A DNA stretch of 64,000 nt from positions 62,001 to 126,000 of the forward strand of contig NJAL01000007.1 in assembly GCA_002591725.1 (NCBI GenBank). Direction: 5' to 3'. The notes under the pieces are model-generated. The model saw only the letters and a program-made list of their open reading frames with translations, ran no database searches and was not told where the DNA came from. The position numbers were made by a program, and so were the translations under genes. Positions within the stretch are counted from its first letter, which is position 1. Each line of letters opens with the position of its first letter. Shown in pieces: positions 1 to 64,000 of this stretch. The DNA is from Candidatus Didemnitutus mandela (GTDB taxonomy: Bacteria > Verrucomicrobiota > Verrucomicrobiia > Opitutales > Opitutaceae).

Positions 1-2160
1 TGCTGATGCTGGCAAGTTTCTTTGCGCTTTTTTCAGAAGCGGTTTAGAAGCATATACCTGAGCCGCCAATGGCTGGGCGCCGGACTATGTTGTGTTGGCG
101 GCGGCTGCAATCACGCTCTGGCAGCAAATGGTCTCGGTGAGCGGCCTCTGCTGCTCCTGGTGGTGCTTGTGGTTGCAGTGCTATTACTTCTGACAGAATA
201 TTCCGCCGAGCTGGCGGTCGCGCGGAATACTCGCTTTTGATGACCGTGTTCGCCGTCGTGGCTTGGCACGCAGCGTGGTCGTAGCTGGGTATCTGTTGAG
301 GATGATGTGGAAAATCTGGCCCTCAAGGCTGACGATCTTCGAACGCTGCTAGCCGCACAGCGCGCGATCTTGAGCGCGGGAAATACTGAGCACAAATCTG
401 AACAAACTTGGCAACAGGGGGAAACTTGCGGGGATTGAGCGGAATTTGTAGAAACGGCTTTGGTTGGATTGGCGGTCTCGTGCTCACGGTTTTTCTCTTT
501 GCGGAAGAAAATTTTGTATCAATTCCAACAGGGTACAGCCAACCGGATGCGCTGGTTTTGCACTGGTACTGTTCGTGTTGCTGGCAGGGACAGCCGTTTT
601 TGAATTCCGGCCAGGGGCTCGCGATTTCCGGTATATTATCTCGCGCTGTTGTTGGTCGTCTTTGAAATCGGCTTTTCTTTGTCCTTGGCGATGGCTGGTT
701 TGCTAGCGTTTTGGCTTGGGCGCGATCTCCTTGAAACCTCACCTGGTGTATTTTTATTTTCCGCTGTATTCTCAGAATCTCTTTCATGGAGCTGTGGCAT
801 GACATCCAGACGCGTTTCCTCCCGGACCACAGCGTGGCAACGGGAACGGCATGATGTGGCTAGCTGCGCGTTTGGACGAAGCTGGAGCGGATTGTACGGT
901 TCCTATCGTGACAACTGTCAAAAACATCGGTATTGTTTACTGTTCCTAACTTCCGTAACACTTGACAAGCCGTTCTTCACGGAGCTGACCGCGCAAAAGA
1001 AGGAGGCAATCAAACTCAGCGATGCAGGCGGCTTGGAAGGGCTGATTTATGCTGTGGGTTGGTGATTCGGTGGATGTCGGCAGTTTTCCCTTTGGATTTT
1101 TCGCTGCAGCAGCTGGCGGGAATCATAGCATTGCTGGCCAATCCCGTGGTGTTTACCTGAAGACGCTCCGCCTTTCTTCCTGGCGGATCCTGCATGAATT
1201 TCACGCTTTGTGTGACTGCATTCCTGGCTGGAATCGCGTCGAGCGCGTTTGTGGTCTATGTGCCCATTTCCGACTTAGAGCTAGGCCGGGCGCTGAGCGT
1301 GCATATCGCGCGTTGGCTTTCTCTACGACAGCAACATTTTGGCGCCTCCACAGGAGCGATCGGTAGTCTGGCTTACGGACTTGCACTGTCAATAGTTGGG
1401 TGTTGACGCAGACGTTTTTTGTCAGCTAGCTATAAGCTAGCTTTGGATTACGTCTCGGGCCTCCTGGGCGATAGGCCGTTTGCAAGCGACTCCTTTAACA
1501 GCCGCGTGGCGCATGCGTCCAGCGAAGAGAGCAACGTTGACGCTTCAAGCTTCTACGAGATCAGCAAAAACCAACATTCCCTGCTCAATGGCGTGGCATT
1601 GAAGAATAGATGAATCGTCCCTGGGCAACGAATTCAACGTGTGGTACATCGTTTTCGGTGAGCGGACCGGAGCGATTCTAACGGAGAATTTCTCCGGCTT
1701 CGAAGTGGGGTTTGCGTGGAACCAGCGACTCAAAGCAGTAGGCGAATACCAGTTTCAAAACATTCGTTACGACACGACTGGCAGCGACAAGGATAGCAGT
1801 TCGCATTTTTTCGTTGGCTTCGATTGCTTTGGCGCGGGAGAAGTGGCTAACGAGCGGACGGGTCGGATACAGTTGCATCGTTTGCCGAGCTTAGCTTGCG
1901 TTACGCGTATGTTAAAGGTTCGTTTGTGGCGGGCGGTTCCGGCCTCGATGAAACCAATCTTCATCTTGGTTTGGATTTGATTTTTGATACCGAATAAAAA
2001 CTGGTAGCTCAGCGCGACTTACGACCGCAGCTACATTAATTCCGAGGAATCGAGTCGCAGCCAACAACGCGGTTGCACGGGTGCGAACGCCCGCTTCGAC
2101 TTCTGAAGAGAAACTCGGTGGTTTCTTCGCTTCGTCGCCGGCTGAATCCGCCACACTGAT
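1..2160. other. Decayed region, probably surface-polysaccharide related
   Basis: No reading frame here has the length or composition of an intact gene. The plus strand carries short hydrophobic stretches near 130-200, 640-730 and 1195-1260, which look like remains of membrane proteins. From about 1410 to 2000, shifting plus frames give aromatic, Gly/Ser/Asp-rich strand-like text (for example SASYKLALDY near 1420 and RYAYVKGSFVAGG near 1900), as in an outer-membrane beta-barrel. The remnant leads straight into a dead polysaccharide tyrosine-kinase gene. I therefore infer, weakly, that this is the start of a lost exopolysaccharide export locus. I could not assign a family with confidence. Confidence 0.35.
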
Positions 2161-2164
2161 AGAC

Positions 2165-4010
2165 TTTTTTAGCCTGCTGTGTCTGCGGGAGTGTTGGCTC
2201 TTCCTCATCCTTGGTGTTATAATATTCACGGCCGTGGTTGTGAGCGTTCGCCTAAGCGGATGCTTCTCAATGACTAAAATTCGCGCCGATATGAAGCCTC
2301 CACAGGCGAACGCCTACTATGGTCCGTGCTTCACCTAGGACCAGCTCGCAATCCTGGAGTTGGAGAAAATTCTCTATCACGTGATAAACGATCTCTAACT
2401 GAATGACCTACTCGATTGGGAGATCGGCGACGGATATGCGCTGCCCTCGGCAGTTACCTGCCTACATCTGCTGAAATCTCCTGAAAAAATGCTGCGGGTT
2501 GAACCGCACCGATCGACGGCGTTGATCGAAGTCAGTGCTCTCTCGAGGAACCTGCAGCTAGCGGCGACTATCGCCAACGATATCTCCTAGGTTTATTCTG
2601 AGGACCGCGTTTTGCTTACGACTTTCGAACAGCGGGAGGGCCTCGCGAAACTCGGCGACGAGCTGTTCCAAGCAGGGAAAGGTTGTGAAGGACCAATGAG
2701 ATAAGGTGAAACATTGAGCAAATACCTCTGTATTTTCGGTGTCGATCTGAACCAGCGCTACTGGAACATAGAAAACGAGTCGTTACCGCAGATGCAGAAC
2801 TTGCTCATCGAACTGCGGGCCTAATACGATCAGACGCAAGGCTCGCTGGGAGAGGTTCAAGGCAATTTCTGGTAGCCGAGCGCTCATGAATTCGGAGCTA
2901 ATCATCGATCTGAGCACCCAGGGCTTCCTTCAGACCTAAATCATTTTCGATCAAGCCATTACCAAACTGAGCGTCCGGCTTGGGTGGTGCATTCCGATTT
3001 GACCGCGGCGATCGACCTCCGGGTTGAGATTCAGGAGCAGCTTGATGCACAGCTCCACGGATGAGAGAGTCGCTTATATTAATTATAAAGAATCCGAGGC
3101 GCGTTTGATAAAAATGGAACGACAGCTTGGGTAGCGGTGCATCGACCAGATTTTCTCGGCCCGCAAAAAATGCAGCGATTTAAGAAGGTGGCGAGCAAGT
3201 TCGATGGCAGCAGCGGTTTCTCGCGATGCTGAAAGCTGACGTTGCGACAGCAGGGAATCGATTTTAGGTGCCGAATAAAGCGGTCGTAACTCTGAATGCC
3301 GCTGAGAGCTCCCCGTTTCGCGAATCGGTTGAGCTGGTTGCTCAGCATGGTGTTTGCTTTTGTCTTTGACGGCATCCTAGACGATGTTTGATTGAGTATT
3401 TTAACGCGAGTTTCCGGAAGTCGCGGACATTGAAGCAAGCTCGCCGCCCATGCTTGGCATGATTTCCGCACATGCGCAAGCTGGCGCAGGCGCTTGCCGA
3501 GGCCGATCCTTATCGCGTGCTGGCGACCAATTTTGAATCTCGCGTTGCGCACGGGGCCCCAGCCCACAGCGTTGGCGATTTTTCGGTCGGGGTTGAGGGG
3601 AAAGGCCCCCCATAAACTTGTCATAGCTGGCCCTGGCGATTCACAGCGGCGGGCGAAAGTGTATTGTTGAATCTATTTCGACGTGCGGCGGCCAGTTCAG
3701 CGTCATCTTACCGAGCTGTCGCTCGCGTCCAGGATCATAGAAGTGTTGCTGAACCAGGTGGCGCTGGCCTAGGTTGTGCAGCACAATGCTGCAGTTGACG
3801 CGCTGGGGCTGACGCTGAGCCTGCTTTAAACTAGCAAGCTGGGGGAGTTGAAGGTGCGTTGCGGCAAAGTCTTTTTCGATTTACCTCTGTTATCGGTGCG
3901 AGCGACACGGCAGTGCTTGCGAGCCGCCTTGCGAAGAAAGGCTGTACGGGGAAATTCTACGTGCGGCTTTGACTGGATTGAGTTGCGAGAAAAGCTGCGC
4001 CAACGGAAAA
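2165..4010 (+). pseudogene. Pseudogene of Wzz/Wzc-type polysaccharide chain-length regulator with BY-kinase domain
   Basis: Stitched plus-strand frames read as a polysaccharide co-polymerase fused to a bacterial tyrosine autokinase, the inner-membrane protein that controls capsule or exopolysaccharide export. Visible in order are a first membrane helix (LFLILGVIIFTAVVVSVRL, about 2195-2255), the Wzz-domain text KPPQANAYYGPCFT then a stop, DQLAILELEKILYHVI (2340-2390), TFEQREGLAKLGDEL (2620-2660), LPQMQNLLIELRA (2785-2822), LTAAIDLRVEIQEQLDAQL (3000-3058), PYRVLATNFESR (3508-3545) and the kinase-domain segment VIGASDTAVLASRLAK (3890-3940). At least ten in-frame stops plus several frameshifts make it clearly dead. 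The P-loop is not readable. The family match is from memory of typical sequences; an aligned search would confirm it. Confidence 0.75.
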
Positions 4011-4025
4011 TTTAGAGAACCGTGA

Positions 4026-4770
4026 TGGGTTGGGTGATGAAGCTTTTTCTCCGGTTGGAATTGATTGCTTTTGGCACGATGGCTAGCCTATTTCCGGCTT
4101 ACGGGGAAATCTAGGTTGTTGGCTCCGATCTTTTCGGAGCGGCGTTTGAGCGCGAATGGGCACAGTTTCCCAAGTAAAACGATGCGCCGGTTACGCTGGG
4201 ATTCCAATGATACGCGGGAAAACGTGACTGCTTTTGCAACGGAGTGGCGGACGTCGGGCTGTTTTATATGCTGCTTGGTGAGAAAATGTCGGAGAACTTT
4301 GCTTATCGCGCCATCAATTTCCAAGTTGCGGCTTTGATGGTGCCCGAGTTGTCGTCGTTGGATCTAACTGACAATGGACCAGCTGCACGAAAACGAAATT
4401 TTTGACGCAACAGGTAAATAGGTAGCAAAATCCTAGACGAAAGTCTGCCAAGCGGGGATTTGGGTGATTGCAGTCTGGTGCAGTATCTAGCGGGAACCGC
4501 GGTTGTTGTCGTTGGTGAGCGTGTGCTTCCGACTCCCAGTGGTTTATCTCCCTTGCGGCGGCCGATGCGCCGCAGTTTCTATTGTTTCCGAAGTTCCTGC
4601 TAAATAAAAGAGAAAAGATGGGGGCGGTATTGACGCTGGCCGCAGTGACATCAACTGCTTTGCGGCGTGTGCAACCAATTTGTTTTCGATCTCGAGGAGC
4701 TGCGCTGATGGTACCACGTAGGCTTGCCAGGGCGGGGTGAAGTGAGCTTTCATTAGCAGGCTACCTTTTT
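4026..4770 (+). pseudogene. Probable pseudogene of a periplasmic phosphate-type substrate-binding protein
   Basis: An ATG at 4035 begins a signal-peptide-like MKLFLRLELIAFGTMA. Alternating frames then give short pieces that fit a PstS-like periplasmic binding protein: DVGLFYMLLGEKMSENFAY (about 4248-4308), NFQVAALMVPE (4316-4348) and a segment ending TMDQLHENEIFDATG (4374-4415), where family members have the hinge-region text with LT-x-x-QL-x-x-IF. Every frame is interrupted within about 90 codons. It sits just 5' of valS on the same strand and does not overlap it. The assignment rests on short motifs, so another periplasmic-binding-fold protein is possible. Confidence 0.4.
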
Positions 4771-4780
4771 ATTTTTGAAT

Positions 4781-7507
4781 ATGGCCAAAATCAATAAGAG
4801 CTACGAGCCGCAGGATGTGGAAAAGAAGTGGTATGCTGCTTGGTACGAGAGCGGGTGTTTTGCGAGCAAGCCGACGCCAGGGAAGCTGTCCTACACGATT
4901 GTTATTCCACCGCCGAATGTTACCGGCGCTCTCACAATGGGCCATGTGTTGAACAACACGCTTCAGGACATCCTCATCCGTCGGGCGCGGCAAAACGGGC
5001 GCGAAGCGTTGTGGATTCCCGGAACGGATCACGCTGGAATTGCGACACAAATTGTTGTCGAGCGTGAGTTATTGAAAGAGAAGAAGCATCGCTGCGATCT
5101 CGGCCGCGAAAAGTTTTTGGAAAAGGTGTTGAGTTGGTGCGACGAGAAAGGCGGCATTATCCTTAAGCAATTGCAGGCGCTTGGTGTTTCCTGTGACTGG
5201 AACCGCACACAATTCACAATGGGCTCGCACTACTCTCATGCTGTGTTGGGCGTGTTCGTGGATCTTTTTCATAAGGGCTGCATCTATCGTGGCAAACGCA
5301 TGGTGAACTGGTGCCCGGCGTCGCTTACGGCGCTTTCCGACGAGGAAGTGGTTGTGAAGCCAGTTAAATGTTTCATTTATCAGGTTCGCTACGAGCTCGT
5401 GGAGCAGTTGGGAACCTACATTACAGTCAAGACGACGCGCCCCGAGACAATTTCAGGCGACGTGGCTATTGCGGTGCATCCGGACGATCCACGCTATACT
5501 GTGCTGCTTGGGAAAAAAGTCTACCGTCCGCTCGGGCCGGCTGCAGAGATTCCAATCATCGCTGACGTGGCCGTGGATAAGGAGTTTGGTTCCGGTGCGC
5601 TCAAGGTCACGCCGGCGCACGACAAGGTCGACTTCGAAATCGGCCAGCGACACGGACTGCCGCTGATCGACGTGCTTACTCCAGATGCGAGACTCAACGA
5701 ACTCGCCGGTCCCGAACTCGCAGGTTTGGACCGTTTTTCCGGGCGCAAGAAGGCAGCAGAACTGTTGGAGAAATTGGGTGCACTCGTGGAGAAGGAACCT
5801 TATGAAAGTAGCGTCGGCTACTCCGAACGTGCCGATGTGCCGGTCGAACCGCGCCTAACCTGGCAATGGTGGTTGAGATATCCTCGGGTCGAAGAGGTTA
5901 AGACCGCGGTGTGTGATGGCCATATAAAGCTTTATCCGGAGCACTGGTCGAAGGTCTATTTGCACTGGTTGGAAAGAATCAAGGACTGGTGCATCAGCCG
6001 GCAACTTTGGTGGGGCCACCGCATTCCGGTCTGGTATGCAAATGGACTCGACAGGGAGGCTTTGACCGAAACCGATCTCAGCGATTTTAAGAAAGTGCAC
6101 GTCTCGCTTACTGGCCCTTCCGATCCTGAGAATTGGACGCAGGAAGAAGACGTGCTCGACACGTGGGCTTCCTCCTGGCTCTGGCCGCTCGTTACGCTTG
6201 GTTGGCCGGACCAGGCAGCGATGGCGTTGGGCGGCTACGACTATTTTTATCCGACCACAACCCTTGTCACTGGGGGGGACATCATCTTCTTCTGGGTCGC
6301 GCGCATGATCATGGCTGGCCTCGAATACGCGCGACCGGGCGAACCGATTGAGAAACGGATTCCGTTCAAGAATGTTTATTTTACCGGAATCATCCGCGAT
6401 GCGCAGGGACGGAAGATGTCGAAATCGCTTGGCAACTCGCCCGACCCACTCGACATGATCGCGAAATACGGCGCGGACGGTCTGCGCTTCGGCATCGTGT
6501 CGATCGCGCCGCAGGGGCAGGACATCCGTTTCCAAGAGGACCGCATCGAAGGCGGTAAAAGTTTTTGCAACAAGCTCTGGAACGCTTGTCGTTTCCGGCA
6601 GATGAGCGGCGAGATGGCCGATAATTCCTCCCTTCTGGCTATCACGGTGCGGATCGAACCGGAGAAGTTCGATGCCGACGATCACGCGATTCTCGACCGC
6701 CTGTTCGCCACCACGCGCGAAGTCGACCGCTGCTTCGTGGAGTTTGAGTTCAGTGTTGCGGTGCAGGCGCTGTATAGCTTTTTCTGGAATGACTTTTGCG
6801 ACTGGTATGTGGAAGTCTCGAAAGTCAAGTTACAGGACGTAGCGACGAAAGCCAGCTGCCTCGCGATTCAGGACCTCGTGTTGTGGCAGATGCTCATTTT
6901 ATTGCATCCGTTTACACCGTTCATCACCGAGGAGCTCTGGCATTTGCTCGGCTATGGCGAGGAAGGAACGTATCTCGCGCATGGCAGGCATAGCGAAAAT
7001 GCTTCGCAGCTTGTCGGATGTGATGTTACGATCAATTTGAATGCAGCAGCGGAGGTTGAGCGAATCAAGAAAACCGTGTCGCTTTTGCGGGCGCTGAAGG
7101 CTGAAAATGGTGAGGCGGCGAACAGGGCGGCCGAATTTATCGTCGAAGCTACCGACCATCAGTGGACTACGATTCAAGCGAATCTGGCCAAACTAAAACG
7201 CATGATCGGTGCCGGCAATATCGTGCGTGGTCCTCTCACACCTGCCGAGCCTGCCACCGTGACGACACATGGTTCGTGGAATCTCGTATGTCAGCTCAGC
7301 CGCACCGATGTAGCTACGAAAAAATCGCGGCTGACAAAGGAGCTCGAAGCGGCTGCAAAACATATTGCCAGCACGGAAATGCGTCTTTTAAATAAGTTTT
7401 TTATAAACAAGGCGCCACCTGCCATTGTTGATGGGCTGCGGAAGCAGCTGGCCGATCTCCAAACAAAGAAAGCCGAACTGGAAAGACTACTCGCCATGCT
7501 GGGCTAA
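4781..7507 (+). CDS. valS: Valine--tRNA ligase
   Basis: Class I aminoacyl-tRNA synthetase that charges tRNA-Val in the cytoplasm and edits mischarged threonine. The 908-residue product is full length for the family. The HIGH-equivalent motif lies in PPPNVTGALTMGHV near residue 45, and the KMSKS loop is in GRKMSKSLGNSPDP near residue 545. Between them lie the editing domain and the catalytic-core text DVLDTWASSWLWP. The C terminus is the usual coiled-coil tRNA-binding arm (LTKELEAAAKHIASTE onward). The ATG at 4781 (MAKINKSYEP) is the sensible start; a TTG two codons upstream is in frame but not needed. Neighbours on both sides are dead polysaccharide genes, so the gene appears to stand alone. 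No defects were seen. Confidence 0.98.
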   Translation: MAKINKSYEPQDVEKKWYAAWYESGCFASKPTPGKLSYTIVIPPPNVTGALTMGHVLNNTLQDILIRRARQNGREALWIPGTDHAGIATQIVVERELLKEKKHRCDLGREKFLEKVLSWCDEKGGIILKQLQALGVSCDWNRTQFTMGSHYSHAVLGVFVDLFHKGCIYRGKRMVNWCPASLTALSDEEVVVKPVKCFIYQVRYELVEQLGTYITVKTTRPETISGDVAIAVHPDDPRYTVLLGKKVYRPLGPAAEIPIIADVAVDKEFGSGALKVTPAHDKVDFEIGQRHGLPLIDVLTPDARLNELAGPELAGLDRFSGRKKAAELLEKLGALVEKEPYESSVGYSERADVPVEPRLTWQWWLRYPRVEEVKTAVCDGHIKLYPEHWSKVYLHWLERIKDWCISRQLWWGHRIPVWYANGLDREALTETDLSDFKKVHVSLTGPSDPENWTQEEDVLDTWASSWLWPLVTLGWPDQAAMALGGYDYFYPTTTLVTGGDIIFFWVARMIMAGLEYARPGEPIEKRIPFKNVYFTGIIRDAQGRKMSKSLGNSPDPLDMIAKYGADGLRFGIVSIAPQGQDIRFQEDRIEGGKSFCNKLWNACRFRQMSGEMADNSSLLAITVRIEPEKFDADDHAILDRLFATTREVDRCFVEFEFSVAVQALYSFFWNDFCDWYVEVSKVKLQDVATKASCLAIQDLVLWQMLILLHPFTPFITEELWHLLGYGEEGTYLAHGRHSENASQLVGCDVTINLNAAAEVERIKKTVSLLRALKAENGEAANRAAEFIVEATDHQWTTIQANLAKLKRMIGAGNIVRGPLTPAEPATVTTHGSWNLVCQLSRTDVATKKSRLTKELEAAAKHIASTEMRLLNKFFINKAPPAIVDGLRKQLADLQTKKAELERLLAMLG

Positions 7508-7689
7508 TATACACGGTCCTGCATCGGTGTTTTTTCTTTGGGAGCACAAATGGAAGGGAACTAAAAGCGACTTAGAAGTTGTAGTACGGGCATTCGCCCT
7601 GCTTCCTGGCAGGAAGCCGACTGTGCTAGTGCGTGCCTTTTATCTGGCGTCGACAGTTTGTCTCTTCTGCCTTTACGCAAATCAATCGA

Positions 7690-8700
7690 ACCACATAATA
7701 AATTTTTTATCACCGGAATCACTGGTCAGGGTGGGTCGCATCTTGTCGAACTGTCGCTCGACAAGGGAGTGCTAGAAGCGTACGGCCTCACCTGCTGCGC
7801 TTCGGCGTTCAACACGAACCACATCGACTACCTGTATTGGGACCCAGCACACGAGTGGCGTGAAGTTATTTCTTCATTATGGCGACTTGGCGGATTCTGT
7901 CGAGATGGTGAAGCTGTCCTATGACCTGCAACTCAACGAAATCTACAACCTTCGAGTGCAGTTGTACATGCGCGGCTGCTTCGATATTTTCTAATACACT
8001 GGCGACGTGATTGGCGCAGGCGTTGTCCTGCATCCATCCTCGATGTGATTCGCGAAGCGGGATTGATGAAAAAGAAGTGTTGTTCCCAAGCGTCTTTTTC
8101 GGAAATATTCGGCAAGGTGCAGAAAATGCCGAAAACTGAAAAACATCATTTTGACTGCATTTGTTGTACGACTGTGCGAAGATGTGTGCCTACTGGTTAA
8201 TGGTGAACTACAGTGAGAGCTACAATCTGCACGCGTCAAACGGTATTTTGTTCAAAAATAAAAGCCTTTGTTCTTGTAACAAACCTTTGTTACCTGCAAA
8301 ATTATCGGACAGCCACCCCCATCAAGATGAGTCTAGATGCGGTCTGCAGGGTTCGCTTTACATGGGCAATCTCGATGCAAAACGCGATTGAGAATAGGCC
8401 AAGGAATGCTTGGAAATGACTTGGGTCATGTTCTAGCAGGATCAGATCCTCGATTACGTGGTCGTTACGCAGAAGACCTACAACATGAAAGATTTAATTC
8501 AGGAATACTTTGTGTTGATTCGGTCTCTATTGGGAGAAATACGTGAAGTGTGACACCCATTACGGGCTCCATGGGGATCCGACAGAGTGGTATTTTGATC
8601 GGCGATCCGGCCAAGGGGTCGAGAAGCAGATCAGTTAGTTAGGAGCCGAAAGCTAAGTGTAAGGGGCTGATGAAAAATCATGACCGATTTCGGTTTCGCG
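7690..8700 (+). pseudogene. gmd: Pseudogene of GDP-mannose 4,6-dehydratase
   Basis: The intact enzyme makes GDP-4-keto-6-deoxymannose, the first step of GDP-L-fucose synthesis. Frames must be changed repeatedly, but the family sequence is plain: the Rossmann start KFFITGITGQGGSHLVELSL (about 7696-7758), then SAFNTNHIDYLYWDP (7804-7848), YDLQLNEIYNLRVQLH (7918-7968), CAYWLMVNYSESYNLHASNG (8187-8245), the stretch around LDAVCR and YMGNLDAKRDW (8334-8392), LYWEKYVKCD (8526-8556) and GDPAKG (8602-8620). Stops and indels occur every 30-80 codons. It is followed at once by a dead fcl gene in the usual gmd-fcl order, so both steps of fucose-nucleotide synthesis are lost here. Confidence 0.88.
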
Positions 8701-8765
8701 CTTGGTGAAGCTCGAAACCGAAATCGCGAATCTCCAGAAGCCCTAACACGGTTTTTTTCGTGCCG

Positions 8766-9714
8766 ATGAAGCTTTTTATCGCCGGGAAACAATGGGATTT
8801 TCGGTGCGGCGCTCCTGCGGAGCTTTGACTGTGAACCGAGCTTGATGCTCTTTGCTGCGTTTTTGCAAGGAGCTTGACTTTACCAATCAGATCGTAGAAA
8901 ATGGGCTTACTATGTCAATGGAAGGCGGATGTTGCTATTTATTGGCGCGACGAAAACCACGGCAGAATTCTGGTGAATAAAACCTACTTGGTCGAGTTTC
9001 TCTTGCAAGATACCTCGAGGTATCTTAAAATTTAAAATACATCCAATTAGAGCGGTGTGTGGTGTCAAATGGTTCCTGTCTCTTGATAGTTCTTGTAATT
9101 GTAATTTTTCTTTTCCTGAAAAACGCGCTGCAGCCAATGACCGAGGGCTGGCTGCTCATCGGGCCGTTGGAGCCTGTCAGTGAGGCCTACACCACTGCGA
9201 AGATCACCGGGCTGAAGCTTGCGGAGTTCTATCTACGGTGCGCTCTATCATTCCGCGATGCCAACAAGTATTTTCTTCCTGTCGGACGGAATCTACAGAT
9301 CTACAGAATCCCTATGTTATTGTTACCGGCTTTGATCTGATAGCTTCACGAAGCAAAAGAAGTGGGCCTGGCGAAAGTGGTGGCCTGGGGCATGGGCGGT
9401 CTGAAACGCGAATTTCTGTACGTCGACGATTTCGCTGCTGTGTGTGCGTTCCTTATTCCTATGGAAAATCTTCCCGCCCTGGCCAACATTGACGCAGATA
9501 CTGATGTCACTACCAAGAAAGAAAGTCGACAGAAACCGTGGTGGAAGTTGTGAGATTTTCGGGTAAAATTGTTTGGAATTCCTCGAAGCTCGACGGGATA
9601 CCGCGGAAGTTGGTGGAAGTTTCCAGGCTCAGCGGCCTAAGCTGGAAAGCTGCGTCTCAGCTTGCGTGGGGACAGTCGAAAAGGCCTGCGCAGGAACTTT
9701 CTTGCAAAAACTAA
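8766..9714 (+). pseudogene. fcl: Pseudogene of GDP-L-fucose synthase
   Basis: The intact epimerase/reductase turns GDP-4-keto-6-deoxymannose into GDP-L-fucose. The remnant starts at ATG 8766 with MKLFIAGKQWD, where the family has the NAD-binding Gly-rich loop. It then shows FGAALLRSFDCEPS (8797-8840), GPLEPVSEAY (9162-9192), the catalytic-Tyr region TAKITGLKLAEFY (9192-9233), REFLYVDDFAAVCAFL (9399-9450), ETVVEVVRFSGKIVWNSSK (9530-9588) and LDGIPRKLVEVSRLSGLSW (9588-9645). The last reading frame closes with TAA at 9712-9714. The segment between residues about 35 and 100 is badly scrambled. It sits about 65 nt after the gmd remnant, and the pair form one lost pathway module. Confidence 0.87.
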
Positions 9715-9834
9715 CTGACACGTTGCTCGCCTGAAAACGCTTGGTGTTTGGTTGCTGGATGCAAGCGCTGTGCTGTCCGACAAATCGTTTTTTTCTTGCG
9801 GTTCGAGCACGACTTCAATTTTAGCACCTACTCT

Positions 9835-10981
9835 ATGGTCACTCCCGAAACATTTTCCCACATTCAGCACATTAAAAAGCGCGCTGGCTACTTGTGGAGG
9901 TTTTTTTGACGTTGAAAAAAAAAAGCGCGAGATCGAGGCCATGGAGGCCGAGATGGGTGCGCCGATTTTTTGGAACAACAACGAGCTAGCACAGAAACAA
10001 ATTGCTAAACTTAATGGTCTGAAAAAGACCATTAGTTGCTTAATTGATTTTAAAAAGAAGCTCGATGATGCGAGCGTGATGGTCGAGCTTATTGGATCGA
10101 CCGCGCCGGACGAGCAGGAATTCTATGCCACGGAACTCGATACCACGGTAGGCGAGATGATCGGCGAACTTGACCAACTGGAAATTTCCTCCTTTCTTAC
10201 AGGCCAGTTCGACAAGAACAACGCGATTTTCTCTATCCAGGCGGGCGCCGGCGGCACTGAGTCGAACGATTGGGCCGACATGCTTTTCCGCATGTATTCG
10301 CGGTGGGCGGAACGCCGCGGTTTCGAGCTAGAAGTGCAGGATCTCCAAGTCGGTGACCAAGCAGGCATTAGCAAAGCGACGATGCTGCTCAAAGGCGAGA
10401 ACGCCTATGGCTATGTCAAGGCCGAACGTGGCGTACATCGTCTTGTGCGTATCAGTCCGTTCGATGGCAATAAGCGCCGCCATACCTCTTTCTGCGCTGT
10501 CGACGTCATTGCGGAAGTCAATAATGAGATCGATGTTGACATCTCCAACACCGAAATCCGTGTCGACGTATACCGCTCCTCAGGAAAAGGTGGCCAGGGC
10601 GTAAACACAACCGACTCCGCCGTGCGCATCACGCACTTGCCGACGGGTATTGTCGTAGTCTGTCAAAACGAACGTTCCCAAATCAAGAACCGGGCAAGCG
10701 CGATGGTCGTCTTGAAGTCCCGACTTTACGAAAAGAAGCAGGACGAGCAGCGGAGCGATATGGAAAAGTTCTATGGAGAAAAGGGCGAAATCGGCTGGGG
10801 TAGCCAGATCCGTAGCTACGTTTTGCAGCCTTATCAAATGGTGAAGGATCTCCGCACTGGAGCCACTACCAGCAACACACAGGCCGTGTTGGGTGGCGAT
10901 CTCGATCGTTTCGTTTACGGCTGGCTGCGCGCCGGATGTCCGCGGCACCGCAAAAAAGACATCCAGGTGGACGACGAGTAA
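9835..10981 (+). CDS. prfB: Peptide chain release factor 2, expressed through a programmed +1 frameshift
   Basis: RF2 recognises UGA and UAA stop codons and releases the finished peptide. Translation should start at ATG 9835, read 24 codons ending AGYLWRFF, and meet TGA at 9907-9909. A +1 slip continues as DVEKKKREIEAMEAEMG. The classical regulatory layout is present: a Shine-Dalgarno-like GGAGG, three spacer bases, then TTT TGA C. The body shows the SPF stop-codon recognition tripeptide in RISPFDGNKRRHTS, the GGQ catalytic motif in GKGGQGVNTTDSAVRITH, and a normal end CPRHRKKDIQVDDE. The product is about 381 residues, close to family length. The downstream frame is open back to 9752, but that upstream part shows no RF2 similarity. 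An ATP-grasp-like gene starts 6 nt after the stop. Confidence 0.93.
9892..9910 (+). promoter_or_regulatory. RF2 autoregulatory +1 frameshift site
   Basis: In the leader frame the codons read TTG TGG AGG TTT TTT TGA C. GGAGG (9896-9900) acts as an internal Shine-Dalgarno, followed by three bases and the slippery TTT-TGA-C (9904-9910). In E. coli the equivalent is AGGGGG, TAT, CTT TGA C with the same spacing. Low RF2 slows termination at the UGA and favours the +1 slip, so RF2 sets its own level. Here the slippery codon is TTT rather than the common CTT, inside a run of seven T. Confidence 0.88.
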
Positions 10982-10987
10982 ACGCTG

Positions 10988-12397
10988 ATGTCTGAACTTG
11001 CCTATGACTTCATCCAATCCTCGCTCGCAGCGCAGCCGTTGTTTAAGGACAAATCGTGGCAGCTTTCGCCCCAGGCATGGCGACTAGCTCCTGCCCAGAT
11101 CACCCAACTCGAACAGATTGGCGTCGCGTGTCTCGAGTTTCATCGGGCGCTCGAGACACTTTATCTACGCACGGCCGCGGGGAAAAATTTACTCCGTAAC
11201 AAACCGCTGCTCGCGCCGTGGGTCGCCAATTACTTGGATCGAGGCAAGCCAGCCAATCTCGTCGCGCATGCGCGTGATGCGAAAAATCGTGGTGCATTTC
11301 CTACAGTGCTACGGCCCGATTTGTTGTTTACCGAAGACGGTTTTGCGCTGACTGAGCTCGATTCTGTGCCCGGTGGCATCGGCCTCACAGCCTTCCTCAA
11401 CCGACTTTACGGTAGCGACACCGACAGCTCGATTCTCGGTCACGCTGACGCGATGGTCGTCAACTTTCACGCTTCCCTCGCCGGTCTTCGCCCCGAGATG
11501 CGAAACCCGCTCATTGCGATCCTTGTCAGCGAGGAAGCTAGCACCTACCGGCCGGAAATGCAGTGGCTGGCGGAGCAGTTGCAACGGGTTGGTAAACGCG
11601 TGTTTTGCCTTTCTCCTGAAGACGTCTTTCCGCTGGACAATGAATTGTTTTTTGACGTCGAGGGGACTCCGGAACGCATTGGTATTCTCTATCGTTTCTT
11701 TGAACTCTTTGACTGGGTCAACATCAGATTAGCCGCCCATATCCTCGAGGCGTGGTCGGGTGGACACGTAGCAATCGCGCCTCCGATGCGCTATTTTCAG
11801 GAGGAGAAGGTTGGCCTCGCGCTCTTTCATCATCATTTGCTACAAGAATTTTGGGCGGAACAGCTCCCACGTTGCAGCCTCGAGCTGTTACGAATGCTGA
11901 TTCCAACCTCGTGGGCGCTGGATCCCATGCCGTTGCCGCCGGGCGCCGTATTGGACGGGCCGCGCGTAGGTGGCCGGGCTTTGAGCGACTGGCGGGATCT
12001 GGCGAGTGCTTCGCAAAAGGAGCGCGACCTTGTCATCAAGATCAGCGGTTTTCACGAAAACGCCTGGGGTGCCCGCAGTGTCGTGCTCGGGAGCGATTGT
12101 TCGCGCGAGGAGTGGCAGACAGGTATTGACCAAGCGTTGCAACTTTCCCCAACCAATTTGCACGTGTTACAGGAATATCGGAAGCCGATGCTCGTGGGGC
12201 ATCCGCTTTATCGAATCGATTATGCAGGCACCGCGACGGTGCACGAAAGCGGCGGACGGCTCCGGTTATGTCCGTACTACTTTGTGATTGGCGGGCAGGC
12301 GAAACTTTCGGGGGCGCTCGCTACCTTTTGTCCGGCGGATAAAAAGATCATCCATGGTATGCAGGAGGCTGCGCTGCTGCCGTCACGAGTGCTGTGA
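10988..12397 (+). CDS. ATP-grasp-like protein of unknown function
   Basis: An open, well-formed gene of 469 codons beginning ATG 6 nt after the prfB stop, so it is probably co-transcribed and perhaps translationally coupled. I do not recognise a named enzyme. The arrangement suggests an ATP-grasp fold: an acidic turn in RPDLLFTEDGFALTELDSVPGG (residues about 109-130), a later Lys-containing strand in RDLVIKISGFHENAWGARSV (about 345-365) and LHVLQEYRKP (about 390), followed by a glycine-rich C-terminal part. Similar text occurs in circularly permuted ATP-grasp and glutathionylspermidine-synthase-like proteins, which form amide bonds using ATP; this is inference. No signal peptide or membrane segment is evident. 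The gene has escaped decay while its neighbours downstream have not, which argues for function. Confidence 0.8.
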   Translation: MSELAYDFIQSSLAAQPLFKDKSWQLSPQAWRLAPAQITQLEQIGVACLEFHRALETLYLRTAAGKNLLRNKPLLAPWVANYLDRGKPANLVAHARDAKNRGAFPTVLRPDLLFTEDGFALTELDSVPGGIGLTAFLNRLYGSDTDSSILGHADAMVVNFHASLAGLRPEMRNPLIAILVSEEASTYRPEMQWLAEQLQRVGKRVFCLSPEDVFPLDNELFFDVEGTPERIGILYRFFELFDWVNIRLAAHILEAWSGGHVAIAPPMRYFQEEKVGLALFHHHLLQEFWAEQLPRCSLELLRMLIPTSWALDPMPLPPGAVLDGPRVGGRALSDWRDLASASQKERDLVIKISGFHENAWGARSVVLGSDCSREEWQTGIDQALQLSPTNLHVLQEYRKPMLVGHPLYRIDYAGTATVHESGGRLRLCPYYFVIGGQAKLSGALATFCPADKKIIHGMQEAALLPSRVL

Positions 12398-12399
12398 TA

Positions 12400-14290
12400 A
12401 CTGCACGGAAGCTACATTCTAGAGCGAGCGTGTCGGCGTGGAATCCCTGTTTCCATTTCTCCGTGCTGTCTTGCCGCTTCTGGTGGCTGGTTGTGCTTGC
12501 CGATTTCCTTCGACGTATGCGACTCGATTCCTGGGTAAACAGCCGGCTTTTATCAGATTTTCAGTGCGAAGAGATTGAGTCAGCGGTGGATAGGTCGATG
12601 TAAATTTTTCGATTGGCTGGAGTGGTGGCGTGGCGTGCTACGCGATTTTCTTGAGACCAAGGATAGATAGTTACCAATGGACAAATGCAGACGCAGGCGA
12701 TAACCACTCAGAGTTGGCGGGGCCTGGAGGTCGATTACGACAGCGCCCCTAGCGGGCCGCGAAGTGCGCTGGAGTTCCTCGCTGCATCGGTAACTTGGCG
12801 GCTTGGTTGGAAAGCCAGACCACGGGATTCCCTTGTTCCAGGGCAGTGAAAATCGTGGTTCCACTACCCTAGTTTTTAATCTGCTCGCGCTGCTCTTGGT
12901 GGGGCTGATACTGCTGTTCGCCCGACGATTTGGAGCCGGCTCAGTGGCCGTGCTATCGTTTAGTGCAGAATTCGTCTTTGTCAGGCCATCATGACCTGAT
13001 GACGATGTTAGCGCTGCTTACGGTTTGGATGCACGCGTGGTGGCCAGAGCGGAAATGACCAGCTTGTCTGACAGGGCCGGGCCTGCCGTTGGCTTTTATT
13101 TCCCTCATCTTGCGGCGGATTTAGTTTAGATCAGCGCTGCAACAAAACCACCAGCACTTGAAGTGCTGGTGGTTATTTCCTTGCTGCTGCCTTATCCGCT
13201 GGGCGCAGTCTAGTTCGCGTGGAGCTTTTCTTTACAACCGTGGTCCCGGCCCTGACTGATGACGAAGCGCGGCCAATCCTGATGCGCGATGTGGCGATCT
13301 GGCTAAGGCAGCGAATCGAAAGCGAGCGCGGGGTGGTGTTGAGCGATCCGTTGGCGACGATTGGTGTGGATTACCACAGTGGTTTCTCCGGGAGTCGACG
13401 TGCTTTTTATTAGAAGAGCTGGATCGAGCTGAATAACATGGTGGTTGCTACCGTGCGACCGATGCCGAGACTGCAGAGAAGGTCGTCTGGACGTGCAGCG
13501 TGACACGCCTGATCGTTTTTCCTCGGCTTCCTTTCGCAAAGGCGTCTGCCAGAACCGTGCACGACCTTTTCGGTGGAAACGCTGCCGAATGTACTTTGGG
13601 ACGTGATTTTGTCTAGCCTTTAACCGTTATCCGTATCGCTGCGTCCTATCTGTTTTTCGGCTGTCTGCCCTGCCGCGATTGGCGAAGGAATCCGTGCTGC
13701 TGCTCAACAGTGCAACTGGGAACAGACAGCGTGGCTGAGGGGAGAGATGATTCTTGTGCGCTTGCAGCCAGTGAACTGGCTGCGGCGGTACTAGCCGGTA
13801 GATGCGGATTTTTCCGGCCGTTACCACACGAGCGTAGGTGAACCTCGCACAGCGTGATTTATCCATCTTTCCTGTCGATTTGAATTAAGTTCGAGAACAG
13901 CTTGCGATTTGCTTTGACTGTTTTTCAGTAGGAAACTGTGTGCTACTGGGCTGGCTTTTTGCGAATGCAGCCAGCTCGGAGAAAAAACCATAACAATTGA
14001 TGTAGCTGCGGGTGGGAAGGAACGAAACGGCCCCGTGCTTCTTCCCGAATGAATTGCTTGGACTACTAGGGCAACTTTCCACACGATTTTGGTGTGCCAG
14101 CGTTCGGCCAGGTCTGAAAGGCGTTTCCGGATTTGTAGGCGCTGCTGGACACGGGCAGTGGTGCGTTGGCCAAATAGCAGACCATTTTCCCTTTGCTACC
14201 ATTTGGGGCGAGACACTTAAGTGGATAGTCGTGAGCGTATGCATCTCCGATTTCATTGCGGTCGATTTTGGAAAAGCAGACTGATATATT
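12400..14290 (+). pseudogene. Pseudogene of a large multi-pass membrane protein, family not identified
   Basis: Plus-strand frames yield a chain of hydrophobic segments: PFLRAVLPLLVAGCA (about 12450-12495), NLLALLLVGLILLFARRFGAG (12870-12935), DLMTMLALLTVWMHAWWPE (12995-13055), PALEVLVVISLLLPYPLGAV (13147-13210). These are followed by the soluble stretch DDEARPILMRDVAIWLRQRI (13258-13317) and ERGVVLSDPLATIGVDYHSGFSG (13324-13395). Later pieces (13620-14200) are Ala/Leu-rich, as in repeat domains. The frame changes and stops are too many for expression. The position beside polysaccharide genes and the many helices suggest a glycan polymerase or glycosyltransferase-like membrane protein, but I cannot name it. 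Confidence 0.45.
13146..13174. repeat. 29-nt perfect palindrome
   Basis: Fourteen bases from 13146 are the exact reverse complement of 13161-13174, with a single G at 13160 between them. It could form a very stable hairpin. It lies inside the coding remnant of the dead membrane protein, where it encodes PALEVLVV-type text, and no T-run follows. A terminator role is therefore not obvious, and the symmetry may be accidental. Confidence 0.6.
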
Positions 14291-14309
14291 CTTTTCTCGC
14301 TTTACTTTT

Positions 14310-15420
14310 CCCTTGTCTTGCTTAATGAGCGAGATGTTCGCCGAGGCGCTTTATCCGGAGACAGTTTCAAAGGCACTCGCACAGCTGAACGAACTCGCGG
14401 AAGCCAGGCCAGGGGGGTGAGATGGCGCGAGTTCGTACGGATGCATAGCAACGAAATCAGAAACTCGCTACCAAACTCGTGGTGTTGCAGGCGGCGAAAA
14501 AAAACTAGCCTATGCGAGCGAGGATGTGTCTGCGCATGAAAAGCATGTTCGAAACAACGGGAAAGACGGTGAGTGAGCTTGCCCCGACGGCCCAAGAGCA
14601 GATCGTGAACCAGGCCAAGGTCATTGCGGAAGCCGGGGAGCTCAACACGATGGCTACTCGCCGACAAGAACTCCCCAATGTGCGGACGCTCAAGCAAAAC
14701 TTGGCCGTCGAATTAAAAGCCTGCCGACGGCTCGGTCGCGGCGAGGTCCTCGTTGGCTTGCAGAAGCTGGGGGATCAAGCTTCGATCTTGTGAGGTCGCA
14801 GCGCGGAGCTGGAAACCAAGATTGTGCAGTTACAAATAACCCGGACCGGCGATCCTGCCTCGAGCTCGAGGCAGCTCGTATCAAGGTAGTAGAGTTGGAT
14901 CAGACTCCCGCTAGCTAGCAGGCCGAGACAAAAAACGAGGTAGAATTGCGCATAGCAGCGACAAACCGACGCAGCTATCGGATCAGTTGGCGGTTTTGAG
15001 GCGGAACAATGCTGTGGGCTGAGCGGCTAACTAACAAGAAGGCGAAGGTTGATCTGGCTGGCTCCAACAAGGGCGTTGACAAGCTGAATAGCCGGGTGGC
15101 TGGATTTAGCGATTCCCTGACTAAGACACTTGGAAACTACAAAAAGGTCTCTGGTGGCGCAGACGCAAATCAGCTAATACGACTGGCGCCTCGAAGTCCG
15201 AGGCCAGCACTCTCTTCGCGCAGTAAAAGAGCTTGAAGGGAGTTTGGAAAACAATCGGACAAGTATGTCGCGGGAAATGGCCAAAGCCAATCGTACTTTG
15301 GCCGTGGCGAAAAAAGTGGGCAGCTTATGGCAGTTCTGTGGCTGAGCTTACGAGCTTGAATCAAAAGATGAAAGACGAGCGAAAAATTAGATAATCAAAA
15401 GCGATTCGTATGAGCTGACA
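14310..15420 (+). pseudogene. Pseudogene of a coiled-coil protein
   Basis: Stitched plus frames are rich in Glu, Lys, Leu, Ala and Gln in heptad-like spacing with almost no Pro or Gly: EIRNSLPNSW near 14456, TRRQELPNVRTLKQNLAVE (14651-14710), LETKIVQLQITR region (14806-14850), KAKVDLAGSNKGVDKLNSRV (15040-15098), AAVKELEGSLETI-like text near 15215-15250, SREMAKANRTLAVAKK (15263-15315) and AELTSLNQKMKDE (15340-15380). Such a composition suggests a long coiled coil of the kind found in envelope or cytoskeletal proteins. No domain outside the coil is visible, and no family was recognised. Many frame changes show that it is not expressed as one protein. Confidence 0.5.
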
Positions 15421-15443
15421 CAGCTTGTTAAAGTATTTAAAAA

Positions 15444-15797
15444 CTAAAAAGCGATGAACGAAAGGTCGATTTTTAAAAAGGAGCTTGCGATACTCAGGTC
15501 AGACCAATGTGTGGCTCCTGATGTAAACGGGCTGAAGGCGTTTGGCAAGCGCAGGCGGAGGCTCCGATGAGTACGTAGCAGGCGATCGGTACGTTCGAGC
15601 CAGCTTGCCGATGTACGCAGCAAATTGGGAAAAGCGCGGACCGCGAGCGAGCTGCGGATGCGCTCCTTGGTGAAAGATGTCGGATAAGCGGTAACGGTAT
15701 AGTGCAGGAACTGCGTGCCGTTGTTGTTCCAGAGGTTGTCGTTCGGTTTGTTGGCGTTGAGATGCAAAGCGGGGAGAGCGATGACGCTGGTAGACAT
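15444..15797 (-). CDS. Small hypothetical protein, possibly truncated by frameshift
   Basis: The 117-codon ORF starts MSTSVIALPALHLNAN and continues LWNNNGTQFLHYTVTAYP and TSFTKERIRSSLAVR. The tryptophan- and asparagine-rich motif followed by a basic helix resembles the arm-type DNA-binding N terminus of tyrosine recombinases and short orphan proteins I associate with Opitutaceae. After about residue 55 the composition becomes Arg/Ser/Leu-rich and less protein-like, so a frameshift there is likely and the true gene may have been only about 70-80 residues. A hairpin with T-runs on both sides lies upstream at 15861-15893. It could be a remnant rather than an active gene. Confidence 0.35.
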   Translation of the reverse strand: MSTSVIALPALHLNANKPNDNLWNNNGTQFLHYTVTAYPTSFTKERIRSSLAVRAFPNLLRTSASWLERTDRLLRTHRSLRLRLPNAFSPFTSGATHWSDLSIASSFLKIDLSFIAF

Positions 15798-15860
15798 GAT
15801 GCGTGGACCGGTTGATGAATTAGTTAATTCCTTCGCACGTCAGGTTTTTCTTGAAAAATA

Positions 15861-15893
15861 AAAGCCCTCTGAGGATATGAGAGTGCTTTTTTT
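15861..15893. terminator. Possible bidirectional intrinsic terminator
   Basis: AAAGC-c-CTCT (15861-15870) pairs with AGAG-t-GCTTT (15880-15889) around a nine-base loop, with one internal mismatch. A run of seven T follows on the plus strand (15887-15893), and the minus strand also has a T-rich tail. It separates the small minus-strand ORF from the sucCD end. Confidence 0.5.
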
Positions 15894-16066
15894 AGAGGAG
15901 TTTTTTAATTTGGAATCGGGATGACTCGCATATCTGGCGGAGTCGCGTTACTCGAAACCGTCGTAACTACTTTTAGACTCGGTTGGCAGAACCGACTGTT
16001 TCCAGAGGACCCTTTCTTGATGCGTTGTAAAAAAATGGGAATCGGGTTGGGTGATTCTGGGCTTTT

Positions 16067-16107
16067 TACAAAAAATTTCAGGTCGCCTTCCTTCGGGAGT
16101 GCGATCT
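16067..16107 (-). terminator. Intrinsic terminator of sucCD
   Basis: A seven-base stem AGGTCGC/GCGATCT (16080-16086 with 16101-16107) encloses an inner stem capped by a TTCG tetraloop. Read on the minus strand it is followed by a T-rich run (complement of 16067-16078). It lies about 28 nt beyond the sucD stop codon. Confidence 0.7.
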
Positions 16108-16134
16108 GAAAAGCAAAACCTTTTGTCCCAAAAG

Positions 16135-17058
16135 TTAGTTCAATTTGATGCCGAAGCGCTGGGCGGCGTTCAGGAGCGCATCAGCAATGTCCGACGGTGT
16201 AGATGCGACCTTGATACCGCATTCCTTTAAGACGGCGATCTTCTCTGCGGCGGTGTCTTCAGTACCACTGACGACAGCGCCAGCGTGACCCATGCGGCGG
16301 CCGGGGGGAGCGGTCGCACCGGCGATGAAGCCGACGACGGGTTTTTTGCAGTTTGCTTTGACCCAGCGCGCGGCCTCGACCTCGGCGGTGCCACCGATTT
16401 CGCCGATCATGATGATGCCCCAGGTCTCTGGGTCATCGTTGAACATTTTGATCGCGTCGATGTGCGACGTGCCATTGACGGGATCGCCACCGATCCCAAT
16501 GCAGGTGGACTGGCCGATGTTTCTCGTCGTTAGCTGCCAAACTGCCTCGTAGGTGAGAGTCCCCGAACGAGAGACAACGCCAACGTGGCCCTTCTTGTGA
16601 ATGTAGCTAGGTGCGATGCCGATGCGACAGCTGCCGAATGAATTTTCGCCGCTGCCGGGCGTGACGATCCCAGGGCAATTCGGGCCGATAAGACGGGTTT
16701 TTCTCCCCATCATCGCCCGCTTGGCGACAATCATGTCGCGAACCGGAATCCCTTCCGTGATGGCGACGCAGAGATCGATATTGCTGTCAACGCATTCGAG
16801 GATGGCGTCGGCAGCGAAGGGCGGTGGGACGAAGACCGCCGAAGCGGTGGCGCCAGTGGCCGCAATCGCGTTGGCTATGGTGTTAAAAATCGGAACCTTG
16901 TGCGCGCCGTGCTCGAAGAACTGGCCGCCTTTGCTAGGTGTGACGCCAGCGACGATCTTGGTGCCGTGGTCGAGCGAGAGTTTGGCGTGGCGACTGCCGA
17001 ACTCGCCAGTGATTCCCTGGACGAGAACCTTGGTTTCTGGAGTAACAATAATGGACAT
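16135..17058 (-). CDS. sucD: Succinate--CoA ligase, alpha subunit
   Basis: The alpha subunit binds CoA and carries the phosphohistidine of succinyl-CoA synthetase, the TCA-cycle step that makes ATP or GTP from succinyl-CoA. The start ATG at 17058 gives [21 protein letters not shown], the normal N terminus with the CoA-binding Rossmann loop; the open frame runs 18 codons further upstream but lacks similarity there. Also visible are the GPNCPG motif (residue about 125) and the active His in GHAGAVVSG (residue about 255). The length, 307 residues, is close to the usual size. The gene begins 19 nt after the sucC stop on the same strand and ends just before a strong hairpin, so sucC-sucD form one operon. 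No defects. Confidence 0.96.
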
Positions 17059-17077
17059 TGGCCAAAAAGGGTGACTG

Positions 17078-18259
17078 TTAGGCGACAAGCTTGACCATTT
17101 TCTGGGCTGCATCGGCCATGGAGCCTACTGACTCGATTTTTAGACCGGATTCAGCGAGCGTCTTTTTCCCCGCGGCGACGTTATTGCCTTCGAGGCGAAC
17201 GACGAGCGGGATCTTCAGGCTCAGTTCACGAGCTGCTGCCACTACGCCGGTGGCGATCGTGTTGCAATCCATGATGCCGCCGAAGATGTTGACCAAAATA
17301 CCCTCTACATTCGGATTGGTGAGGATGATTTTGAAGGCTGCCTGCACCTGGTCTTTTGAGGCACCGCCGCCGACATCGAGAAAGTTGGCTGGGCTTCCGC
17401 CATAGTGTTTGATGATGTCCATCGTGCTCATGGCGAGACCGGCTCCGTTTACAAGGCAGGCGATGTTCCCGTCGAGCGCGATGTAGGAGAGGGAGTATTT
17501 CGAGGCTTCGATTTCCTTCGGATCTTGCTCATTCAAGTCGCGCAGAACGACAATGTCAGGATGGCGGAAGAGAGCGTTGTCGTCGAAAGAGACCTTAGCG
17601 TCGAGCGCGAGGACTTTGCCGTCTGATGTGGCGATGAGCGGATTCACTTCGACCATCGAAGCGTCGGTTTCCCAGAACATCCGGTAAAGACTTGTGGTGA
17701 GCTTGACGGCGTTTTTGAAATGGTCGCCGGTGAAACCGAGTTGGAAAGCGAGCTGGCGGGTCTGATAGCTTTGGAGGCTGACGGCGGGATCGATGAAGAC
17801 TTTAAAAACCTTCTCAGGCGTATCGTGGGCAACTCTTTCGAGTTCCACGCCGCCTTCGGTCGAAACCATAATTACAGGTTTCGAGGTGGCTCGATCGAGT
17901 ATGATCGCTAGGTAGTACTCTTTCGAGATGTTGGCTGCCTGGGTAAAATAGATGGTTTTGACTTTCCGTCCGACGGCACCTGTTTGCGTCGTGACTAGGG
18001 TGTTGTTGAACATTTTGTTTGCGAGTTTCAGTGCCTCGGCTTTGGTTTTGGCGAGCTTCACGCCACCTTTGAATCCATCGGTGAAGGTGCCCTTGCCGCG
18101 GCCTCCGGCGTGAATCTGCGATTTTACAACAATGGGTCCTGGGGGGAACGCCGACAATGCCAATTCGAATTCAGTGGGAGTGTGCGCTGGGACGCCCTTG
18201 GGGACCGGTACACCAAATTTCTCAAACAAGGCCTTCGCCTGATACTCGTGAATATTCAT
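17078..18259 (-). CDS. sucC: Succinate--CoA ligase, beta subunit
   Basis: The ATP-grasp beta subunit of succinyl-CoA synthetase, 393 residues, normal for the family. It opens [20 protein letters not shown], the standard N terminus, and shows [14 protein letters not shown] in the nucleotide-binding region, EVNPLI with the metal-binding residues around residue 205, and the C-terminal [14 protein letters not shown] and [13 protein letters not shown] segments that meet the alpha subunit. It is the first gene of the sucCD operon. Upstream, 18260-20590 holds no intact gene, so its promoter should lie just 5' of 18259 on the minus strand. No obvious Shine-Dalgarno was seen. No defects. Confidence 0.97.
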
Positions 18260-20590
18260 GAGGAAGGAAAAACTTAGTCGGAGTGGCGATAAATGACATC
18301 AAAAAGAATCGCCTTGCGACCTAAAAATTAGCAGAAGTGGCGCCCCGATTAGATCCTATAAAGTGGATCGCTTTTGTCGACTCTCGGTGCAACATAAACG
18401 GCTATGCAATCTGAAGAGGGACCCCTAAAAAAACGAGCGCGAAGCAGATAGTTGCCGATATGAGCCTGTCGCACTCATATCATCTAATTAGGGCGGAACC
18501 GCCGGACGAGGAAGGCCCCGATGAGCGGGGCAAAGAATCCCTCCCTTGACTACATGGAACAGCTCCTTCGCATTACCGCTGGGGCTCGCATTCCGCAGTC
18601 GGTAAAAAAACTAAGAGAGCCGAGCTTCGTTTATCACGAACCCGAAATCCAAGCTGCATTTTTACCAGTTAGTCCCTTCGACTGACAACATCGTGTAGGG
18701 ATTTGCCGACATGCTCGGCGTTATCGTGGTGGTGGTGGCAGACAGCCAGATCGCCAAAGATGAAATAGGGTATATCCTTTAGCGTTGGGAAGATTTGAAA
18801 TCAGGGATGGGTGGGATGAATTCCTTGTGTACCACCTTGGCGAGAGAAACTCGGCCGGAATGAAATCTTCTCGGATGACGAAATTGTTAAAAACCTGGCG
18901 GTCGAATTTTGACGTAGAGCTTTCTTTTTCCGTAGCTGCGTGTAGCTCTATTCAACCGCGTGTAACTATAGAAGGAGACAGGCCATCGCTTGCTTCTGGC
19001 ATGTGGAAGATGCTGTAGCAATCTACTTCCTGGCTTACTATGCCATCTGATAGACGAACTTCCTGAACGAGAACCTGGTGTGTACGTTCATTCCAGATCA
19101 GCCTAGGTTTAGTATTGGGTCGAGGAAGGTACACGCAGTGTGGAAAGCCCCTATGTTGGAGCGTAACTAACTGCTCGCCGAACGGGCTCATACGACTTGA
19201 ACTCGGCTTCGACATATAGTGCGCTCAACTATCAACGTTGGCGTGAAAGATAAGAAAGCGCAAGCTAGCGAAATACCACGTTTGATTATAGTTGCGAGTT
19301 ACAGATTGTAGATTGTGACAATGCCAGCCTTTGTGTGGAGTTAAAAAGTCCATGAGGCTGCTTTGGACGTGAAACTGTCCAACGTGGCGTGTGGCGTTTT
19401 TTTCTTATTGAATCGGGATTCGGTGCTGTAGGGACGAACTGCATTTTTGCTCGCCGTACCCCATTGACGAGATGGGTGGAGGCTGTAAGTGCGGCCAAGA
19501 TTGGCTGATGTTTTCTGTTTCGGACGTGAGGCACATTCACATTGGTTGCTACGGTAATGTAGCGATTTTTTTGCGGAGAATTATATTCTGGGCTTGGCCA
19601 ATAATTTCATAGTAATAAATAAATGTTTCGACCTCGCTGCGCGGCAGCTTGGCCTTTTTGAGGCTGCGAATCACGCAGCGTTAGTTGCTGTTGAAGAAAT
19701 GACACCCTTTTGCAAGCAGGAAGGAGATTGCTTGCAGCTCGCTTCTGATTTGTAGCATAGGGGAGCTCAACTTTTTTGTCAATGGGTGGTGGGGGACCCA
19801 GACCGGTATTTTTCAAGTTGTCTGCGTAGATTTTTCAGGCTGACGAAAACCATCGTGGACATGCAGAAATACGGTGCATTGCACCCAATCAGAGGATTGG
19901 ATCTCTGCATCGAATGCCTCAAGCGCTTGCGGGGCGTTGGCCAGTTTGTCAATACCGTATTTGGTTATAGATGTTTGTAGACGCCTTTGACTTAGCTTGG
20001 CATGTTACGAGGTTTTGTTCTATCTTGCCCTTGAACGGAGAAGGCAGAGGGGATCCGGCTGTTTTTTCGATTTTTAAGTATCTAGTTGCGTGATGGGCTA
20101 AATCTCCCCGCAGAGACCGGGTAGCGTTTCAGTTGGTCCAATGAAATGGGCGGCGCTGGTGACATCGGCTTGGTCATCAAGAAAACTGGATTTTTCGTCG
20201 AAAATTGAGCTCTAGAAACGTCAACTTAAGAAAGGAGCAGCATCTCCTTAAGTGCATCCAAGTTGTAGTCTGTTATCGGCGGACTTGATGGGGATCGCAA
20301 GGTTTTGGCGTACAAACGAATCGGTCTCGATCCACGGCGCGCTTTTCGAACTAGCCGCTGGCTGCGGTGAGCGCAATGCGGACACCAATCTCGCGGCTCA
20401 AAAGAGCCTCTTAGATCCGTTGTTTTTTCTCTTAGCCTGGCAACCAGTCTGGATGGCGGATTCCGGCCAGCCACGATGGCGAGTTTTTCTAGTAACACGT
20501 GGGCGGGTGATATTGGATTTTTTAATCCAAACGAAGGCTTCGATCTGAGCGACCAGCGTCGAAGGAAACAAGAAAACAGTGAGCATTGAG
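18260..20590. other. Region without intact genes; unidentified coding remnants
   Basis: No frame is convincingly intact. On the plus strand, 18535-18660 reads LDYMEQLLRITAGARIPQSV then KKLREPSFVYHEPEIQAAF, and 18705-18900 and 19785-19975 give further protein-like pieces (FADMLGVIVVVVADSQIAK; RGLDLCIECLKRLRGVGQ). They may come from one or two dead genes. I recognise no family. Two GC-rich hairpins occur near 18503-18531 without T-tails. Confidence 0.4.
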
Positions 20591-20601
20591 GCGCGATAGC
20601 T

Positions 20602-21351
20602 TCATGTGTGAGGTTTGAGGAGCTGTTTGGTAAGAAAAGCTGTTTGAATGGCGGCGAGTTCTTTGATGCCATGCTCGGCGAGGGCGAGCAGACCTTTTAA
20701 TTGGTCGTGCGAAAAGGTGGCTTCCTCGCCGCTGCCTTGCACTTCAACGAACTGGCCGCGGCCGGTCATGACAACGTTGAAATCAACTTCGGCGTTCCTG
20801 TCTTCGATATAGGCGAGATCGAGAAGGTTTTCCCCGCCACAGATACCGACGCTTACGGCTGCGACTGAGTCCATGTAGGGATTGTGCGGGAGCTTTTTGG
20901 CATCAAGAAATCTTTGAATGGCCAGCTGGGTGGCAAGATAGGCGCCCGTGATAGATGCGGTGCGGGTTCCCCCGTCGGCTTGGAGCACATCGCAATCGAC
21001 CCAGAGAGTGTTTTCGTCGAGCTTCTGCAAGTCGATCACGGCGCGGAGCGAACGGCCGATTAGGCGCTGGATTTCAACCGTGCGGCCATCAATTTTCCCT
21101 TTGAAAATATCGCGCGGTTTTCGCTCGCACGTGCTGTAGGGTAGCATTGAATATTCGGCAGTGAGCCAGCCACCTTTAAGACCCTGTTGTTTAATCCACG
21201 ACGGAACTTTGGGTTCGATGGTTGCGGCACAGATGACACGGGTGGTGCCGAAGCCGATGAGCACGGAGCCAGAGGCGTAGGGGGCAACCCCTGCTTCGAT
21301 TGTGATAGGGCGAAGCTGGTTGAAACGTCGTTGATCGGCGCGAGTAGCCAT
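20602..21351 (-). CDS. rph: Ribonuclease PH
   Basis: A phosphorolytic 3'-5' exoribonuclease that trims tRNA 3' ends, working as a ring-shaped hexamer. The 249-residue product is full length and starts MATRADQRRFNQLRPITIEAG. The RNase PH fold is clear throughout: GSVLIGFGTTRVICAA, the substrate-site arginines in EYSMLPYSTCERKPRD and GRTVEIQRLIGRSLRAVID, then WVDCDVLQADGGTRTASITG and the C-terminal MTGRGQFVEVQGSGEEATFS. The gene stands alone between decayed DNA downstream and a dead M28 peptidase upstream on the same strand. No defects seen. Confidence 0.97.
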   Translation of the reverse strand: MATRADQRRFNQLRPITIEAGVAPYASGSVLIGFGTTRVICAATIEPKVPSWIKQQGLKGGWLTAEYSMLPYSTCERKPRDIFKGKIDGRTVEIQRLIGRSLRAVIDLQKLDENTLWVDCDVLQADGGTRTASITGAYLATQLAIQRFLDAKKLPHNPYMDSVAAVSVGICGGENLLDLAYIEDRNAEVDFNVVMTGRGQFVEVQGSGEEATFSHDQLKGLLALAEHGIKELAAIQTAFLTKQLLKPHT

Positions 21352-21379
21352 GCTGGGATAGTTGGGTAGTTAGGGGAGT

Positions 21380-23060
21380 AAACGAAATAAGAAGATAAGT
21401 CGCAGATGCTTTTGAACTTGTTGCCCACTTTTTCATTGCGGCTAGGTGCTGCCACTGAAAAATGTCCCAGCCTATTCGGAAGAGAACACAGGCATCGTCG
21501 GCGTTGCCTCCAAAAGATTAGTTGGGTTGAACTTGAACTCGATCTAAAACCTTGTGGTAGCGATTGGCGATGCAATCCTCGTTTTTCCGCAGTCCCCAAC
21601 CGGAGGGTTTTGCGGACTTGGTCGACGCTATACACCGTGAAGGGCCGGGCTCGGACCCAGACCTTTGCAAATTCGAATTGATAGGATTGGTAGTAATAAC
21701 CGTTTCGGGCCTCAAGTTGGCGGTGAGTACGCGGTTTTGCGCTGCGAGTTCGGTGCGGAGAAGACCTGCGAGTGTGTTGTCGTCGATGACGGTCAGTGTG
21801 CTGTCTTTGGTTGGCTTGTAAAAGGGGACCAGCTTGATCCAGATCTGCGAGAGGTTGGTTAAGTGGGTAGAGCGGATTGTTAGTGTAATAAATAATATCT
21901 CATGTCGAGAAGGCCTCGCGTTTTTTCAATCCCGGGGAAAAGAAAATAACCGACCGTTTTGGTTTTATGGGAACGTCTGCTGCGGCGTTGGCAATGGCAA
22001 GTATGTCTGCGATATTCCCTGGCGTGCAATTGTAGATCTGGTTTCTTTTCAGTTTCTGACCGAGACCGAAATGTTCCCAATGCGCCGAATAGGTGACATA
22101 TTCATGGCGAACCTGCAGATCGGAGCTTGGGAGCAGGCCGATTGCATTGCTAAAGGTCGAATTGCTCAGGGGTGTATAGTTTTTGAAATTGGGTTTTGTA
22201 TTGAGTGTGACCGGATGGAAATCGCGGGAGAAGCGGCTTTTTTTGTGTGAAAATTCTTGCCAGCAGTGGAAAATTTACTCAGATTTTTCTAAAATGATCA
22301 ACCCCCTAAACATAAACGCAGTTGCCATGTAAACATAAACGCAGTTGCCATGGCTGTCGACAGCGATGACATCGAAGCCTTCGCCCGAGTTAGAGTTCGC
22401 CACAATATAGTAGTGAATAAGCGGAAGGGGATAGTTTCTTGAATGATTATTTATACAAGCGGTAGCTCTAAGTTTTGGCGGCGACCTGATATTTTTAGGT
22501 CCAGGGAGCGTAGCAGACTGTGGCTTTTCCGTCAAAAGATGGAAAAGCCTTTAACTTGGCTGGTTTTTCGGATTATGGATCGGCGGATCGTTGATTAGCA
22601 TAAGCAGCGTTTTTCCGTTCACATCGAGGACCTTGTAGTTGTCCAATTCGTATTCAAGTGCGTGGACGCCATAGCCTACAAAAAAACAATTTTCGAGCCT
22701 TCTACCTCTAATTCGGACTTCATTTATTTATGCAATTACTTCTTTGTAAGTGACATAACCATTTAAAAGCTGCATCGTATTTTTTCTTGCGCACTTTAGG
22801 CTCCACCTCGGGTGACGACGTAAAGGAGACGATGGGGGACTGCTTGCAAAAAGTGTAGCCCGGGGTTGCCGGGGTCGAAGGCCCATTTTTGAGCTGCTCT
22901 GTGAGATGGACTACTGTCTTGTCCTTACTGAGCGATGCGGACCCGCGTTCCTTAGAGCTCGTCGGAGACGAAACCTCACTCCTGCATGATTTCTTTGCCA
23001 TTGACGGAATGCAGAGTGGTTTCGAAGACTACCAGCGAAGGTTACCAAGATAACGTTCAG
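21380..23060 (-). pseudogene. Pseudogene of an M28-family metallopeptidase
   Basis: Intact relatives are secreted zinc aminopeptidases with an inserted PA domain. Reading the minus strand with frame changes gives, from the N terminus, KDKTVVHLTEQLKN (about 22922-22880), PGYTFCKQSPIVSFTSSPEV (22868-22808), GYGVHALEYELDNYKVLDVN with NGKTLLMLINDPP (22675-22580), YHYIVANSNSGEGFDVIAVD-like text (22420-22350), RHEYVTYSAHWEHFGLGQ (22115-22060), the zinc-site area where the family has AHWDHLG, PKRSVIFFSPG (21970-21938), and KPEGWGLRKNEDCIANRYHK (21610-21550). Stops and shifts are frequent, and one frameshift comes from a 23-nt tandem duplication. The family identification is from conserved text and order. 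Confidence 0.82.
22307..22352. repeat. Perfect 23-nt tandem duplication
   Basis: Bases 22307-22329 are repeated exactly and immediately at 22330-22352. Twenty-three is not a multiple of three, so the copy shifts the frame of the M28 peptidase remnant. It looks like a replication-slippage event within an already dead gene. Confidence 0.92.
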
Positions 23061-23096
23061 GCCGAGACAGAAAACACTAAAAGTTTATCGCTTCAG

Positions 23097-24200
23097 TCAA
23101 CAGGCGAAGCGGAAACCCCCCAGTTGTTTCTGCTGGGTCAGGCGGGCCGTTCGAGGCCGTCGTTTCTTTCGCAAATATTGGGAGACAGCGAAAAAGCTTC
23201 GCTGCTTACCTTCGAACACGTGCTTTTGGTGTCGGGATTCCTGTGGATGCATCATGTTCGCGATAAGGCCGGTCGTTGAAGTCTTTTGCGAGATTGTGGC
23301 CGATTTTCTTGAGCGCTTGCACACAAGGGCGGCCACTTCGATGAGCCGCGCGATGTTGCGGTCGGGGCACGCGTAAAATTCGATATTGGGAACTTTGATG
23401 CCGACGATATCGTAGTAATTCCCCTCGAGACCAGTGCGCTCTTCGATGACGTCGGGCGACCATTCGCGGAACGAGACCACGAGATCGATCGGTTTCTCCA
23501 TCCGTACGCTTTTGATGCCGAACATTTCGGCGATGTTGATGATGCCGATACCGCGACACTCCATATAGCCGCGGTTGAACGGTCGGGAGCTTGCCACCAA
23601 ATTGCGTTCGTCGAGCAGGCGGATGTAGGTGAGATCGTTGGCTATAAGTGAATGGCCATGCTCGATCAGCGCCAGGGCGCACTCGGATTTTTTGATGCCG
23701 CTGTCGCCGTGTATCATAATGACAACACCCTTCCCGTCGAGTGTGGTGGCGTCCTCGGTCGAACTTGGCGCGAACTCGTTGTCGATGCACAGTGTCGCAA
23801 CGTTGATGAAATTCATCGTGATAGCGGGTGTGCAAAAGGTTCGGCACGGCAGCTTCATCTCTTCGGCGACGGCGGCCATCGGGTGTGTTGGCACATAGTT
23901 TCGGGTGAGTACAATACGGGGTGTCATGTTTCACCATTTTCTCAAAGGCGTCGATCTGCTGGCGCTCAGAAAGCATCTTGATGAAAGTCATTTCCGCAGC
24001 ACACCCAGTACCTGGATGCGTTTATTGACGAAGTAACGAAAAACCCTGGTGAGGGCGAGCAACGGGCGGTTTGATCGATCCTTCCTTGATCAAGCGATGA
24101 AGTCCGCTGGCGCCATGCAGCAGTTTTATCTGCAGCTTGGCTCCATAGGTTTTACAGAAATTCGCGACAGTGATGCCCGTTGACTGCTTTTAATAGACAT
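23097..24200 (-). pseudogene. hprK: HPr kinase/phosphorylase, frameshifted and probably inactive
   Basis: HprK phosphorylates the carrier protein HPr on serine and controls carbon use. The C-terminal catalytic half is open from 23927 to 23097 and shows TPAITMNFINVATLC, GDSGIKKSECALALIEHGHS, GYMECRGIGIINIAEMFGIK and REWSPDVIEERTGLEGNYYD. The P-loop reads GDSGIKKS where the family has G-x-x-G-x-G-K-S, so a key glycine is lost. The N-terminal domain is split among frames: ITVANFCKTYGAKLQIKLLH, then RVFRYFVNKRIQVLG, then EMTFIKMLSERQQIDAFEKM. Near 23267-23327 two insertions of 2 and 1 nt shift and then restore the frame. The reading frame also runs on some 40 codons past the normal end. It follows lptB on the same strand. 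Confidence 0.8.
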
Positions 24201-24283
24201 GATGCGGACGATGAATCTGGAAGGAAGCTAGACTCCGGAAGGTGAGGTGGAAGCCTAAAGCAGCCGCCGCCGTATGCGGTGGA

Positions 24284-24937
24284 TCAAAGTTTGAAGTCGT
24301 GGCCAAGGTAGAGTTCTCGGGCTTGCGGATCGTTGACCAGAAAGTCGCTTGTTCCTTTAGTCATGACTTTACCGCTGTCGATAATATAGGCGCGGTTGAC
24401 GATGCGCAGGGTTTCACGCACGTTGTGATCGGTGATCAGCATGCCAATGCTGCCCTGCTTAAGCTGGAGAATGGTTTTCTGCATCTCTGCAACGGAGACC
24501 GGGTCGACGCCGAAAAAAGGTTCGTCCATCAGCAGAAATTGCGGGCGGGTGACGAGAGCGCGGGCAATTTCAAGGCGACGGCGTTCGCCGCCGGAGAGCG
24601 TATAAGCAGGCTGCTTGGCGAAGATGTAGGATGTTGAGCTCCTGCAGGTGATGTGCTTTATGAGCGTGTCGCGATCCTTGCGGCCGACGGTGCGTAGGGT
24701 TTCGACGATGGCACGGATGTTATTTTTGACACTTAGCTTGCGAAAGACCGAGGCTTCCTGGGGTAGGTAACCCACGCCTAATCGGGCGCGGCGATGCATG
24801 CTTAGGTTGGTGGCGTCCTGTCCGTTGATGAAGACCTTGCCGCTGGTTGCCGGAACAAGCCCGATAACCATGTAAAAGGTGGTCGTCTTCCCGGCTCCGT
24901 TTTTCCCGAGCAATCCGACGACTTCCCCTCCGCGCAC
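24284..24937 (-). CDS. lptB: LPS export ABC transporter ATPase LptB, 5' end and interior damaged
   Basis: LptB powers lipopolysaccharide extraction from the inner membrane. Visible are Walker A GKNGAGKTTT, the Q-loop region GVGYLPQEASVF, the ABC signature LSGGERRRLEIARAL, Walker B FLLMDEPFFGVDP and the switch His in LITDHNVRETLR. The natural start is ATG 25040, 2 nt after the lptA stop, but an extra G in the G4 run (25027-25030) throws that frame out. Restoring it gives AASAQPFEIRTYGLVKVYEH, the normal N terminus with the A-loop Tyr. Without it, translation could begin only near GTG 24937, losing about 33 residues. Before the signature, 24619-24650 carries compensating +2 and +1 insertions. 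The open frame is 217 residues against about 240 in relatives, so it may be dying or dead. Confidence 0.75.
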   Translation of the reverse strand: MRGGEVVGLLGKNGAGKTTTFYMVIGLVPATSGKVFINGQDATNLSMHRRARLGVGYLPQEASVFRKLSVKNNIRAIVETLRTVGRKDRDTLIKHITCRSSTSYIFAKQPAYTLSGGERRRLEIARALVTRPQFLLMDEPFFGVDPVSVAEMQKTILQLKQGSIGMLITDHNVRETLRIVNRAYIIDSGKVMTKGTSDFLVNDPQARELYLGHDFKL

Positions 24938-25042
24938 GTCGAGTGCAATGCCATCGACAACGCGACGATGCTCATAAACCTTAACAAGGCCGTATGTACG
25001 AATTTCGAAGGGCTGCGCGGAGGCGGCCCCGGCCGTCCATGG

Positions 25043-25615
25043 TCAGATTTTTTTCTTCGGTTTGTCGACAAGAGCAGGTGTAGTTTCAGACGCGGGTGCT
25101 TTGTTCTTTCCGGGGCCCAGATCTTTGGTCGGAGGTAGCGTGATGGTGGATTCTTCCACCACGGGCCCGATGCTGGTCGCGATAAAGCGTCATTTTCACG
25201 CCGATGGTGCGCGTGTTGGTGCTATGGTCGACGAGGACTGGGTTTTCCATAAGGACGACTTTCCCGTTACCGGGGAAACTTCGGCACGGCCGCAGGCGGC
25301 TTCGCGGTCGGACTGAAGCAGCCGTACGTTGCCCATTGCGATGAGCGACTTGAAATTCCCAAGGCTGACGGTGGTTGCATTTGGACCGCCCTTACGGGTT
25401 GATACAACTTCAAGTCGGTCGCAAGTGAGCTTCATGTTGGTGCCGGTGACGATTACCTGGTTCGAAAAGATGAACGTGGTTACGGCTCCGGATTCCTGTA
25501 TTTCGAGCTATTCGCTCTCGATGACCGTGTTTTGCGGCGTAGGCGTTTGCGCGGAGGCTGTTCCGACGAAAACTAGGCCGGCGCTGGCCGCCAGAAGGAG
25601 ACGGAAAGATTTCAT
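25043..25615 (-). pseudogene. lptA: Pseudogene of periplasmic LPS-bridge protein LptA (OstA)
   Basis: LptA forms the periplasmic bridge that carries LPS to the outer membrane. The start ATG at 25615 overlaps the former lptC stop (ATGA), and the start region is a clean signal peptide (MKSFRLLLAASAGLVFVGT, ending in an Ala-x-Ala site before QTPTPQ). After NTVIESE a TAG at 25508-25510 replaces the lysine codon expected in relatives; the frame continues LEIQESGAVTTFIFSNQVIV and MKLTCDRLEVVSTRKGG, typical OstA-fold text. A second lesion follows PVTGK near 25260, after which the rest (VVLMENPVLVDHSTNTRTI) is in another frame. The remnant ends TGA at 25043, 2 nt before the lptB ATG. Gene order lptC-lptA-lptB is classic. 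Confidence 0.85.
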
Positions 25616-26059
25616 TTCAGAAATCTTTTTACCTTGGCGTGGAAAATGACATAGACTTTTTGCTCGATTAGCATGCGTTTTACCCGATGGTCGTAGCGCC
25701 ATTTTTTCACTGACTTCAAATTGATCGTTTATCACACGGATGGGATTGCTGCTGGACACAACTTGGCTTTCCGGATGCATACGAGCTTTGGGGCTGAGGA
25801 TAACGGTCTCGACCTTGTTTTTTGCATCACCGGTGAAGATGGTCAGGGTGAGTCCTTTGACGTCGATCTCCTTTTGGCTGAGATAGCGTCCTTCGGAGCC
25901 GCGTACCAGCCATTCCCGATACCCATTTGGGGTGAAGGCCGCCATGTGGAAGTTCAGGATGGGCGCTTGGTTCGAAATACGCGTGTCCTGACTCCGGCCG
26001 ATTCTAGCGGCGGCCAAAGCCAACAGAAAAAAGCAGAATTGAGGTTGGTGGCTAGTCAT
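25612..26059 (-). pseudogene. lptC: Pseudogene of LPS export protein LptC, single frameshift
   Basis: LptC is the bitopic inner-membrane partner that hands LPS to LptA. ATG 26059 starts MTSHQPQFCFFLLALAAARI, a membrane or signal segment. It is followed by strand-rich text typical of the OstA/LptC fold: NFHMAAFTPNGYREWLVRGS, EIDVKGLTLTIFTGDAKNKV and ETVILSPKARMHPESQVVSS. In the A-run near 25690 (GAAAAAATGG) an extra A moves the ribosome out of frame. In the right frame the protein would end KWRYDHRVKRMLIEQKVYVI, FHAKVKRFLK and stop at 25612, overlapping lptA by 4 nt. With the shift, translation runs on through lptA out of frame to 25508. One lesion suggests recent loss. Confidence 0.75.
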
Positions 26060-26089
26060 GGGTAAAAAAGCTTGACCACGCGCGGTTAG

Positions 26090-26600
26090 GATTTATTTGC
26101 AAAGTTTATGTACAGTGTCGTGGCCGGCCAGTGAAGTTCGGATGCAGTTACCTGCTTTTATATCGACAGACATCGACTCGGAGGGAACGATGCCAGTATT
26201 GGCTCCTAGGTGACGGTACTCGCATCGATGTTATCATCGACTATTTAGCGGATGTGACATGGGGCAACGGTGAACTGTACTGCCAGCTCCTGCAAAATGG
26301 TGATTTTGTCGCAGCGCTCTTGGAAGATATGGAAATTTTTTAGCTTGGTGGTGTGTACGGTGGTGATGTTCGATTATGGGCCCGAAAAACCCAGGCGACT
26401 ACCAAGCTGGATCGCAGAAGCCAGTTGAGCCCGGATACTACCCAGATGGGAGAAATTTTTCGATTCCGATCCGCCTGTAGTGGAATTACACAGTGCTGTC
26501 AGCCAGAATGCCGTTGATGTCCATGGCGAAGAATTAAACCGTAGCCCAGCGAAATTTTTGGATTTTTGGGAGGGATGGATGAAAGTATGTGAAAAATCCG
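26090..26600. other. No gene recognised
   Basis: The stretch between the lptC start and the aldo/keto reductase remnant has only short frames. A plus-strand ORF (26131-26343) and a minus-strand ORF (26374-26613) lack recognisable motifs. The promoter of the lptC-lptA-lptB-hprK cluster should lie near 26060-26150 on the minus strand, but I could not pick out convincing -10/-35 boxes. Confidence 0.4.
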
Positions 26601-27690
26601 ATAGCTTGTGCAAAATCGCAATCTAGGAATTTAAATCGACGTGACATCGCGCTATCGTTGGGGAACGAGAGAGTGCTGTTTCGCGATCGGATGCGAAAAG
26701 GTGTCGAGTTCAGCCATGGAGCGATGGTGCGAGACGGTCAAAAAGTTCGAGAGCACCGAAATCCCCCCTAAATTTTTCGACGCTGGACACGCTAAGGATG
26801 GCCGTGTTCACGTGGAAATTTTTGAGGCACCAGGCGATCGCGAGGTGTGTGAGGACCGGACCCCGTGTTGGGCTGGCTGCAAGCTTCTTTACGGCTCCGA
26901 TTTTTGGGATCGGTGCCGAAGCCGGTCATGCGGGGGACCTCAACCACTCCAGGCTTTCGGCGGTCAGGCAGCTGTTCGCAGGAATGCCCTGGCTTTATTT
27001 TTTTATTAGCAAGCTGCTGGCGAGTGATGATTAGATGGTGGTGCTAAGCCCGAGTTTTTTAAAAAAAGGGTGCATATTTTTTCGAGGCGGCTGGGCTGTG
27101 GCGCGAGAGTTTACATTGCGGGTTCTCTATCACCGGAACATGGAAATAAAAATTGTCTTGTGTGCAGGCCCAAAAGGCTTTGCACCAACTAATCGGTGCT
27201 CTATTCGCTTGTGTTTCAGTAAACCACCTTGCCATGCACAATGAAGCCGTGCATCATGCGATTGGTCTTAAACGTAGGCGTGTTGGAATCGGGATGGTGG
27301 CAAGAATAGAGGCCAAAGTAGTCGACTTGAAGCCGGTGCAGCATGGGGTGACAGGTTTCGATAACCTGTTTGCGCGAGAACCTCATTTTGTTTGATCCGT
27401 CAATTCCATTGGCGAAGTGAAACTTTCTTGAGACAAAAGAACAGGAACGGCGCTAGCTTGGATTTTTAATAATTTCGCCCATGACGATTTCAGCGCGGCT
27501 ACCAGGCGTAGGCTTCGGTTGTTGTCGAAAAATATTAGGCGGTACGTAGCAGAGATTGCGCGTGGTGTTGGTCAAAATCTGATTTCAAAACATCATCCAG
27601 GCTCCGAACGAGAGGAGCTGCGATAGGACATACTCAATGGATGAAAGCATTCATGCACATACCCGGTCCATTTGTCTAACATAACTTTTC
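26600..27690 (-). pseudogene. Pseudogene of an aldo/keto reductase
   Basis: Intact relatives are NADPH-dependent (alpha/beta)8-barrel oxidoreductases of the Kv-beta-like branch. The minus strand reads, in order, a damaged SFGAW region near 27625, IFFDNNRSLRLV / AEAYA text (27550-27515) where the catalytic Asp-Tyr lie, SRKQVIETCHPMLHRLQVDY (27378-27320), FGLYSCHHPDSNTPT with the catalytic-His area, MMHGFIVHGKVVY (27262-27225), EYAPFFKKLGLG-like text (27075-27045), SPLASSLLI (27020-26995) and IPANSCLTAE (26980-26950). Every piece is in a different frame from the next. The order and spacing match the family well, so the identification is fairly safe, although the substrate is unknown. Confidence 0.75.
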
Positions 27691-28129
27691 TGCCGCGAGG
27701 ACATCACATAGGGAAACGATACTGCCATGCGTTAGTTGGTGACTCACTGGCTGCTGGGAGATTGTAACAGCCGCGCTGGCGTTGCGGAACAGAGCTCGGC
27801 GAGTTTTCCGGATGTTCGGGAGGAACAACTGGACCGTAAAGCTCCTCTGGCGATCAGAACTCGGCGGCTGGTCAGATCCGGGAACTGCGGAGGGTTAAGT
27901 ACGATCATGGGCTGAAACAGTGTGGCAGTGTGGCATGCCCCGACGTTTTGGACTGCAAAATTAGAAACGACAACGCGATATTCGCGTCTTTGGGAAAACC
28001 GACGACATTGGCGGAGGTCGATCGCGTAACGCTTGGCGGCGACAAAAAACCACCCAGAGCGCTAGAGCGCTGGTGTGGACGGCGATTCCCGTTGTATCGA
28101 AAAAGCCTTCCGTAAGCCGTCGAGGAAAG

Positions 28130-29815
28130 CGTGGTGTTCCGTGTTTTATTATGTCTACGGCGAGAGGTGATCTCCCCCGTCTGGTATCCCGACGGGGGCG
28201 GGCTTTCGTCTCTGAGGCGTTTGCAGCAAACTTCAATATAGTGTTTACGGAATCCGACAAAAAGCTAGGGGGAGACGCTTGAAGCGCGGGGAAAATCCGG
28301 TCAAAGCCCGCCTTTTCGACCACCTGCTTACCTATTGCTGCGATATTAGATCGAGAGCAAGCGGCTAGTATGTGCTCGTGATGCTGATTGCTTACAGTGC
28401 CTCGTCTCGGCGCTCCGGGCGACAACGATAGCATCCTGACGTTGGATATCTTCACGATAGACGGTGAATACATATTTTCGCCTGCTGGCTGGTTTCTCGC
28501 TTTCACCGTGCTGCCCCGCCCGTGCCTGTGGCGCACCCCCAGCCGTAGAGCACAAATTACGACACCTTCATCATCAGTCTGCTTACCGGAAAAATAGCTC
28601 ACCACAAATCTCGCGGCTGATAGGATCTTGCGCTGTTCGTCGAATGGAAAGTGGCTCGCGCTATAGTGCACAGGCCAGCTGGTTTAGAGTCCGATCGCTG
28701 ACAGTTGACGCTGCGCAGTCTGGCTCTACCTGCGAAGCGCGGAGCCTCACGGCGGACTTGGATCGTCTTGTTGATTGTTTTGTGTGGGCTCCGGATGGAT
28801 AGGAGATAAGATTTCTCTCGATTTGGCCGGAAAGCGTTAGCGACGTCCTCTAGACTTTGTGTGTTCCCAAATAGCGAAACGGAACGGGTCTCCAGCGACG
28901 GCAGCAATTTCGATATAAGTTTGTCCGCTGACGACCAAAAGATTTCTTGCCTTCACAGCTAGTTTGATTTCCTGTCCTAGGTGATGTTGTGCTGCCACGG
29001 TGCTGGCCAGGGCAGTGGCGTTGCTCAAAGACATCACTTTTCTACACCAGCCGAGGCGGCTGTCGTGTTCGGCGGCAGCGCCATACCGGTTCAGATGTGG
29101 ATCATAAAGCCGTGCGGTTTCGGTGTGAATCCCCGCTTGTTTTCTAGGGCCACGGCGGTTTGCATACGTAGTCGAATTCGTGTTTGATCCGTTAGAATTC
29201 CCAACACTGTGTGCTGCCCAAAGCCACGTGCTTGCGAAGCGCAAATCTGCGCGGCAAGTGTCCGATTTCAGGCAGGACCTTACTGGCGCCATCTCGCACG
29301 ACTGGGAATCCAACCCCATCAGTGATCTTTTCGTCGCCATCAAATCATTTGAGGAGCAGGCCTACGTCGATTCGATCCGAATGCCGGTAGCTTGCGCCAT
29401 TTACGGCAGCTAGGTGATCAACTTGTTTGAAGGCTATACCGCGACAAGTTAAAGACGATCATTTGCTACAACGGTGCCTGTGACTTCATATTGATGGATG
29501 GCACTGCCGAGAAATTGTGTTTTGACGAATCGGAGCACGGCGCGCTGTGGAAAAACGCTGAATTTTAAAGCGATGTTGCTGCACAAATTTGTGGCGAACT
29601 TTACCACACCGACCCTGGCCTCACAACGGCCAGGATTCCCGCGGTCGGGTTAATGATTGCAGCTATTTACGCTACTGCAGCGCCTTGTCGAAGTTGCCAT
29701 GTTTCTCAACGAAGGGTAGTGGCGCTCAAACTCGGCAACAGCGAACTCTGGCACCAAATGATCTTCGTCTGTGGTTCGCTCAGTATCTGACTCGACTCAG
29801 TATCTGAAATAGGTG
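28130..29815 (+). pseudogene. Pseudogene of an S9-family (prolyl oligopeptidase-type) peptidase
   Basis: Intact relatives are serine peptidases with a beta-propeller cap and a C-terminal alpha/beta hydrolase domain. Propeller pieces include LTLDIFTIDGEYIF (28436-28480), LTADLDRLVDCFVWAPDG (28748-28800) and DGSNFDISLSADDQKISCL (28896-28950). The hydrolase domain follows: VQMWIIKPCGF (29092-29125), DLTGAISHDWESNPISDLF (29274-29332), a damaged nucleophile elbow at CAIYGS then a stop (29395-29412) where the family has G-x-S-x-G-G, KTIICYNGACDF (29454-29490), LCFDESEHGALWKN (29519-29562), HKFVANFTTPTLA (29583-29622), and GNSELWHQMIF ending near 29815. Frame changes are many. Substrate preference cannot be told. 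Confidence 0.8.
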
Positions 29816-29819
29816 CAGG

Positions 29820-31400
29820 GATGCTGGTTCCGCTCGCCTATCTCGAGTTAGTTGCACCTTTTCATGCGGTGTTGGTTTTCTCCGTGATAGTTGAATTCTT
29901 TCGGCTAAGGATTGACTCTGCGCGGCCTGATCTGTGCTGCCCTTGCAGCGCGATATTGCGCAGAAGAACTGTTCATGAATCCGAAGGCTTATCCACCCCA
30001 TTATCTACGTTGCGGTTTCGCGATGGCGCAGTCGGAAACTAAGGATGCCGCCAAATCCCATTATATCTTATAAGGAATTAAAAATCGATTCGAGTAAAGT
30101 CTGCCAGCCAGCTTTGGCAATTTGTGAAGTGAAAGTAAAAAAATACTTCTCCGGATAGCTGTTGATTTGGTTAGTCAAGGGCTATGGCTACAGCGACGTT
30201 TATGCCAACGGTATCGACCAAACAGTCGGTTCCGTAGGCAATGCCCGAGTTAGTGGCGTATTGCAGCATCGTGATTTACCTCTATGAAAAGCCATTCTCG
30301 GACGGTCTCGACATCGGCCAAAAGCAGGACATGAAACGCTTTGTGCAGGGCCTACGCGATTTGACCTTTTTTACCTGCGACTGGATGTTCCCAGCCGGCT
30401 ACATACCCAGCAGCTGACGATATCGCGGCGGGCAAAAAGCTGGCGAGTCGGGATGGATTCAGGGCCTCTTTAGTGGTGCACTCGATAGGCGGGGGCTCGC
30501 ATATGCCGTACTTTTTTGCTTTGGCAATGTGGCCGTACGGAAGTCTGTCGATAAACTTTTTACCTATGCTATGCGGCACAACGACATCGAGGTAAAAGAT
30601 ATTGGCAATGTGCCCGACGGGCGAAATCAACACCTTCAATTGCAGCAGCGACTAGGTCGACGTCCTTGCTAACTTCGGCCAGAACCGAGTGATGAATCTC
30701 GTTGACAAAAAACCCGCCGATTACAAGATTATCAGCAATCTTTTCGCACTTGGTTCTCGCGAAGCGAGCGATGGCCTCGCGCGCATCGCTACGACGCACG
30801 CCTGGATGGGTGACAAACTTTCGAGTTCGCACGAAGGTCTTCCTCCACTGCAGCCACTTTGGTTATTACGGAATCGTGAACAGCGAGGAGGGATTCAAAA
30901 CCTCGTGCACTTCTTAATTTGGTGGCATCCGGATCAACTGTTACCTCGACACCGACGGACTCACACTGCCGTCCATTGTCGATGCGGAATACGGAAAGGA
31001 GAAACAAATTTGTACTTCGCACCTTTTCGAATCAGCAGTAAACGTGCCATTGCCAAGCAATGGCAGCTCTATTGCCGAACTACCAATAAAAACGGAGCTA
31101 TCTTTTCGAAATTCGACGAATTTTCCCAAGTTAAACTCCAAGATACAATCGTAGAAGTCTGACGACAGGTCAGTCCGGTCAACCTCCTTTTCGACAAAGA
31201 CTAGCGGGGCCAATACTGCCCGGGCCATGTTCATCTTCGCGATCGGCCTCTATGTGTTCGTATCCGACTACACGATCAATGGTTTTCTCTTTCTAAAAAT
31301 CACTTCGAAGGAGACTGTTTTTTTTCGCGATTTGCTTATCGTCGAGACAGTACACGACAATCTAGCCTAGGGTAGATGAAAGATCTAATGTTTGTTTGCA
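29820..31400 (+). other. Unidentified coding remnant
   Basis: Plus-strand frames give long protein-like stretches that do not connect into one open frame: KGYGYSDVYANGIDQTVGSV (30178-30240), LYEKPFSDGLDIGQKQDMKR (30271-30332) continuing FVQGLRDLTFF, VMNLVDKKPADYKIISNLFA (30687-30750), YYGIVNSEEGFKTS (30864-30905) and YLDTDGLTLPSIVDAEYGKE (30941-31002). A hydrophobic helix lies at 31220-31260. I could not place them in a family. They probably represent one or two dead genes on the plus strand. Confidence 0.4.
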
Positions 31401-31589
31401 AGCTAGCGCGGTGAGCCTTCCTGGGAATGTGAAGCTGATATGCGAAAAATGGCACCTGGCACCTCTGACCTACATGATCTCCACCGTGCAACCAAAACTG
31501 CTCGGTGTTAAAGCGAGTTAGCGAGTTTGCAGGTTGTCATCCGTTGTCGGAACGCTGAAGAACCGAAGCCGCGTTGCCCGCCCAAAGGG

Positions 31590-32200
31590 GCGTTTCGTCT
31601 TCGATTTGTTCCAAGGAACCCAAAGAAAGGTGGAAAGGGTTCATGGGATAGGTTTCCCGAGCCGAGTAGTGATCGGCGCGTTCGAGCCGCACATGGGCGC
31701 AGCAGACGAAGGACGCGGGCGTATTGTTTCTCGGCGGCCCTGTAAGCGATGCCGAGGTGATCGGCAACTTCCTTATGTGACAGAACTGTCCATCTGGCTG
31801 AAGAGAAGACCGTCGGCAGCCAGCGGGCAGTTCGCTGACATCCAATCAAGAGTTCGTCCAGCTCTTGGCGTGCTATGACGAGTTAATCGACCCTTTTGCG
31901 CTTCGGCCGAGAACAGGCTCGATAGCTTTGGAATAATTGTTGGTGCAGCGGGTTGGCGCGGTGCCAGCAGAGCTGGTCGGCCGCCAGCCGGGTGCGCAAG
32001 TTTGCCGATAAAACGACTGAAAGGCGCCAGCCAGGCCAAGGCGCTGACGTGTCGGCCTTCACAAAGGCGGAACAAGAGACTTGGGGCTGGAGCGGACAAA
32101 ACGTTCGTGGAATTGTTGTTGCATGGATTGGCGGAGTCCCGTTCGATTGCCAAATATCTGATCGATGTTGTGAACTGAGCTAAAGCCAAGCCAATTTTTT
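31590..32200 (-). pseudogene. Probable pseudogene of an ECF-type RNA polymerase sigma factor
   Basis: The minus strand contains, near 31785-31700, LSHKEVADHLGIAYRAAEKQ and YARVLRLLR. This is the helix-turn-helix of sigma region 4 as seen in FecI-like ECF sigma factors (family text: LSH-x-E-I-A-x-x-L-G-I-x-x-R-T-V-E-K). Upstream pieces such as ALAWLAPFSRFIGKLA (about 32045-31995) and LFSQMDSSVT before the helix fit regions 2-4, but in other frames. The motif is good; the rest is too broken to be sure. No cognate anti-sigma factor was seen. Confidence 0.45.
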
Positions 32201-32209
32201 TCCGGGTAG

Positions 32210-33000
32210 TTGATTTTGGTATCTGCTATTCGGAATCTTTTGGCAAAAGCTGTCTTACGGACCTTGCTGCCATGTCTTGGAGTTGCAGGTCCCTGCCCCT
32301 GTGGAACGCTACACGACTGGCGCCGTGGCAATCCATTGCGACCGTTTTCCGGTTGTCATCATTACCTACAGCAAGGGGCTATCAAACGGGTAGCCGTATT
32401 TTCCTAAGGTCCCCTCCGGGCTTGACCAATATATAACTGGAGTTAAAATCCTACCCCGCTTTCAAGGTCACAATGCGCGCGCCGATGCTGTCAATTTCTC
32501 ATCGGAAAACGGGGCAGTGAAATACAATACAAAATGGAAGGAGAGGATATATTTTACGCTTAACTGGGGCTGGTGCTGCTGGTGCCACACGCTATTACGG
32601 TCGTTGTCAAATTATGTTATCAAGAACACGGGGTTGGCCGGAGAGTCATATTTGTTCAAAAATACTGTAGTGCTGTGGCAGGGACAATTACACTTTTGGT
32701 CGCACAAAACAGCGGCTGTGCGTGGAATCGCAGAAGCTGCTACCACTCGTCTGTCGGCTTATACGCTATACCCATACTTTTATCTGCAGTCGTGCAGTCG
32801 AGAGGGAAGGTAGGTTAGATGGATTGTAGATGGATTGGCGCCCCGCTTGCTTGATGGTTTGGCGGTGCAGTTTTGCACCCGTTTTTCGACAAAATGCCGC
32901 CCTTATTTTTTATTTAACACAACACAGCGCCAATCATGAGTTCCTACATTAAGTTTGTTCTTGTGGGCCTGCTGGCTTAATGTAAAAAAATATTGGAGTA
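32210..33000. other. No gene recognised
   Basis: Short frames only. The plus-strand ORFs at 32517-32813 and 32573-32818 contain hydrophobic pieces but no motif that I recognise. The last 60 bases before 33006 hold the 5' region of the thioredoxin-like gene, including a possible Shine-Dalgarno (GGAG, about 32994-32997). Confidence 0.35.
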
Positions 33001-33005
33001 TCCTG

Positions 33006-33938
33006 ATGAAAAAAAAATCTTCCCTCGTTAGTTTATTTTCTCTGTTGATTAGCGCCTTGAGCTTGAACCTTGGGCTGAAGGCCGAAGAGACTGCTCGCTG
33101 TCTCGCGCCAACCTCGGTGCAAGCCGACCTTATGGCTCTGAACGAGAAAATCATGGCGAAGATCCGCGGTAAACAAACTACCGCCGCAGCTCTGGAGCCG
33201 GAATTTGCGATGTTCAAGGCTTTGGCTGTTAAATATCGCGGAGAACCCGAGGCTACCGCCGAGATCTTGGTGAACAGAGCGAATCTGACCTTGAGAGTGC
33301 TGCACGAGGAAGTGACAGCCAAGGCACTGTATAAAACGGTACTTAATAATTATCCTGGCACTAAACAGGCCAGTTATGCGAAGCAGCAACTTCATTTTCT
33401 GTCTCCTGGAGGAAAAACCGAGACCAAAGCCAAACCCAGCGCTTTGATGAACCGCCTTGCTCCGGATTTTGAGGTGCGGCGTTTCGAGGACGACCGGAAG
33501 GTGAAGCTCTCGGACTACCGCGGCAAGATTGTTGTGCTCGACTTCTGGGCTTCGTGGTGCGGTCCGTGCAGAGCGGCCATGCCGTATAACCAGAAGATTG
33601 CCGCTGCTTACAAGGACCAGGATGTGATCGTCTTCGCCGTCTGCGTCTGGGATACCAAAGGCAGGGCCGACGTTTGGCTGAAGGAAAACAAGTCCAAATA
33701 TGCCAATTTATACTGGGCTTACGATTTGGCTGGCAATAGCGACAAAAGTTTAGTAACAAAACTCTACGGTGTGAACGGTGTTCCCGCGCAGTTCATTATC
33801 GACCGTGATGGCAAGCTGATTGACAGCACCATAGGGTATGTGGATGGAGACAACATCCTCGAAGCGGCCTTGAGCAAGGCCGGCGTGAAGGTGGCCCCGG
33901 CGCTTGTTGGGAAAAGACGAGGCGGACCCAAAAAATAA
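33006..33938 (+). CDS. TlpA-like secreted thioredoxin-fold protein
   Basis: A 310-residue protein with an N-terminal signal peptide (MKKKSSLVSLFSLLISALSL, then an Ala-rich cleavage area), a helical middle region of about 120 residues and a C-terminal TlpA/ResA-type thioredoxin domain. The CXXC active site is in LDFWASWCGPCRAAMP (residue about 185), and the cis-proline loop is GVNGVPAQFIIDRDG (residue about 260). Such proteins reduce disulfides in the periplasm, for example in cytochrome c maturation or repair of secreted proteins. The helical region may be a repeat-like interaction domain. The ATG at 33006 follows a GGAG at about 32994 and gives a proper signal peptide; the frame opens earlier at 32955 without one. 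It stands alone among decayed genes, which implies that it is needed. Confidence 0.9.
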   Translation: MKKKSSLVSLFSLLISALSLNLGLKAEETARCLAPTSVQADLMALNEKIMAKIRGKQTTAAALEPEFAMFKALAVKYRGEPEATAEILVNRANLTLRVLHEEVTAKALYKTVLNNYPGTKQASYAKQQLHFLSPGGKTETKAKPSALMNRLAPDFEVRRFEDDRKVKLSDYRGKIVVLDFWASWCGPCRAAMPYNQKIAAAYKDQDVIVFAVCVWDTKGRADVWLKENKSKYANLYWAYDLAGNSDKSLVTKLYGVNGVPAQFIIDRDGKLIDSTIGYVDGDNILEAALSKAGVKVAPALVGKRRGGPKK

Positions 33939-34419
33939 AAATTTTTGAGCTTTGTGGCTTCATAGCTTCATATTGTTCAAATGTTTTATAGTAGAGGCTT
34001 GTTTGATGAATGTAAGTCGTTTCTTTTTTTGCTGTGGGCATTGGAAAACAGCAGATTCGTCGTGCAGACTGAACCCTTGGCCTCGGCAGAACATTGCGTC
34101 TTGGGTTGTCTATTGGCGTTGCATTTGAAGAAAGAAATTGCCAGCGTGCCAAGGTCGACGATCAAGTATGAGGTTAGCTTTTATCCTATCCAAGTTCGGG
34201 GTTTATGCTTCGTGGTCGTGTTAAGTTAAATTGGGTGTAGCCGGTCTGATGTTGTTTTCTGGGGGACTAAACGAGATTGGTACGATCTAGTGTTGAGTCG
34301 TGGTGCCACCTTGCTGCCAATGGGATTGCAGCCTTTTCTTTCTGCTCGCTCTTGTCCCCTAAAGTTTACTGCCTGCACGTTTTCCGTTCAGCCAAAGCCT
34401 GCTTACCCCTGAAATTGTC

Positions 34420-35150
34420 TGCCGAGATCAAGAGATCAACGTGTATCGTGGCGATATACGTGGCTGAGATGGATTTCGAACTCGCCGGTCTTCGCAAGAT
34501 AATACAAACAGAAGCGATCGAATACCTTGGCTCGCTTGGCTTGTTAAGCCGACAGCTTCGTTGCCGCAGAATTATATTTTGTTATCGATTTGGACATTGC
34601 ATTCGTGGCAGAATGAGATATGAGGCATTGTGAACAAGATGGCGCTGAACACCAAGTCTGCGAAAGACGTCAACACTGGTGTTGAAAGCTAGCGTGAGCG
34701 TTGGTCTCGGAACCGATGGGATGATTAGCACCAACACCGTGGGTGCTATTGGATCTGTTCGGCTACGTATCGACAATCACGATCGTACTGTCATGCAGTC
34801 CATGGCTATTGCTGTCGAGTTAGCCGCGATGGGGGAGAGAAGCCCGGGCGTTTACATTTGGAAGAGAAGCTTGGGCTCGATCGAGTCGGGTAAACTGGTT
34901 GACGTAGTCATTCGTTCATAGAGATTGTGCCGTTTCACGACGTGCCGACGATGCTGATCTTATTCTGCGAGCTCGCGCGATGTGCAAACGGGAAATCTAT
35001 CAACAGACGAATGGTGATGGAAGGTCGAAAAATGTCCCACTGTGACGTCCGCGCAAACAGCCCGAAAGGCGGAAGCTGCTGTAATTGTTGGTCTGGAGGA
35101 GCGATCGGTTCAGGAAGGGCGAGACGTCCTACTGGGAAATCATCTATGAC
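34420..35150 (+). pseudogene. Pseudogene of an amidohydrolase (SAH/MTA deaminase-like)
   Basis: Relatives deaminate S-adenosylhomocysteine, methylthioadenosine or similar adenosines using a metal-dependent TIM barrel. The plus strand shows HVAEMDFELAGLRKI-type text near 34455-34500, EYLGSLGLLSRQL (34520-34560), LNTKSAKDVNTG (34642-34680) where relatives have the N-x-K-L-A-S-G loop, KASVSVGLGTDGMISTNTVG (34684-34743) with the conserved G-T-D metal-site motif, SLGSIESGKLVDVVI (34869-34915), IVPFHDVPTMLI (34925-34960) and RRMVMEGRKMSHCDV (35000-35050). The C-terminal third is the best preserved. Stops and shifts divide it at 34635, 34690 and 34920. N-terminal metal ligands were not found. Confidence 0.75.
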
Positions 35151-35159
35151 AGGTGGCGG

Positions 35160-36840
35160 TGGTGGCGATGTTTAACTGCATTTGTCCAAGCGGCGCAATC
35201 GATCGGAGAGCTGTTTTTTCGTTTTTCGCGTGTGCCAAGCTTGGAACATCGAGGTATCTTGTCGTTAGCATGGCTTCCCATCATGGCTCTTTTGCTCTAA
35301 CCTATTCCAATAGCTTCGCTTTTTTACGGGATCCGGCCGGGTTTGGAAGCCTTGCCCGTGGCGTGATCTGGCACTGGTGCTCATAGGGCCCGCGTTGATC
35401 GCGCTCTCCTTCGATCTGTCCGTGCGCTACGGCATCATGGCCGGTGGCTAGCCCGGGGCCGGAACTTTCCTTTGCAAAACCTGTTCGGACTCGTTGCCTT
35501 GCTGGTATTTTGTGGACTAGGACGCGATTTTCCAGCGCTTGCGCACGAACGGTTGCTGGCGGTGATCCTGCGGTGCAAGTGGTAAGGGAGTAGGAGTTGG
35601 ACTGGTTTTGGGAGGTATGGTTTGGCGGCCCACTTAAGCATGGTAGCTATCATCCTTAACCGGATGGCCCGGTTCGGCCGTGTACGGCATGCTTTGGCTT
35701 CTCGATGGTACAGTGGTTGTAGCTGGAGCTTTTTTATTTTAGCTAGAAGCGGCATTGGCAGCGCTGGTGACTTGTTGGTAGTCGGCCACATGGCCAGGGC
35801 CCTGTCTGTGCTGACGGAATTCGATGCTGCGGTGGTAGCTTTGATCGTTTCAAGCAAAGAAGAACGGGTTCCCCGGATTGCGTTTGTCCATCTGGAACTC
35901 GGTCTGACCGTGATTCCGGCGCGCGGCGGCTATACGGGCGGGAGGCCAGCTATCTGGAGACATTGCGGCGCAGGAGGGTCTCTGTTTGGCGCAGCAATTC
36001 CTTATCGTCTTTCCCTGTTTGCGCGACTCGCTATCAATAACACTAATCAAGTGACCTTATATCAAGGAATTGGCCGGTAGCGTGAGAAAATAGCTTTGCC
36101 GAGGCCCACGGGCCTCGGGCCGGAAAGACGGTTTAGACGAACAAAGCGAGTGAAGCCGTAACGGAATTTTCAGCAGCGCTGATTCAGCTTGATCGCTTTC
36201 AATGTTTCTAAAATTCTTATACTATAGTGAGATACGACTTTTAAACGGACTGTAATTGGCCCGGTCCTTTGGCGCGCCTTCGAAAGGCTACTCGAAGAAA
36301 TTTTAGATTTTGCTCCCGGCGGGAGCGGGCGGAAGGCGCCGCCTTCATGCTTCTAAGCTTCTAAAGATCCTTGCCCTTCCGTTCGAGAGAGTCTACTGGT
36401 GGCTCGCTAGCTCGGTCTGGAGAAGGAATACCTCGATATCGAAAAACATAATACGCGGGCTGCGGGCTTGTGGGCATTGTATACTGGTGCAAAGCCAGGA
36501 TACGATCTCGGAATTTGCGGGAAAGCTCGGGGTCGCGCGCGGTGCTCTTTCGGTGGAGGCGACTGCTTCGATGGGCTGGTTAGTGAGCTGGCTGCCCTTT
36601 CCCAGCAAAGTGATCCTGGTCTGACGTCGTGATTGGGAAAGGAATGTGCGAATGGACTGAAGCGGTTGTCAGGAAAAGTAGAGTGCATGGTTTGGGACGC
36701 CATCGGAACGCTGGCGGGCATTTTTAGTGTGCGTGATACCGTTCGACGAGAAACTCGGTCGGTTGAAACCCGACAGGGTCTGACGCTGGGGCATCGCGCT
36801 AACTACGGAGTGGTCATACGAGTTCTCCTGCGTGCATAAG
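35160..36840. other. Region without recognised genes
   Basis: Several hydrophobic plus-strand pieces occur (35255-35310, 35380-35440, 35480-35520, 35710-35760), as expected from one or more dead membrane proteins, but none connect into a family I can name. A perfect hairpin, CCGAGGCC-CACG-GGCCTCGG, lies at 36100-36119 without a T-tail. Confidence 0.35.
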
Positions 36841-36879
36841 GCTGGGGGCGTGGGTTTGAGGACTTCGGCCAACGCTGTA

Positions 36880-37629
36880 AGAGAGTTTTAGCGTGTGCTG
36901 CGCTCGCGGCTTGCTGAAGTTAACTGCGGAGGAGAAAAGGACCTCCATGTGTCAACGCATACTACGTTTGGAATAAAAACAGCATCTATTACTTTTAAGA
37001 TACCGTTCTCGGCGCGCCGTTTCGAAGAGTCCATTCTCGGCGATTTCGAACAGCTGGCCACCCGTGAGCTTGTCTACAAACTCTTCTCCCCCTCTTCTCT
37101 TCGGAACTGCGAGGCCGGGGAAACGCTGTTTACAGCAAAAGCAGTGCCTACTGGCAATTCGACCAATCTGCGGGCTACGGCAAACTGGATGATTTTCCTG
37201 ATATTTTAGTGAACCATCTCCGGGGAATTTGCAAGCGGATCTGCGTTCGAGATAAAAACCGATCCATTCCTTGTTTTGCTTCAGCACGTTGGCATCGAAT
37301 AAGCTCTGTCATTCTGAGTCAAAGATTTTAGTGAAGCGCTTGGAGTCCGAAAATGCTGAAATTGTTGACGAGAATATGGACCTAGGGGGGAAGCCGTGGT
37401 GAGCTTCGAAGCGGTGCCTGGGTTGGCTAAGTCTTTGGCGAATTCTCCCAATTTAGAATCTAAAAATTTGGCGTGGATATGTTGGATACTTGGTGTCGAC
37501 AGAAGCCGCGGTTGGGCTGTTGAAGATGACTCGCATAGTCTTTCAGGCAAGCGAGCGGGCGATGACAAAGCCGATGCCTTTGGTGGGAGCGGAAACGAGA
37601 ACGAGGGGGGGGCCGAGTTGGAGGTTCAT
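36880..37629 (-). pseudogene. Pseudogene of a short-chain dehydrogenase/reductase
   Basis: Rossmann-fold NAD(P) oxidoreductase. ATG 37629, 7 nt after the recD2 stop, starts MNLQLGPPLVLVSAPTKGIG and FVIARSLA, matching the T-G-x-x-x-G-I-G cofactor loop with changes. After a stop the frames give MRVIFNSPTAASV (37525-37488), LGEFAKDLANPGTASKLTTA (37455-37395), KRFTKIFDSE-QSLFDANVLK (37340-37280) where the family has the conserved Asn helix, FISNADPLANSPEMVH around the Ser of the catalytic triad (37250-37205), RLAELPVG (37165-37140) and EEFVDKLTGGQLFEIAE (37085-37035). The spacing after recD2 suggests a former operon. The catalytic Tyr-x-x-x-Lys is not readable. Confidence 0.72.
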
Positions 37630-37636
37630 AAGAATT

Positions 37637-39856
37637 CTAGGTGCCGTTGGTTAGAAATTTTTCCCGCAAATGCGTGCAGCGGGCTTTAGCCTCAGCGTTG
37701 CGCACGACCATCCCGTAGGCGGCGGGTTGGCCGACGAGGAAGACCTTCTTTCGCCCGCGAGTGAGTGCTGTGTAAAGCAGGTTGCGCTGAAGCATCATGA
37801 AGTGTGCCTTGAGTAAGGGCACGATGACGACGGGGTATTCGCTGCCCTGCGACTTGTGGATGCTGATGGCGTAGGCGAGCGCGATCTCGGAAAATTCGCT
37901 GCGATCGTAGGCGTGTTGATTGCCGTCGAAATCGGCAACGAGAGTACCTTGTTTCAGATCGACGCTCGCGACCGTGCCGATGTCGCCGTTGAAGAGGCTT
38001 TTGTTGTAGTTGTTTTGCAGCTGGATAAGTTTGTCGCCTGGCCGAAATTCGCCGTCGATCGCTTTCACGCCGCGCGCTTGGCAGTTGAGCGCCGTTTGGA
38101 GCTGCTGGTTGAGGTTGGTAACACCGACGACGCCCTTGTGCATTGGTGCAAGGATTTGTACGTCAGTGACCGGATTGAACCAGTGCCAGTGCTGTGGAAT
38201 GAAGTGCGTGCAGAGTTCGACGATTTTTGCGAGGCAGTCCTCGGCACCGGAGGCGGCGATGAAGTTGAGGTCGCTCCATATCTGGGCCTTGTGAACTTCG
38301 CTTAGCACTGGCGGTGGCTGCGCCCTCCCGCTATTTATAGCATGCGCCGTCGTTACGATCAGCGATTCCTTTTGTTGTCGATAAACAAAGGAGAGGCGCG
38401 TGACCGGCACACGTTCGGTGGCGATAAGGTCCTTCAGCACGTTGCCGGCGCCGATGCTCGGGAGCTGGTTGACGTCACCAACAAGCAGCAGGTGTGCGCG
38501 TGCCGGTACGGCTTGGAACAGCGTGGCAGCGAGTCGCGTATCGAGCATCGAAGCTTCATCGACAATCAGGAAGTCGGTTACGAGTGGATTGTTTTCGTTG
38601 TGAGCGAAGCCGCCACTGGCAGTGTCGTAGGCAAGCAGACGGTGGATCGTAGAAGCGAAGCCGCCAGCTGTTTCCGCAAGCCGCTGAGCGGCGCGGCCGG
38701 TGGGCGCGGCGAGTGTTACCTGTACTTTCTTGGCTTTGAGGATGTCGACTAGTGCCCGCAGGATCGTGGTTTTCCCAGTGCCTGGTCCACCGGTGAGAAT
38801 GCTGAACTTTGCCGCAAGGGCATTACGAATGGAGGAGCTTTGTAGGGAGTGAAACTCAAAGCCAGCCTTCCCCTGCGCCCACGTGATGGCGGAATCGATT
38901 TTGATCGGCGGTAGACTGGACGGAGCCGCTGCGAGACGGGCGGCTGCGACGGCGATTTTTTTTTCGGCGCGATTGTTGGGCGGAAGCTGGATGAATCCGT
39001 TGGACTGGCGGATAAGTTCCTTGGCATCGACGAGCGCTGCGATGCGCGATTGCACGCACTCCCTCGAGGTTTCCAGCATCATGGCGGCATGTGCGACGAG
39101 TCCCTCTTCGGGGGAAGCGGTGTGGCCTCCCTTCTCGAGCGTCTGCAGTGCGTAGATCACACCCGCGTTGAGGCGCGGCGCTGCGTCGTTAGCGTAGCCG
39201 AGGTTGATGGCGAGGCGGTCAGCGGTCTTGAATCCGATGCCCTCGACCTCGCGCGCGAGCAGATAGGGTTGGTTGCGCACTAGTTGTGGTGCTTGCGCGC
39301 CCCATTTTTTCACGATGCGTACACACTGTGACGTGGTGACGCCGTAGGTTTGAAGAAAAATGTGCACCTCGCGGAGCGTCTTCTGTTTATCCCACGCTGT
39401 CTTGATTGCGGCGGCGCGAATCTTGCCTATACCCGGAACCTTTCTTAGTTTCCCTAACTCTTCGCTAAGGATGCGGAATGTGTCGATGCCAAAGACGTCA
39501 ACGATTTTATCGGCGTAAGCCTTGCCGATGCCGTGGACGAGTCCGCTGCCCAGATATCTGCGGATACCATAGACAGAGGAAGGAAGTGCGGACTTGAAAC
39601 TGACGACCTTGAACTGGGAGCCGTGCTGAGCGTGCTTTGTCCACTCGCCGTTCAACTGGAGCGTTTCGCCGCATTGTACGCCGGGAAGCGAACCGACAAT
39701 GGTGACTGTGGCGTTTCCTTTTTCGGTTTTTAGTTCGGCGATGGTATAGTGGTTCTCCTTGTTGAAAAAAATGATGCGCTCGAGGACGCCAGAAAGCGTC
39801 GCGAGAGCCAAGGTAGGAGGAAAAGGCACAAGTAGATTGAAACAGATTTCGGACAT
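37637..39856 (-). CDS. recD2: ATP-dependent RecD-like DNA helicase (RecD2)
   Basis: A superfamily 1B 5'-3' DNA helicase of the RecD2 type, which acts without RecBC in DNA repair. Starting at ATG 39856 gives 739 residues, in the normal range. Visible are an N-terminal OB-like domain (TLSGVLERIIFFNKENHYTI), helix-hairpin-helix segments (KVPGIGKIRAAAI and VEGIGFKTADRLA), Walker A in LTGGPGTGKTT, motif Ia AAPTGRAAQRLAE, Walker B FLIVDEASMLD, motif III LLVGDVNQLPSIGAG, motif IV SFVYRQ, and motifs V/VI SIHKSQGSEYPVV and LLYTALTRGRKK. The frame stays open a further 71 codons upstream to 40069, but that part has no family similarity. A dead SDR gene follows 7 nt downstream. No lesions seen. Confidence 0.95.
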   Translation of the reverse strand: MSEICFNLLVPFPPTLALATLSGVLERIIFFNKENHYTIAELKTEKGNATVTIVGSLPGVQCGETLQLNGEWTKHAQHGSQFKVVSFKSALPSSVYGIRRYLGSGLVHGIGKAYADKIVDVFGIDTFRILSEELGKLRKVPGIGKIRAAAIKTAWDKQKTLREVHIFLQTYGVTTSQCVRIVKKWGAQAPQLVRNQPYLLAREVEGIGFKTADRLAINLGYANDAAPRLNAGVIYALQTLEKGGHTASPEEGLVAHAAMMLETSRECVQSRIAALVDAKELIRQSNGFIQLPPNNRAEKKIAVAAARLAAAPSSLPPIKIDSAITWAQGKAGFEFHSLQSSSIRNALAAKFSILTGGPGTGKTTILRALVDILKAKKVQVTLAAPTGRAAQRLAETAGGFASTIHRLLAYDTASGGFAHNENNPLVTDFLIVDEASMLDTRLAATLFQAVPARAHLLLVGDVNQLPSIGAGNVLKDLIATERVPVTRLSFVYRQQKESLIVTTAHAINSGRAQPPPVLSEVHKAQIWSDLNFIAASGAEDCLAKIVELCTHFIPQHWHWFNPVTDVQILAPMHKGVVGVTNLNQQLQTALNCQARGVKAIDGEFRPGDKLIQLQNNYNKSLFNGDIGTVASVDLKQGTLVADFDGNQHAYDRSEFSEIALAYAISIHKSQGSEYPVVIVPLLKAHFMMLQRNLLYTALTRGRKKVFLVGQPAAYGMVVRNAEAKARCTHLREKFLTNGT

Positions 39857-40039
39857 CGTGCAACTCTGCCGCGTGGGACGGTCAAGAGGCTTGAAGGCCC
39901 GCGACATCAGTGCATTATCGTGCCAATGCCTTTCGCCGAATCTTAAGCTGCTGTGTTGCCCCGGTATCTTGATACAGGAAAACCTGCGCTGGTACTGACG
40001 ATGTTCAAAATTAGCGTAGGCGTCCTGCAATCGCCGGCG

Positions 40040-41160
40040 GCGGTTGTTCACGGATAAACAGGATCGCAAATGAACTTGCTGGTGGCGCTATGCGGTTCCT
40101 GATGATGACTGAGCTAGCGTGCTCGGGCAGGGCGACAGTTTTTTTACATCAGGTGTTTTGGCCGTGCGCGGCGCTTTTATTGGGGTGGACGTCAATGTTT
40201 TTGAACCCGGTGTCCGCCCTAGCCGATTTCGCTGGTGAACACGCGAAATCTGGGAACCGTTTTTATCTTTGGTGTACCCGAGCAGACCATGCTCGGGCTG
40301 CTGTGGGTCGGCAGCATCATGGCGTTGAAAATATGCTCGAGTTGAGCGATCGGCTGGCTGATAGGTCGGCGCTGATCTGCTCAAACCCAGCGTGCTCGGT
40401 GTTGTGCTTCGCTGGCCGGAAAGTGGCTAGCGGCTCAAAGGGGGTGACGGGCGCATCTAGAGCTGCCGCAAACGCGTGGCTGGCGGGCTTTGGACATAGG
40501 GTGGTGGCGTAGCGTCCACGTTCACTTACGAGCTGGGACGGGCTCGCGCTTTTGGCTGGGGAAGTGAAAGAGATATGGCGCACGTTGCCGCTTCGGTATA
40601 GGACTGATTTTCGCGGCGAACCTTGGTTTTTGACATCTTGAGCGTTTCCGAAGTGACGGGGGTGATTGCGTTTTGCTGCGACGGAGATGGAGTGCGTACT
40701 TGGTGTGGCGGCAGGGGAAGATCGTGACTTCGTTTGTTGTTGCGAGTGCGACTAGCATGTTATTGAATTCGTTGCTGTGCAATCCGAAGATTATTTTTGC
40801 GCTGGCGCAGGAAGGACATTTCCCATGCGGCGCGGCGTGGGTGGATCCGCGCTGGAAAACGCTGGTGGTGGCGATCGTGATTTCCCAGAACGGTGACGTC
40901 GCTCCACATCGCATCGGGAACCGGCTTCTAGCGTTTGATGCGTTATATGGTCCTGGGGTTTCCTCCACTTTACGCTTTGGTTGCTCCGGGAAAAACCGCT
41001 TGGTGGTGAGGCGCTATGCAATGCCGCTGTATCCGTTGCCGGTGATGGGCGTATGCTGCTCTACGTTGCCATCGGTTTGTTGGAAGAGATCCCGTGGTGG
41101 CGGTAGGCAAAGCGCGGCGATTTTTGCGGCGGAGGCCGTGGATTTTTAACTGCAAAAGCG
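40040..41160 (+). pseudogene. Pseudogene of an APC-family amino-acid permease
   Basis: Amino-acid/polyamine/organocation permeases have about 12 membrane helices. Stitched plus frames show NPVSALADFAGEHA (about 40205-40245), PFLSLVYPS, text around LIKVSVLVLFVA (40370-40420), KWLAGSKGVTGAS-type text (40425-40460), and the best-preserved piece TSFVVASATSMLLNSLL / CNPKIIFALAQEGHFP (40728-40825), followed by VDPRWKTLVVAIVISQN (40840-40890). This is the family helix-8 to helix-9 region with the R-x-L-F-A-L-A-R-D-G-x-x-P-x-x-x-x-x-V-H-P-R-x-x-T-P pattern. The frames change about every 40-60 codons. The substrate cannot be told. Its remains end close to the TMEM175-like remnant. Confidence 0.65.
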
Positions 41161-41189
41161 GTCAAAAGGCCCAGGACCGAGCTACGTCG

Positions 41190-41760
41190 GTGCTTGATGT
41201 GGGCTTAGATGTGCTGCGTGATTTGATTGTGATCATAATCAATGGTGATGAGAAGGCATCTCCCCCATGTGCCTAGTTTCGAAGCTTTAGCAGAAATTTC
41301 TCCTGTGCTTTTCAGTTGTCTCAGTTACCTACTGACCTTCGTGGCAGTTGCGATCTATTGGGTGAATCACCATAATCTCATTTACATGTTGGAACACGGT
41401 GAAAGAGGTGAGGGGTTTGGTGCTCTGGCTGAAGCGTGCACTTTCTTTTCTGGCTTTCTCTGGCAGCCATTTGTGGCTGCCGTTTGTGGGGGAAACTATT
41501 TTTCATTTTTTGCGGTGGCTAGCTACAAGACTATGGAGCTTTATTTTTCCGGACGTACACAATGGTGCATCCGGAAACCCGTGCGGAGCATGTTCAGCAT
41601 GCTCGATTGGAACGGGAAAGCCAGGTGACCGCGGTATTTTATCTTTTGGCTGTGACTGCTGTTTATCTCTTCATGCTGACGGCGATGGTGTGTTTCTTTC
41701 TCGATCGACTATGCCCCGGAGAAAATGAAGCATCTTCGATCGATTGTCTTGTCCGTTTGT
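41190..41760 (+). pseudogene. Pseudogene of a TMEM175-like (DUF1211) membrane protein
   Basis: Bacterial TMEM175-family proteins are small potassium channels with about six helices. The remnant shows the helix-1 text LIVIIINGDEKAS (41224-41262; the family has the FSDxx-A-I-I-x-T-I-M-V-L pattern here), then PSFEALAEISPVLFSCLSYL (41275-41333), LTFVAVAIYWVNHHNLIYML (41334-41392) with the family W-x-x-H-H motif, and a later hydrophobic piece at 41640-41710. The match of the second and third segments is good. Two or more frame breaks (near 41265, 41440 and 41625) leave the gene without a full reading frame. Confidence 0.65.
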
Positions 41761-41879
41761 GGATTGCTGGAAGCATTTGGTCCGTCAACGCGCCGATGAA
41801 TGGGATGACAAAATGGCGGTCTGCGAGCTCAACAGCGTTTATCTCAATGTCTTTTTGCGAAGCGATGTGGCCACGGCAT

Positions 41880-42795
41880 TGCGAGACCCCTGTAGGTGAC
41901 TTTTACTGGATCCTGGTCCGACGGCCAGGTGATCGGAAAACCCTGCTGCAAAAAATCTTCGCGCCTCCCCTCCTTCCAGCTGAGTGAGGATGACGATGTG
42001 ATCTCGCTTGCTTATTTAGCTATAGCAACCGCTCCCACGGAAGGTGACAGGTTGACAGCGACGTTGGCGATGATTGAAAAATCCTAGAGGAACCAACCAC
42101 TGGACTGGTTCGGTCTCATTTCTTCGTAAAAAGGTCGCAAAGATGCAGTTTTTGGCGAACAAAATCGGTGAGCTGGGACAGTTTACTTGCACTTTTTCTG
42201 CACCGGGGTACTGCTGCATGGGCAGGAAGCGGCTTTTGGACAGAAGGTTTTTCGCGGCCGGCTGGGGATCTCTTTTTTGGGCTGGCTACTCAACTTGCTC
42301 GGATTGGGCGCGACAGCACTTTAGATCAAGATTTGGAATTTTGTGTACTTTGTCGATGAATATTTTTTAGCTTTGTGCTTTTCTGGCTGGGTCGGACCAA
42401 GTTCGGCTGGTGCGGCTGTATCATGGAAATGAGGCAGTGTGGGCGCGCTGTGTCTGTCTGGTGGTTCTGTTGCTTGCGATGTGTTCGAATCTGCTCGGTT
42501 GTCTTGGCGGGCTTATGGTGGCGGCGAGCATTCCCGGCATCCTATCCTCTGAGTTCCTACTGAGCCGAAACGAAAACGATCATCGACTTGTCGGATATCT
42601 CCACCGACCTGATCAAGGTGACGGCCTTCAGTTTGTTAATCGTTCTGTCGAGCTGTTGGGGACAGGCCGACCTAAGCGGAACGGGGATTGGTACTACTAC
42701 GACTTGCGCGGTAGTGACGGGCATTTTTGCTCGTCATCGTAAGCGATGCGATCTTCGCAATTATCTTCAATATTGTGGGGTGGTGACGTGTGGGC
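41880..42795 (+). pseudogene. mlaE: Pseudogene of a MlaE-type ABC lipid-transport permease
   Basis: MlaE is the inner-membrane permease of the Mla system, which moves phospholipids between the two membranes. The remnant begins with possible STAS-like text (VTFTGSWSDGQVIG, 41895-41935), then FRGRLGISFLGW (42253-42290), AVCLVVLLLAMCSNLLG-type helix (42440-42500), GCLGGLMVAASIPGILSSEF (42501-42560), LSDISTDLIKVTAFSLLIVL (42584-42645) and TTTTCAVVTGIF followed in the next frame by LLVIVSDAIFAIIFNIVGW (42690-42787). The last two pieces are diagnostic of MlaE. The ATPase remnant starts immediately after, in classic mlaE-mlaF order. Confidence 0.72.
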
Positions 42796-43550
42796 GCTGC
42801 TCCCGATAATCAGACTCCGGCCATTGCGGACGATAACTTGGAATGTCTTTATGGCGACCGCACGGTGCTGCAGTGCGTGACTTTTAAAGTGCGTCGGGGC
42901 CAATTTTTTTTTGCGATCGGTGGCAGAGGGTGCAGCGAGAGCACACTCCTGCAGTACCTTATCGTCCTGGAACAACTGGAGGGAGGTCACGGTTAGTTAC
43001 TTTGGCCAAAATTTCACGCGCTTCTGCGCACGTGGAGCATCAGGTCCTTTTGCAGAAAATCGGCATGCTCTTCCAGAACAGTGTATTGTGAAACTCGATG
43101 TTGTTGTACGAAAATGCGATGTTACCGTTGGAATTGTTCGCTGGTCTCCGCGCTGAGAATGCGACAGACTTGCCCGGCTGAAGTTCGCGAAGGTGGAACT
43201 GGCGGGGTATGAAGAATTTTATTCGGCAGAAGATATCAACGGGGGGCATGAAAAAAGCGCGGGTGTTGACCTTCGATCCGTCTATCGCGTTTTCGGTGGA
43301 CCCTCGGTTGGCCTCGATCCTATTACCTGGCTGCGGCTGGATGAGTTAATCCTGGAAATTTGCGAGGTGCCAGGCACGACGATCGTGACTTGGCCGACAT
43401 CAAAAAATAAATTAAGCCGATCTCGGCAAGGAGCTGAAGACCTTGTTCGCGACCACCGATCAAAAGATGATTTGTGTCGACCTAAAAATCTGAGCGAGCG
43501 CATGGACACCATATTTGTGTGGAAAATTTTAACTCACTATAGATAAGATT
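42790..43550 (+). pseudogene. mlaF: Pseudogene of a MlaF-type ABC ATPase
   Basis: The ATPase partner of MlaE. The plus strand reads LECLYGDRTVLQCVTFKVRR (42839-42898), GGRGCSESTLLQYLI (42919-42965) where Walker A should be G-x-x-G-x-G-K-S-T (Gly and Lys are lost), KIGMLFQNSVL (43059-43090), the family L-P-L-E text near 43125, GYEEFYSAEDINGGHEKSAG (43205-43265) where the ABC signature L-S-G-G-M-x-K-R should be, VLTFDPSIAFSVDPR near Walker B (43266-43310) and VGLDPITWLRLDELILEI (43307-43360) with the D-loop. The frames are broken, and both nucleotide-binding motifs are mutated, so the gene cannot encode an active ATPase. Confidence 0.75.
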
Positions 43551-43825
43551 TTACAAAATTTAATGCCGCTATCGCTGAGCTGTGCAGCATCCCCACGAAC
43601 ACCCATGTAGCCTTGCAGAAACTGGGAGCCGCCTGGGAAAGCACGCAGACGTTCATCCAGGGCGCAGAAGGGCGCTAGCAAAGAGTATTTTCCCCGAACC
43701 TTACGACAGATCAAGCGCGAAGCCGCGAAAATCGGTAGAGCGGCTGGCCAGTTTTCTTGAACGCAATTCCGGTGAGCTGGGAATAGGTAAAAAGCGCCGG
43801 TCCTGAATTATCCTGTTATAAAATT
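43551..43825 (+). pseudogene. Remnant between mlaF and the lipoprotein gene, possibly mlaD
   Basis: A short plus-strand remnant: FNAAIAELCSIPTNTHVALQ (about 43559-43618), KLGAAWESTQTFIQGAEGR then TAG (43619-43679). In relatives an MCE-domain protein (MlaD) with a helical C-terminal region sits in this place. Only helix-like text is visible, and the MCE beta-barrel itself is missing, so this would be a deleted or badly decayed mlaD. The assignment rests mainly on operon position. Confidence 0.4.
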
Positions 43826-44310
43826 GTTTTTTGGAAGTTTTCATTCCTCTCGGTTGTCTTGTCCGCAGCGAGCGTGTGTAGCTTGCTCTCCGAGTTACAG
43901 GTGGATTCGACGAGATTTTATCTTTTTCTTTTCGAAACAGCTCGTGCCGCCGATGCCTATCAATGACTCCAAACTGTTCCTCCGTCAATTTGCGGCCGGT
44001 CGATGCGGTCGGTTAATTTGCGTTCTTGCTCGATGACCGTGTGGCTGGAGGACAACGAAGCCCGCTTCGTCGATACCGAGCGCTGGACGGAGCCCCTCGA
44101 CTTGGTGATCACCCGGGTTGTGAGCCAACATCTTGCGGTAACTAATCAAATGGTGTTGTTTTCTTTTCGGTGCGGCGTGAAACGCCGGGCCTATGTGAGA
44201 GTCCACATTCTTAACTGTGTGGGCAGCCGAGCGCGGGCTGCATCTGTTTCAAGGCGGAATCTATGGCTTCGTGTCCACAGATCGACGGCAGCACGGCCAT
44301 AAAGACGCAC
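43826..44310 (+). pseudogene. Pseudogene of a PqiC/ABC-auxiliary-type lipoprotein
   Basis: After a hydrophobic start (FGSFHSSRLSCPQ; in another frame FWKFSFLSVVLSAASVC), the frames give ACSPSYRWIRRDF, PMPINDSKLFLRQFAAG (43952-44000), SMTVWLEDNEARFVDTERWT (44022-44081), EPLDLVITRVVSQHLA (44090-44138), RRAYVRVHILNCVGS (44185-44230) and FKGGIYGFVSTDG-like text (44248-44290). The pattern of a strand-rich domain with the family E-x-x-R-W-x-E-P-L-D motif matches ABC-type transport auxiliary lipoproteins (DUF330/PqiC), which partner Mla- or Pqi-type systems. It completes a dead lipid-transport operon. Confidence 0.65.
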
Positions 44311-44521
44311 ACCTTTATACACTACCCTATACAAATAGGAGCCTTGGGATGGAAAAATAAATTAAAATTATTTTGCGATTACCCCCTCTGCTGGCAAGCT
44401 CGGTGATAAAATCGCTGCAGTGTTAAAGCGTTAATGAGGATGGGACGGGTTTCTCGTTAAACAAACCAAAAAAGCGTATTGAAAAACGCACTTCGATGGA
44501 AGCGGACTTTAAGGTGCGTCT

Positions 44522-45745
44522 TTATTTCAGTACCGCTGTAATGCGGATGAGGGCTTTTTCGACGTTTTCTCGGGAGTTAAAAGCGCTGATGCGTACGTGG
44601 CCTTCGCCGTACTTGCCGAAGCCGGTTCCGGGTGTGCAGACGACCTGGGCCTGGTTGAGCAGAAGGTCGAAAAACTTCCACGAATCGTGGCCGATGTTGG
44701 TCCAGATGTAGGGAGCATTGTCGCCGCCGCAGCAGTTCATGCCCCAGCTTTGCACCGCTTCGCGAATAAGTTTAGCGTTGCCGAGATAGAAATCGGTGAG
44801 CGCCTTGGTCTGGGCTTTCCCGGCGTCGGTGTAGATCGCTGCGGCAGCCTTTTGGATCGGGTAGGCGACACCATTGAATTTTGTGGCGTGGCGGCGTGTC
44901 CAAAGGGTATGTATGGAGTGAGCATTTCCGGCTTCGTCGAAAGCATGGAGCGTCTTCGGAACGACGGTGTAGGCGCAGCGCGTGCCGGTAAAGCCGGCGA
45001 TCTTGGAAAAGCTACGAAACTCGATGGCAACATCGCGCGCGCCTTCGATTTCGTAGATGGAGTGTGGAATTTCTGGATTACGAATGTAGGATTCGTAGGC
45101 GGCGTCGAATAGGATAATCGCCTCGTTTTTTTGGGCGTAGGCAACCCATTTGGCGAGTTGAACTTTGGTGGCAACGGCCCCGGTTGGGTTGTTCGGGAAA
45201 CAAAGATAGATCAAGTCGGTGGCGACGTTGGATACGGCGGGTACGTAGCCATTTTCCGGTGTAGAATCGAGATAGGTGATGCCTTCATACCGGCCGCCGA
45301 CGTTGGCGCCCGTGCGGCCGGCCATGACATTGGTGTCGACGTAAACGGGATAAACTGGGTCGGGGATGGCGAGATGGACGTTGTTGGAAAAAATTTCCTG
45401 GATGTTGCTACAATCGCACTTCGAACCATCAGAGATAAAAATTTCATCTGGCTCGATTTTGCATCCGCGGGCGGCGAAGTCATTTTTGGCGACCGTTTCA
45501 CGGAGGAACGTGTAGCCCTGCTCGGGACCGTATCCTTTGAAGGTAGCACGCTGACCCATCTCGTCGATTGCGGCGTGAAGTGCCTCGAGGCAGGCTGGCG
45601 GGAGCGGTTCGGTCACGTCGCCGATGCCGAGGCGGATCACCGGTTTGTCGGGATTTACTGCGACAAAGGTGCTAACATGCTTGGCGATGTCACTGAAGAG
45701 ATACGACGCTTTGAGTTTGGTATAGTTTTCGTTGATCCGGGTCAT
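44522..45745 (-). CDS. dapL: LL-diaminopimelate aminotransferase
   Basis: A PLP-dependent enzyme that makes LL-diaminopimelate directly from tetrahydrodipicolinate and glutamate in one step, feeding lysine and peptidoglycan synthesis. It is typical of Chlamydiae, Verrucomicrobia, plants and some other bacteria. The 407-residue protein is full length: [65 protein letters not shown], the PLP lysine in [15 protein letters not shown] (residue about 260), and [19 protein letters not shown] near the end. No lesion is visible. It diverges from panC with 107 nt between the two starts, where both promoters must lie. Retention fits a need for cell-wall precursors or lysine. Confidence 0.96.
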
Positions 45746-45852
45746 CGGGAAGAGAAAGGAACGTGCCGGACGGCGCTCCGTGAATGGTGTGGTAGAATAC
45801 GAAAGCTTGATAAAGAGTGCCGCAGCAGGTTAACTCAAGCCCGTTTCCACCC

Positions 45853-46695
45853 ATGCAGCAGATCGAGACAATTAAGGCGATGCGTGCGGCCTCAAAAAAA
45901 ATGTGCGCAGAAGGCAAAACGATAGCATTGGTGCCGACGCTCGGCGCCTTGCATGCTGGCCACGTCGCGTTGATGAGACGGGCGGCCCAGGAGGCAGATG
46001 TAGTAGTGGTGTCGGTTTTTGTGAATCCTTTGCAGTTCGGAACAAACGAAGATTTGGGCAAATACCCTCGTTCGCTGGCGGCTGACGTGGGTCTCGCCGG
46101 GAAGGAAGGAGCCGCGGCTGTGTTTACACCGTCGGTGAAAGAAATGTATCCGAAAGGGTACTCGACTTTCGTGACCGAAGATCGCGTGAGCAAGCCGCTG
46201 TGCGGGATGTCGCGCCCGGCGCTGTTTCGCGGGGTGCTGACCGGTTGGCTAAAATTGATTAATATCGTGCAGCCTGATGTACTCGCAATGGGCGAAAAAG
46301 ATCCGCAGCAAATCGCAGTTCTTCGCAAGGCCTTAGCCGACCTTTCGCTGGATGTGCGAATCGTTTCCGGCCCGTTCGTACGCGATCCGGATGGGCTGGC
46401 GTTGAATGCGCGTAATGACTTTATCACCCCTAAACAGCGCGCCGAAGCGTTGTCGGTACACCGGGCGTTGGTCCTGGCCGAGGGCATGGTGGCTAGCGGG
46501 GTGAAAAACGCCGATCGGATTGTAGCGGAAGCGACGCATGTCCTGGGCGAAAAGCGCCGCTTGCGAGTGATCTATATCGCATTGGTTAATCGCGAAACGA
46601 TGGAGCCCATGCGTGAAGTCGTTCCTGGGAAATCGCTGCTGGCGATTGCCTATTGGGTCGAAGACGTTCGCTTGACCGATAGCTGTCTGTTTTAA
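45853..46695 (+). CDS. panC: Pantothenate synthetase
   Basis: Joins pantoate and beta-alanine with ATP to make pantothenate, the precursor of coenzyme A. ATG 45853 gives 280 residues, normal for the family; the GTG at 45817 is in frame but adds twelve unlike residues. The nucleotide-binding HIGH-type motif is in VPTLGALHAGHVALMR. The rest is typical: FVNPLQFGTNEDLGKYPR, LTGWLKLINIVQPDVLAMGE, EKDPQQIAVLRKAL (substrate lysine and glutamines) and RDPDGLALNARNDFITPKQR. The C terminus (VEDVRLTDSCLF) is slightly divergent. The neighbouring panE, which would supply pantoate, is dead, so pantoate must come from another reductase or the host. Confidence 0.96.
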   Translation: MQQIETIKAMRAASKKMCAEGKTIALVPTLGALHAGHVALMRRAAQEADVVVVSVFVNPLQFGTNEDLGKYPRSLAADVGLAGKEGAAAVFTPSVKEMYPKGYSTFVTEDRVSKPLCGMSRPALFRGVLTGWLKLINIVQPDVLAMGEKDPQQIAVLRKALADLSLDVRIVSGPFVRDPDGLALNARNDFITPKQRAEALSVHRALVLAEGMVASGVKNADRIVAEATHVLGEKRRLRVIYIALVNRETMEPMREVVPGKSLLAIAYWVEDVRLTDSCLF

Positions 46696-46749
46696 TAGCG
46701 GGAAATTTATGAATAAATGTTGATAAACAAAAACTACATCAACGTAAGG

Positions 46750-46781
46750 CGGTTCTTTTGTTGAAGACCGACTGTTTTTTT
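46750..46781 (+). terminator. Possible intrinsic terminator after panC
   Basis: CGGTTCTT (46750-46757) and GAAGACCG (46763-46770) pair with one mismatch and two G-T pairs around a five-base loop, followed by ACTG and a run of eight T ending at 46781. It lies 55 nt beyond the panC stop. Confidence 0.5.
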
Positions 46782-46856
46782 AGAGAGCGCTGGCTCGTTA
46801 AGAGAGGAGCGAAGAGAAAAATCGGTTGTGACTGCTTATTTGCAGAGTAAAAGCCG

Positions 46857-46883
46857 CCTTCTGCAGAAGGTTTTTATTTCTTT
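46857..46883 (+). terminator. Second possible intrinsic terminator downstream of panC
   Basis: A 14-base perfect palindrome, CCTTCTGCAGAAGG (46857-46870), is followed directly by TTTTTATTTCTTT. The upstream AAAA suggests that it could also work in reverse. It separates panC from the dead panE gene. Confidence 0.55.
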
Positions 46884-47139
46884 GAAAGGCAAGTCGAAGC
46901 GTCATGTTGGAGAAAGTTTTATCCGAGGTGAGCTAGGACCCATTGAGGATAATAACTGATTTTTTACATATATTTTTTAATTAAAGAGAAAAAAGGCCAA
47001 ATCAGCCTGGCAGCTGGCAAGGCGGTGTAAAGAACCCAGCAAAATTGACGGAACAGAATGGTGCAGAATGAGGATGGATAAAAAACCAAAATTATGCTGT
47101 AAAGGTATGAACTGGACTATGGGTGCTTGTTTCTCCGAT

Positions 47140-48060
47140 AAGCCTCCGGCTGCCACTGTCGGCAGCCGGAGCACTGGGCTATCTACTACGGAACCCGATT
47201 AGCCAAGGCAGGCTGCGAGGTACATTTTCTGACGCGCAGCTATCGCGTGGTACTGATGGCTGCTTAAACATCGGATAAAAAACCAACCGAATACCGCACA
47301 ACCTGCATCATCCTGCGGTTTATAGGCACAAGCAAAATCGGGCCTTACGACCTCATTCTGGTGGCTTTGAAGACAACAAAAAACGACCAGCTGGCCAAAG
47401 TTACTCACGCCGCTATTTGCGTAGAATAGCATGGTTTTTACCTTGTAGAACGACTCTGATGTTGAGGAGCTTATGCCGAAACCGCGGGATTGGATCGGAT
47501 GGGGGGGTACTACTTGCTTTATCGGCTGTACACGCACGGTGCCGGGTGTGGTCAAATATGCTTTCTCCAGCTTAATGATACTAGATGATAATAGGTAAGT
47601 TTGGAAAACCGACGGGCGAGCGCACGCAAGCGGCGGCCGAGCTATTCTGACAAGGGAGTGTGAAATGCGAGGCCAATGATAAACCTTGCGGGTGTGTGTT
47701 GGAAAAAACTCATTTGGAGTATTTTCCGTTCAACGGGCTGGCGATCGTGGCAGGTGGCGTTACGACCAACGTGACCCTCGCTGACAAAGGGCTGCACGCG
47801 CTTGCACGTGCGTCTCATGAAGCAAGCTATGGGGATATGCGGCCGTGCAAGAAAGTTTTGCGATACGTGGTTTTGCGTTCATTTATGGACCTCCAACCCG
47901 AGCGTGTCGCGAAGATGCGCAAAGTATACATCTCGAGCCTGAACGATCTCGAGACCGGGCGCGAAATCGAATCGGAAGAGACTTCGGGCAAACCCGTTAT
48001 GTTGGGCGAAGTCGGCGGGCGTATCCGTGCCTCGGCTAGAATTGATCTGCTAGTTGGTTG
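47140..48060 (+). pseudogene. panE: Pseudogene of 2-dehydropantoate 2-reductase
   Basis: PanE reduces ketopantoate to pantoate with NADPH. The plus strand reads GTRLAKAGCEVHFLTR (about 47192-47240, following the damaged Gly-rich start around 47158), GPYDLILVALKTTKNDQLAK (47342-47400), PGVVKYAFSS-like text (47540-47570), then an open stretch 47660-48061 with FPFNGLAIVAGGVTTNVTLA (47725-47785; the family has W-N-I-P-F-N-G-L), DKGLHALARA, SSLNDLETGREIESE (47935-47980) and, in another frame, VPRLELIC where the family ends T-P-R-L-E. Stops and shifts run through the first half. It lies downstream of panC, so the two presumably formed a pantothenate cluster. Confidence 0.82.
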
Positions 48061-48470
48061 AGGACCAGTTTGTTGTCGGCGTGGTGGCGAAGAAGAAACA
48101 GTAAGCGCAATTGTTTTGCGATCGAACAGGCCGAAACATACGGGACCCCCCGGTCTCTCCCGCAAAGCTTTCTTGATGGGGTTTGTTCCCGCTAACCCTC
48201 GCCGCGTCTTTTACCCGTTCAATCTCTTTTTCTACAAACACCGATATGTGGCTAAGGAAGAAGAACAAGCGGACCGACTTCCGCTTCCAATGTGCCCATC
48301 GTGGCTTTTACTTGCCGATCCGCGCGGCTTGAGCGAGGAGGACGCAAAGAAATTGCATCTCGCAGAGGGAACTAGCTTATTTTCTCTGAGCCGGCATTCT
48401 CGCCGTCTCATTACAGAACCTAGATGGCCAGTGACGTGGGTCACTGGCCACTAATATAAAGCTAACGGAA
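48061..48470 (+). other. No gene recognised; open ORF without motifs
   Basis: An ORF (48116-48454, 112 codons) runs FPLTLAASF-like and RGLSEEDAKKLHLAEGTSLF text. It could be part of a dead gene, perhaps the 5' part of the M14 peptidase, but shows no motif that I can assign. Confidence 0.3.
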
Positions 48471-48474
48471 CGCC

Positions 48475-50390
48475 CTACCACTGGATCTTCTATCTCGATC
48501 TTTATTAATAAAATACGCTGGCTACGACGACTGGTTACCAGCGCGCCAATATATGATCTACTAGAGCTAGCCTCACACCATTTCCGAAATTGCCACGAGA
48601 GGTTGTCTTGCCGATCTCGCGAAGGGCAAAACGGGAAGCTGCTCAGCTGATAGATAGCCTATCCAAGCTTCCCGTTCGCTTACATCGAAAGATACGTGGA
48701 CTTTAGAACAGCAGCCCAAATACGGCGAAATTGTCGCTTTCGCCGGCTTGCTCGCTATGGCCCGGAAGTCCATGCTCAATTTTTACCAGGTACAGAGCCA
48801 TTGGGTGAGTTAGACCAAAAAACCTTACGCTTTTGCTGTCCCAGCCGATCAGCGCGATTCGGATGTTACGTATGAAATGCTAAAAACCTTCAATCTCGCC
48901 AAAGTCTAAATCGAGAAGGCCGACCCGAGTTTTACGGCCGGTGGGGGGAAACCTATCCTACCCTACGGACGGACTCGTGGACCGCGAAAGTTGCCCAGCC
49001 TTACGGCGCTTTTACCAAGACGATGCTCGAGTGGTAGAATTTCTCCTGGCCTGCGCGCCTTCCTTGGGAGAGTAAGGAAAAATTCCTACGAAACCACCAT
49101 ACAGATATTTTAGATGCTTATTAGTGTGTCAATCGATGGAACTAAAAATCCCTTTTCGATGCCACTTCGGGAAAGTTCAAAATCATCGAGCCAGTCGCGT
49201 AAAGCATACTGGCGGCTACGAGCGGGATTTACTTGCTGGAGCTGGAACCGTATAGCGACGCGACTTCGAAGTTTTGGCTGCGCCCCAACCAAAAAGCGAA
49301 GCTGCCTACAGTTTATACGGCCGAGGCTTTTGAGCCTCGGCGGCCGTTCTTCGTGTCTGCTAACGCTACGACTGTGAAAGTCATGCAAACCGCGGCGCAC
49401 GATTATGGTTTGGCGGCCTTTGTTGCCGCCAAGGCGCTGGCCGTTTCCGGAAAAAACGAACCCTTGCCTCCGTGCAGGTCTTTATCGCGCGGCGGACCTG
49501 ACCCACGGCGGTTCGTTGATGTGGACGCTCGATCAATATGAGTCGGACTATTACGTGATCAACCCCGACGATTTCAAAGAAAACTTGTCCGATAAATACG
49601 ATGTGAGTTTTTGCTCAACGACCTCTCAAAACGATGGGTTCTCGTCAGATTCGATCAAAAGAAAAATGACCACAAAGTAGTGGGGGATGAGGCTGCTGGG
49701 ATTGGGCGAAATCTGGTGGGAAAACTCCAGAAATGGGTGAAGGACGGCTCCACCACGCTAGTGGCTGTCTGCACCGTGACCGAAATGGCGCGCGATCTTC
49801 TCGATCTGCCGATCGAAAAAATCTGTCTAACCCCAGCAGTTGCAGTGGCGAAAAAGACGGCGACGATTTCGATCCGCACGCCGACGAAAAATATCGTTCC
49901 GTCAACCACCGTGACTGGTAACTTGATATGCATCAAAGATTACCTCAAGAGCCTGGCTTCGCTTATGAGTGTCCTACGCGACGAATTTGTCGATCCGACC
50001 TCGAAACTTTTCTGTCCTGGTTAGTTGCTCGAAAACGAGTTCTTCCCGAGCAATCCTGTTTACGTGGTACATGCCGAGGGGATGGTGATCTTTCTTCGTG
50101 CAAAATAGATGTTGTTGCCTATGCCTGTAGCATTTTACGAAGATCGATGCTGCCGCCAAGTATCCGGAGAAAATATTCTCCAAAGCGGCTGGTTTCATCG
50201 GCAAAAACTATTACCGCAAAGATTAGCCACTGGTCTAACGTCGTGCCTTTATAAATCGGGGAAAATTATCTTGCAAAATTTTAAGCTTTTTCGGATTATA
50301 GCACCGAAGCTCGTGCTATGACCAAAGATGGTCTTCAATGCTATCTATCACGGGGTGTCAAAGCCTATCTCGCTGAGGAAGTCTAGACGC
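48475..50390 (+). pseudogene. Pseudogene of a large M14-family zinc carboxypeptidase
   Basis: Only the C-terminal part of these roughly 900-residue secreted peptidases is visible. Plus frames show YAFAVPADQRDSDVTYEMLK (48827-48886), TFNLAKV then IEKADPSFTAGG (48887-48945), AQPYGAFTKTMLE-type text (48990-49030), LLELEPYSDATSKFWLRPNQ (49230-49290), RRPFFVSANATTVKVMQTAA (49340-49398), LMWTLDQYESDYYVINPDDF (49518-49577), KENLSDKYDV, KLQKWVKDGSTTLVAVCTVT (49721-49780), EMARDLLDLPIEKI, VLRDEFVDPTSKLFCPG (49972-50022) and VYVVHAEGM (50061-50088). The order fits the family well. The catalytic HxxE domain is not seen, so the 5' half may be deleted or lie in the unreadable 48061-48470 segment. Confidence 0.75.
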
Positions 50391-50399
50391 TCGGGTACA

Positions 50400-51425
50400 A
50401 GGCTCCCGAGCGCTGCTGCTTCTTGATAAGTTCCGCTGTTTTTTAGTCTCCGTTGGCTTGTAGTTGCCAACGCGCGTTTGCTGGTCGTCATTTTGGGATT
50501 GGCTGCGCTGGTGCCCTGGATGGCGCGTTACTGGCTGGCACGAAGCTGTGGAAGCTTGCCGTGGAAGACGCATATCAAAATTTCTCGCTGCACGCTCGAA
50601 ACCGCAGCGATCGGCTTTGCTACAAGTTTGGACCTCCTAGTTGTGCTTTGAGTCGGCGGGCACGGAGGATCGTCGCAACCCTCGTGATATTTCTGCTTAT
50701 ATTTTTGCTCGATGCCTTCATAGCGAACCGTCTTAGCGTTGGATCTCGGTTGGACGCGATGATTCCCGCGAACAATGCCACTTGCAGCGGCAGTTCGATC
50801 GCCGCAGTCTAGCCGACGATCGGTACGCAGCACGAGGGGATCTTTGCTGCGCTTTATAACAATATATATATTATACCGTGTTTTCCCTCGATCCCGATCC
50901 GGGGTGGCGCTACTGGTTTCCCCCTGCCCCTCCTAGGAGGTCTCGCTAGACTAGACAGTCATAAAAATAGATGCTTTTGGTGCGGCAGCTAACCCGATCT
51001 ATGATACGGCTTCGGTCGTTGGAGCAGCGCTGATGCGCAGCCAGGTACTCTGCTATATTGGCGACGATGGTGAAGCTCGCACGTGGATTTGACCGTGTTT
51101 AAGTCGTTGTTGATCAGATTTTTTCTTCCGGAAAATTTCTCGGGACGCGTGCAGTGGTGGCAAGTTGAGTATTCCATGGTATTTCTTTGAGATATGAGCG
51201 TTGTTTGCGGTTGCGCCGGCATCGGCCCGATCACAGCGTTCACACACTTGCTGCTGGGTCGCAGATGTTCTTCCTAATCGGCCTCGGGTTGAATCCCTAC
51301 GTGTGGACCGCCGCCAGCTGGCGTGGCGTGCCCTCGTGCTGGGCGTTGGCTCGTTCGAGGCGATCAACCACGGACGGATTGCTTAAGGCGCGGCTCTTAC
51401 CCACGCTTATTTTTCCCTCATCCTT
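50400..51425 (+). other. Unidentified membrane-protein remnant
   Basis: Several hydrophobic plus-strand segments occur: FGIGCAGALDGALLAG (50492-50540), ARRIVATLVIFLLIFLLDAF (50660-50720), SSYGDMSVVCGCAGIG-like text near 51190 and SQMFFLIGLGLNPYVWTAAS (51262-51320). Between them runs polar text (VEDAYQNFSLHAR; LDAMIPANNATCSG). They suggest a dead multi-pass membrane protein. I could not identify the family. Confidence 0.35.
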
Positions 51426-51433
51426 TTTCTCTT

Positions 51434-52340
51434 ATGTCCATAACTAACCTCCCCTGTCCAGCTTTGCGGCATACCGTTCTCCGCCTAATACGACTTTACC
51501 GCCGCTGCTAGGCGTACAACGACAAAGGAACCGCTCAAGTCCCGCAAAACCACGCTCTTGTGTTATCGAAAAGTCCTCCTATGCGCCACTACGCCATATC
51601 GTAACGCCGCTCTGCAAGAGCGACCAGCTTGCCGCGCTTCTTGTGAATGGAAAGCTTGTCGGTGAAGGGTGAAGGCCAGAGCTCGACCGATAGTTTCAAG
51701 GTACACGGCATGACGGCCGCGATCTCGGTGGTGAAGGAACTCGGTGTGAAAAAGTTGCCGTTCCTTTTTCCGGAAGTGATGATTAGCTTATGTTTTTAAG
51801 GCGAGATTTGAGGCCTATATGTTTCCTCTGTTCTGCAGCTATTCGTGATCGAGTGCCAAGGTCCAAGGCGCGTCCGTTACGTTCATCAACGGCCTTATCA
51901 CTGATTGCGGCAACGAGGTGGCGAAGCGTAAGGAGAGGGAAGACTGGTTCGACGTCTCAATCCTTAAGGAGCCCTATCGCCTCGAAGGGAAAATACGTTT
52001 CGGCTACGGATTTTTTTGGAGCAGATAGCCAGCCTAAAAGTTTTCCCGACGTGGTTCTTTACCTGCCTGGCGAAGGCACCGGCCTCATTGGCATGTGGAA
52101 TGCTTTTGACAAGATAGAAAAACTGGGTTAAATTGATTTGGGGATCCTCGTAGATTTATCTCGGTGCAGACTTCTGGCTGCGCACCTGATTGTGAGCGTT
52201 CTGCCAGAAGGCGCTGATCTTTTACATGTGCACCAAAGATATCTAATTTATTGGTGCCGCGTGCGTTCGTTGCCGAAGCTCGTGTGAATCGCTTGGAGCA
52301 AACTGTGACCTTCAACATTGGCTCCAATTTGAAATATCTT
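51434..52340 (+). pseudogene. thrC: Pseudogene of threonine synthase
   Basis: A PLP enzyme that converts phosphohomoserine to threonine. The start ATG at 51434 (MSITNLPCPALRHT) is followed by broken frames that give GEGQSSTDSFKVHGMTAA (51669-51718), where the family has the PLP-lysine motif G-S-F-K-x-R-G-M, then ISVVKELGVKKLPFLFPEV (51720-51778), ASVTFINGLITDCGNEVAKR (51871-51930), KEREDWFDVSILKEPYRLEG (51931-51990), GEGTGLIGMWNAFDKIEKLG (52072-52131) with the family G-G-G-T-G-L loop, and ADLFTCTKD / FIGAACVRCRSS (52215-52285). The identification is secure. Unless there is another copy elsewhere, the cell cannot make threonine by this route. Confidence 0.85.
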
Positions 52341-52444
52341 GAGTGCTTTGTCTATGCTTCCTGGTCGACTTTCTGATTTTATGCTGCTTTTATTGCATCC
52401 CGAGGCTTGCTGATCGTGGCGTGTAGCGACTACTATCTTTGCGT

Positions 52445-54391
52445 ATGCAAAATGACCAGACGATGCGCGAACTTACGGTTCGTAGCGTTATCCTCGGCGG
52501 CGTCATCACGCTGCTTTTTACCGCGGCCAATGTCTACCTCGGACTCAAGGTTGGGCTCACCTTCGCGACGTCGATCCCGGCCGCGGTTATTTCTATGGCG
52601 GTGTTGCGGGTTGCCGGGAATTCAAATATTCTAGAAAATAACATCGTACAGACGATCGCTTCGGCAGCGGGCACGCTGGCTGCGACCATCTTTGTGTTAC
52701 CTGGCCTGGTCATAATCGGATGGTGGCAGGGTTTTCCGTATTGGACGACAGTCGCGGTGTGTGTGTGTGGTGGCATTTTGGGCGTAATGTTTTCGGTGCC
52801 GCTGCGGCGCGCACTGGTGACTGGTTCCGATCTGCCGTATCCGGAAGGCATGGCGGCAGCCGAAGTGTTAAAGGTCAGTTTTAGCTCGACGGAAGGAAAA
52901 GAAGAAAACACCAAGGGTCTGCGCATGGTCGCCTTCGGATCAGTCATCTCTGCGTGTTATGCATTGCTGGCGTCCATGCGCCTCGCGGTGGCGGAAGTGG
53001 CGGTGGCTTTTCGCGTCGGCAGCGGTGCGACTGCAGGTTCGATGAACTTGTCGCTCGCCCTGATCGGTGTTGGTCACCTGGTCGGTCTTTCGGTCGGTGT
53101 GGCGATGTTGCTCGGTATGTTGATTACGTGGTTTGGCCTTGTTCCGCTCCTAACGTCTATTCATGGCGTGACAGGCAACGTCGGCGCATTCGTCAATTCG
53201 ACTTTCCGCAGCGAGGTACGTTTCATTGGTGCGGGTACGATCGGGGTCGCGGCGTTGTGGAGTCTTTTTCAGATTCTTGGTCCCATCGTGAAAGGCATTC
53301 GTTCAGCGATTCTGACCTCGAGGGCGCGCCAGGCGGGCGTGGCGCTTCAACTGACGGATCGCGATTTACCGATCGGTATCGTGGGCGGCACGATCGTAGC
53401 GATGCTGCTGCCGATTGCCGGGCTGCTTTGGCATTTTTCTTCGGGGACGGCGATTGCGGTGGATGTCTGGCCAGCCATCTTTTGCATGCTGGCTTACGTG
53501 CTTGTGGTTGGCGTGTTTATCGCTTCGGTGTGCGGCTACATGGCCGGCCTTATCGGCGCCTCGAATAGCCCGGTATCAGGCGTTGGCATTCTTGCGGTTC
53601 TCGGCGCGGCTTTGCTGCTGGCGATCTTTTACGGGCACGGCGTCAGCCCAGATAAAACCGAGGCGCTGATCGCCTATGCGTTGTTTACAACGGGCATCGT
53701 GTTTTCCATCGCGACAATTTCGAACGATAATTTACAGGACCTTAAGACCGGCCAGCTCGTGGGCGCCACGCCGTGGCGGCAGCAGCTTGCGTTGATTTAC
53801 GGCGTTATCTTCGGTTCGCTCGTGATCCCACCGGTTCTCGATTTGCTTAACAAGGCTTTCGGTTTCGCTGGCGTGCCCGGTGCTGGAGCCCATGCTCTTG
53901 CGGCTCCCCAGGCAACGCTGATTTCAGCGCTTGCGAAGGGCGTGCTTAGTGGCGATATCGACTGGAGCTTGATCGGCTGGGGCGTGTTGCTGGGGATTGC
54001 CATGATCGGGCTCGATGAAATCATGCGCAAAACCGACAAGATGCGCTTGCCGCCGCTGTGTGTGGGGATGGGGATTTACCTGCCGATGGCGTTGACGTTC
54101 TTGATTCCTGTCGGTGCGGTGGTTGGACATTATTTCGAGCGTTGGGCGGGCCGGCAGTTGCGCGCGGAGTTTGCCAAGCGTATAGGCGTGCTGGCGGCGA
54201 CGGGCCTGATTGTAGGCGAGAGTCTGTTTGGTGTTGCGTTCGCCGGTATCGTGGCGGTGGTGGGTAACGACTCGCCGCTGGCGGTAGTGGGCGACAGCTT
54301 TGAAAAATTTGGAACCGTGATCGGGTTGGCCTTGTTCGCTATCGCGACCACCGCGCTATATTGCTCGGCCAAACGTGCGGCATCGGCCTGA
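52445..54391 (+). CDS. OPT-family oligopeptide transporter
   Basis: A proton-coupled transporter of the OPT superfamily, which in bacteria imports peptides or metal chelates. The 648-residue protein has about 16 hydrophobic segments and starts MQNDQTMRELTVRSVILGGV; the TTG two codons upstream is in frame but unlikely. Family hallmarks include TAANVYLGLKVGLTFATSIP near residue 35, NNIVQTIASAAGT near residue 70, the SDLPYPEGMAAAEVLK motif near residue 130 and CGYMAGLIGASNSPVSGVGI near residue 365. The reading frame is free of lesions and has high GC at third positions, unlike its surroundings. It follows a dead thrC gene. Being the only intact transporter here, it may supply host-derived peptides or amino acids; that is inference. 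Confidence 0.93.
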   Translation: MQNDQTMRELTVRSVILGGVITLLFTAANVYLGLKVGLTFATSIPAAVISMAVLRVAGNSNILENNIVQTIASAAGTLAATIFVLPGLVIIGWWQGFPYWTTVAVCVCGGILGVMFSVPLRRALVTGSDLPYPEGMAAAEVLKVSFSSTEGKEENTKGLRMVAFGSVISACYALLASMRLAVAEVAVAFRVGSGATAGSMNLSLALIGVGHLVGLSVGVAMLLGMLITWFGLVPLLTSIHGVTGNVGAFVNSTFRSEVRFIGAGTIGVAALWSLFQILGPIVKGIRSAILTSRARQAGVALQLTDRDLPIGIVGGTIVAMLLPIAGLLWHFSSGTAIAVDVWPAIFCMLAYVLVVGVFIASVCGYMAGLIGASNSPVSGVGILAVLGAALLLAIFYGHGVSPDKTEALIAYALFTTGIVFSIATISNDNLQDLKTGQLVGATPWRQQLALIYGVIFGSLVIPPVLDLLNKAFGFAGVPGAGAHALAAPQATLISALAKGVLSGDIDWSLIGWGVLLGIAMIGLDEIMRKTDKMRLPPLCVGMGIYLPMALTFLIPVGAVVGHYFERWAGRQLRAEFAKRIGVLAATGLIVGESLFGVAFAGIVAVVGNDSPLAVVGDSFEKFGTVIGLALFAIATTALYCSAKRAASA

Positions 54392-54691
54392 GCACTTCGG
54401 AAGGGCTGGGAATTTCTCTGCTGGACCGCCTGGCGGCTCAAGGGGAATCCGCGTTGCGATATCGGTCTTCTCGGTGCGGATGCCCCGATCGTTTACGACA
54501 TCGGCCGATCTTTCGGCAGTCGCGGTGCGAGCTTCGTCGAATGCCAGTTTTTCGTCATGATTCGAATTGATGGCGCCGAGCAGTGAACCACCGCCGCTGG
54601 GGTGGCTGGCTGTGTCTGCGGCCTTCCGGCGCACTGGCGTGGAGTTGTCGGCTTTCGCGGCGAGGGGGAAAAGGGAACGAGAGAGTTTCAT
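54391..54691 (-). pseudogene. Possible decayed EF-hand protein
   Basis: A minus-strand frame from ATG 54691 (MKLSRSLFPLAAK) contains SGGGSLLGAINSNHDEKLAF and DEARTATAERSADVVNDRG. The first piece resembles a calcium-binding EF-hand loop D-x-N-x-D-G-K-L-x-F-E-E with the first Asp and the Gly changed. Bacterial secreted EF-hand proteins of about 100 residues begin with such a signal peptide, but here the hydrophobic core of the signal is lost. It abuts the OPT gene tail to tail. It could also be a chance ORF. Confidence 0.35.
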
Positions 54692-54779
54692 AGGGAAAGG
54701 TGATGCTGCCATCGATCGGATGGGATGATGAAGGATGAAGAAGCTATATTGAAACGGTCCTATAACGGTGGCTCCGTGT

Positions 54780-56130
54780 TTGTTCGGTCTTCGTTAACGC
54801 GGCCGGGAGGATTGTTAGGTCTTCGTAAAGGACGGCGGCGAGTTTGAGGGCGGCGTAGAAGCCGTGCGACTCTGAGTTAAAAAAATACGGCTTCGTTGCT
54901 ACAAACTGCTAGAGATCTGTTGGGGATTGCGAGACCCAGCCCACCGCTGCCTTTGCGGATACGTGCTGTTTCTGGCTTATAAAAGAGTTCTCCGGACCGG
55001 GCGAGAATCTCCGCAGGCACACCAGGATCGTCGTCTTCGATTACGAAATACGCTTGCTTGTTTTTGCGGCGGGTCTAGAATGTAACCGGCGCTGGGCGTT
55101 GCGAGCGAGTTTTCCTACCCAGCACGCGGCCGAGGAGCAGCGCGTCGAGACGGCCCCCCCTCGCGGGCTGGAACATCTTCTACATAACGCGGGTAGACCT
55201 ACTGTTGCTAAGTCGACGGTTTGCGGACGCAGCCCCCCGGTGCTGGTAAAGGCGAGAAACCTGCTTACAAGTTTGGCGATCTGTTGCATTTCTTCGCACA
55301 CGTTCGGGACGGTGGGGGCTATAGCCCGGCGAGGGATTAGCGTTTGAGCAATTCGACTGCGACCTGTAGGCGCGTAGCGGAGATACCAATTTATTGGCGA
55401 TGCTGCCAAGAAATCGTCTCTGATCGTTCACAAGCATGTCGAACTTCGTCACCACTGCATCGACAACTTCCCCGAGGCGCCAAATTTTCCCGGAGATGCG
55501 GGCGTTGGTCCTAGCTTCAAAATGTTCTTCGGCGAAACTGGCTGGTGGCGTGCGTTGGGCGGTGTAGCTGGCGAGATAGCGAGATATGATCTGCGCAAAC
55601 TGGAGCCAGAACAGAGTGGAAATTCCCACCGCGATCGGCTTGGGACACCGGTTCTGAAAGAGAGGCCGAGGAGGCCGGCGAGGAACCAGAACGACGCAAT
55701 ACAAGTGAGCAGGGTGGAGGGCGGGGGCCGTGTTGCTCTTTTCTAGAATCCCTTGGCTGGGCTGCAGAAGCAGCCCAGCACTAGTAACTGCAGTCGGCGG
55801 TACGTACGAAGAAGCGGCTAGGGTCACCGCCGCCGTTGCATAGCCACAGGGTTTCCCGCTATATATCCCTTCTCGCAGTGGGCGATGGCTGCCGCTCGAT
55901 CTGGACCGGCATCCGTATACAGGCAGCGGCCAAGAGTGTCGGTGATGACTTGCACGCGATCGCCGAGTGGGCCGAGTTCGAGCGTCTGCCAGCCAGAATC
56001 GCTGCGCAGGAGAAACTACCCAATGGCGATGACTAGCAGCAGGTTTGCAATGGGAATAAGAAGGGAGACTTTGGCGGGGGGGATTTTTATCGGGGCAGGC
56101 GCCTGAAACGTAGTATGGAAAGTCATAGGT
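54780..56130 (-). pseudogene. Pseudogene of a two-component sensor histidine kinase
   Basis: Minus-strand frames give an N-terminal membrane helix (KVSLLIPIANLLLVIAIGWF, about 56080-56020), periplasmic text, a linker with the HAMP-adjacent DMLVNDQRRFLGSIANKLVS, and PLRAY (55445-55370). In relatives this is R-R-x-L-x-x-I-S-H-E-L-x-S-P-L-x-R: the phospho-accepting His is replaced by Asn. Next come EEMQQIAKLVSRFLAFTSTG (55300-55240) and GLRPQTVDLATVGLPALCRR (55239-55180). The G2 box of the ATPase domain survives as GSGGLGLAI (near 54940). The order matches CpxA-like envelope-stress sensors. Together with the response-regulator remnant upstream on the same strand it forms a dead two-component system. 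Confidence 0.75.
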
Positions 56131-56139
56131 GAAAAGCTC

Positions 56140-57430
56140 CAACGTTTACCCGGCTTTATCAAAAATAAACCGTCTTGCAGGTACTTAACGCCGGGAGCTT
56201 TCACTTCGGGTCCTAAGTTCCTATGTTGTACAGCGCCAGTTCCTCGCTCGTTTCGATGTTCGGAACGCGACATCTGGAGCCGTCTCAGTGGCGTCGCCGA
56301 GCAATTTAGCTTTGACTCAGCCAGTGGCCGCCAGTCTTCCGACGCGGCTTACCATAATCACATCAACCCTATGGTTCTTCGCTGCAAACTAGACCATAAC
56401 GTGACCATAGAATATGGCGACAAGGAACTGTAGCGATGTAGCGAAACTAGCACGCCCAAAAAATCCCCCGTCTTTGGTCGGACTAACGGATGGGGGGCTG
56501 CCCACCCATCCACAGGCCCTATGGCTACTCCGACCTGCTCTATCCCGCCAGCGGGATCAGCTACATAATTTCCGGCTTCGTTAAACGAAACGCTGCCAGT
56601 AGGATGTCTTACGGTACTGGCGACTTCGGCGGTGAACGATTGAGCCAAGTTTCCCGTTTGAGCCGCCAGTGTGCCATGCCGAAGCCAGGCGCCTCTTCCC
56701 CTCTCAATACGGGCTGTCAACGATGGCAAGTTAGAGCGTCGGCGGCTATATCGACTTACGCCATCGGTAACTTTGCGGAGGATTGCAAATGTCTGGGCGA
56801 CCTCTGAAAAACGAGGAAAGTAGATTCGGGCTTCAACTGCCAGAATTTCGGTTTATTGCGTTGTGTCCGAATTTTCCGACGGCACCTATGCCTTTTTACC
56901 TGCATGGACATGTATATGCAACTTGGCATTTCTGGACGTGATCAATAAGGATTATTTCGGCTCTGCTGGAGCTGGGCAGCGATGTCGTCACCTCGATTAC
57001 GCAAACCGACACATACTATGCTCGGGGCGGGCGGCCACGCTGATACGATCACGTTAGCTTGCACTGCATGGATAATGGCAATGGCGTGCAGGTGTTATGT
57101 AACTCTGTCGGTAGTGCGATGTACAGGTTGAATCTTTGGCTAACAGTTCAGCTTGGACCAAACTGGCGTTTACGGTAGGGAGCGCCGACACCACCGTTGC
57201 GTTGTCTTAGATAGACAGCGGGAGTACTGCTACCGGTTCTACCAACGATTCCAGTATGACCATAGCCACTTCGAGCGTTACTTATATCGGGCAGCAGCTA
57301 TGGTGGTGGCTACGGGGCGCCGAGCGTGGTTTTTCGCTGGATTCGGTTTGACTGGTTGCGACCAGCCTGAAACGGTGTTTGTCTTCCTCTTCTGGTGCCG
57401 CTTACATTGCTGGTGTTGTTAGTAGATAGC
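56140..57430. other. Unidentified remnant between the two-component genes
   Basis: No intact frame. Pieces on the plus strand near 57150-57290 (TKLAFTVGSADTTVALS, GSTATGSTNDSSMTIATSSV) look like a secreted or surface repeat protein. Minus-strand pieces near 56720-56540 and 56270-56150 (HRNLGPEVKAPGVKYLQDGL) look protein-like as well. Dead periplasmic genes between a response regulator and its kinase are plausible. No family recognised. Confidence 0.35.
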
Positions 57431-57439
57431 TGGCTGAAA

Positions 57440-58060
57440 GGAGATGGAGCTCGTTTTTTTGCGTTTTCCCGAGCTTTTTTCGCAATGATGAGATGTGGGG
57501 GCGTCGATTGAGCTGGCCGGAACACGTTGTAATTTCGGTCGCGGTATTCGTAGAGCAGCACTTCGCGGCTTTTGATCCAGCTGCGGTTGCGCGCGAGACT
57601 CCCAGCTAGTCGAATTTCTCCGGTGTCAGGGCGAGTGGCTTGCGCTGAGGTTGATGTGTAACAGATCGACGACAATTCCTTTCGATGGTGGGAGAGCCTT
57701 GGTGTGGCTGAGAACGTGGTTTGTCCGTGCTCCGCAGCCGGGCGAGCAGTTTGTGGGTAGAGAAGTATTGAACAGATAATCGTTGGCTCCGGTTTCGAGC
57801 CCCCCACGATACGATCCGGCTCGTCGCCGCGGGCGGCGAGCATAAGTCCCGGCACGGCGCTTTGGGCGCGGATGTGCGGCAATACCTCGAAGGTTTCCAG
57901 GCTGAGCAATATCTATCCATGGCGAGGACGCTGGCATCCCAGGCTTCGATCCCTGGGGCGATGACTCGCACTGTTCCGGAAGCGCTGCCGCGTTTGGGTA
58001 CTATGTCAGGGCCGAGCGACTTGAGGTAGGTGGCGACGACGCACCGAAGATTGTAGATGC
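57440..58060 (-). pseudogene. Pseudogene of an OmpR-family response regulator
   Basis: On the minus strand, receiver-domain pieces appear first: LETFEVLPHIRAQSAVPGLM (57903-57845), with LAARGDEPDRIVG (57840-57805) and ETGANDYLF (57800-57775), the family D-R-I-x-G-L-E-x-G-A-D-D-Y-L-x-K-P-F signature with the Lys lost. Then come NCSPGCGARTNHVL in place of R-E-L-x-A-R-V-R-A-x-L-R-R, and the winged-helix part LAGSLARNRSWIKSREVLLY (57612-57555), EYRDRNYNVFRPAQSTPPHL (57553-57495), matching V-x-S-R-E-x-L-L-x-x-V and D-R-S-I-D-V-H-I-S-x-L-R-K-K. The phosphorylated Asp is not readable. It lies upstream of the dead histidine kinase on the same strand. Confidence 0.75.
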
Positions 58061-58165
58061 TTTTTTAGATGCTTCCTTCTCGCAACGTCGCGCTCACTGT
58101 GCCCCTACATACATGAGGCCAGCCCGCTAAACTCGAGGAGGGTCGTTGCGCACTACGACCACGGC

Positions 58166-58807
58166 GTGCAGCGCACGGCGAATCCCGAGAACGATGAATT
58201 GTTTTGGCATGGCGTTGTCTTTGATTCATTGGCTGCGGAGTGGTGGCATGACGATTCTGGAAACGGCTGGCAATATGAGGGGCTCGGCGGTGGGATAATC
58301 TCGGTAATCAACCAGCAGTATGCCCGCGCCCAACTATTGGGAGCGCATTACTATTGTGAATTGCCGACTGTGTTTTGGAACTGCGTGTCTGAAGACGGAA
58401 AGAAAATGGCGCTTTGTTGGTTGAGTATCGACAGCTTCTCGATTTGCGGTCGGCTGATTTCGGTCGACGACAAGCTGCTAGATATCGCGGTTTCACGTGG
58501 TGCGATCAGTGCCCGGTTTTGCGAGCATGAGACTGCCCGGGCCGACAGGGAAACGTTCGTTTCTGAGCCGGAATTCGCTGATGCCCGTGGCGAACAGATA
58601 ATATTCCTACTGGAGACAGCGGGCGTGGAACAGTCAGAGCATCTTGCCGGGCGGGACTTTGCCGAGCTTGAGATCGAAGGGCTATCCGCTTTGGGTGAGC
58701 GATTGGTAGTGTTTTGCCCCGAGTGCGATTGCAATGCCTTTGTTGGATTAGACGAATTTACCCTTTGGCGAAAATCAGTCCTTCTAAGTGTAATCTTATC
58801 GAGATAA
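58166..58807 (+). CDS. Hypothetical ORF, doubtful
   Basis: The longest open frame in the window that I cannot explain: 213 codons without a stop, starting MQRTANPENDELFWHGVVFD and rich in Glu, Asp and Ala in its second half (FAELEIEGLSALGERLVVFC). There is no signal peptide or membrane segment and no motif I recognise. The opposite strand also has a 169-codon ORF (58351-58860) of Ser/Arg/Pro-rich, unlikely composition. The plus-strand text of the second half resembles the antisense of a real gene, a common artefact in GC-rich DNA, so a dead minus-strand gene is an alternative. Confidence 0.25.
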   Translation: MQRTANPENDELFWHGVVFDSLAAEWWHDDSGNGWQYEGLGGGIISVINQQYARAQLLGAHYYCELPTVFWNCVSEDGKKMALCWLSIDSFSICGRLISVDDKLLDIAVSRGAISARFCEHETARADRETFVSEPEFADARGEQIIFLLETAGVEQSEHLAGRDFAELEIEGLSALGERLVVFCPECDCNAFVGLDEFTLWRKSVLLSVILSR

Positions 58808-58809
58808 AT

Positions 58810-59710
58810 TTTGCGGGATAAGAAGGGTGATAACGCTGGCGTGGGGGGTAGCTTTGACACGGTAAATGGAGCTATTGTGGGGGATTCCTCCTCGCTATCG
58901 GAGTAATAGACCTTTCATAGTTGGAAAATCTTTCCCGGTGGTTGCAGATCCCATTTATTGAAATTGGGATAATAGCCAGGTATCGAGCAGCGGGTTGTGC
59001 GTGACGACTAAACCTTCGGTGTCCTCCGCTTCGGTGTTGGTAAGGTGGCGTGTTTCGCCTGGTGGGGAAAATATGTTGCTGAGTCGAGCTGCATGCTGTC
59101 TGTTACCGAACAGAGCCGTTTCGTGTCTCATGCGTACAACAAACAACTCCCATTGAGCGAGATGAGTGTGAAAATAGACGAACAGAGCCGCTGGCCGAGA
59201 TACGGTAGATTTGCAGACCAAATGAATGCCTGTCACCCAACAGGTTCCGGCGTTGCGAATGTCGCCAATGGCGAGAAACAGATTCTGGGGAAATAGGTGG
59301 TATTTGCTGGCAGGGGATCGTTGCTCTTCCTCTGGGAGGGGGTGGCATAATCTGGACGCGCAACATGTCAAAATTTTAGCGGAAACAGAAAGCGCCGGAC
59401 AGGGCCCTCGGTGTTTTAATCGAAAGTTCTGGCAGGCGGATCAGTCAGTCGGAACGTAAAGCGCTGCACAACAAAGGGGAATCCGGGCCGAAGACGACGC
59501 GCGTGTTTTACAAAACCGGTGGCAGACAAACGATTCGGTTCCGAGTCACATAGCCCTTCACTCGCTTCGTCGACGTGTCTCAGCGACTCAAGTGGGAATA
59601 TTCTTCAGCAAGAGAAAAGCATGCCGAAAATATCGGCGGTTGAAAAAGTTCTTAAGTCCCAACCTCAAAAAGTGGCACCAAAGCCTCTTTTTGAAGGGAC
59701 CGCGTTACGG
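58810..59710. other. No gene recognised
   Basis: Only short frames. A minus-strand ORF (58955-59371) has protein-like text (LFLAIGDIRNAGTC; FVYFHTHLAQWELFVV) but no assignable motif. Plus-strand text near 59620-59740 (PKISAVEKVLKSQPQKVAPK) is lysine-rich and unassigned. An imperfect inverted repeat TCAAAAAG/CTTTTTGA (about 59665-59693) might serve as a weak terminator for gcvP on the minus strand. Confidence 0.35.
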
Positions 59711-59717
59711 AATGTAT

Positions 59718-62687
59718 CTATTTTTGAAATCGCGTTTGCGTAGCCGGATGGGCAGATGCTTCAGCATAGGCATCCATGTCGACGCACGAGCACGCGAGGT
59801 TGCGATCGCCGTAGGCGTTGTCGATGCGGCCGACGCTCGGCCAAAACTTGGCGGCGCGTGTCCACTTGTCGGGGAACGCGGCTTGTTCGCGGCTGTAGGG
59901 TTTGGTCCATTCGGTGGCGCAGATAGCTGCGGCGGTGTGTGGGGCGTTTTTTAATAAGTTGTTAACTTTGTTACTTTCCCCACTGGCCACAGCAGCCATC
60001 TCGTCATGGATGGAGATCAGAACGTTGCAGAAACGGTCGAGCTCGGTCTTAGTCTCGCTCTCGGTCGGCTCGACCATAATCGTTCCGGGGACTGGAAACG
60101 ACATCGTGGGCGCGTGATAGCCATAGTCCATTAGGCGCTTGGCGACATCCTCGACTTCGAGACCGTGCTTTTTCCACGGGCGAAACTCGAAGATGCATTC
60201 ATGGGCGATTAGCCCGTTGGTGCCCTTGTAGAGGACGGGAAAGAATATTTCGAGGCGCTTGGCGATGTAGTTGGCGTTGAGGATGGCAAACTGTGTTGCA
60301 CGTTTCAGGCCGTCGGGTCCCATCATTCTGATATACATCCAGGAAACGACAAGGATGCTCGCGCTGCCCCGCGGCGCGGCGCTAACGGCGCCCATGTGGT
60401 GGCCGCTGGTATCGGCGTGGAGATGGACGACTGGGTGGCTGGGCAGAAACTCGGTGAGGTGCTTGGCCACACCAATCGGACCCATGCCAGGGCCGCCGCC
60501 CCCGTGCGGAATGCAGAAAGTCTTGTGGAGGTTGAGATGACAAACGTCGGCGCCGATGTTGCCGGGCGAAGTGAGTCCGACTTGAGCGTTCATGTTGGCC
60601 CCATCCATGTAAACCTGACCGCCGGCTTCGTGTACGAGGCGGCAGATGGCTTTGATCGAAGCCTCGTAGACCCCGTGGGTCGACGGGTAGGTGACCATAA
60701 GCGCAGCGAGGTTGGCGACGTGTTCTTTGATTTTAGCCTGGAGATCGGTGATGTCGATGTTGCCGTTTGCATCACACACGACGGAAACGACCTTCATGCC
60801 GCACATCGCAGCACTCGCAGGGTTCGTACCATGGGCGCTTGTGGGGATGAGACAGATGTTGCGATAGCCTTCGCCGTGCGATTCTTGGTAGGCGCGGATG
60901 ATGAGGAGACCGGCGTATTCGCCTTGGGAACCGGCATTAGGCTGGAGCGATACAGCGGAGAAACCGGTAATCTCTGTGAGCCATTTTTCCAACTGGGCAA
61001 AGAGCTGGGCGTAGCCCTTGGCCTGGTGGGCTGGCGCGAAGGGGTGTAGGCGGCCAAATTCCGGCCAGGTGACCGGAAGCATCTCGCTGGTGGCGTTCAG
61101 CTTCATCGTGCAGGAGCCGAGCGAGATCATCGAGTGGACTAGGGAGAGATCCTTGTTTTCTAGTCGTTTGATGTAGCGGAGCATCTCGTGCTCGGTGTGG
61201 TATTTGTTGAAGGTGGAGGCAGTTAGATAACCGGAGCTGCGGGCGTGTGGCGCGGGTAGTTTGACGAGCTCGGCGGTCCATGCGGGCGGCATTGCGCCGA
61301 AAAGCCAGAGCAAGGTGCGCACGTCGCCAGTATTTGTGCTTTCGTCGAGGGAAATGCCGACGGTTGAGGCATCGACTGGACGAAGGTTGATTTTTGCGGC
61401 GGAGGCCGAAGCGTGGAGTTTGGCGGCATCGATTCCCGAGACGGTGAGTGTATCGAAGACTGGCTCGGCGTTCACTTGCAGGCCAGCTGCCTTGAGGCCG
61501 TCGGCGAGCTCTTGCGTGAGACGGCGAAGGCGAAAGGCGATTTTCTTCAGGCCTTCCGGGCCATGATAAACGGCATACATCGACGCCATTACCGCCAAGA
61601 GCACTTGTGCGGTGCAGATATTGGACGTGGCTTTGTCGCGGCGAATGTGTTGCTCGCGTGCACCGAGGGCAAGGCGCATGCTGGAGTTACCTTGTGCGTC
61701 TTTCGACACGCCGACCAGACGGCCAGGTATTTGGCGTTTAAACTCATCCTTTGTGGCGAGAAAGCCGGCGTGCGGGCCACCGAAGCCAATCGGCACGCCG
61801 AAGCGTTGGGCGGAGCCTACGGCGACATCAGCGTTGAATTCGCCGGGAGCGCGGATGATCGTCAGGGCCAGTAGGTCGGTCGCGACGATGCAAAGGGCCC
61901 CGGAAGTATGTGTCTTCTCGAAAAAATGTTCGAAGTCGTGAATGCTTCCGGTCGTATCCGGATACTGCACGAGCACGCCGAAGACCGGCGTTGCGGCGAA
62001 ATCGAAACTGCCGTGATCGCCTACGACAACGGCGATATTGAGCGGCTTGGCACGCGTGCGGACGATGTCGATCGTTTGTGGGTGGCATTTTTCAGAAACG
62101 AAAAATTTAGACGCATTGTTGCTGCCGCCCAGCTTTATGCGGTGGGTGAGCATCATAGCCTCGGCAGCGGCGGTGCCTTCATCGAGCATCGAGGCGTTCG
62201 CGATTTGTAAACCGGTAAGGTCGGTAACGAGCGTCTGGAAATTGAGTAGCGCTTCGAGGCGGCCTTGGGAAATCTCGGGTTGGTATGGCGTGTAGGCGGT
62301 ATACCATGCGGGATTTTCCAGGATGTTGCGTTGGATGACGGACGGGGTGAGACAGTCGTAATAACCCATCCCGATGTAACTGCGGAACAGTTTATTTTTT
62401 GCGGCGATGCTGCGAAGCTCAGCGAAAGCGGCGGATTCACTAGCGGCGGTTGGAAGCTTTAGGGCGCGTTTTAGACGGATGGCAAGAGGCACGGCAGCAT
62501 CGGCTAGTGAGTCGAGCGAATCGTAGCCCACTGTTTTGAGCATTGCGGCGACGTCGAGATCGGGCGAGCCGCTGTGGCGGCGTTCAAAAGTATCAAGTGG
62601 AGCGAGTAAGTCGCTATTTTTGATTATTTTTTTCAAATTATGGAGTCGAAAAGCGTGTAACTGAGTTTTGGAAGTGTTGCTCTCCAT
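59718..62687 (-). CDS. gcvP: Glycine dehydrogenase (decarboxylating), P protein
   Basis: The PLP-containing P protein of the glycine cleavage system, which decarboxylates glycine and passes the aminomethyl group to the lipoyl H protein. The 989-residue single-chain form is full length. It shows [20 protein letters not shown] and [20 protein letters not shown] in the N-terminal half, the glycine-rich [14 protein letters not shown], and the PLP lysine in [20 protein letters not shown] (residue about 735), then [10 protein letters not shown] near the end. It begins [13 protein letters not shown] at ATG 62687, slightly upstream of the conserved [15 protein letters not shown]-rich DNA 5' of it (62690-62800) is the likely promoter region. 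I saw neither a glycine riboswitch nor gcvT/gcvH in the window. No lesions. Confidence 0.97.
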
Positions 62688-62689
62688 AA

Positions 62690-64000
62690 CTCAATTTTTT
62701 ATAATAACTTGAAGTAAGTTTTCGAGTTTAGTTTTTGGAGGTAATTTGTATATTTTAACGATAACTTAAATTTTTTAAACCATCTATACCGTGAATATTG
62801 CGAGCAAGTCGGGCGGGCTTCTTGTTACTGTTGGTGGTTTTTAGCCGTGACCAAAGTCAGTTAAGGTGGCAACACTGCTGTTAACTAGCTAAAGTCCGTT
62901 TTTTAAAGGGCAGACAGGCCAAGATAATGTAAACAAACCGGCATATGCAGGCGACGATTTTCTGTGCCAGCTTGTGTCGAATCGGATAATTATCTGTTGG
63001 CATTCGTGCCGGTGGACTGCGTCCTGGCTGGAGCCATTTTGCGGAAAGTGCTGAATGGCGAGGCGGAACCAGCCCGGGAACTTCGTTTTTCGGCCAGCCT
63101 CGATACCGCTGCTCGCCGGACTTAAAGAATGTGTTTCTTCTTTTCGATTTGGTGCCCGAGTTGGCTGAGATAGATGGCTTTTGACTACGGCTTGGGAGGT
63201 TTCCGCACCCGGGCATACGCATACCACCGCTGTGAATTTACGCCTGCCGATTATGCGGCCGTTCCGTTGTAGGGGGGAAACTCTTCATGTAGTTGCCGTA
63301 GTTGCGTTCTTTCTTTCTCAGGTAGCGTAGCGTGAAGGCGTTAATTAGACATGTTCGTGATAGTATCACTAGTGTGTGTTCGACTGCATTGTGGACGACA
63401 GATCGCCAGTCTTTGTAACGAGACACTGGAACCTTTCCTTGGACTGTTTGCCAGCTTATCCATCTTTTCCCTCCAGTATGGCATGGCCAGGGAGGCAGGT
63501 CGCAAAGATAAAAATCTAAAGATCTATCCGCATGGCATGGTGCAGTATCCGAGTGGAATCCGCAACTGGTCCGTTTGTTGTTGGCGGGGGCTTGACAAAA
63601 GCGTTTCTTCCTGCGGGCGCAGGACGGCTATTTTATGGCGACGCTCGACGCTCTTTGTGCGAGGTTGATAGAATAGAAAACAGAAGGGGGTAACTTGAAC
63701 GACCAGGGCGGCTGAAACAAGAATTTTACGCTTAAGGGGGACCTTGTAAAGTGGGTGATGTAGATCCGACAGCCCCAACTCGAGAATCTCGAGTATACCC
63801 AGCCCTTCGATTTGTTTCCCAGTGATCCACCGGCTGGCTAATCGGTCTTTACCGGAGCGTTGGCCATCGTGCTGGGGACCTTAGCTTCGGCTAGCACGGT
63901 GGGAGATGACTTGGTCCTTAACTGCAGACCAGTGGTAGGGTTCGATAGCGAATAACAACGGCACTGTTTTTTCTGGCTTGGAAGCGGTTGCCCATGCAGG
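62690..64000. other. Region without intact genes
   Basis: After an AT-rich stretch (62690-62800) that probably carries the gcvP promoter, no frame is convincing. Both strands have ORFs of 60-113 codons with improbable composition. Near the window end, plus-strand text VFTGALAIVLGTLASASTVG (63849-63910) is a hydrophobic helix from some dead envelope protein. Nothing could be assigned. Confidence 0.35.

What the first reader, a model, noticed from the sequence alone, without database searches (positions are those of the whole stretch)
1..64000. Low coding density with recognisable pseudogenes: early-stage genome reduction of a symbiont
Intact genes cover only about 30% of the window, and about 24 dead genes are still recognisable between them. 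Lesions include substitutions to stop codons as well as indels, so poor assembly alone cannot explain them. Large intact genes (valS 2.7 kb, gcvP 3.0 kb, recD2 2.2 kb) carry no lesion at all. This sharp split implies strong selection on few functions and recent relaxation on the rest, as in symbionts that have just become host-dependent.
Basis: partly seen in the sequence, partly recalled or inferred. Interest (0 to 1): 0.7.

Follow-up and report, generated by a model that had tools for sequence, protein, structure and literature searches.

The report
Decaying genome of known tunicate symbiont
This stretch of DNA comes from what is almost certainly an already published sea-squirt symbiont whose genome is falling apart; the decay is real, but much of it is old rather than just begun.

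Summary
Twelve open genes cover 28.9% of the window, 23 older wrecks 30.2%, two freshly damaged genes (hprK, lptB) 2.8%, and 38.1% is unassigned. The 11 intact genes with a syntenic reference show 0 frameshifts and 0 stops in 5,664 codons; the 23 old wrecks about 161 frameshifts and 96 stops in 6,306. Amino-acid identity to non-reduced same-genus relatives is 78% for intact genes and 48% for old wrecks; assembly error cannot do that.

The genome (2,171,216 bp, 10 contigs, a giant PKS contig; [quoted passage not shown] So the finding is already known.

'Just become host-dependent' is not supported. Dead genes have run unconstrained for a pooled ~40% of the substitutions since the split from relatives, gene by gene from about 10% to about 80%, with hprK and lptB only just damaged. 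Loss was staggered and appears to continue. Wreck density (33 in 104 kb) suggests that the published count of 226 pseudogenes is roughly a threefold undercount.

The parts
4775..7507 (+). valS, intact
   Evidence: 910 aa open frame; 71-76% identity to G005/G001/G008
9941..10981 (+). prfB main frame, intact
   Evidence: 82% identity, 0 lesions; NCBIfam prfB for the G001 ortholog
10988..12397 (+). intact conserved gene of unknown function
   Evidence: 76-77% identity to 3 of 3 relatives, 0 lesions; no Pfam or PDB match
16138..17058 (-). sucD, intact
   Evidence: 84% identity, 0 lesions
17078..18259 (-). sucC, intact
   Evidence: 85% identity, 0 lesions
20611..21351 (-). rph (ribonuclease PH), intact
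   Evidence: 76% identity, 0 lesions
32955..33938 (+). thioredoxin/AhpC-TSA-like gene, open frame
   Evidence: Pfam AhpC-TSA; best relative 54% over its C-terminal half; no syntenic reference
37649..40069 (-). recD2, intact
   Evidence: 78% identity, 0 lesions; Pfam RecD2 domains
44522..45745 (-). class I/II aminotransferase, intact
   Evidence: 72% identity, 0 lesions
45853..46695 (+). panC, intact
   Evidence: 68% identity, 0 lesions
52397..54391 (+). OPT oligopeptide transporter, intact
   Evidence: 78% identity to G005, 0 lesions
59718..62687 (-). gcvP, intact
   Evidence: 79% identity, 0 lesions
23154..24207 (-). hprK, young pseudogene
   Evidence: 73% identity but 5 frameshifts and 1 stop; only match in the genome and below family cut-off
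24284..25024 (-). lptB, very young or borderline damage
   Evidence: 76% identity, two frameshifts that cancel, first start codon 30 codons inside
3..1145 (+). glycosyltransferase-like (PMT_2) pseudogene
   Evidence: 53% identity, 15 fs, 4 stops
1224..2103 (+). EpsL/BBP2-like outer-membrane protein pseudogene
   Evidence: 42% identity, 3 fs, 3 stops
2019..3924 (+). EpsF/Wzc-like exopolysaccharide gene, pseudogene
   Evidence: 51% identity, 16 fs, 12 stops
4037..4360 (+). PstS-like fragment, pseudogene
   Evidence: 31% identity, 3 stops; weak match
7700..8743 (+). gmd pseudogene
   Evidence: 60% identity, 10 fs, 5 stops; no copy over cut-off elsewhere
8703..9651 (+). fcl (GDP-fucose synthase) pseudogene
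   Evidence: 53% identity, 10 fs, 4 stops
15636..15791 (-). DUF6538-like fragment, uncertain
   Evidence: 70% identity over 65%, no lesion
15889..16021 (-). 75-aa gene remnant
   Evidence: 66% identity, 1 fs, 1 stop
18382..18830 (+). CP76/CII-like regulator pseudogene
   Evidence: 57% identity, 2 fs, 3 stops
18812..20631 (-). DUF885 pseudogene
   Evidence: 44% identity, 23 fs, 9 stops
21430..23023 (-). M28 peptidase pseudogene
   Evidence: 49% identity, 12 fs, 5 stops
25076..25964 (-). lptA-like pseudogene
   Evidence: 47% identity, 3 fs, 3 stops
26072..26569 (-). kdsC pseudogene
   Evidence: 41% identity, 4 fs, 5 stops
26682..27614 (-). aldo-keto reductase pseudogene
   Evidence: 48% identity, 8 fs, 7 stops
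27724..28155 (-). MhqD-like esterase pseudogene
   Evidence: 40% identity, 5 fs
28140..29795 (+). Dpp5-like S9 peptidase pseudogene
   Evidence: 45% identity, 17 fs, 13 stops
36402..36743 (+). 292-aa gene remnant
   Evidence: 43% identity, 3 fs, 1 stop
42458..42783 (+). mlaE remnant
   Evidence: 61% identity over 29%, 2 fs, 1 stop
42796..43387 (+). mlaF remnant
   Evidence: 54% identity, 5 fs, 1 stop
43835..44227 (+). pqiC-like remnant, uncertain
   Evidence: 30% identity over 60%, no lesion
47131..48047 (+). panE pseudogene
   Evidence: 53% identity, 9 fs, 5 stops; no copy over cut-off elsewhere
54834..56099 (-). 485-aa gene, pseudogene
   Evidence: 43% identity, 9 fs, 3 stops
58451..59338 (-). 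cupin-like gene, pseudogene
   Evidence: 42% identity, 4 fs, 8 stops

Best explanation
The window is a 1x stretch of the chromosome of 'Candidatus Didemnitutus mandela', the mandelalide-associated symbiont of a Lissoclinum tunicate. Inside the host many functions are no longer selected (inferred); the genes for them collect stops, frameshifts and amino-acid changes and are then deleted in pieces, while a minority of genes stays under purifying selection though valS evolves faster than in relatives. Shown here: the dead genes, their lesions, their collinear intact counterparts in relatives, and the bimodal divergence. Inferred: host dependence as the cause (from the published identity), and timing. 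The loss is staggered and in mid-course, not just begun: old wrecks (exopolysaccharide, fucose, Mla, kdsC, lptA, panE, peptidases) decayed over a pooled ~40% of the lineage's substitutions, whereas hprK and lptB were damaged only lately.
For: Identity: 2,171,216 bp in 10 contigs and 21 ketosynthase matches, 18 on contig C1 with open frames of 6,379-9,403 aa, against the published 2.17 Mbp, 10 contigs, 51.93% GC and 108-kbp PKS contig. Decay: 0 of 5,664 codons with stops in 11 intact genes versus 96 of 6,306 in 23 old wrecks; 78.1% versus 48.1% identity. At sites invariant among relatives, second codon positions are kept at 91.9% (2,989 sites) in 6 genes of the intact set and 74.6% (3,882 sites) in 16 broken ones; fourfold sites of the former at 58.5% (849 sites). 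Staggering: per-gene unconstrained share 0.09 to 0.79 over 14 of the 15 old wrecks where it could be computed (the 15th, PstS-like, gave 1.18 on 97 sites), 0.09 for hprK, about 0 for lptB. Shrinkage: six anchor intervals total 30.3 kb versus 56.1 kb in G005 and 79.0 kb in G001. Repeated in 2 of 2 other stretches aligned. Faster valS: symbiont tip 0.276 against 0.008-0.175 in nine same-genus relatives.
Against: The assembly was not matched letter for letter to NJAL00000000; completeness here is 74.5% against the published 94.2% by another marker set. Substitution shares are not time: if the symbiont mutates faster, 40% of substitutions is less than 40% of time. The neutral yardstick (fourfold sites) is partly saturated and under changed base composition. 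Only 15 of 23 old wrecks had enough relatives. The valS tree is weakly supported around the symbiont (41, 53). Dead DNA at 51-52% GC is not at the crude equilibrium estimate of 37%, which argues against great age. The lifestyle of the relatives is unknown; I call them non-reduced from size (4.0-5.2 Mb) and ORF coverage (0.91-0.95).
Confidence: 0.88

Rival explanations
1. Early-stage reduction: the lineage became host-dependent very recently, in one wave.
For: hprK and lptB are barely damaged; gene order is kept with relatives; dead DNA is not AT-rich; the authors wrote 'relatively recently'.
Against: Old wrecks at 48% identity versus 78%; per-gene unconstrained shares spread from about 0.1 to about 0.8; 38% of the window unassigned.
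Confidence: 0.09
2. Assembly or sequencing error produced the frameshifts and stops.
For: None found; draft metagenome assembly.
Against: Illumina assembly; 0 lesions in 5,664 intact codons beside 257 in 6,306; dead genes also carry a heavy amino-acid substitution load, which errors cannot give.
Confidence: 0.01
3. The stops are read through (altered genetic code or recoding), so the genes are alive.
For: hprK keeps 73% identity in spite of lesions.
Against: All three stop codons occur inside wrecks (42 TAG, 29 TAA, 25 TGA) and none inside the 11 intact genes; frameshifts outnumber stops; identity has collapsed.
Confidence: 0.01
4. Genuine decay by drift in a lineage that is not host-bound.
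For: Nothing in the window itself shows a host.
Against: The matching genome was sequenced from tunicate zooids and tunic.
Confidence: 0.01

Closest known systems
'Candidatus Didemnitutus mandela' (Lopera et al. 2017, PMC5698493; abstract, passages and sections 7 part 1, 10, 19, 24 seen)
   Same: Size, contig number, sampled GC (0.50-0.53), a giant trans-AT-like PKS contig, low coding density, many pseudogenes including LPS genes.
   Different: The paper counts 226 pseudogenes and 63-64% coding density in 1x contigs from Prokka ORFs; homology to syntenic relatives here gives 25 dead genes and 29% intact coding in 64 kb. The paper leans to 'relatively recently'.
'Candidatus Endolissoclinum faulkneri' (as described in PMC5698493)
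   Same: Tunicate symbiont, PKS producer, low coding density.
   Different: Published as more eroded: 34.1% GC, 5 recognisable pseudogenes; here dead DNA is 51-52% GC and still recognisable.
Sodalis glossinidius (as described in PMC5698493)
   Same: Hundreds of pseudogenes (972 cited there).
   Different: Cited as very recent; the old wrecks here have lost far more sequence identity. The Sodalis side was not tested here.
'Candidatus Synoicihabitans palmerolidicus' (PMC8636102, passages seen)
   Same: Ascidian-associated Opitutaceae with multicopy PKS clusters.
   Different: About 4.30 Mbp and reported without genome reduction.

Membership tests
'Candidatus Didemnitutus mandela' genome | 2.17 Mbp in 10 contigs | tested here: met
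   2,171,216 bases, 10 contigs versus Table 2
'Candidatus Didemnitutus mandela' genome | about 51.9% GC | tested here: met
   0.528, 0.518, 0.521, 0.502 in the window and three other stretches; whole-genome GC not computed
'Candidatus Didemnitutus mandela' genome | one large contig with a multi-module PKS | tested here: met
   18 of 21 KS matches on C1, open frames up to 9,403 aa
'Candidatus Didemnitutus mandela' genome | sequence identity with GenBank NJAL00000000 | not testable with these tools
   record not searched; accession read
Genome-reducing (transitional) symbiont | many pseudogenes with stops and indels beside lesion-free genes | tested here: met
   repeated in 2 of 2 stretches
Genome-reducing (transitional) symbiont | smaller genome and intervals than non-reduced relatives | tested here: met
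   2.17 Mb versus 4.0-5.2 Mb for G001, G005, G008; 30.3 versus 56.1 and 79.0 kb
Genome-reducing (transitional) symbiont | faster protein evolution in retained genes | tested here: inconclusive
   one gene, valS: longest same-genus tip 0.276, but weak node support and one relative with a similar outgroup distance
Very recent ('just host-dependent') symbiont | pseudogenes little diverged apart from the disabling lesions | tested here: not met
   48% versus 78% identity; met only by hprK and lptB
Host-restricted symbiont | obligate life in a host | not testable with these tools
   rests on the published sampling and inference

The most novel reading that the evidence does not exclude
The published picture of this genome understates its decay: most short Prokka ORFs in the 1x contigs are chance frames in dead DNA, true intact coding there is near 30% rather than 63-64%, pseudogenes number around 650 rather than 226, and gene loss has been spread over a large part of the lineage's history, so that this is an intermediate genome caught with corpses of graded age, from almost fresh (lptB, hprK) to nearly erased.
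Probability: 0.55. Interest if true: 0.4.

Novelty: already known. Interest (0 to 1): 0.25.

Why it matters
The phenomenon and, very probably, this very genome are in print. What is added is that same-genus, non-reduced relatives are now available, so that decay can be measured gene by gene against collinear intact copies. This gives graded ages for losses and shows that pseudogene counts made from predicted ORFs can miss most old wrecks, which affects how symbionts are placed on the path of genome reduction.

Tried and rejected
Assembly error, stop-codon recoding and second intact copies were considered and rejected. A whole-window annotation from open reading frames was not used, because the ORF count in the 43.7 kb of dead and unassigned DNA is near chance: 62 frames of 100 aa or more against 51.7 +/- 6.9 and 50.3 +/- 6.5 in second- and third-order Markov sequences, but 37.4 +/- 6.0 in first-order ones, so some excess remains. 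Prokka itself was not run. Of 34 ORFs of 100 aa or more lying wholly in unassigned DNA (my count), 18 were given to Pfam: 16 had no match, one matched TMEM175 above cut-off and one AA_permease below it, so the unassigned part holds a few more remnants. tRNA and Rfam scans of the window found nothing. Two valS trees used wrong strands or frames and were discarded. Some relatives' genes were called on the wrong strand by my ORF caller (for example an antisense frame over prfB in G005); for those another relative served as reference. True dN/dS was not computed, since fourfold sites are far diverged; the second-position to fourfold ratio for the intact set is 0.14. Own stretch L144 was only measured for ORF coverage (0.10 against 0.38 for the window), not aligned.
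Full report
What was checked. The window is contig 8, bases 62001-126000, of a genome of 2,171,216 bp in 10 contigs. It has no tRNA and no Rfam match. Relatives of the same genus were found by valS (29 genomes searched), and about 1 Mb of G001, G005 and G008 was fetched around anchor genes. Their GC is about 64-68% in the first set and my ORF caller covers 91-95% of them. The window is collinear with two blocks of G005 (contigs 35 and 39), with matching blocks in G001 and G008.

Intact and dead genes. A frameshift-aware protein-to-DNA aligner was run for 36 reference genes. Eleven are lesion-free: valS, prfB, a 469-aa gene of unknown function, sucD, sucC, rph, recD2, an aminotransferase, panC, an OPT transporter and gcvP. 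A twelfth open gene, thioredoxin-like, has no syntenic reference. Twenty-three are old wrecks and two (hprK, lptB) are young. Intact: 0 frameshifts, 0 stops in 5,664 codons, 78.1% identity. Old: 161 frameshifts, 96 stops in 6,306 codons, 48.1% identity; 21 of 23 with a lesion. Young: 7 frameshifts, 1 stop in 563 codons, 74.2% identity. In lptB the two frameshifts cancel and the first available start codon lies inside the gene, so it may be damaged or just alive. In area: 28.9% intact, 2.8% young, 30.2% old, 38.1% unassigned.

What died. Names come from families matched by the relatives' intact copies: exopolysaccharide assembly (EpsF/Wzc-like, EpsL-like), a glycosyltransferase, GDP-fucose synthesis (gmd, fcl), LPS (kdsC, lptA-like), lipid transport (mlaE, mlaF, pqiC-like), panE, peptidases, an aldo-keto reductase, an esterase, a cupin, DUF885 and others. 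This agrees with the published remark that many LPS genes are truncated. For hprK, gmd and panE no match over the family cut-off exists elsewhere in the held genome, while all of G001, G005 and G008 have one.

The organism. Size and contig number equal those of assembly Ver_v2 of 'Ca. Didemnitutus mandela' (2.17 Mbp, 10 contigs, 51.93% GC). Eighteen of 21 ketosynthase matches lie on contig C1 in open frames of up to 9,403 aa, as expected for its 108-kbp PKS contig. Sampled GC is 0.50-0.53. [quoted passage not shown] In the held library 11 papers contain the word Didemnitutus; I saw passages of two, PMC5698493 and PMC8636102, and only listings of the rest.

Timing. At nucleotides invariant among the relatives, second codon positions are kept at 91.9% (2,989 sites, six genes of the intact set, lptB counted with them) and at 74.6% in sixteen broken genes (3,882 sites, hprK among them); fourfold sites of the intact set at 58.5% (849 sites). 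Jukes-Cantor distances of 0.086 and 0.604, and 0.310 for the broken set (my arithmetic), give an unconstrained share of about 0.43. Per gene, over 15 of 23 old wrecks: 0.09 (a 50-site fragment without lesion), 0.11 (mlaE), 0.30 (gmd), 0.43 (fcl, panE), 0.50 (Dpp5-like), 0.62 (cupin), 0.79 (hyp485), and 1.18 for a 97-site PstS-like fragment; hprK 0.09, lptB about 0. Stop density of 1.5% per codon, against 4.5% expected for random DNA of this GC, tells the same. These are shares of substitutions, not of time; alignability biases them downward, a raised symbiont rate biases the inferred time upward. valS has the longest same-genus tip in the tree (0.276; nine others 0.008-0.175), but support near it is 41 and 53, and G010 lies as far from the outgroup (0.848 against 0.846).

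Length. Six anchor-to-anchor intervals total 30.3 kb here, 56.1 kb in G005 and 79.0 kb in G001. Not every interval shrank: sucC-rph (2,352 bp) and rph-lptB (2,933 bp) are longer than in G001 (992 and 1,279 bp), and panC-OPT is 5.7 kb here against about 1.5 kb in G005 (coordinates). Substitutions in broken genes imply a crude equilibrium of 37% GC, well below the 51-52% observed, so the dead DNA is not at equilibrium.

Elsewhere in the genome. Two further own stretches were aligned to relatives. L142: 3 lesion-free genes, one 81%-identity gene with 2 frameshifts, 5 broken remnants. L143: 4 lesion-free genes, 3 broken. With the window's 25 that makes 33 in 104 kb (the 81% gene left out, the two lesionless fragments of the window kept in), or about 650 when scaled to the 1x part of the assembly. 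The paper's 226 came from comparing the lengths of predicted proteins with BLASTP hits, which can see only wrecks that still hold a predicted ORF with a hit. The scaling assumes that 104 kb is typical; L144 has even fewer long frames.

Verdict.

Noticed in passing
window 10988-12397 (+): A 469-aa gene of unknown function beside prfB is kept intact at 76-77% identity to three relatives in a genome that loses most genes; no Pfam or PDB sequence match for it, and no NCBIfam match for its G001 ortholog.
   Followed up: partly
window 45853-48047: panC is intact but neighbouring panE is dead and no other panE-family match over cut-off exists in the genome, so ketopantoate reduction must be lost, imported or done by another enzyme.
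   Followed up: partly
window 24284-26569 (-): lptB is nearly whole while lptA-like and kdsC next to it are old wrecks: either a last survivor or kept for another exporter.
   Followed up: no
window 37649-40069 (-): recD2 is intact at 78% identity in a genome reported to lack recB, recF, recN and recQ; the term recD does not occur in the paper's main text.
   Followed up: no
window 46696-52396: The panC-OPT interval is 5.7 kb against about 1.5 kb in G005, with 4.3 kb unassigned: genes lost in G005 or an old insertion.
   Followed up: no
window 40673-41625 (+): Two ORFs in unassigned DNA match Pfam TMEM175 (above cut-off) and AA_permease (below cut-off), probably further remnants.
   Followed up: no
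window 1-64000: GC skew is positive in 16 of 16 four-kb bins and about +0.10 to +0.12 in intact, dead and unassigned DNA alike, which suggests a replication-strand mutation bias.
   Followed up: no
L142 8439-9224: A gene at 81% identity with two frameshifts, another possible fresh casualty outside the window.
   Followed up: no
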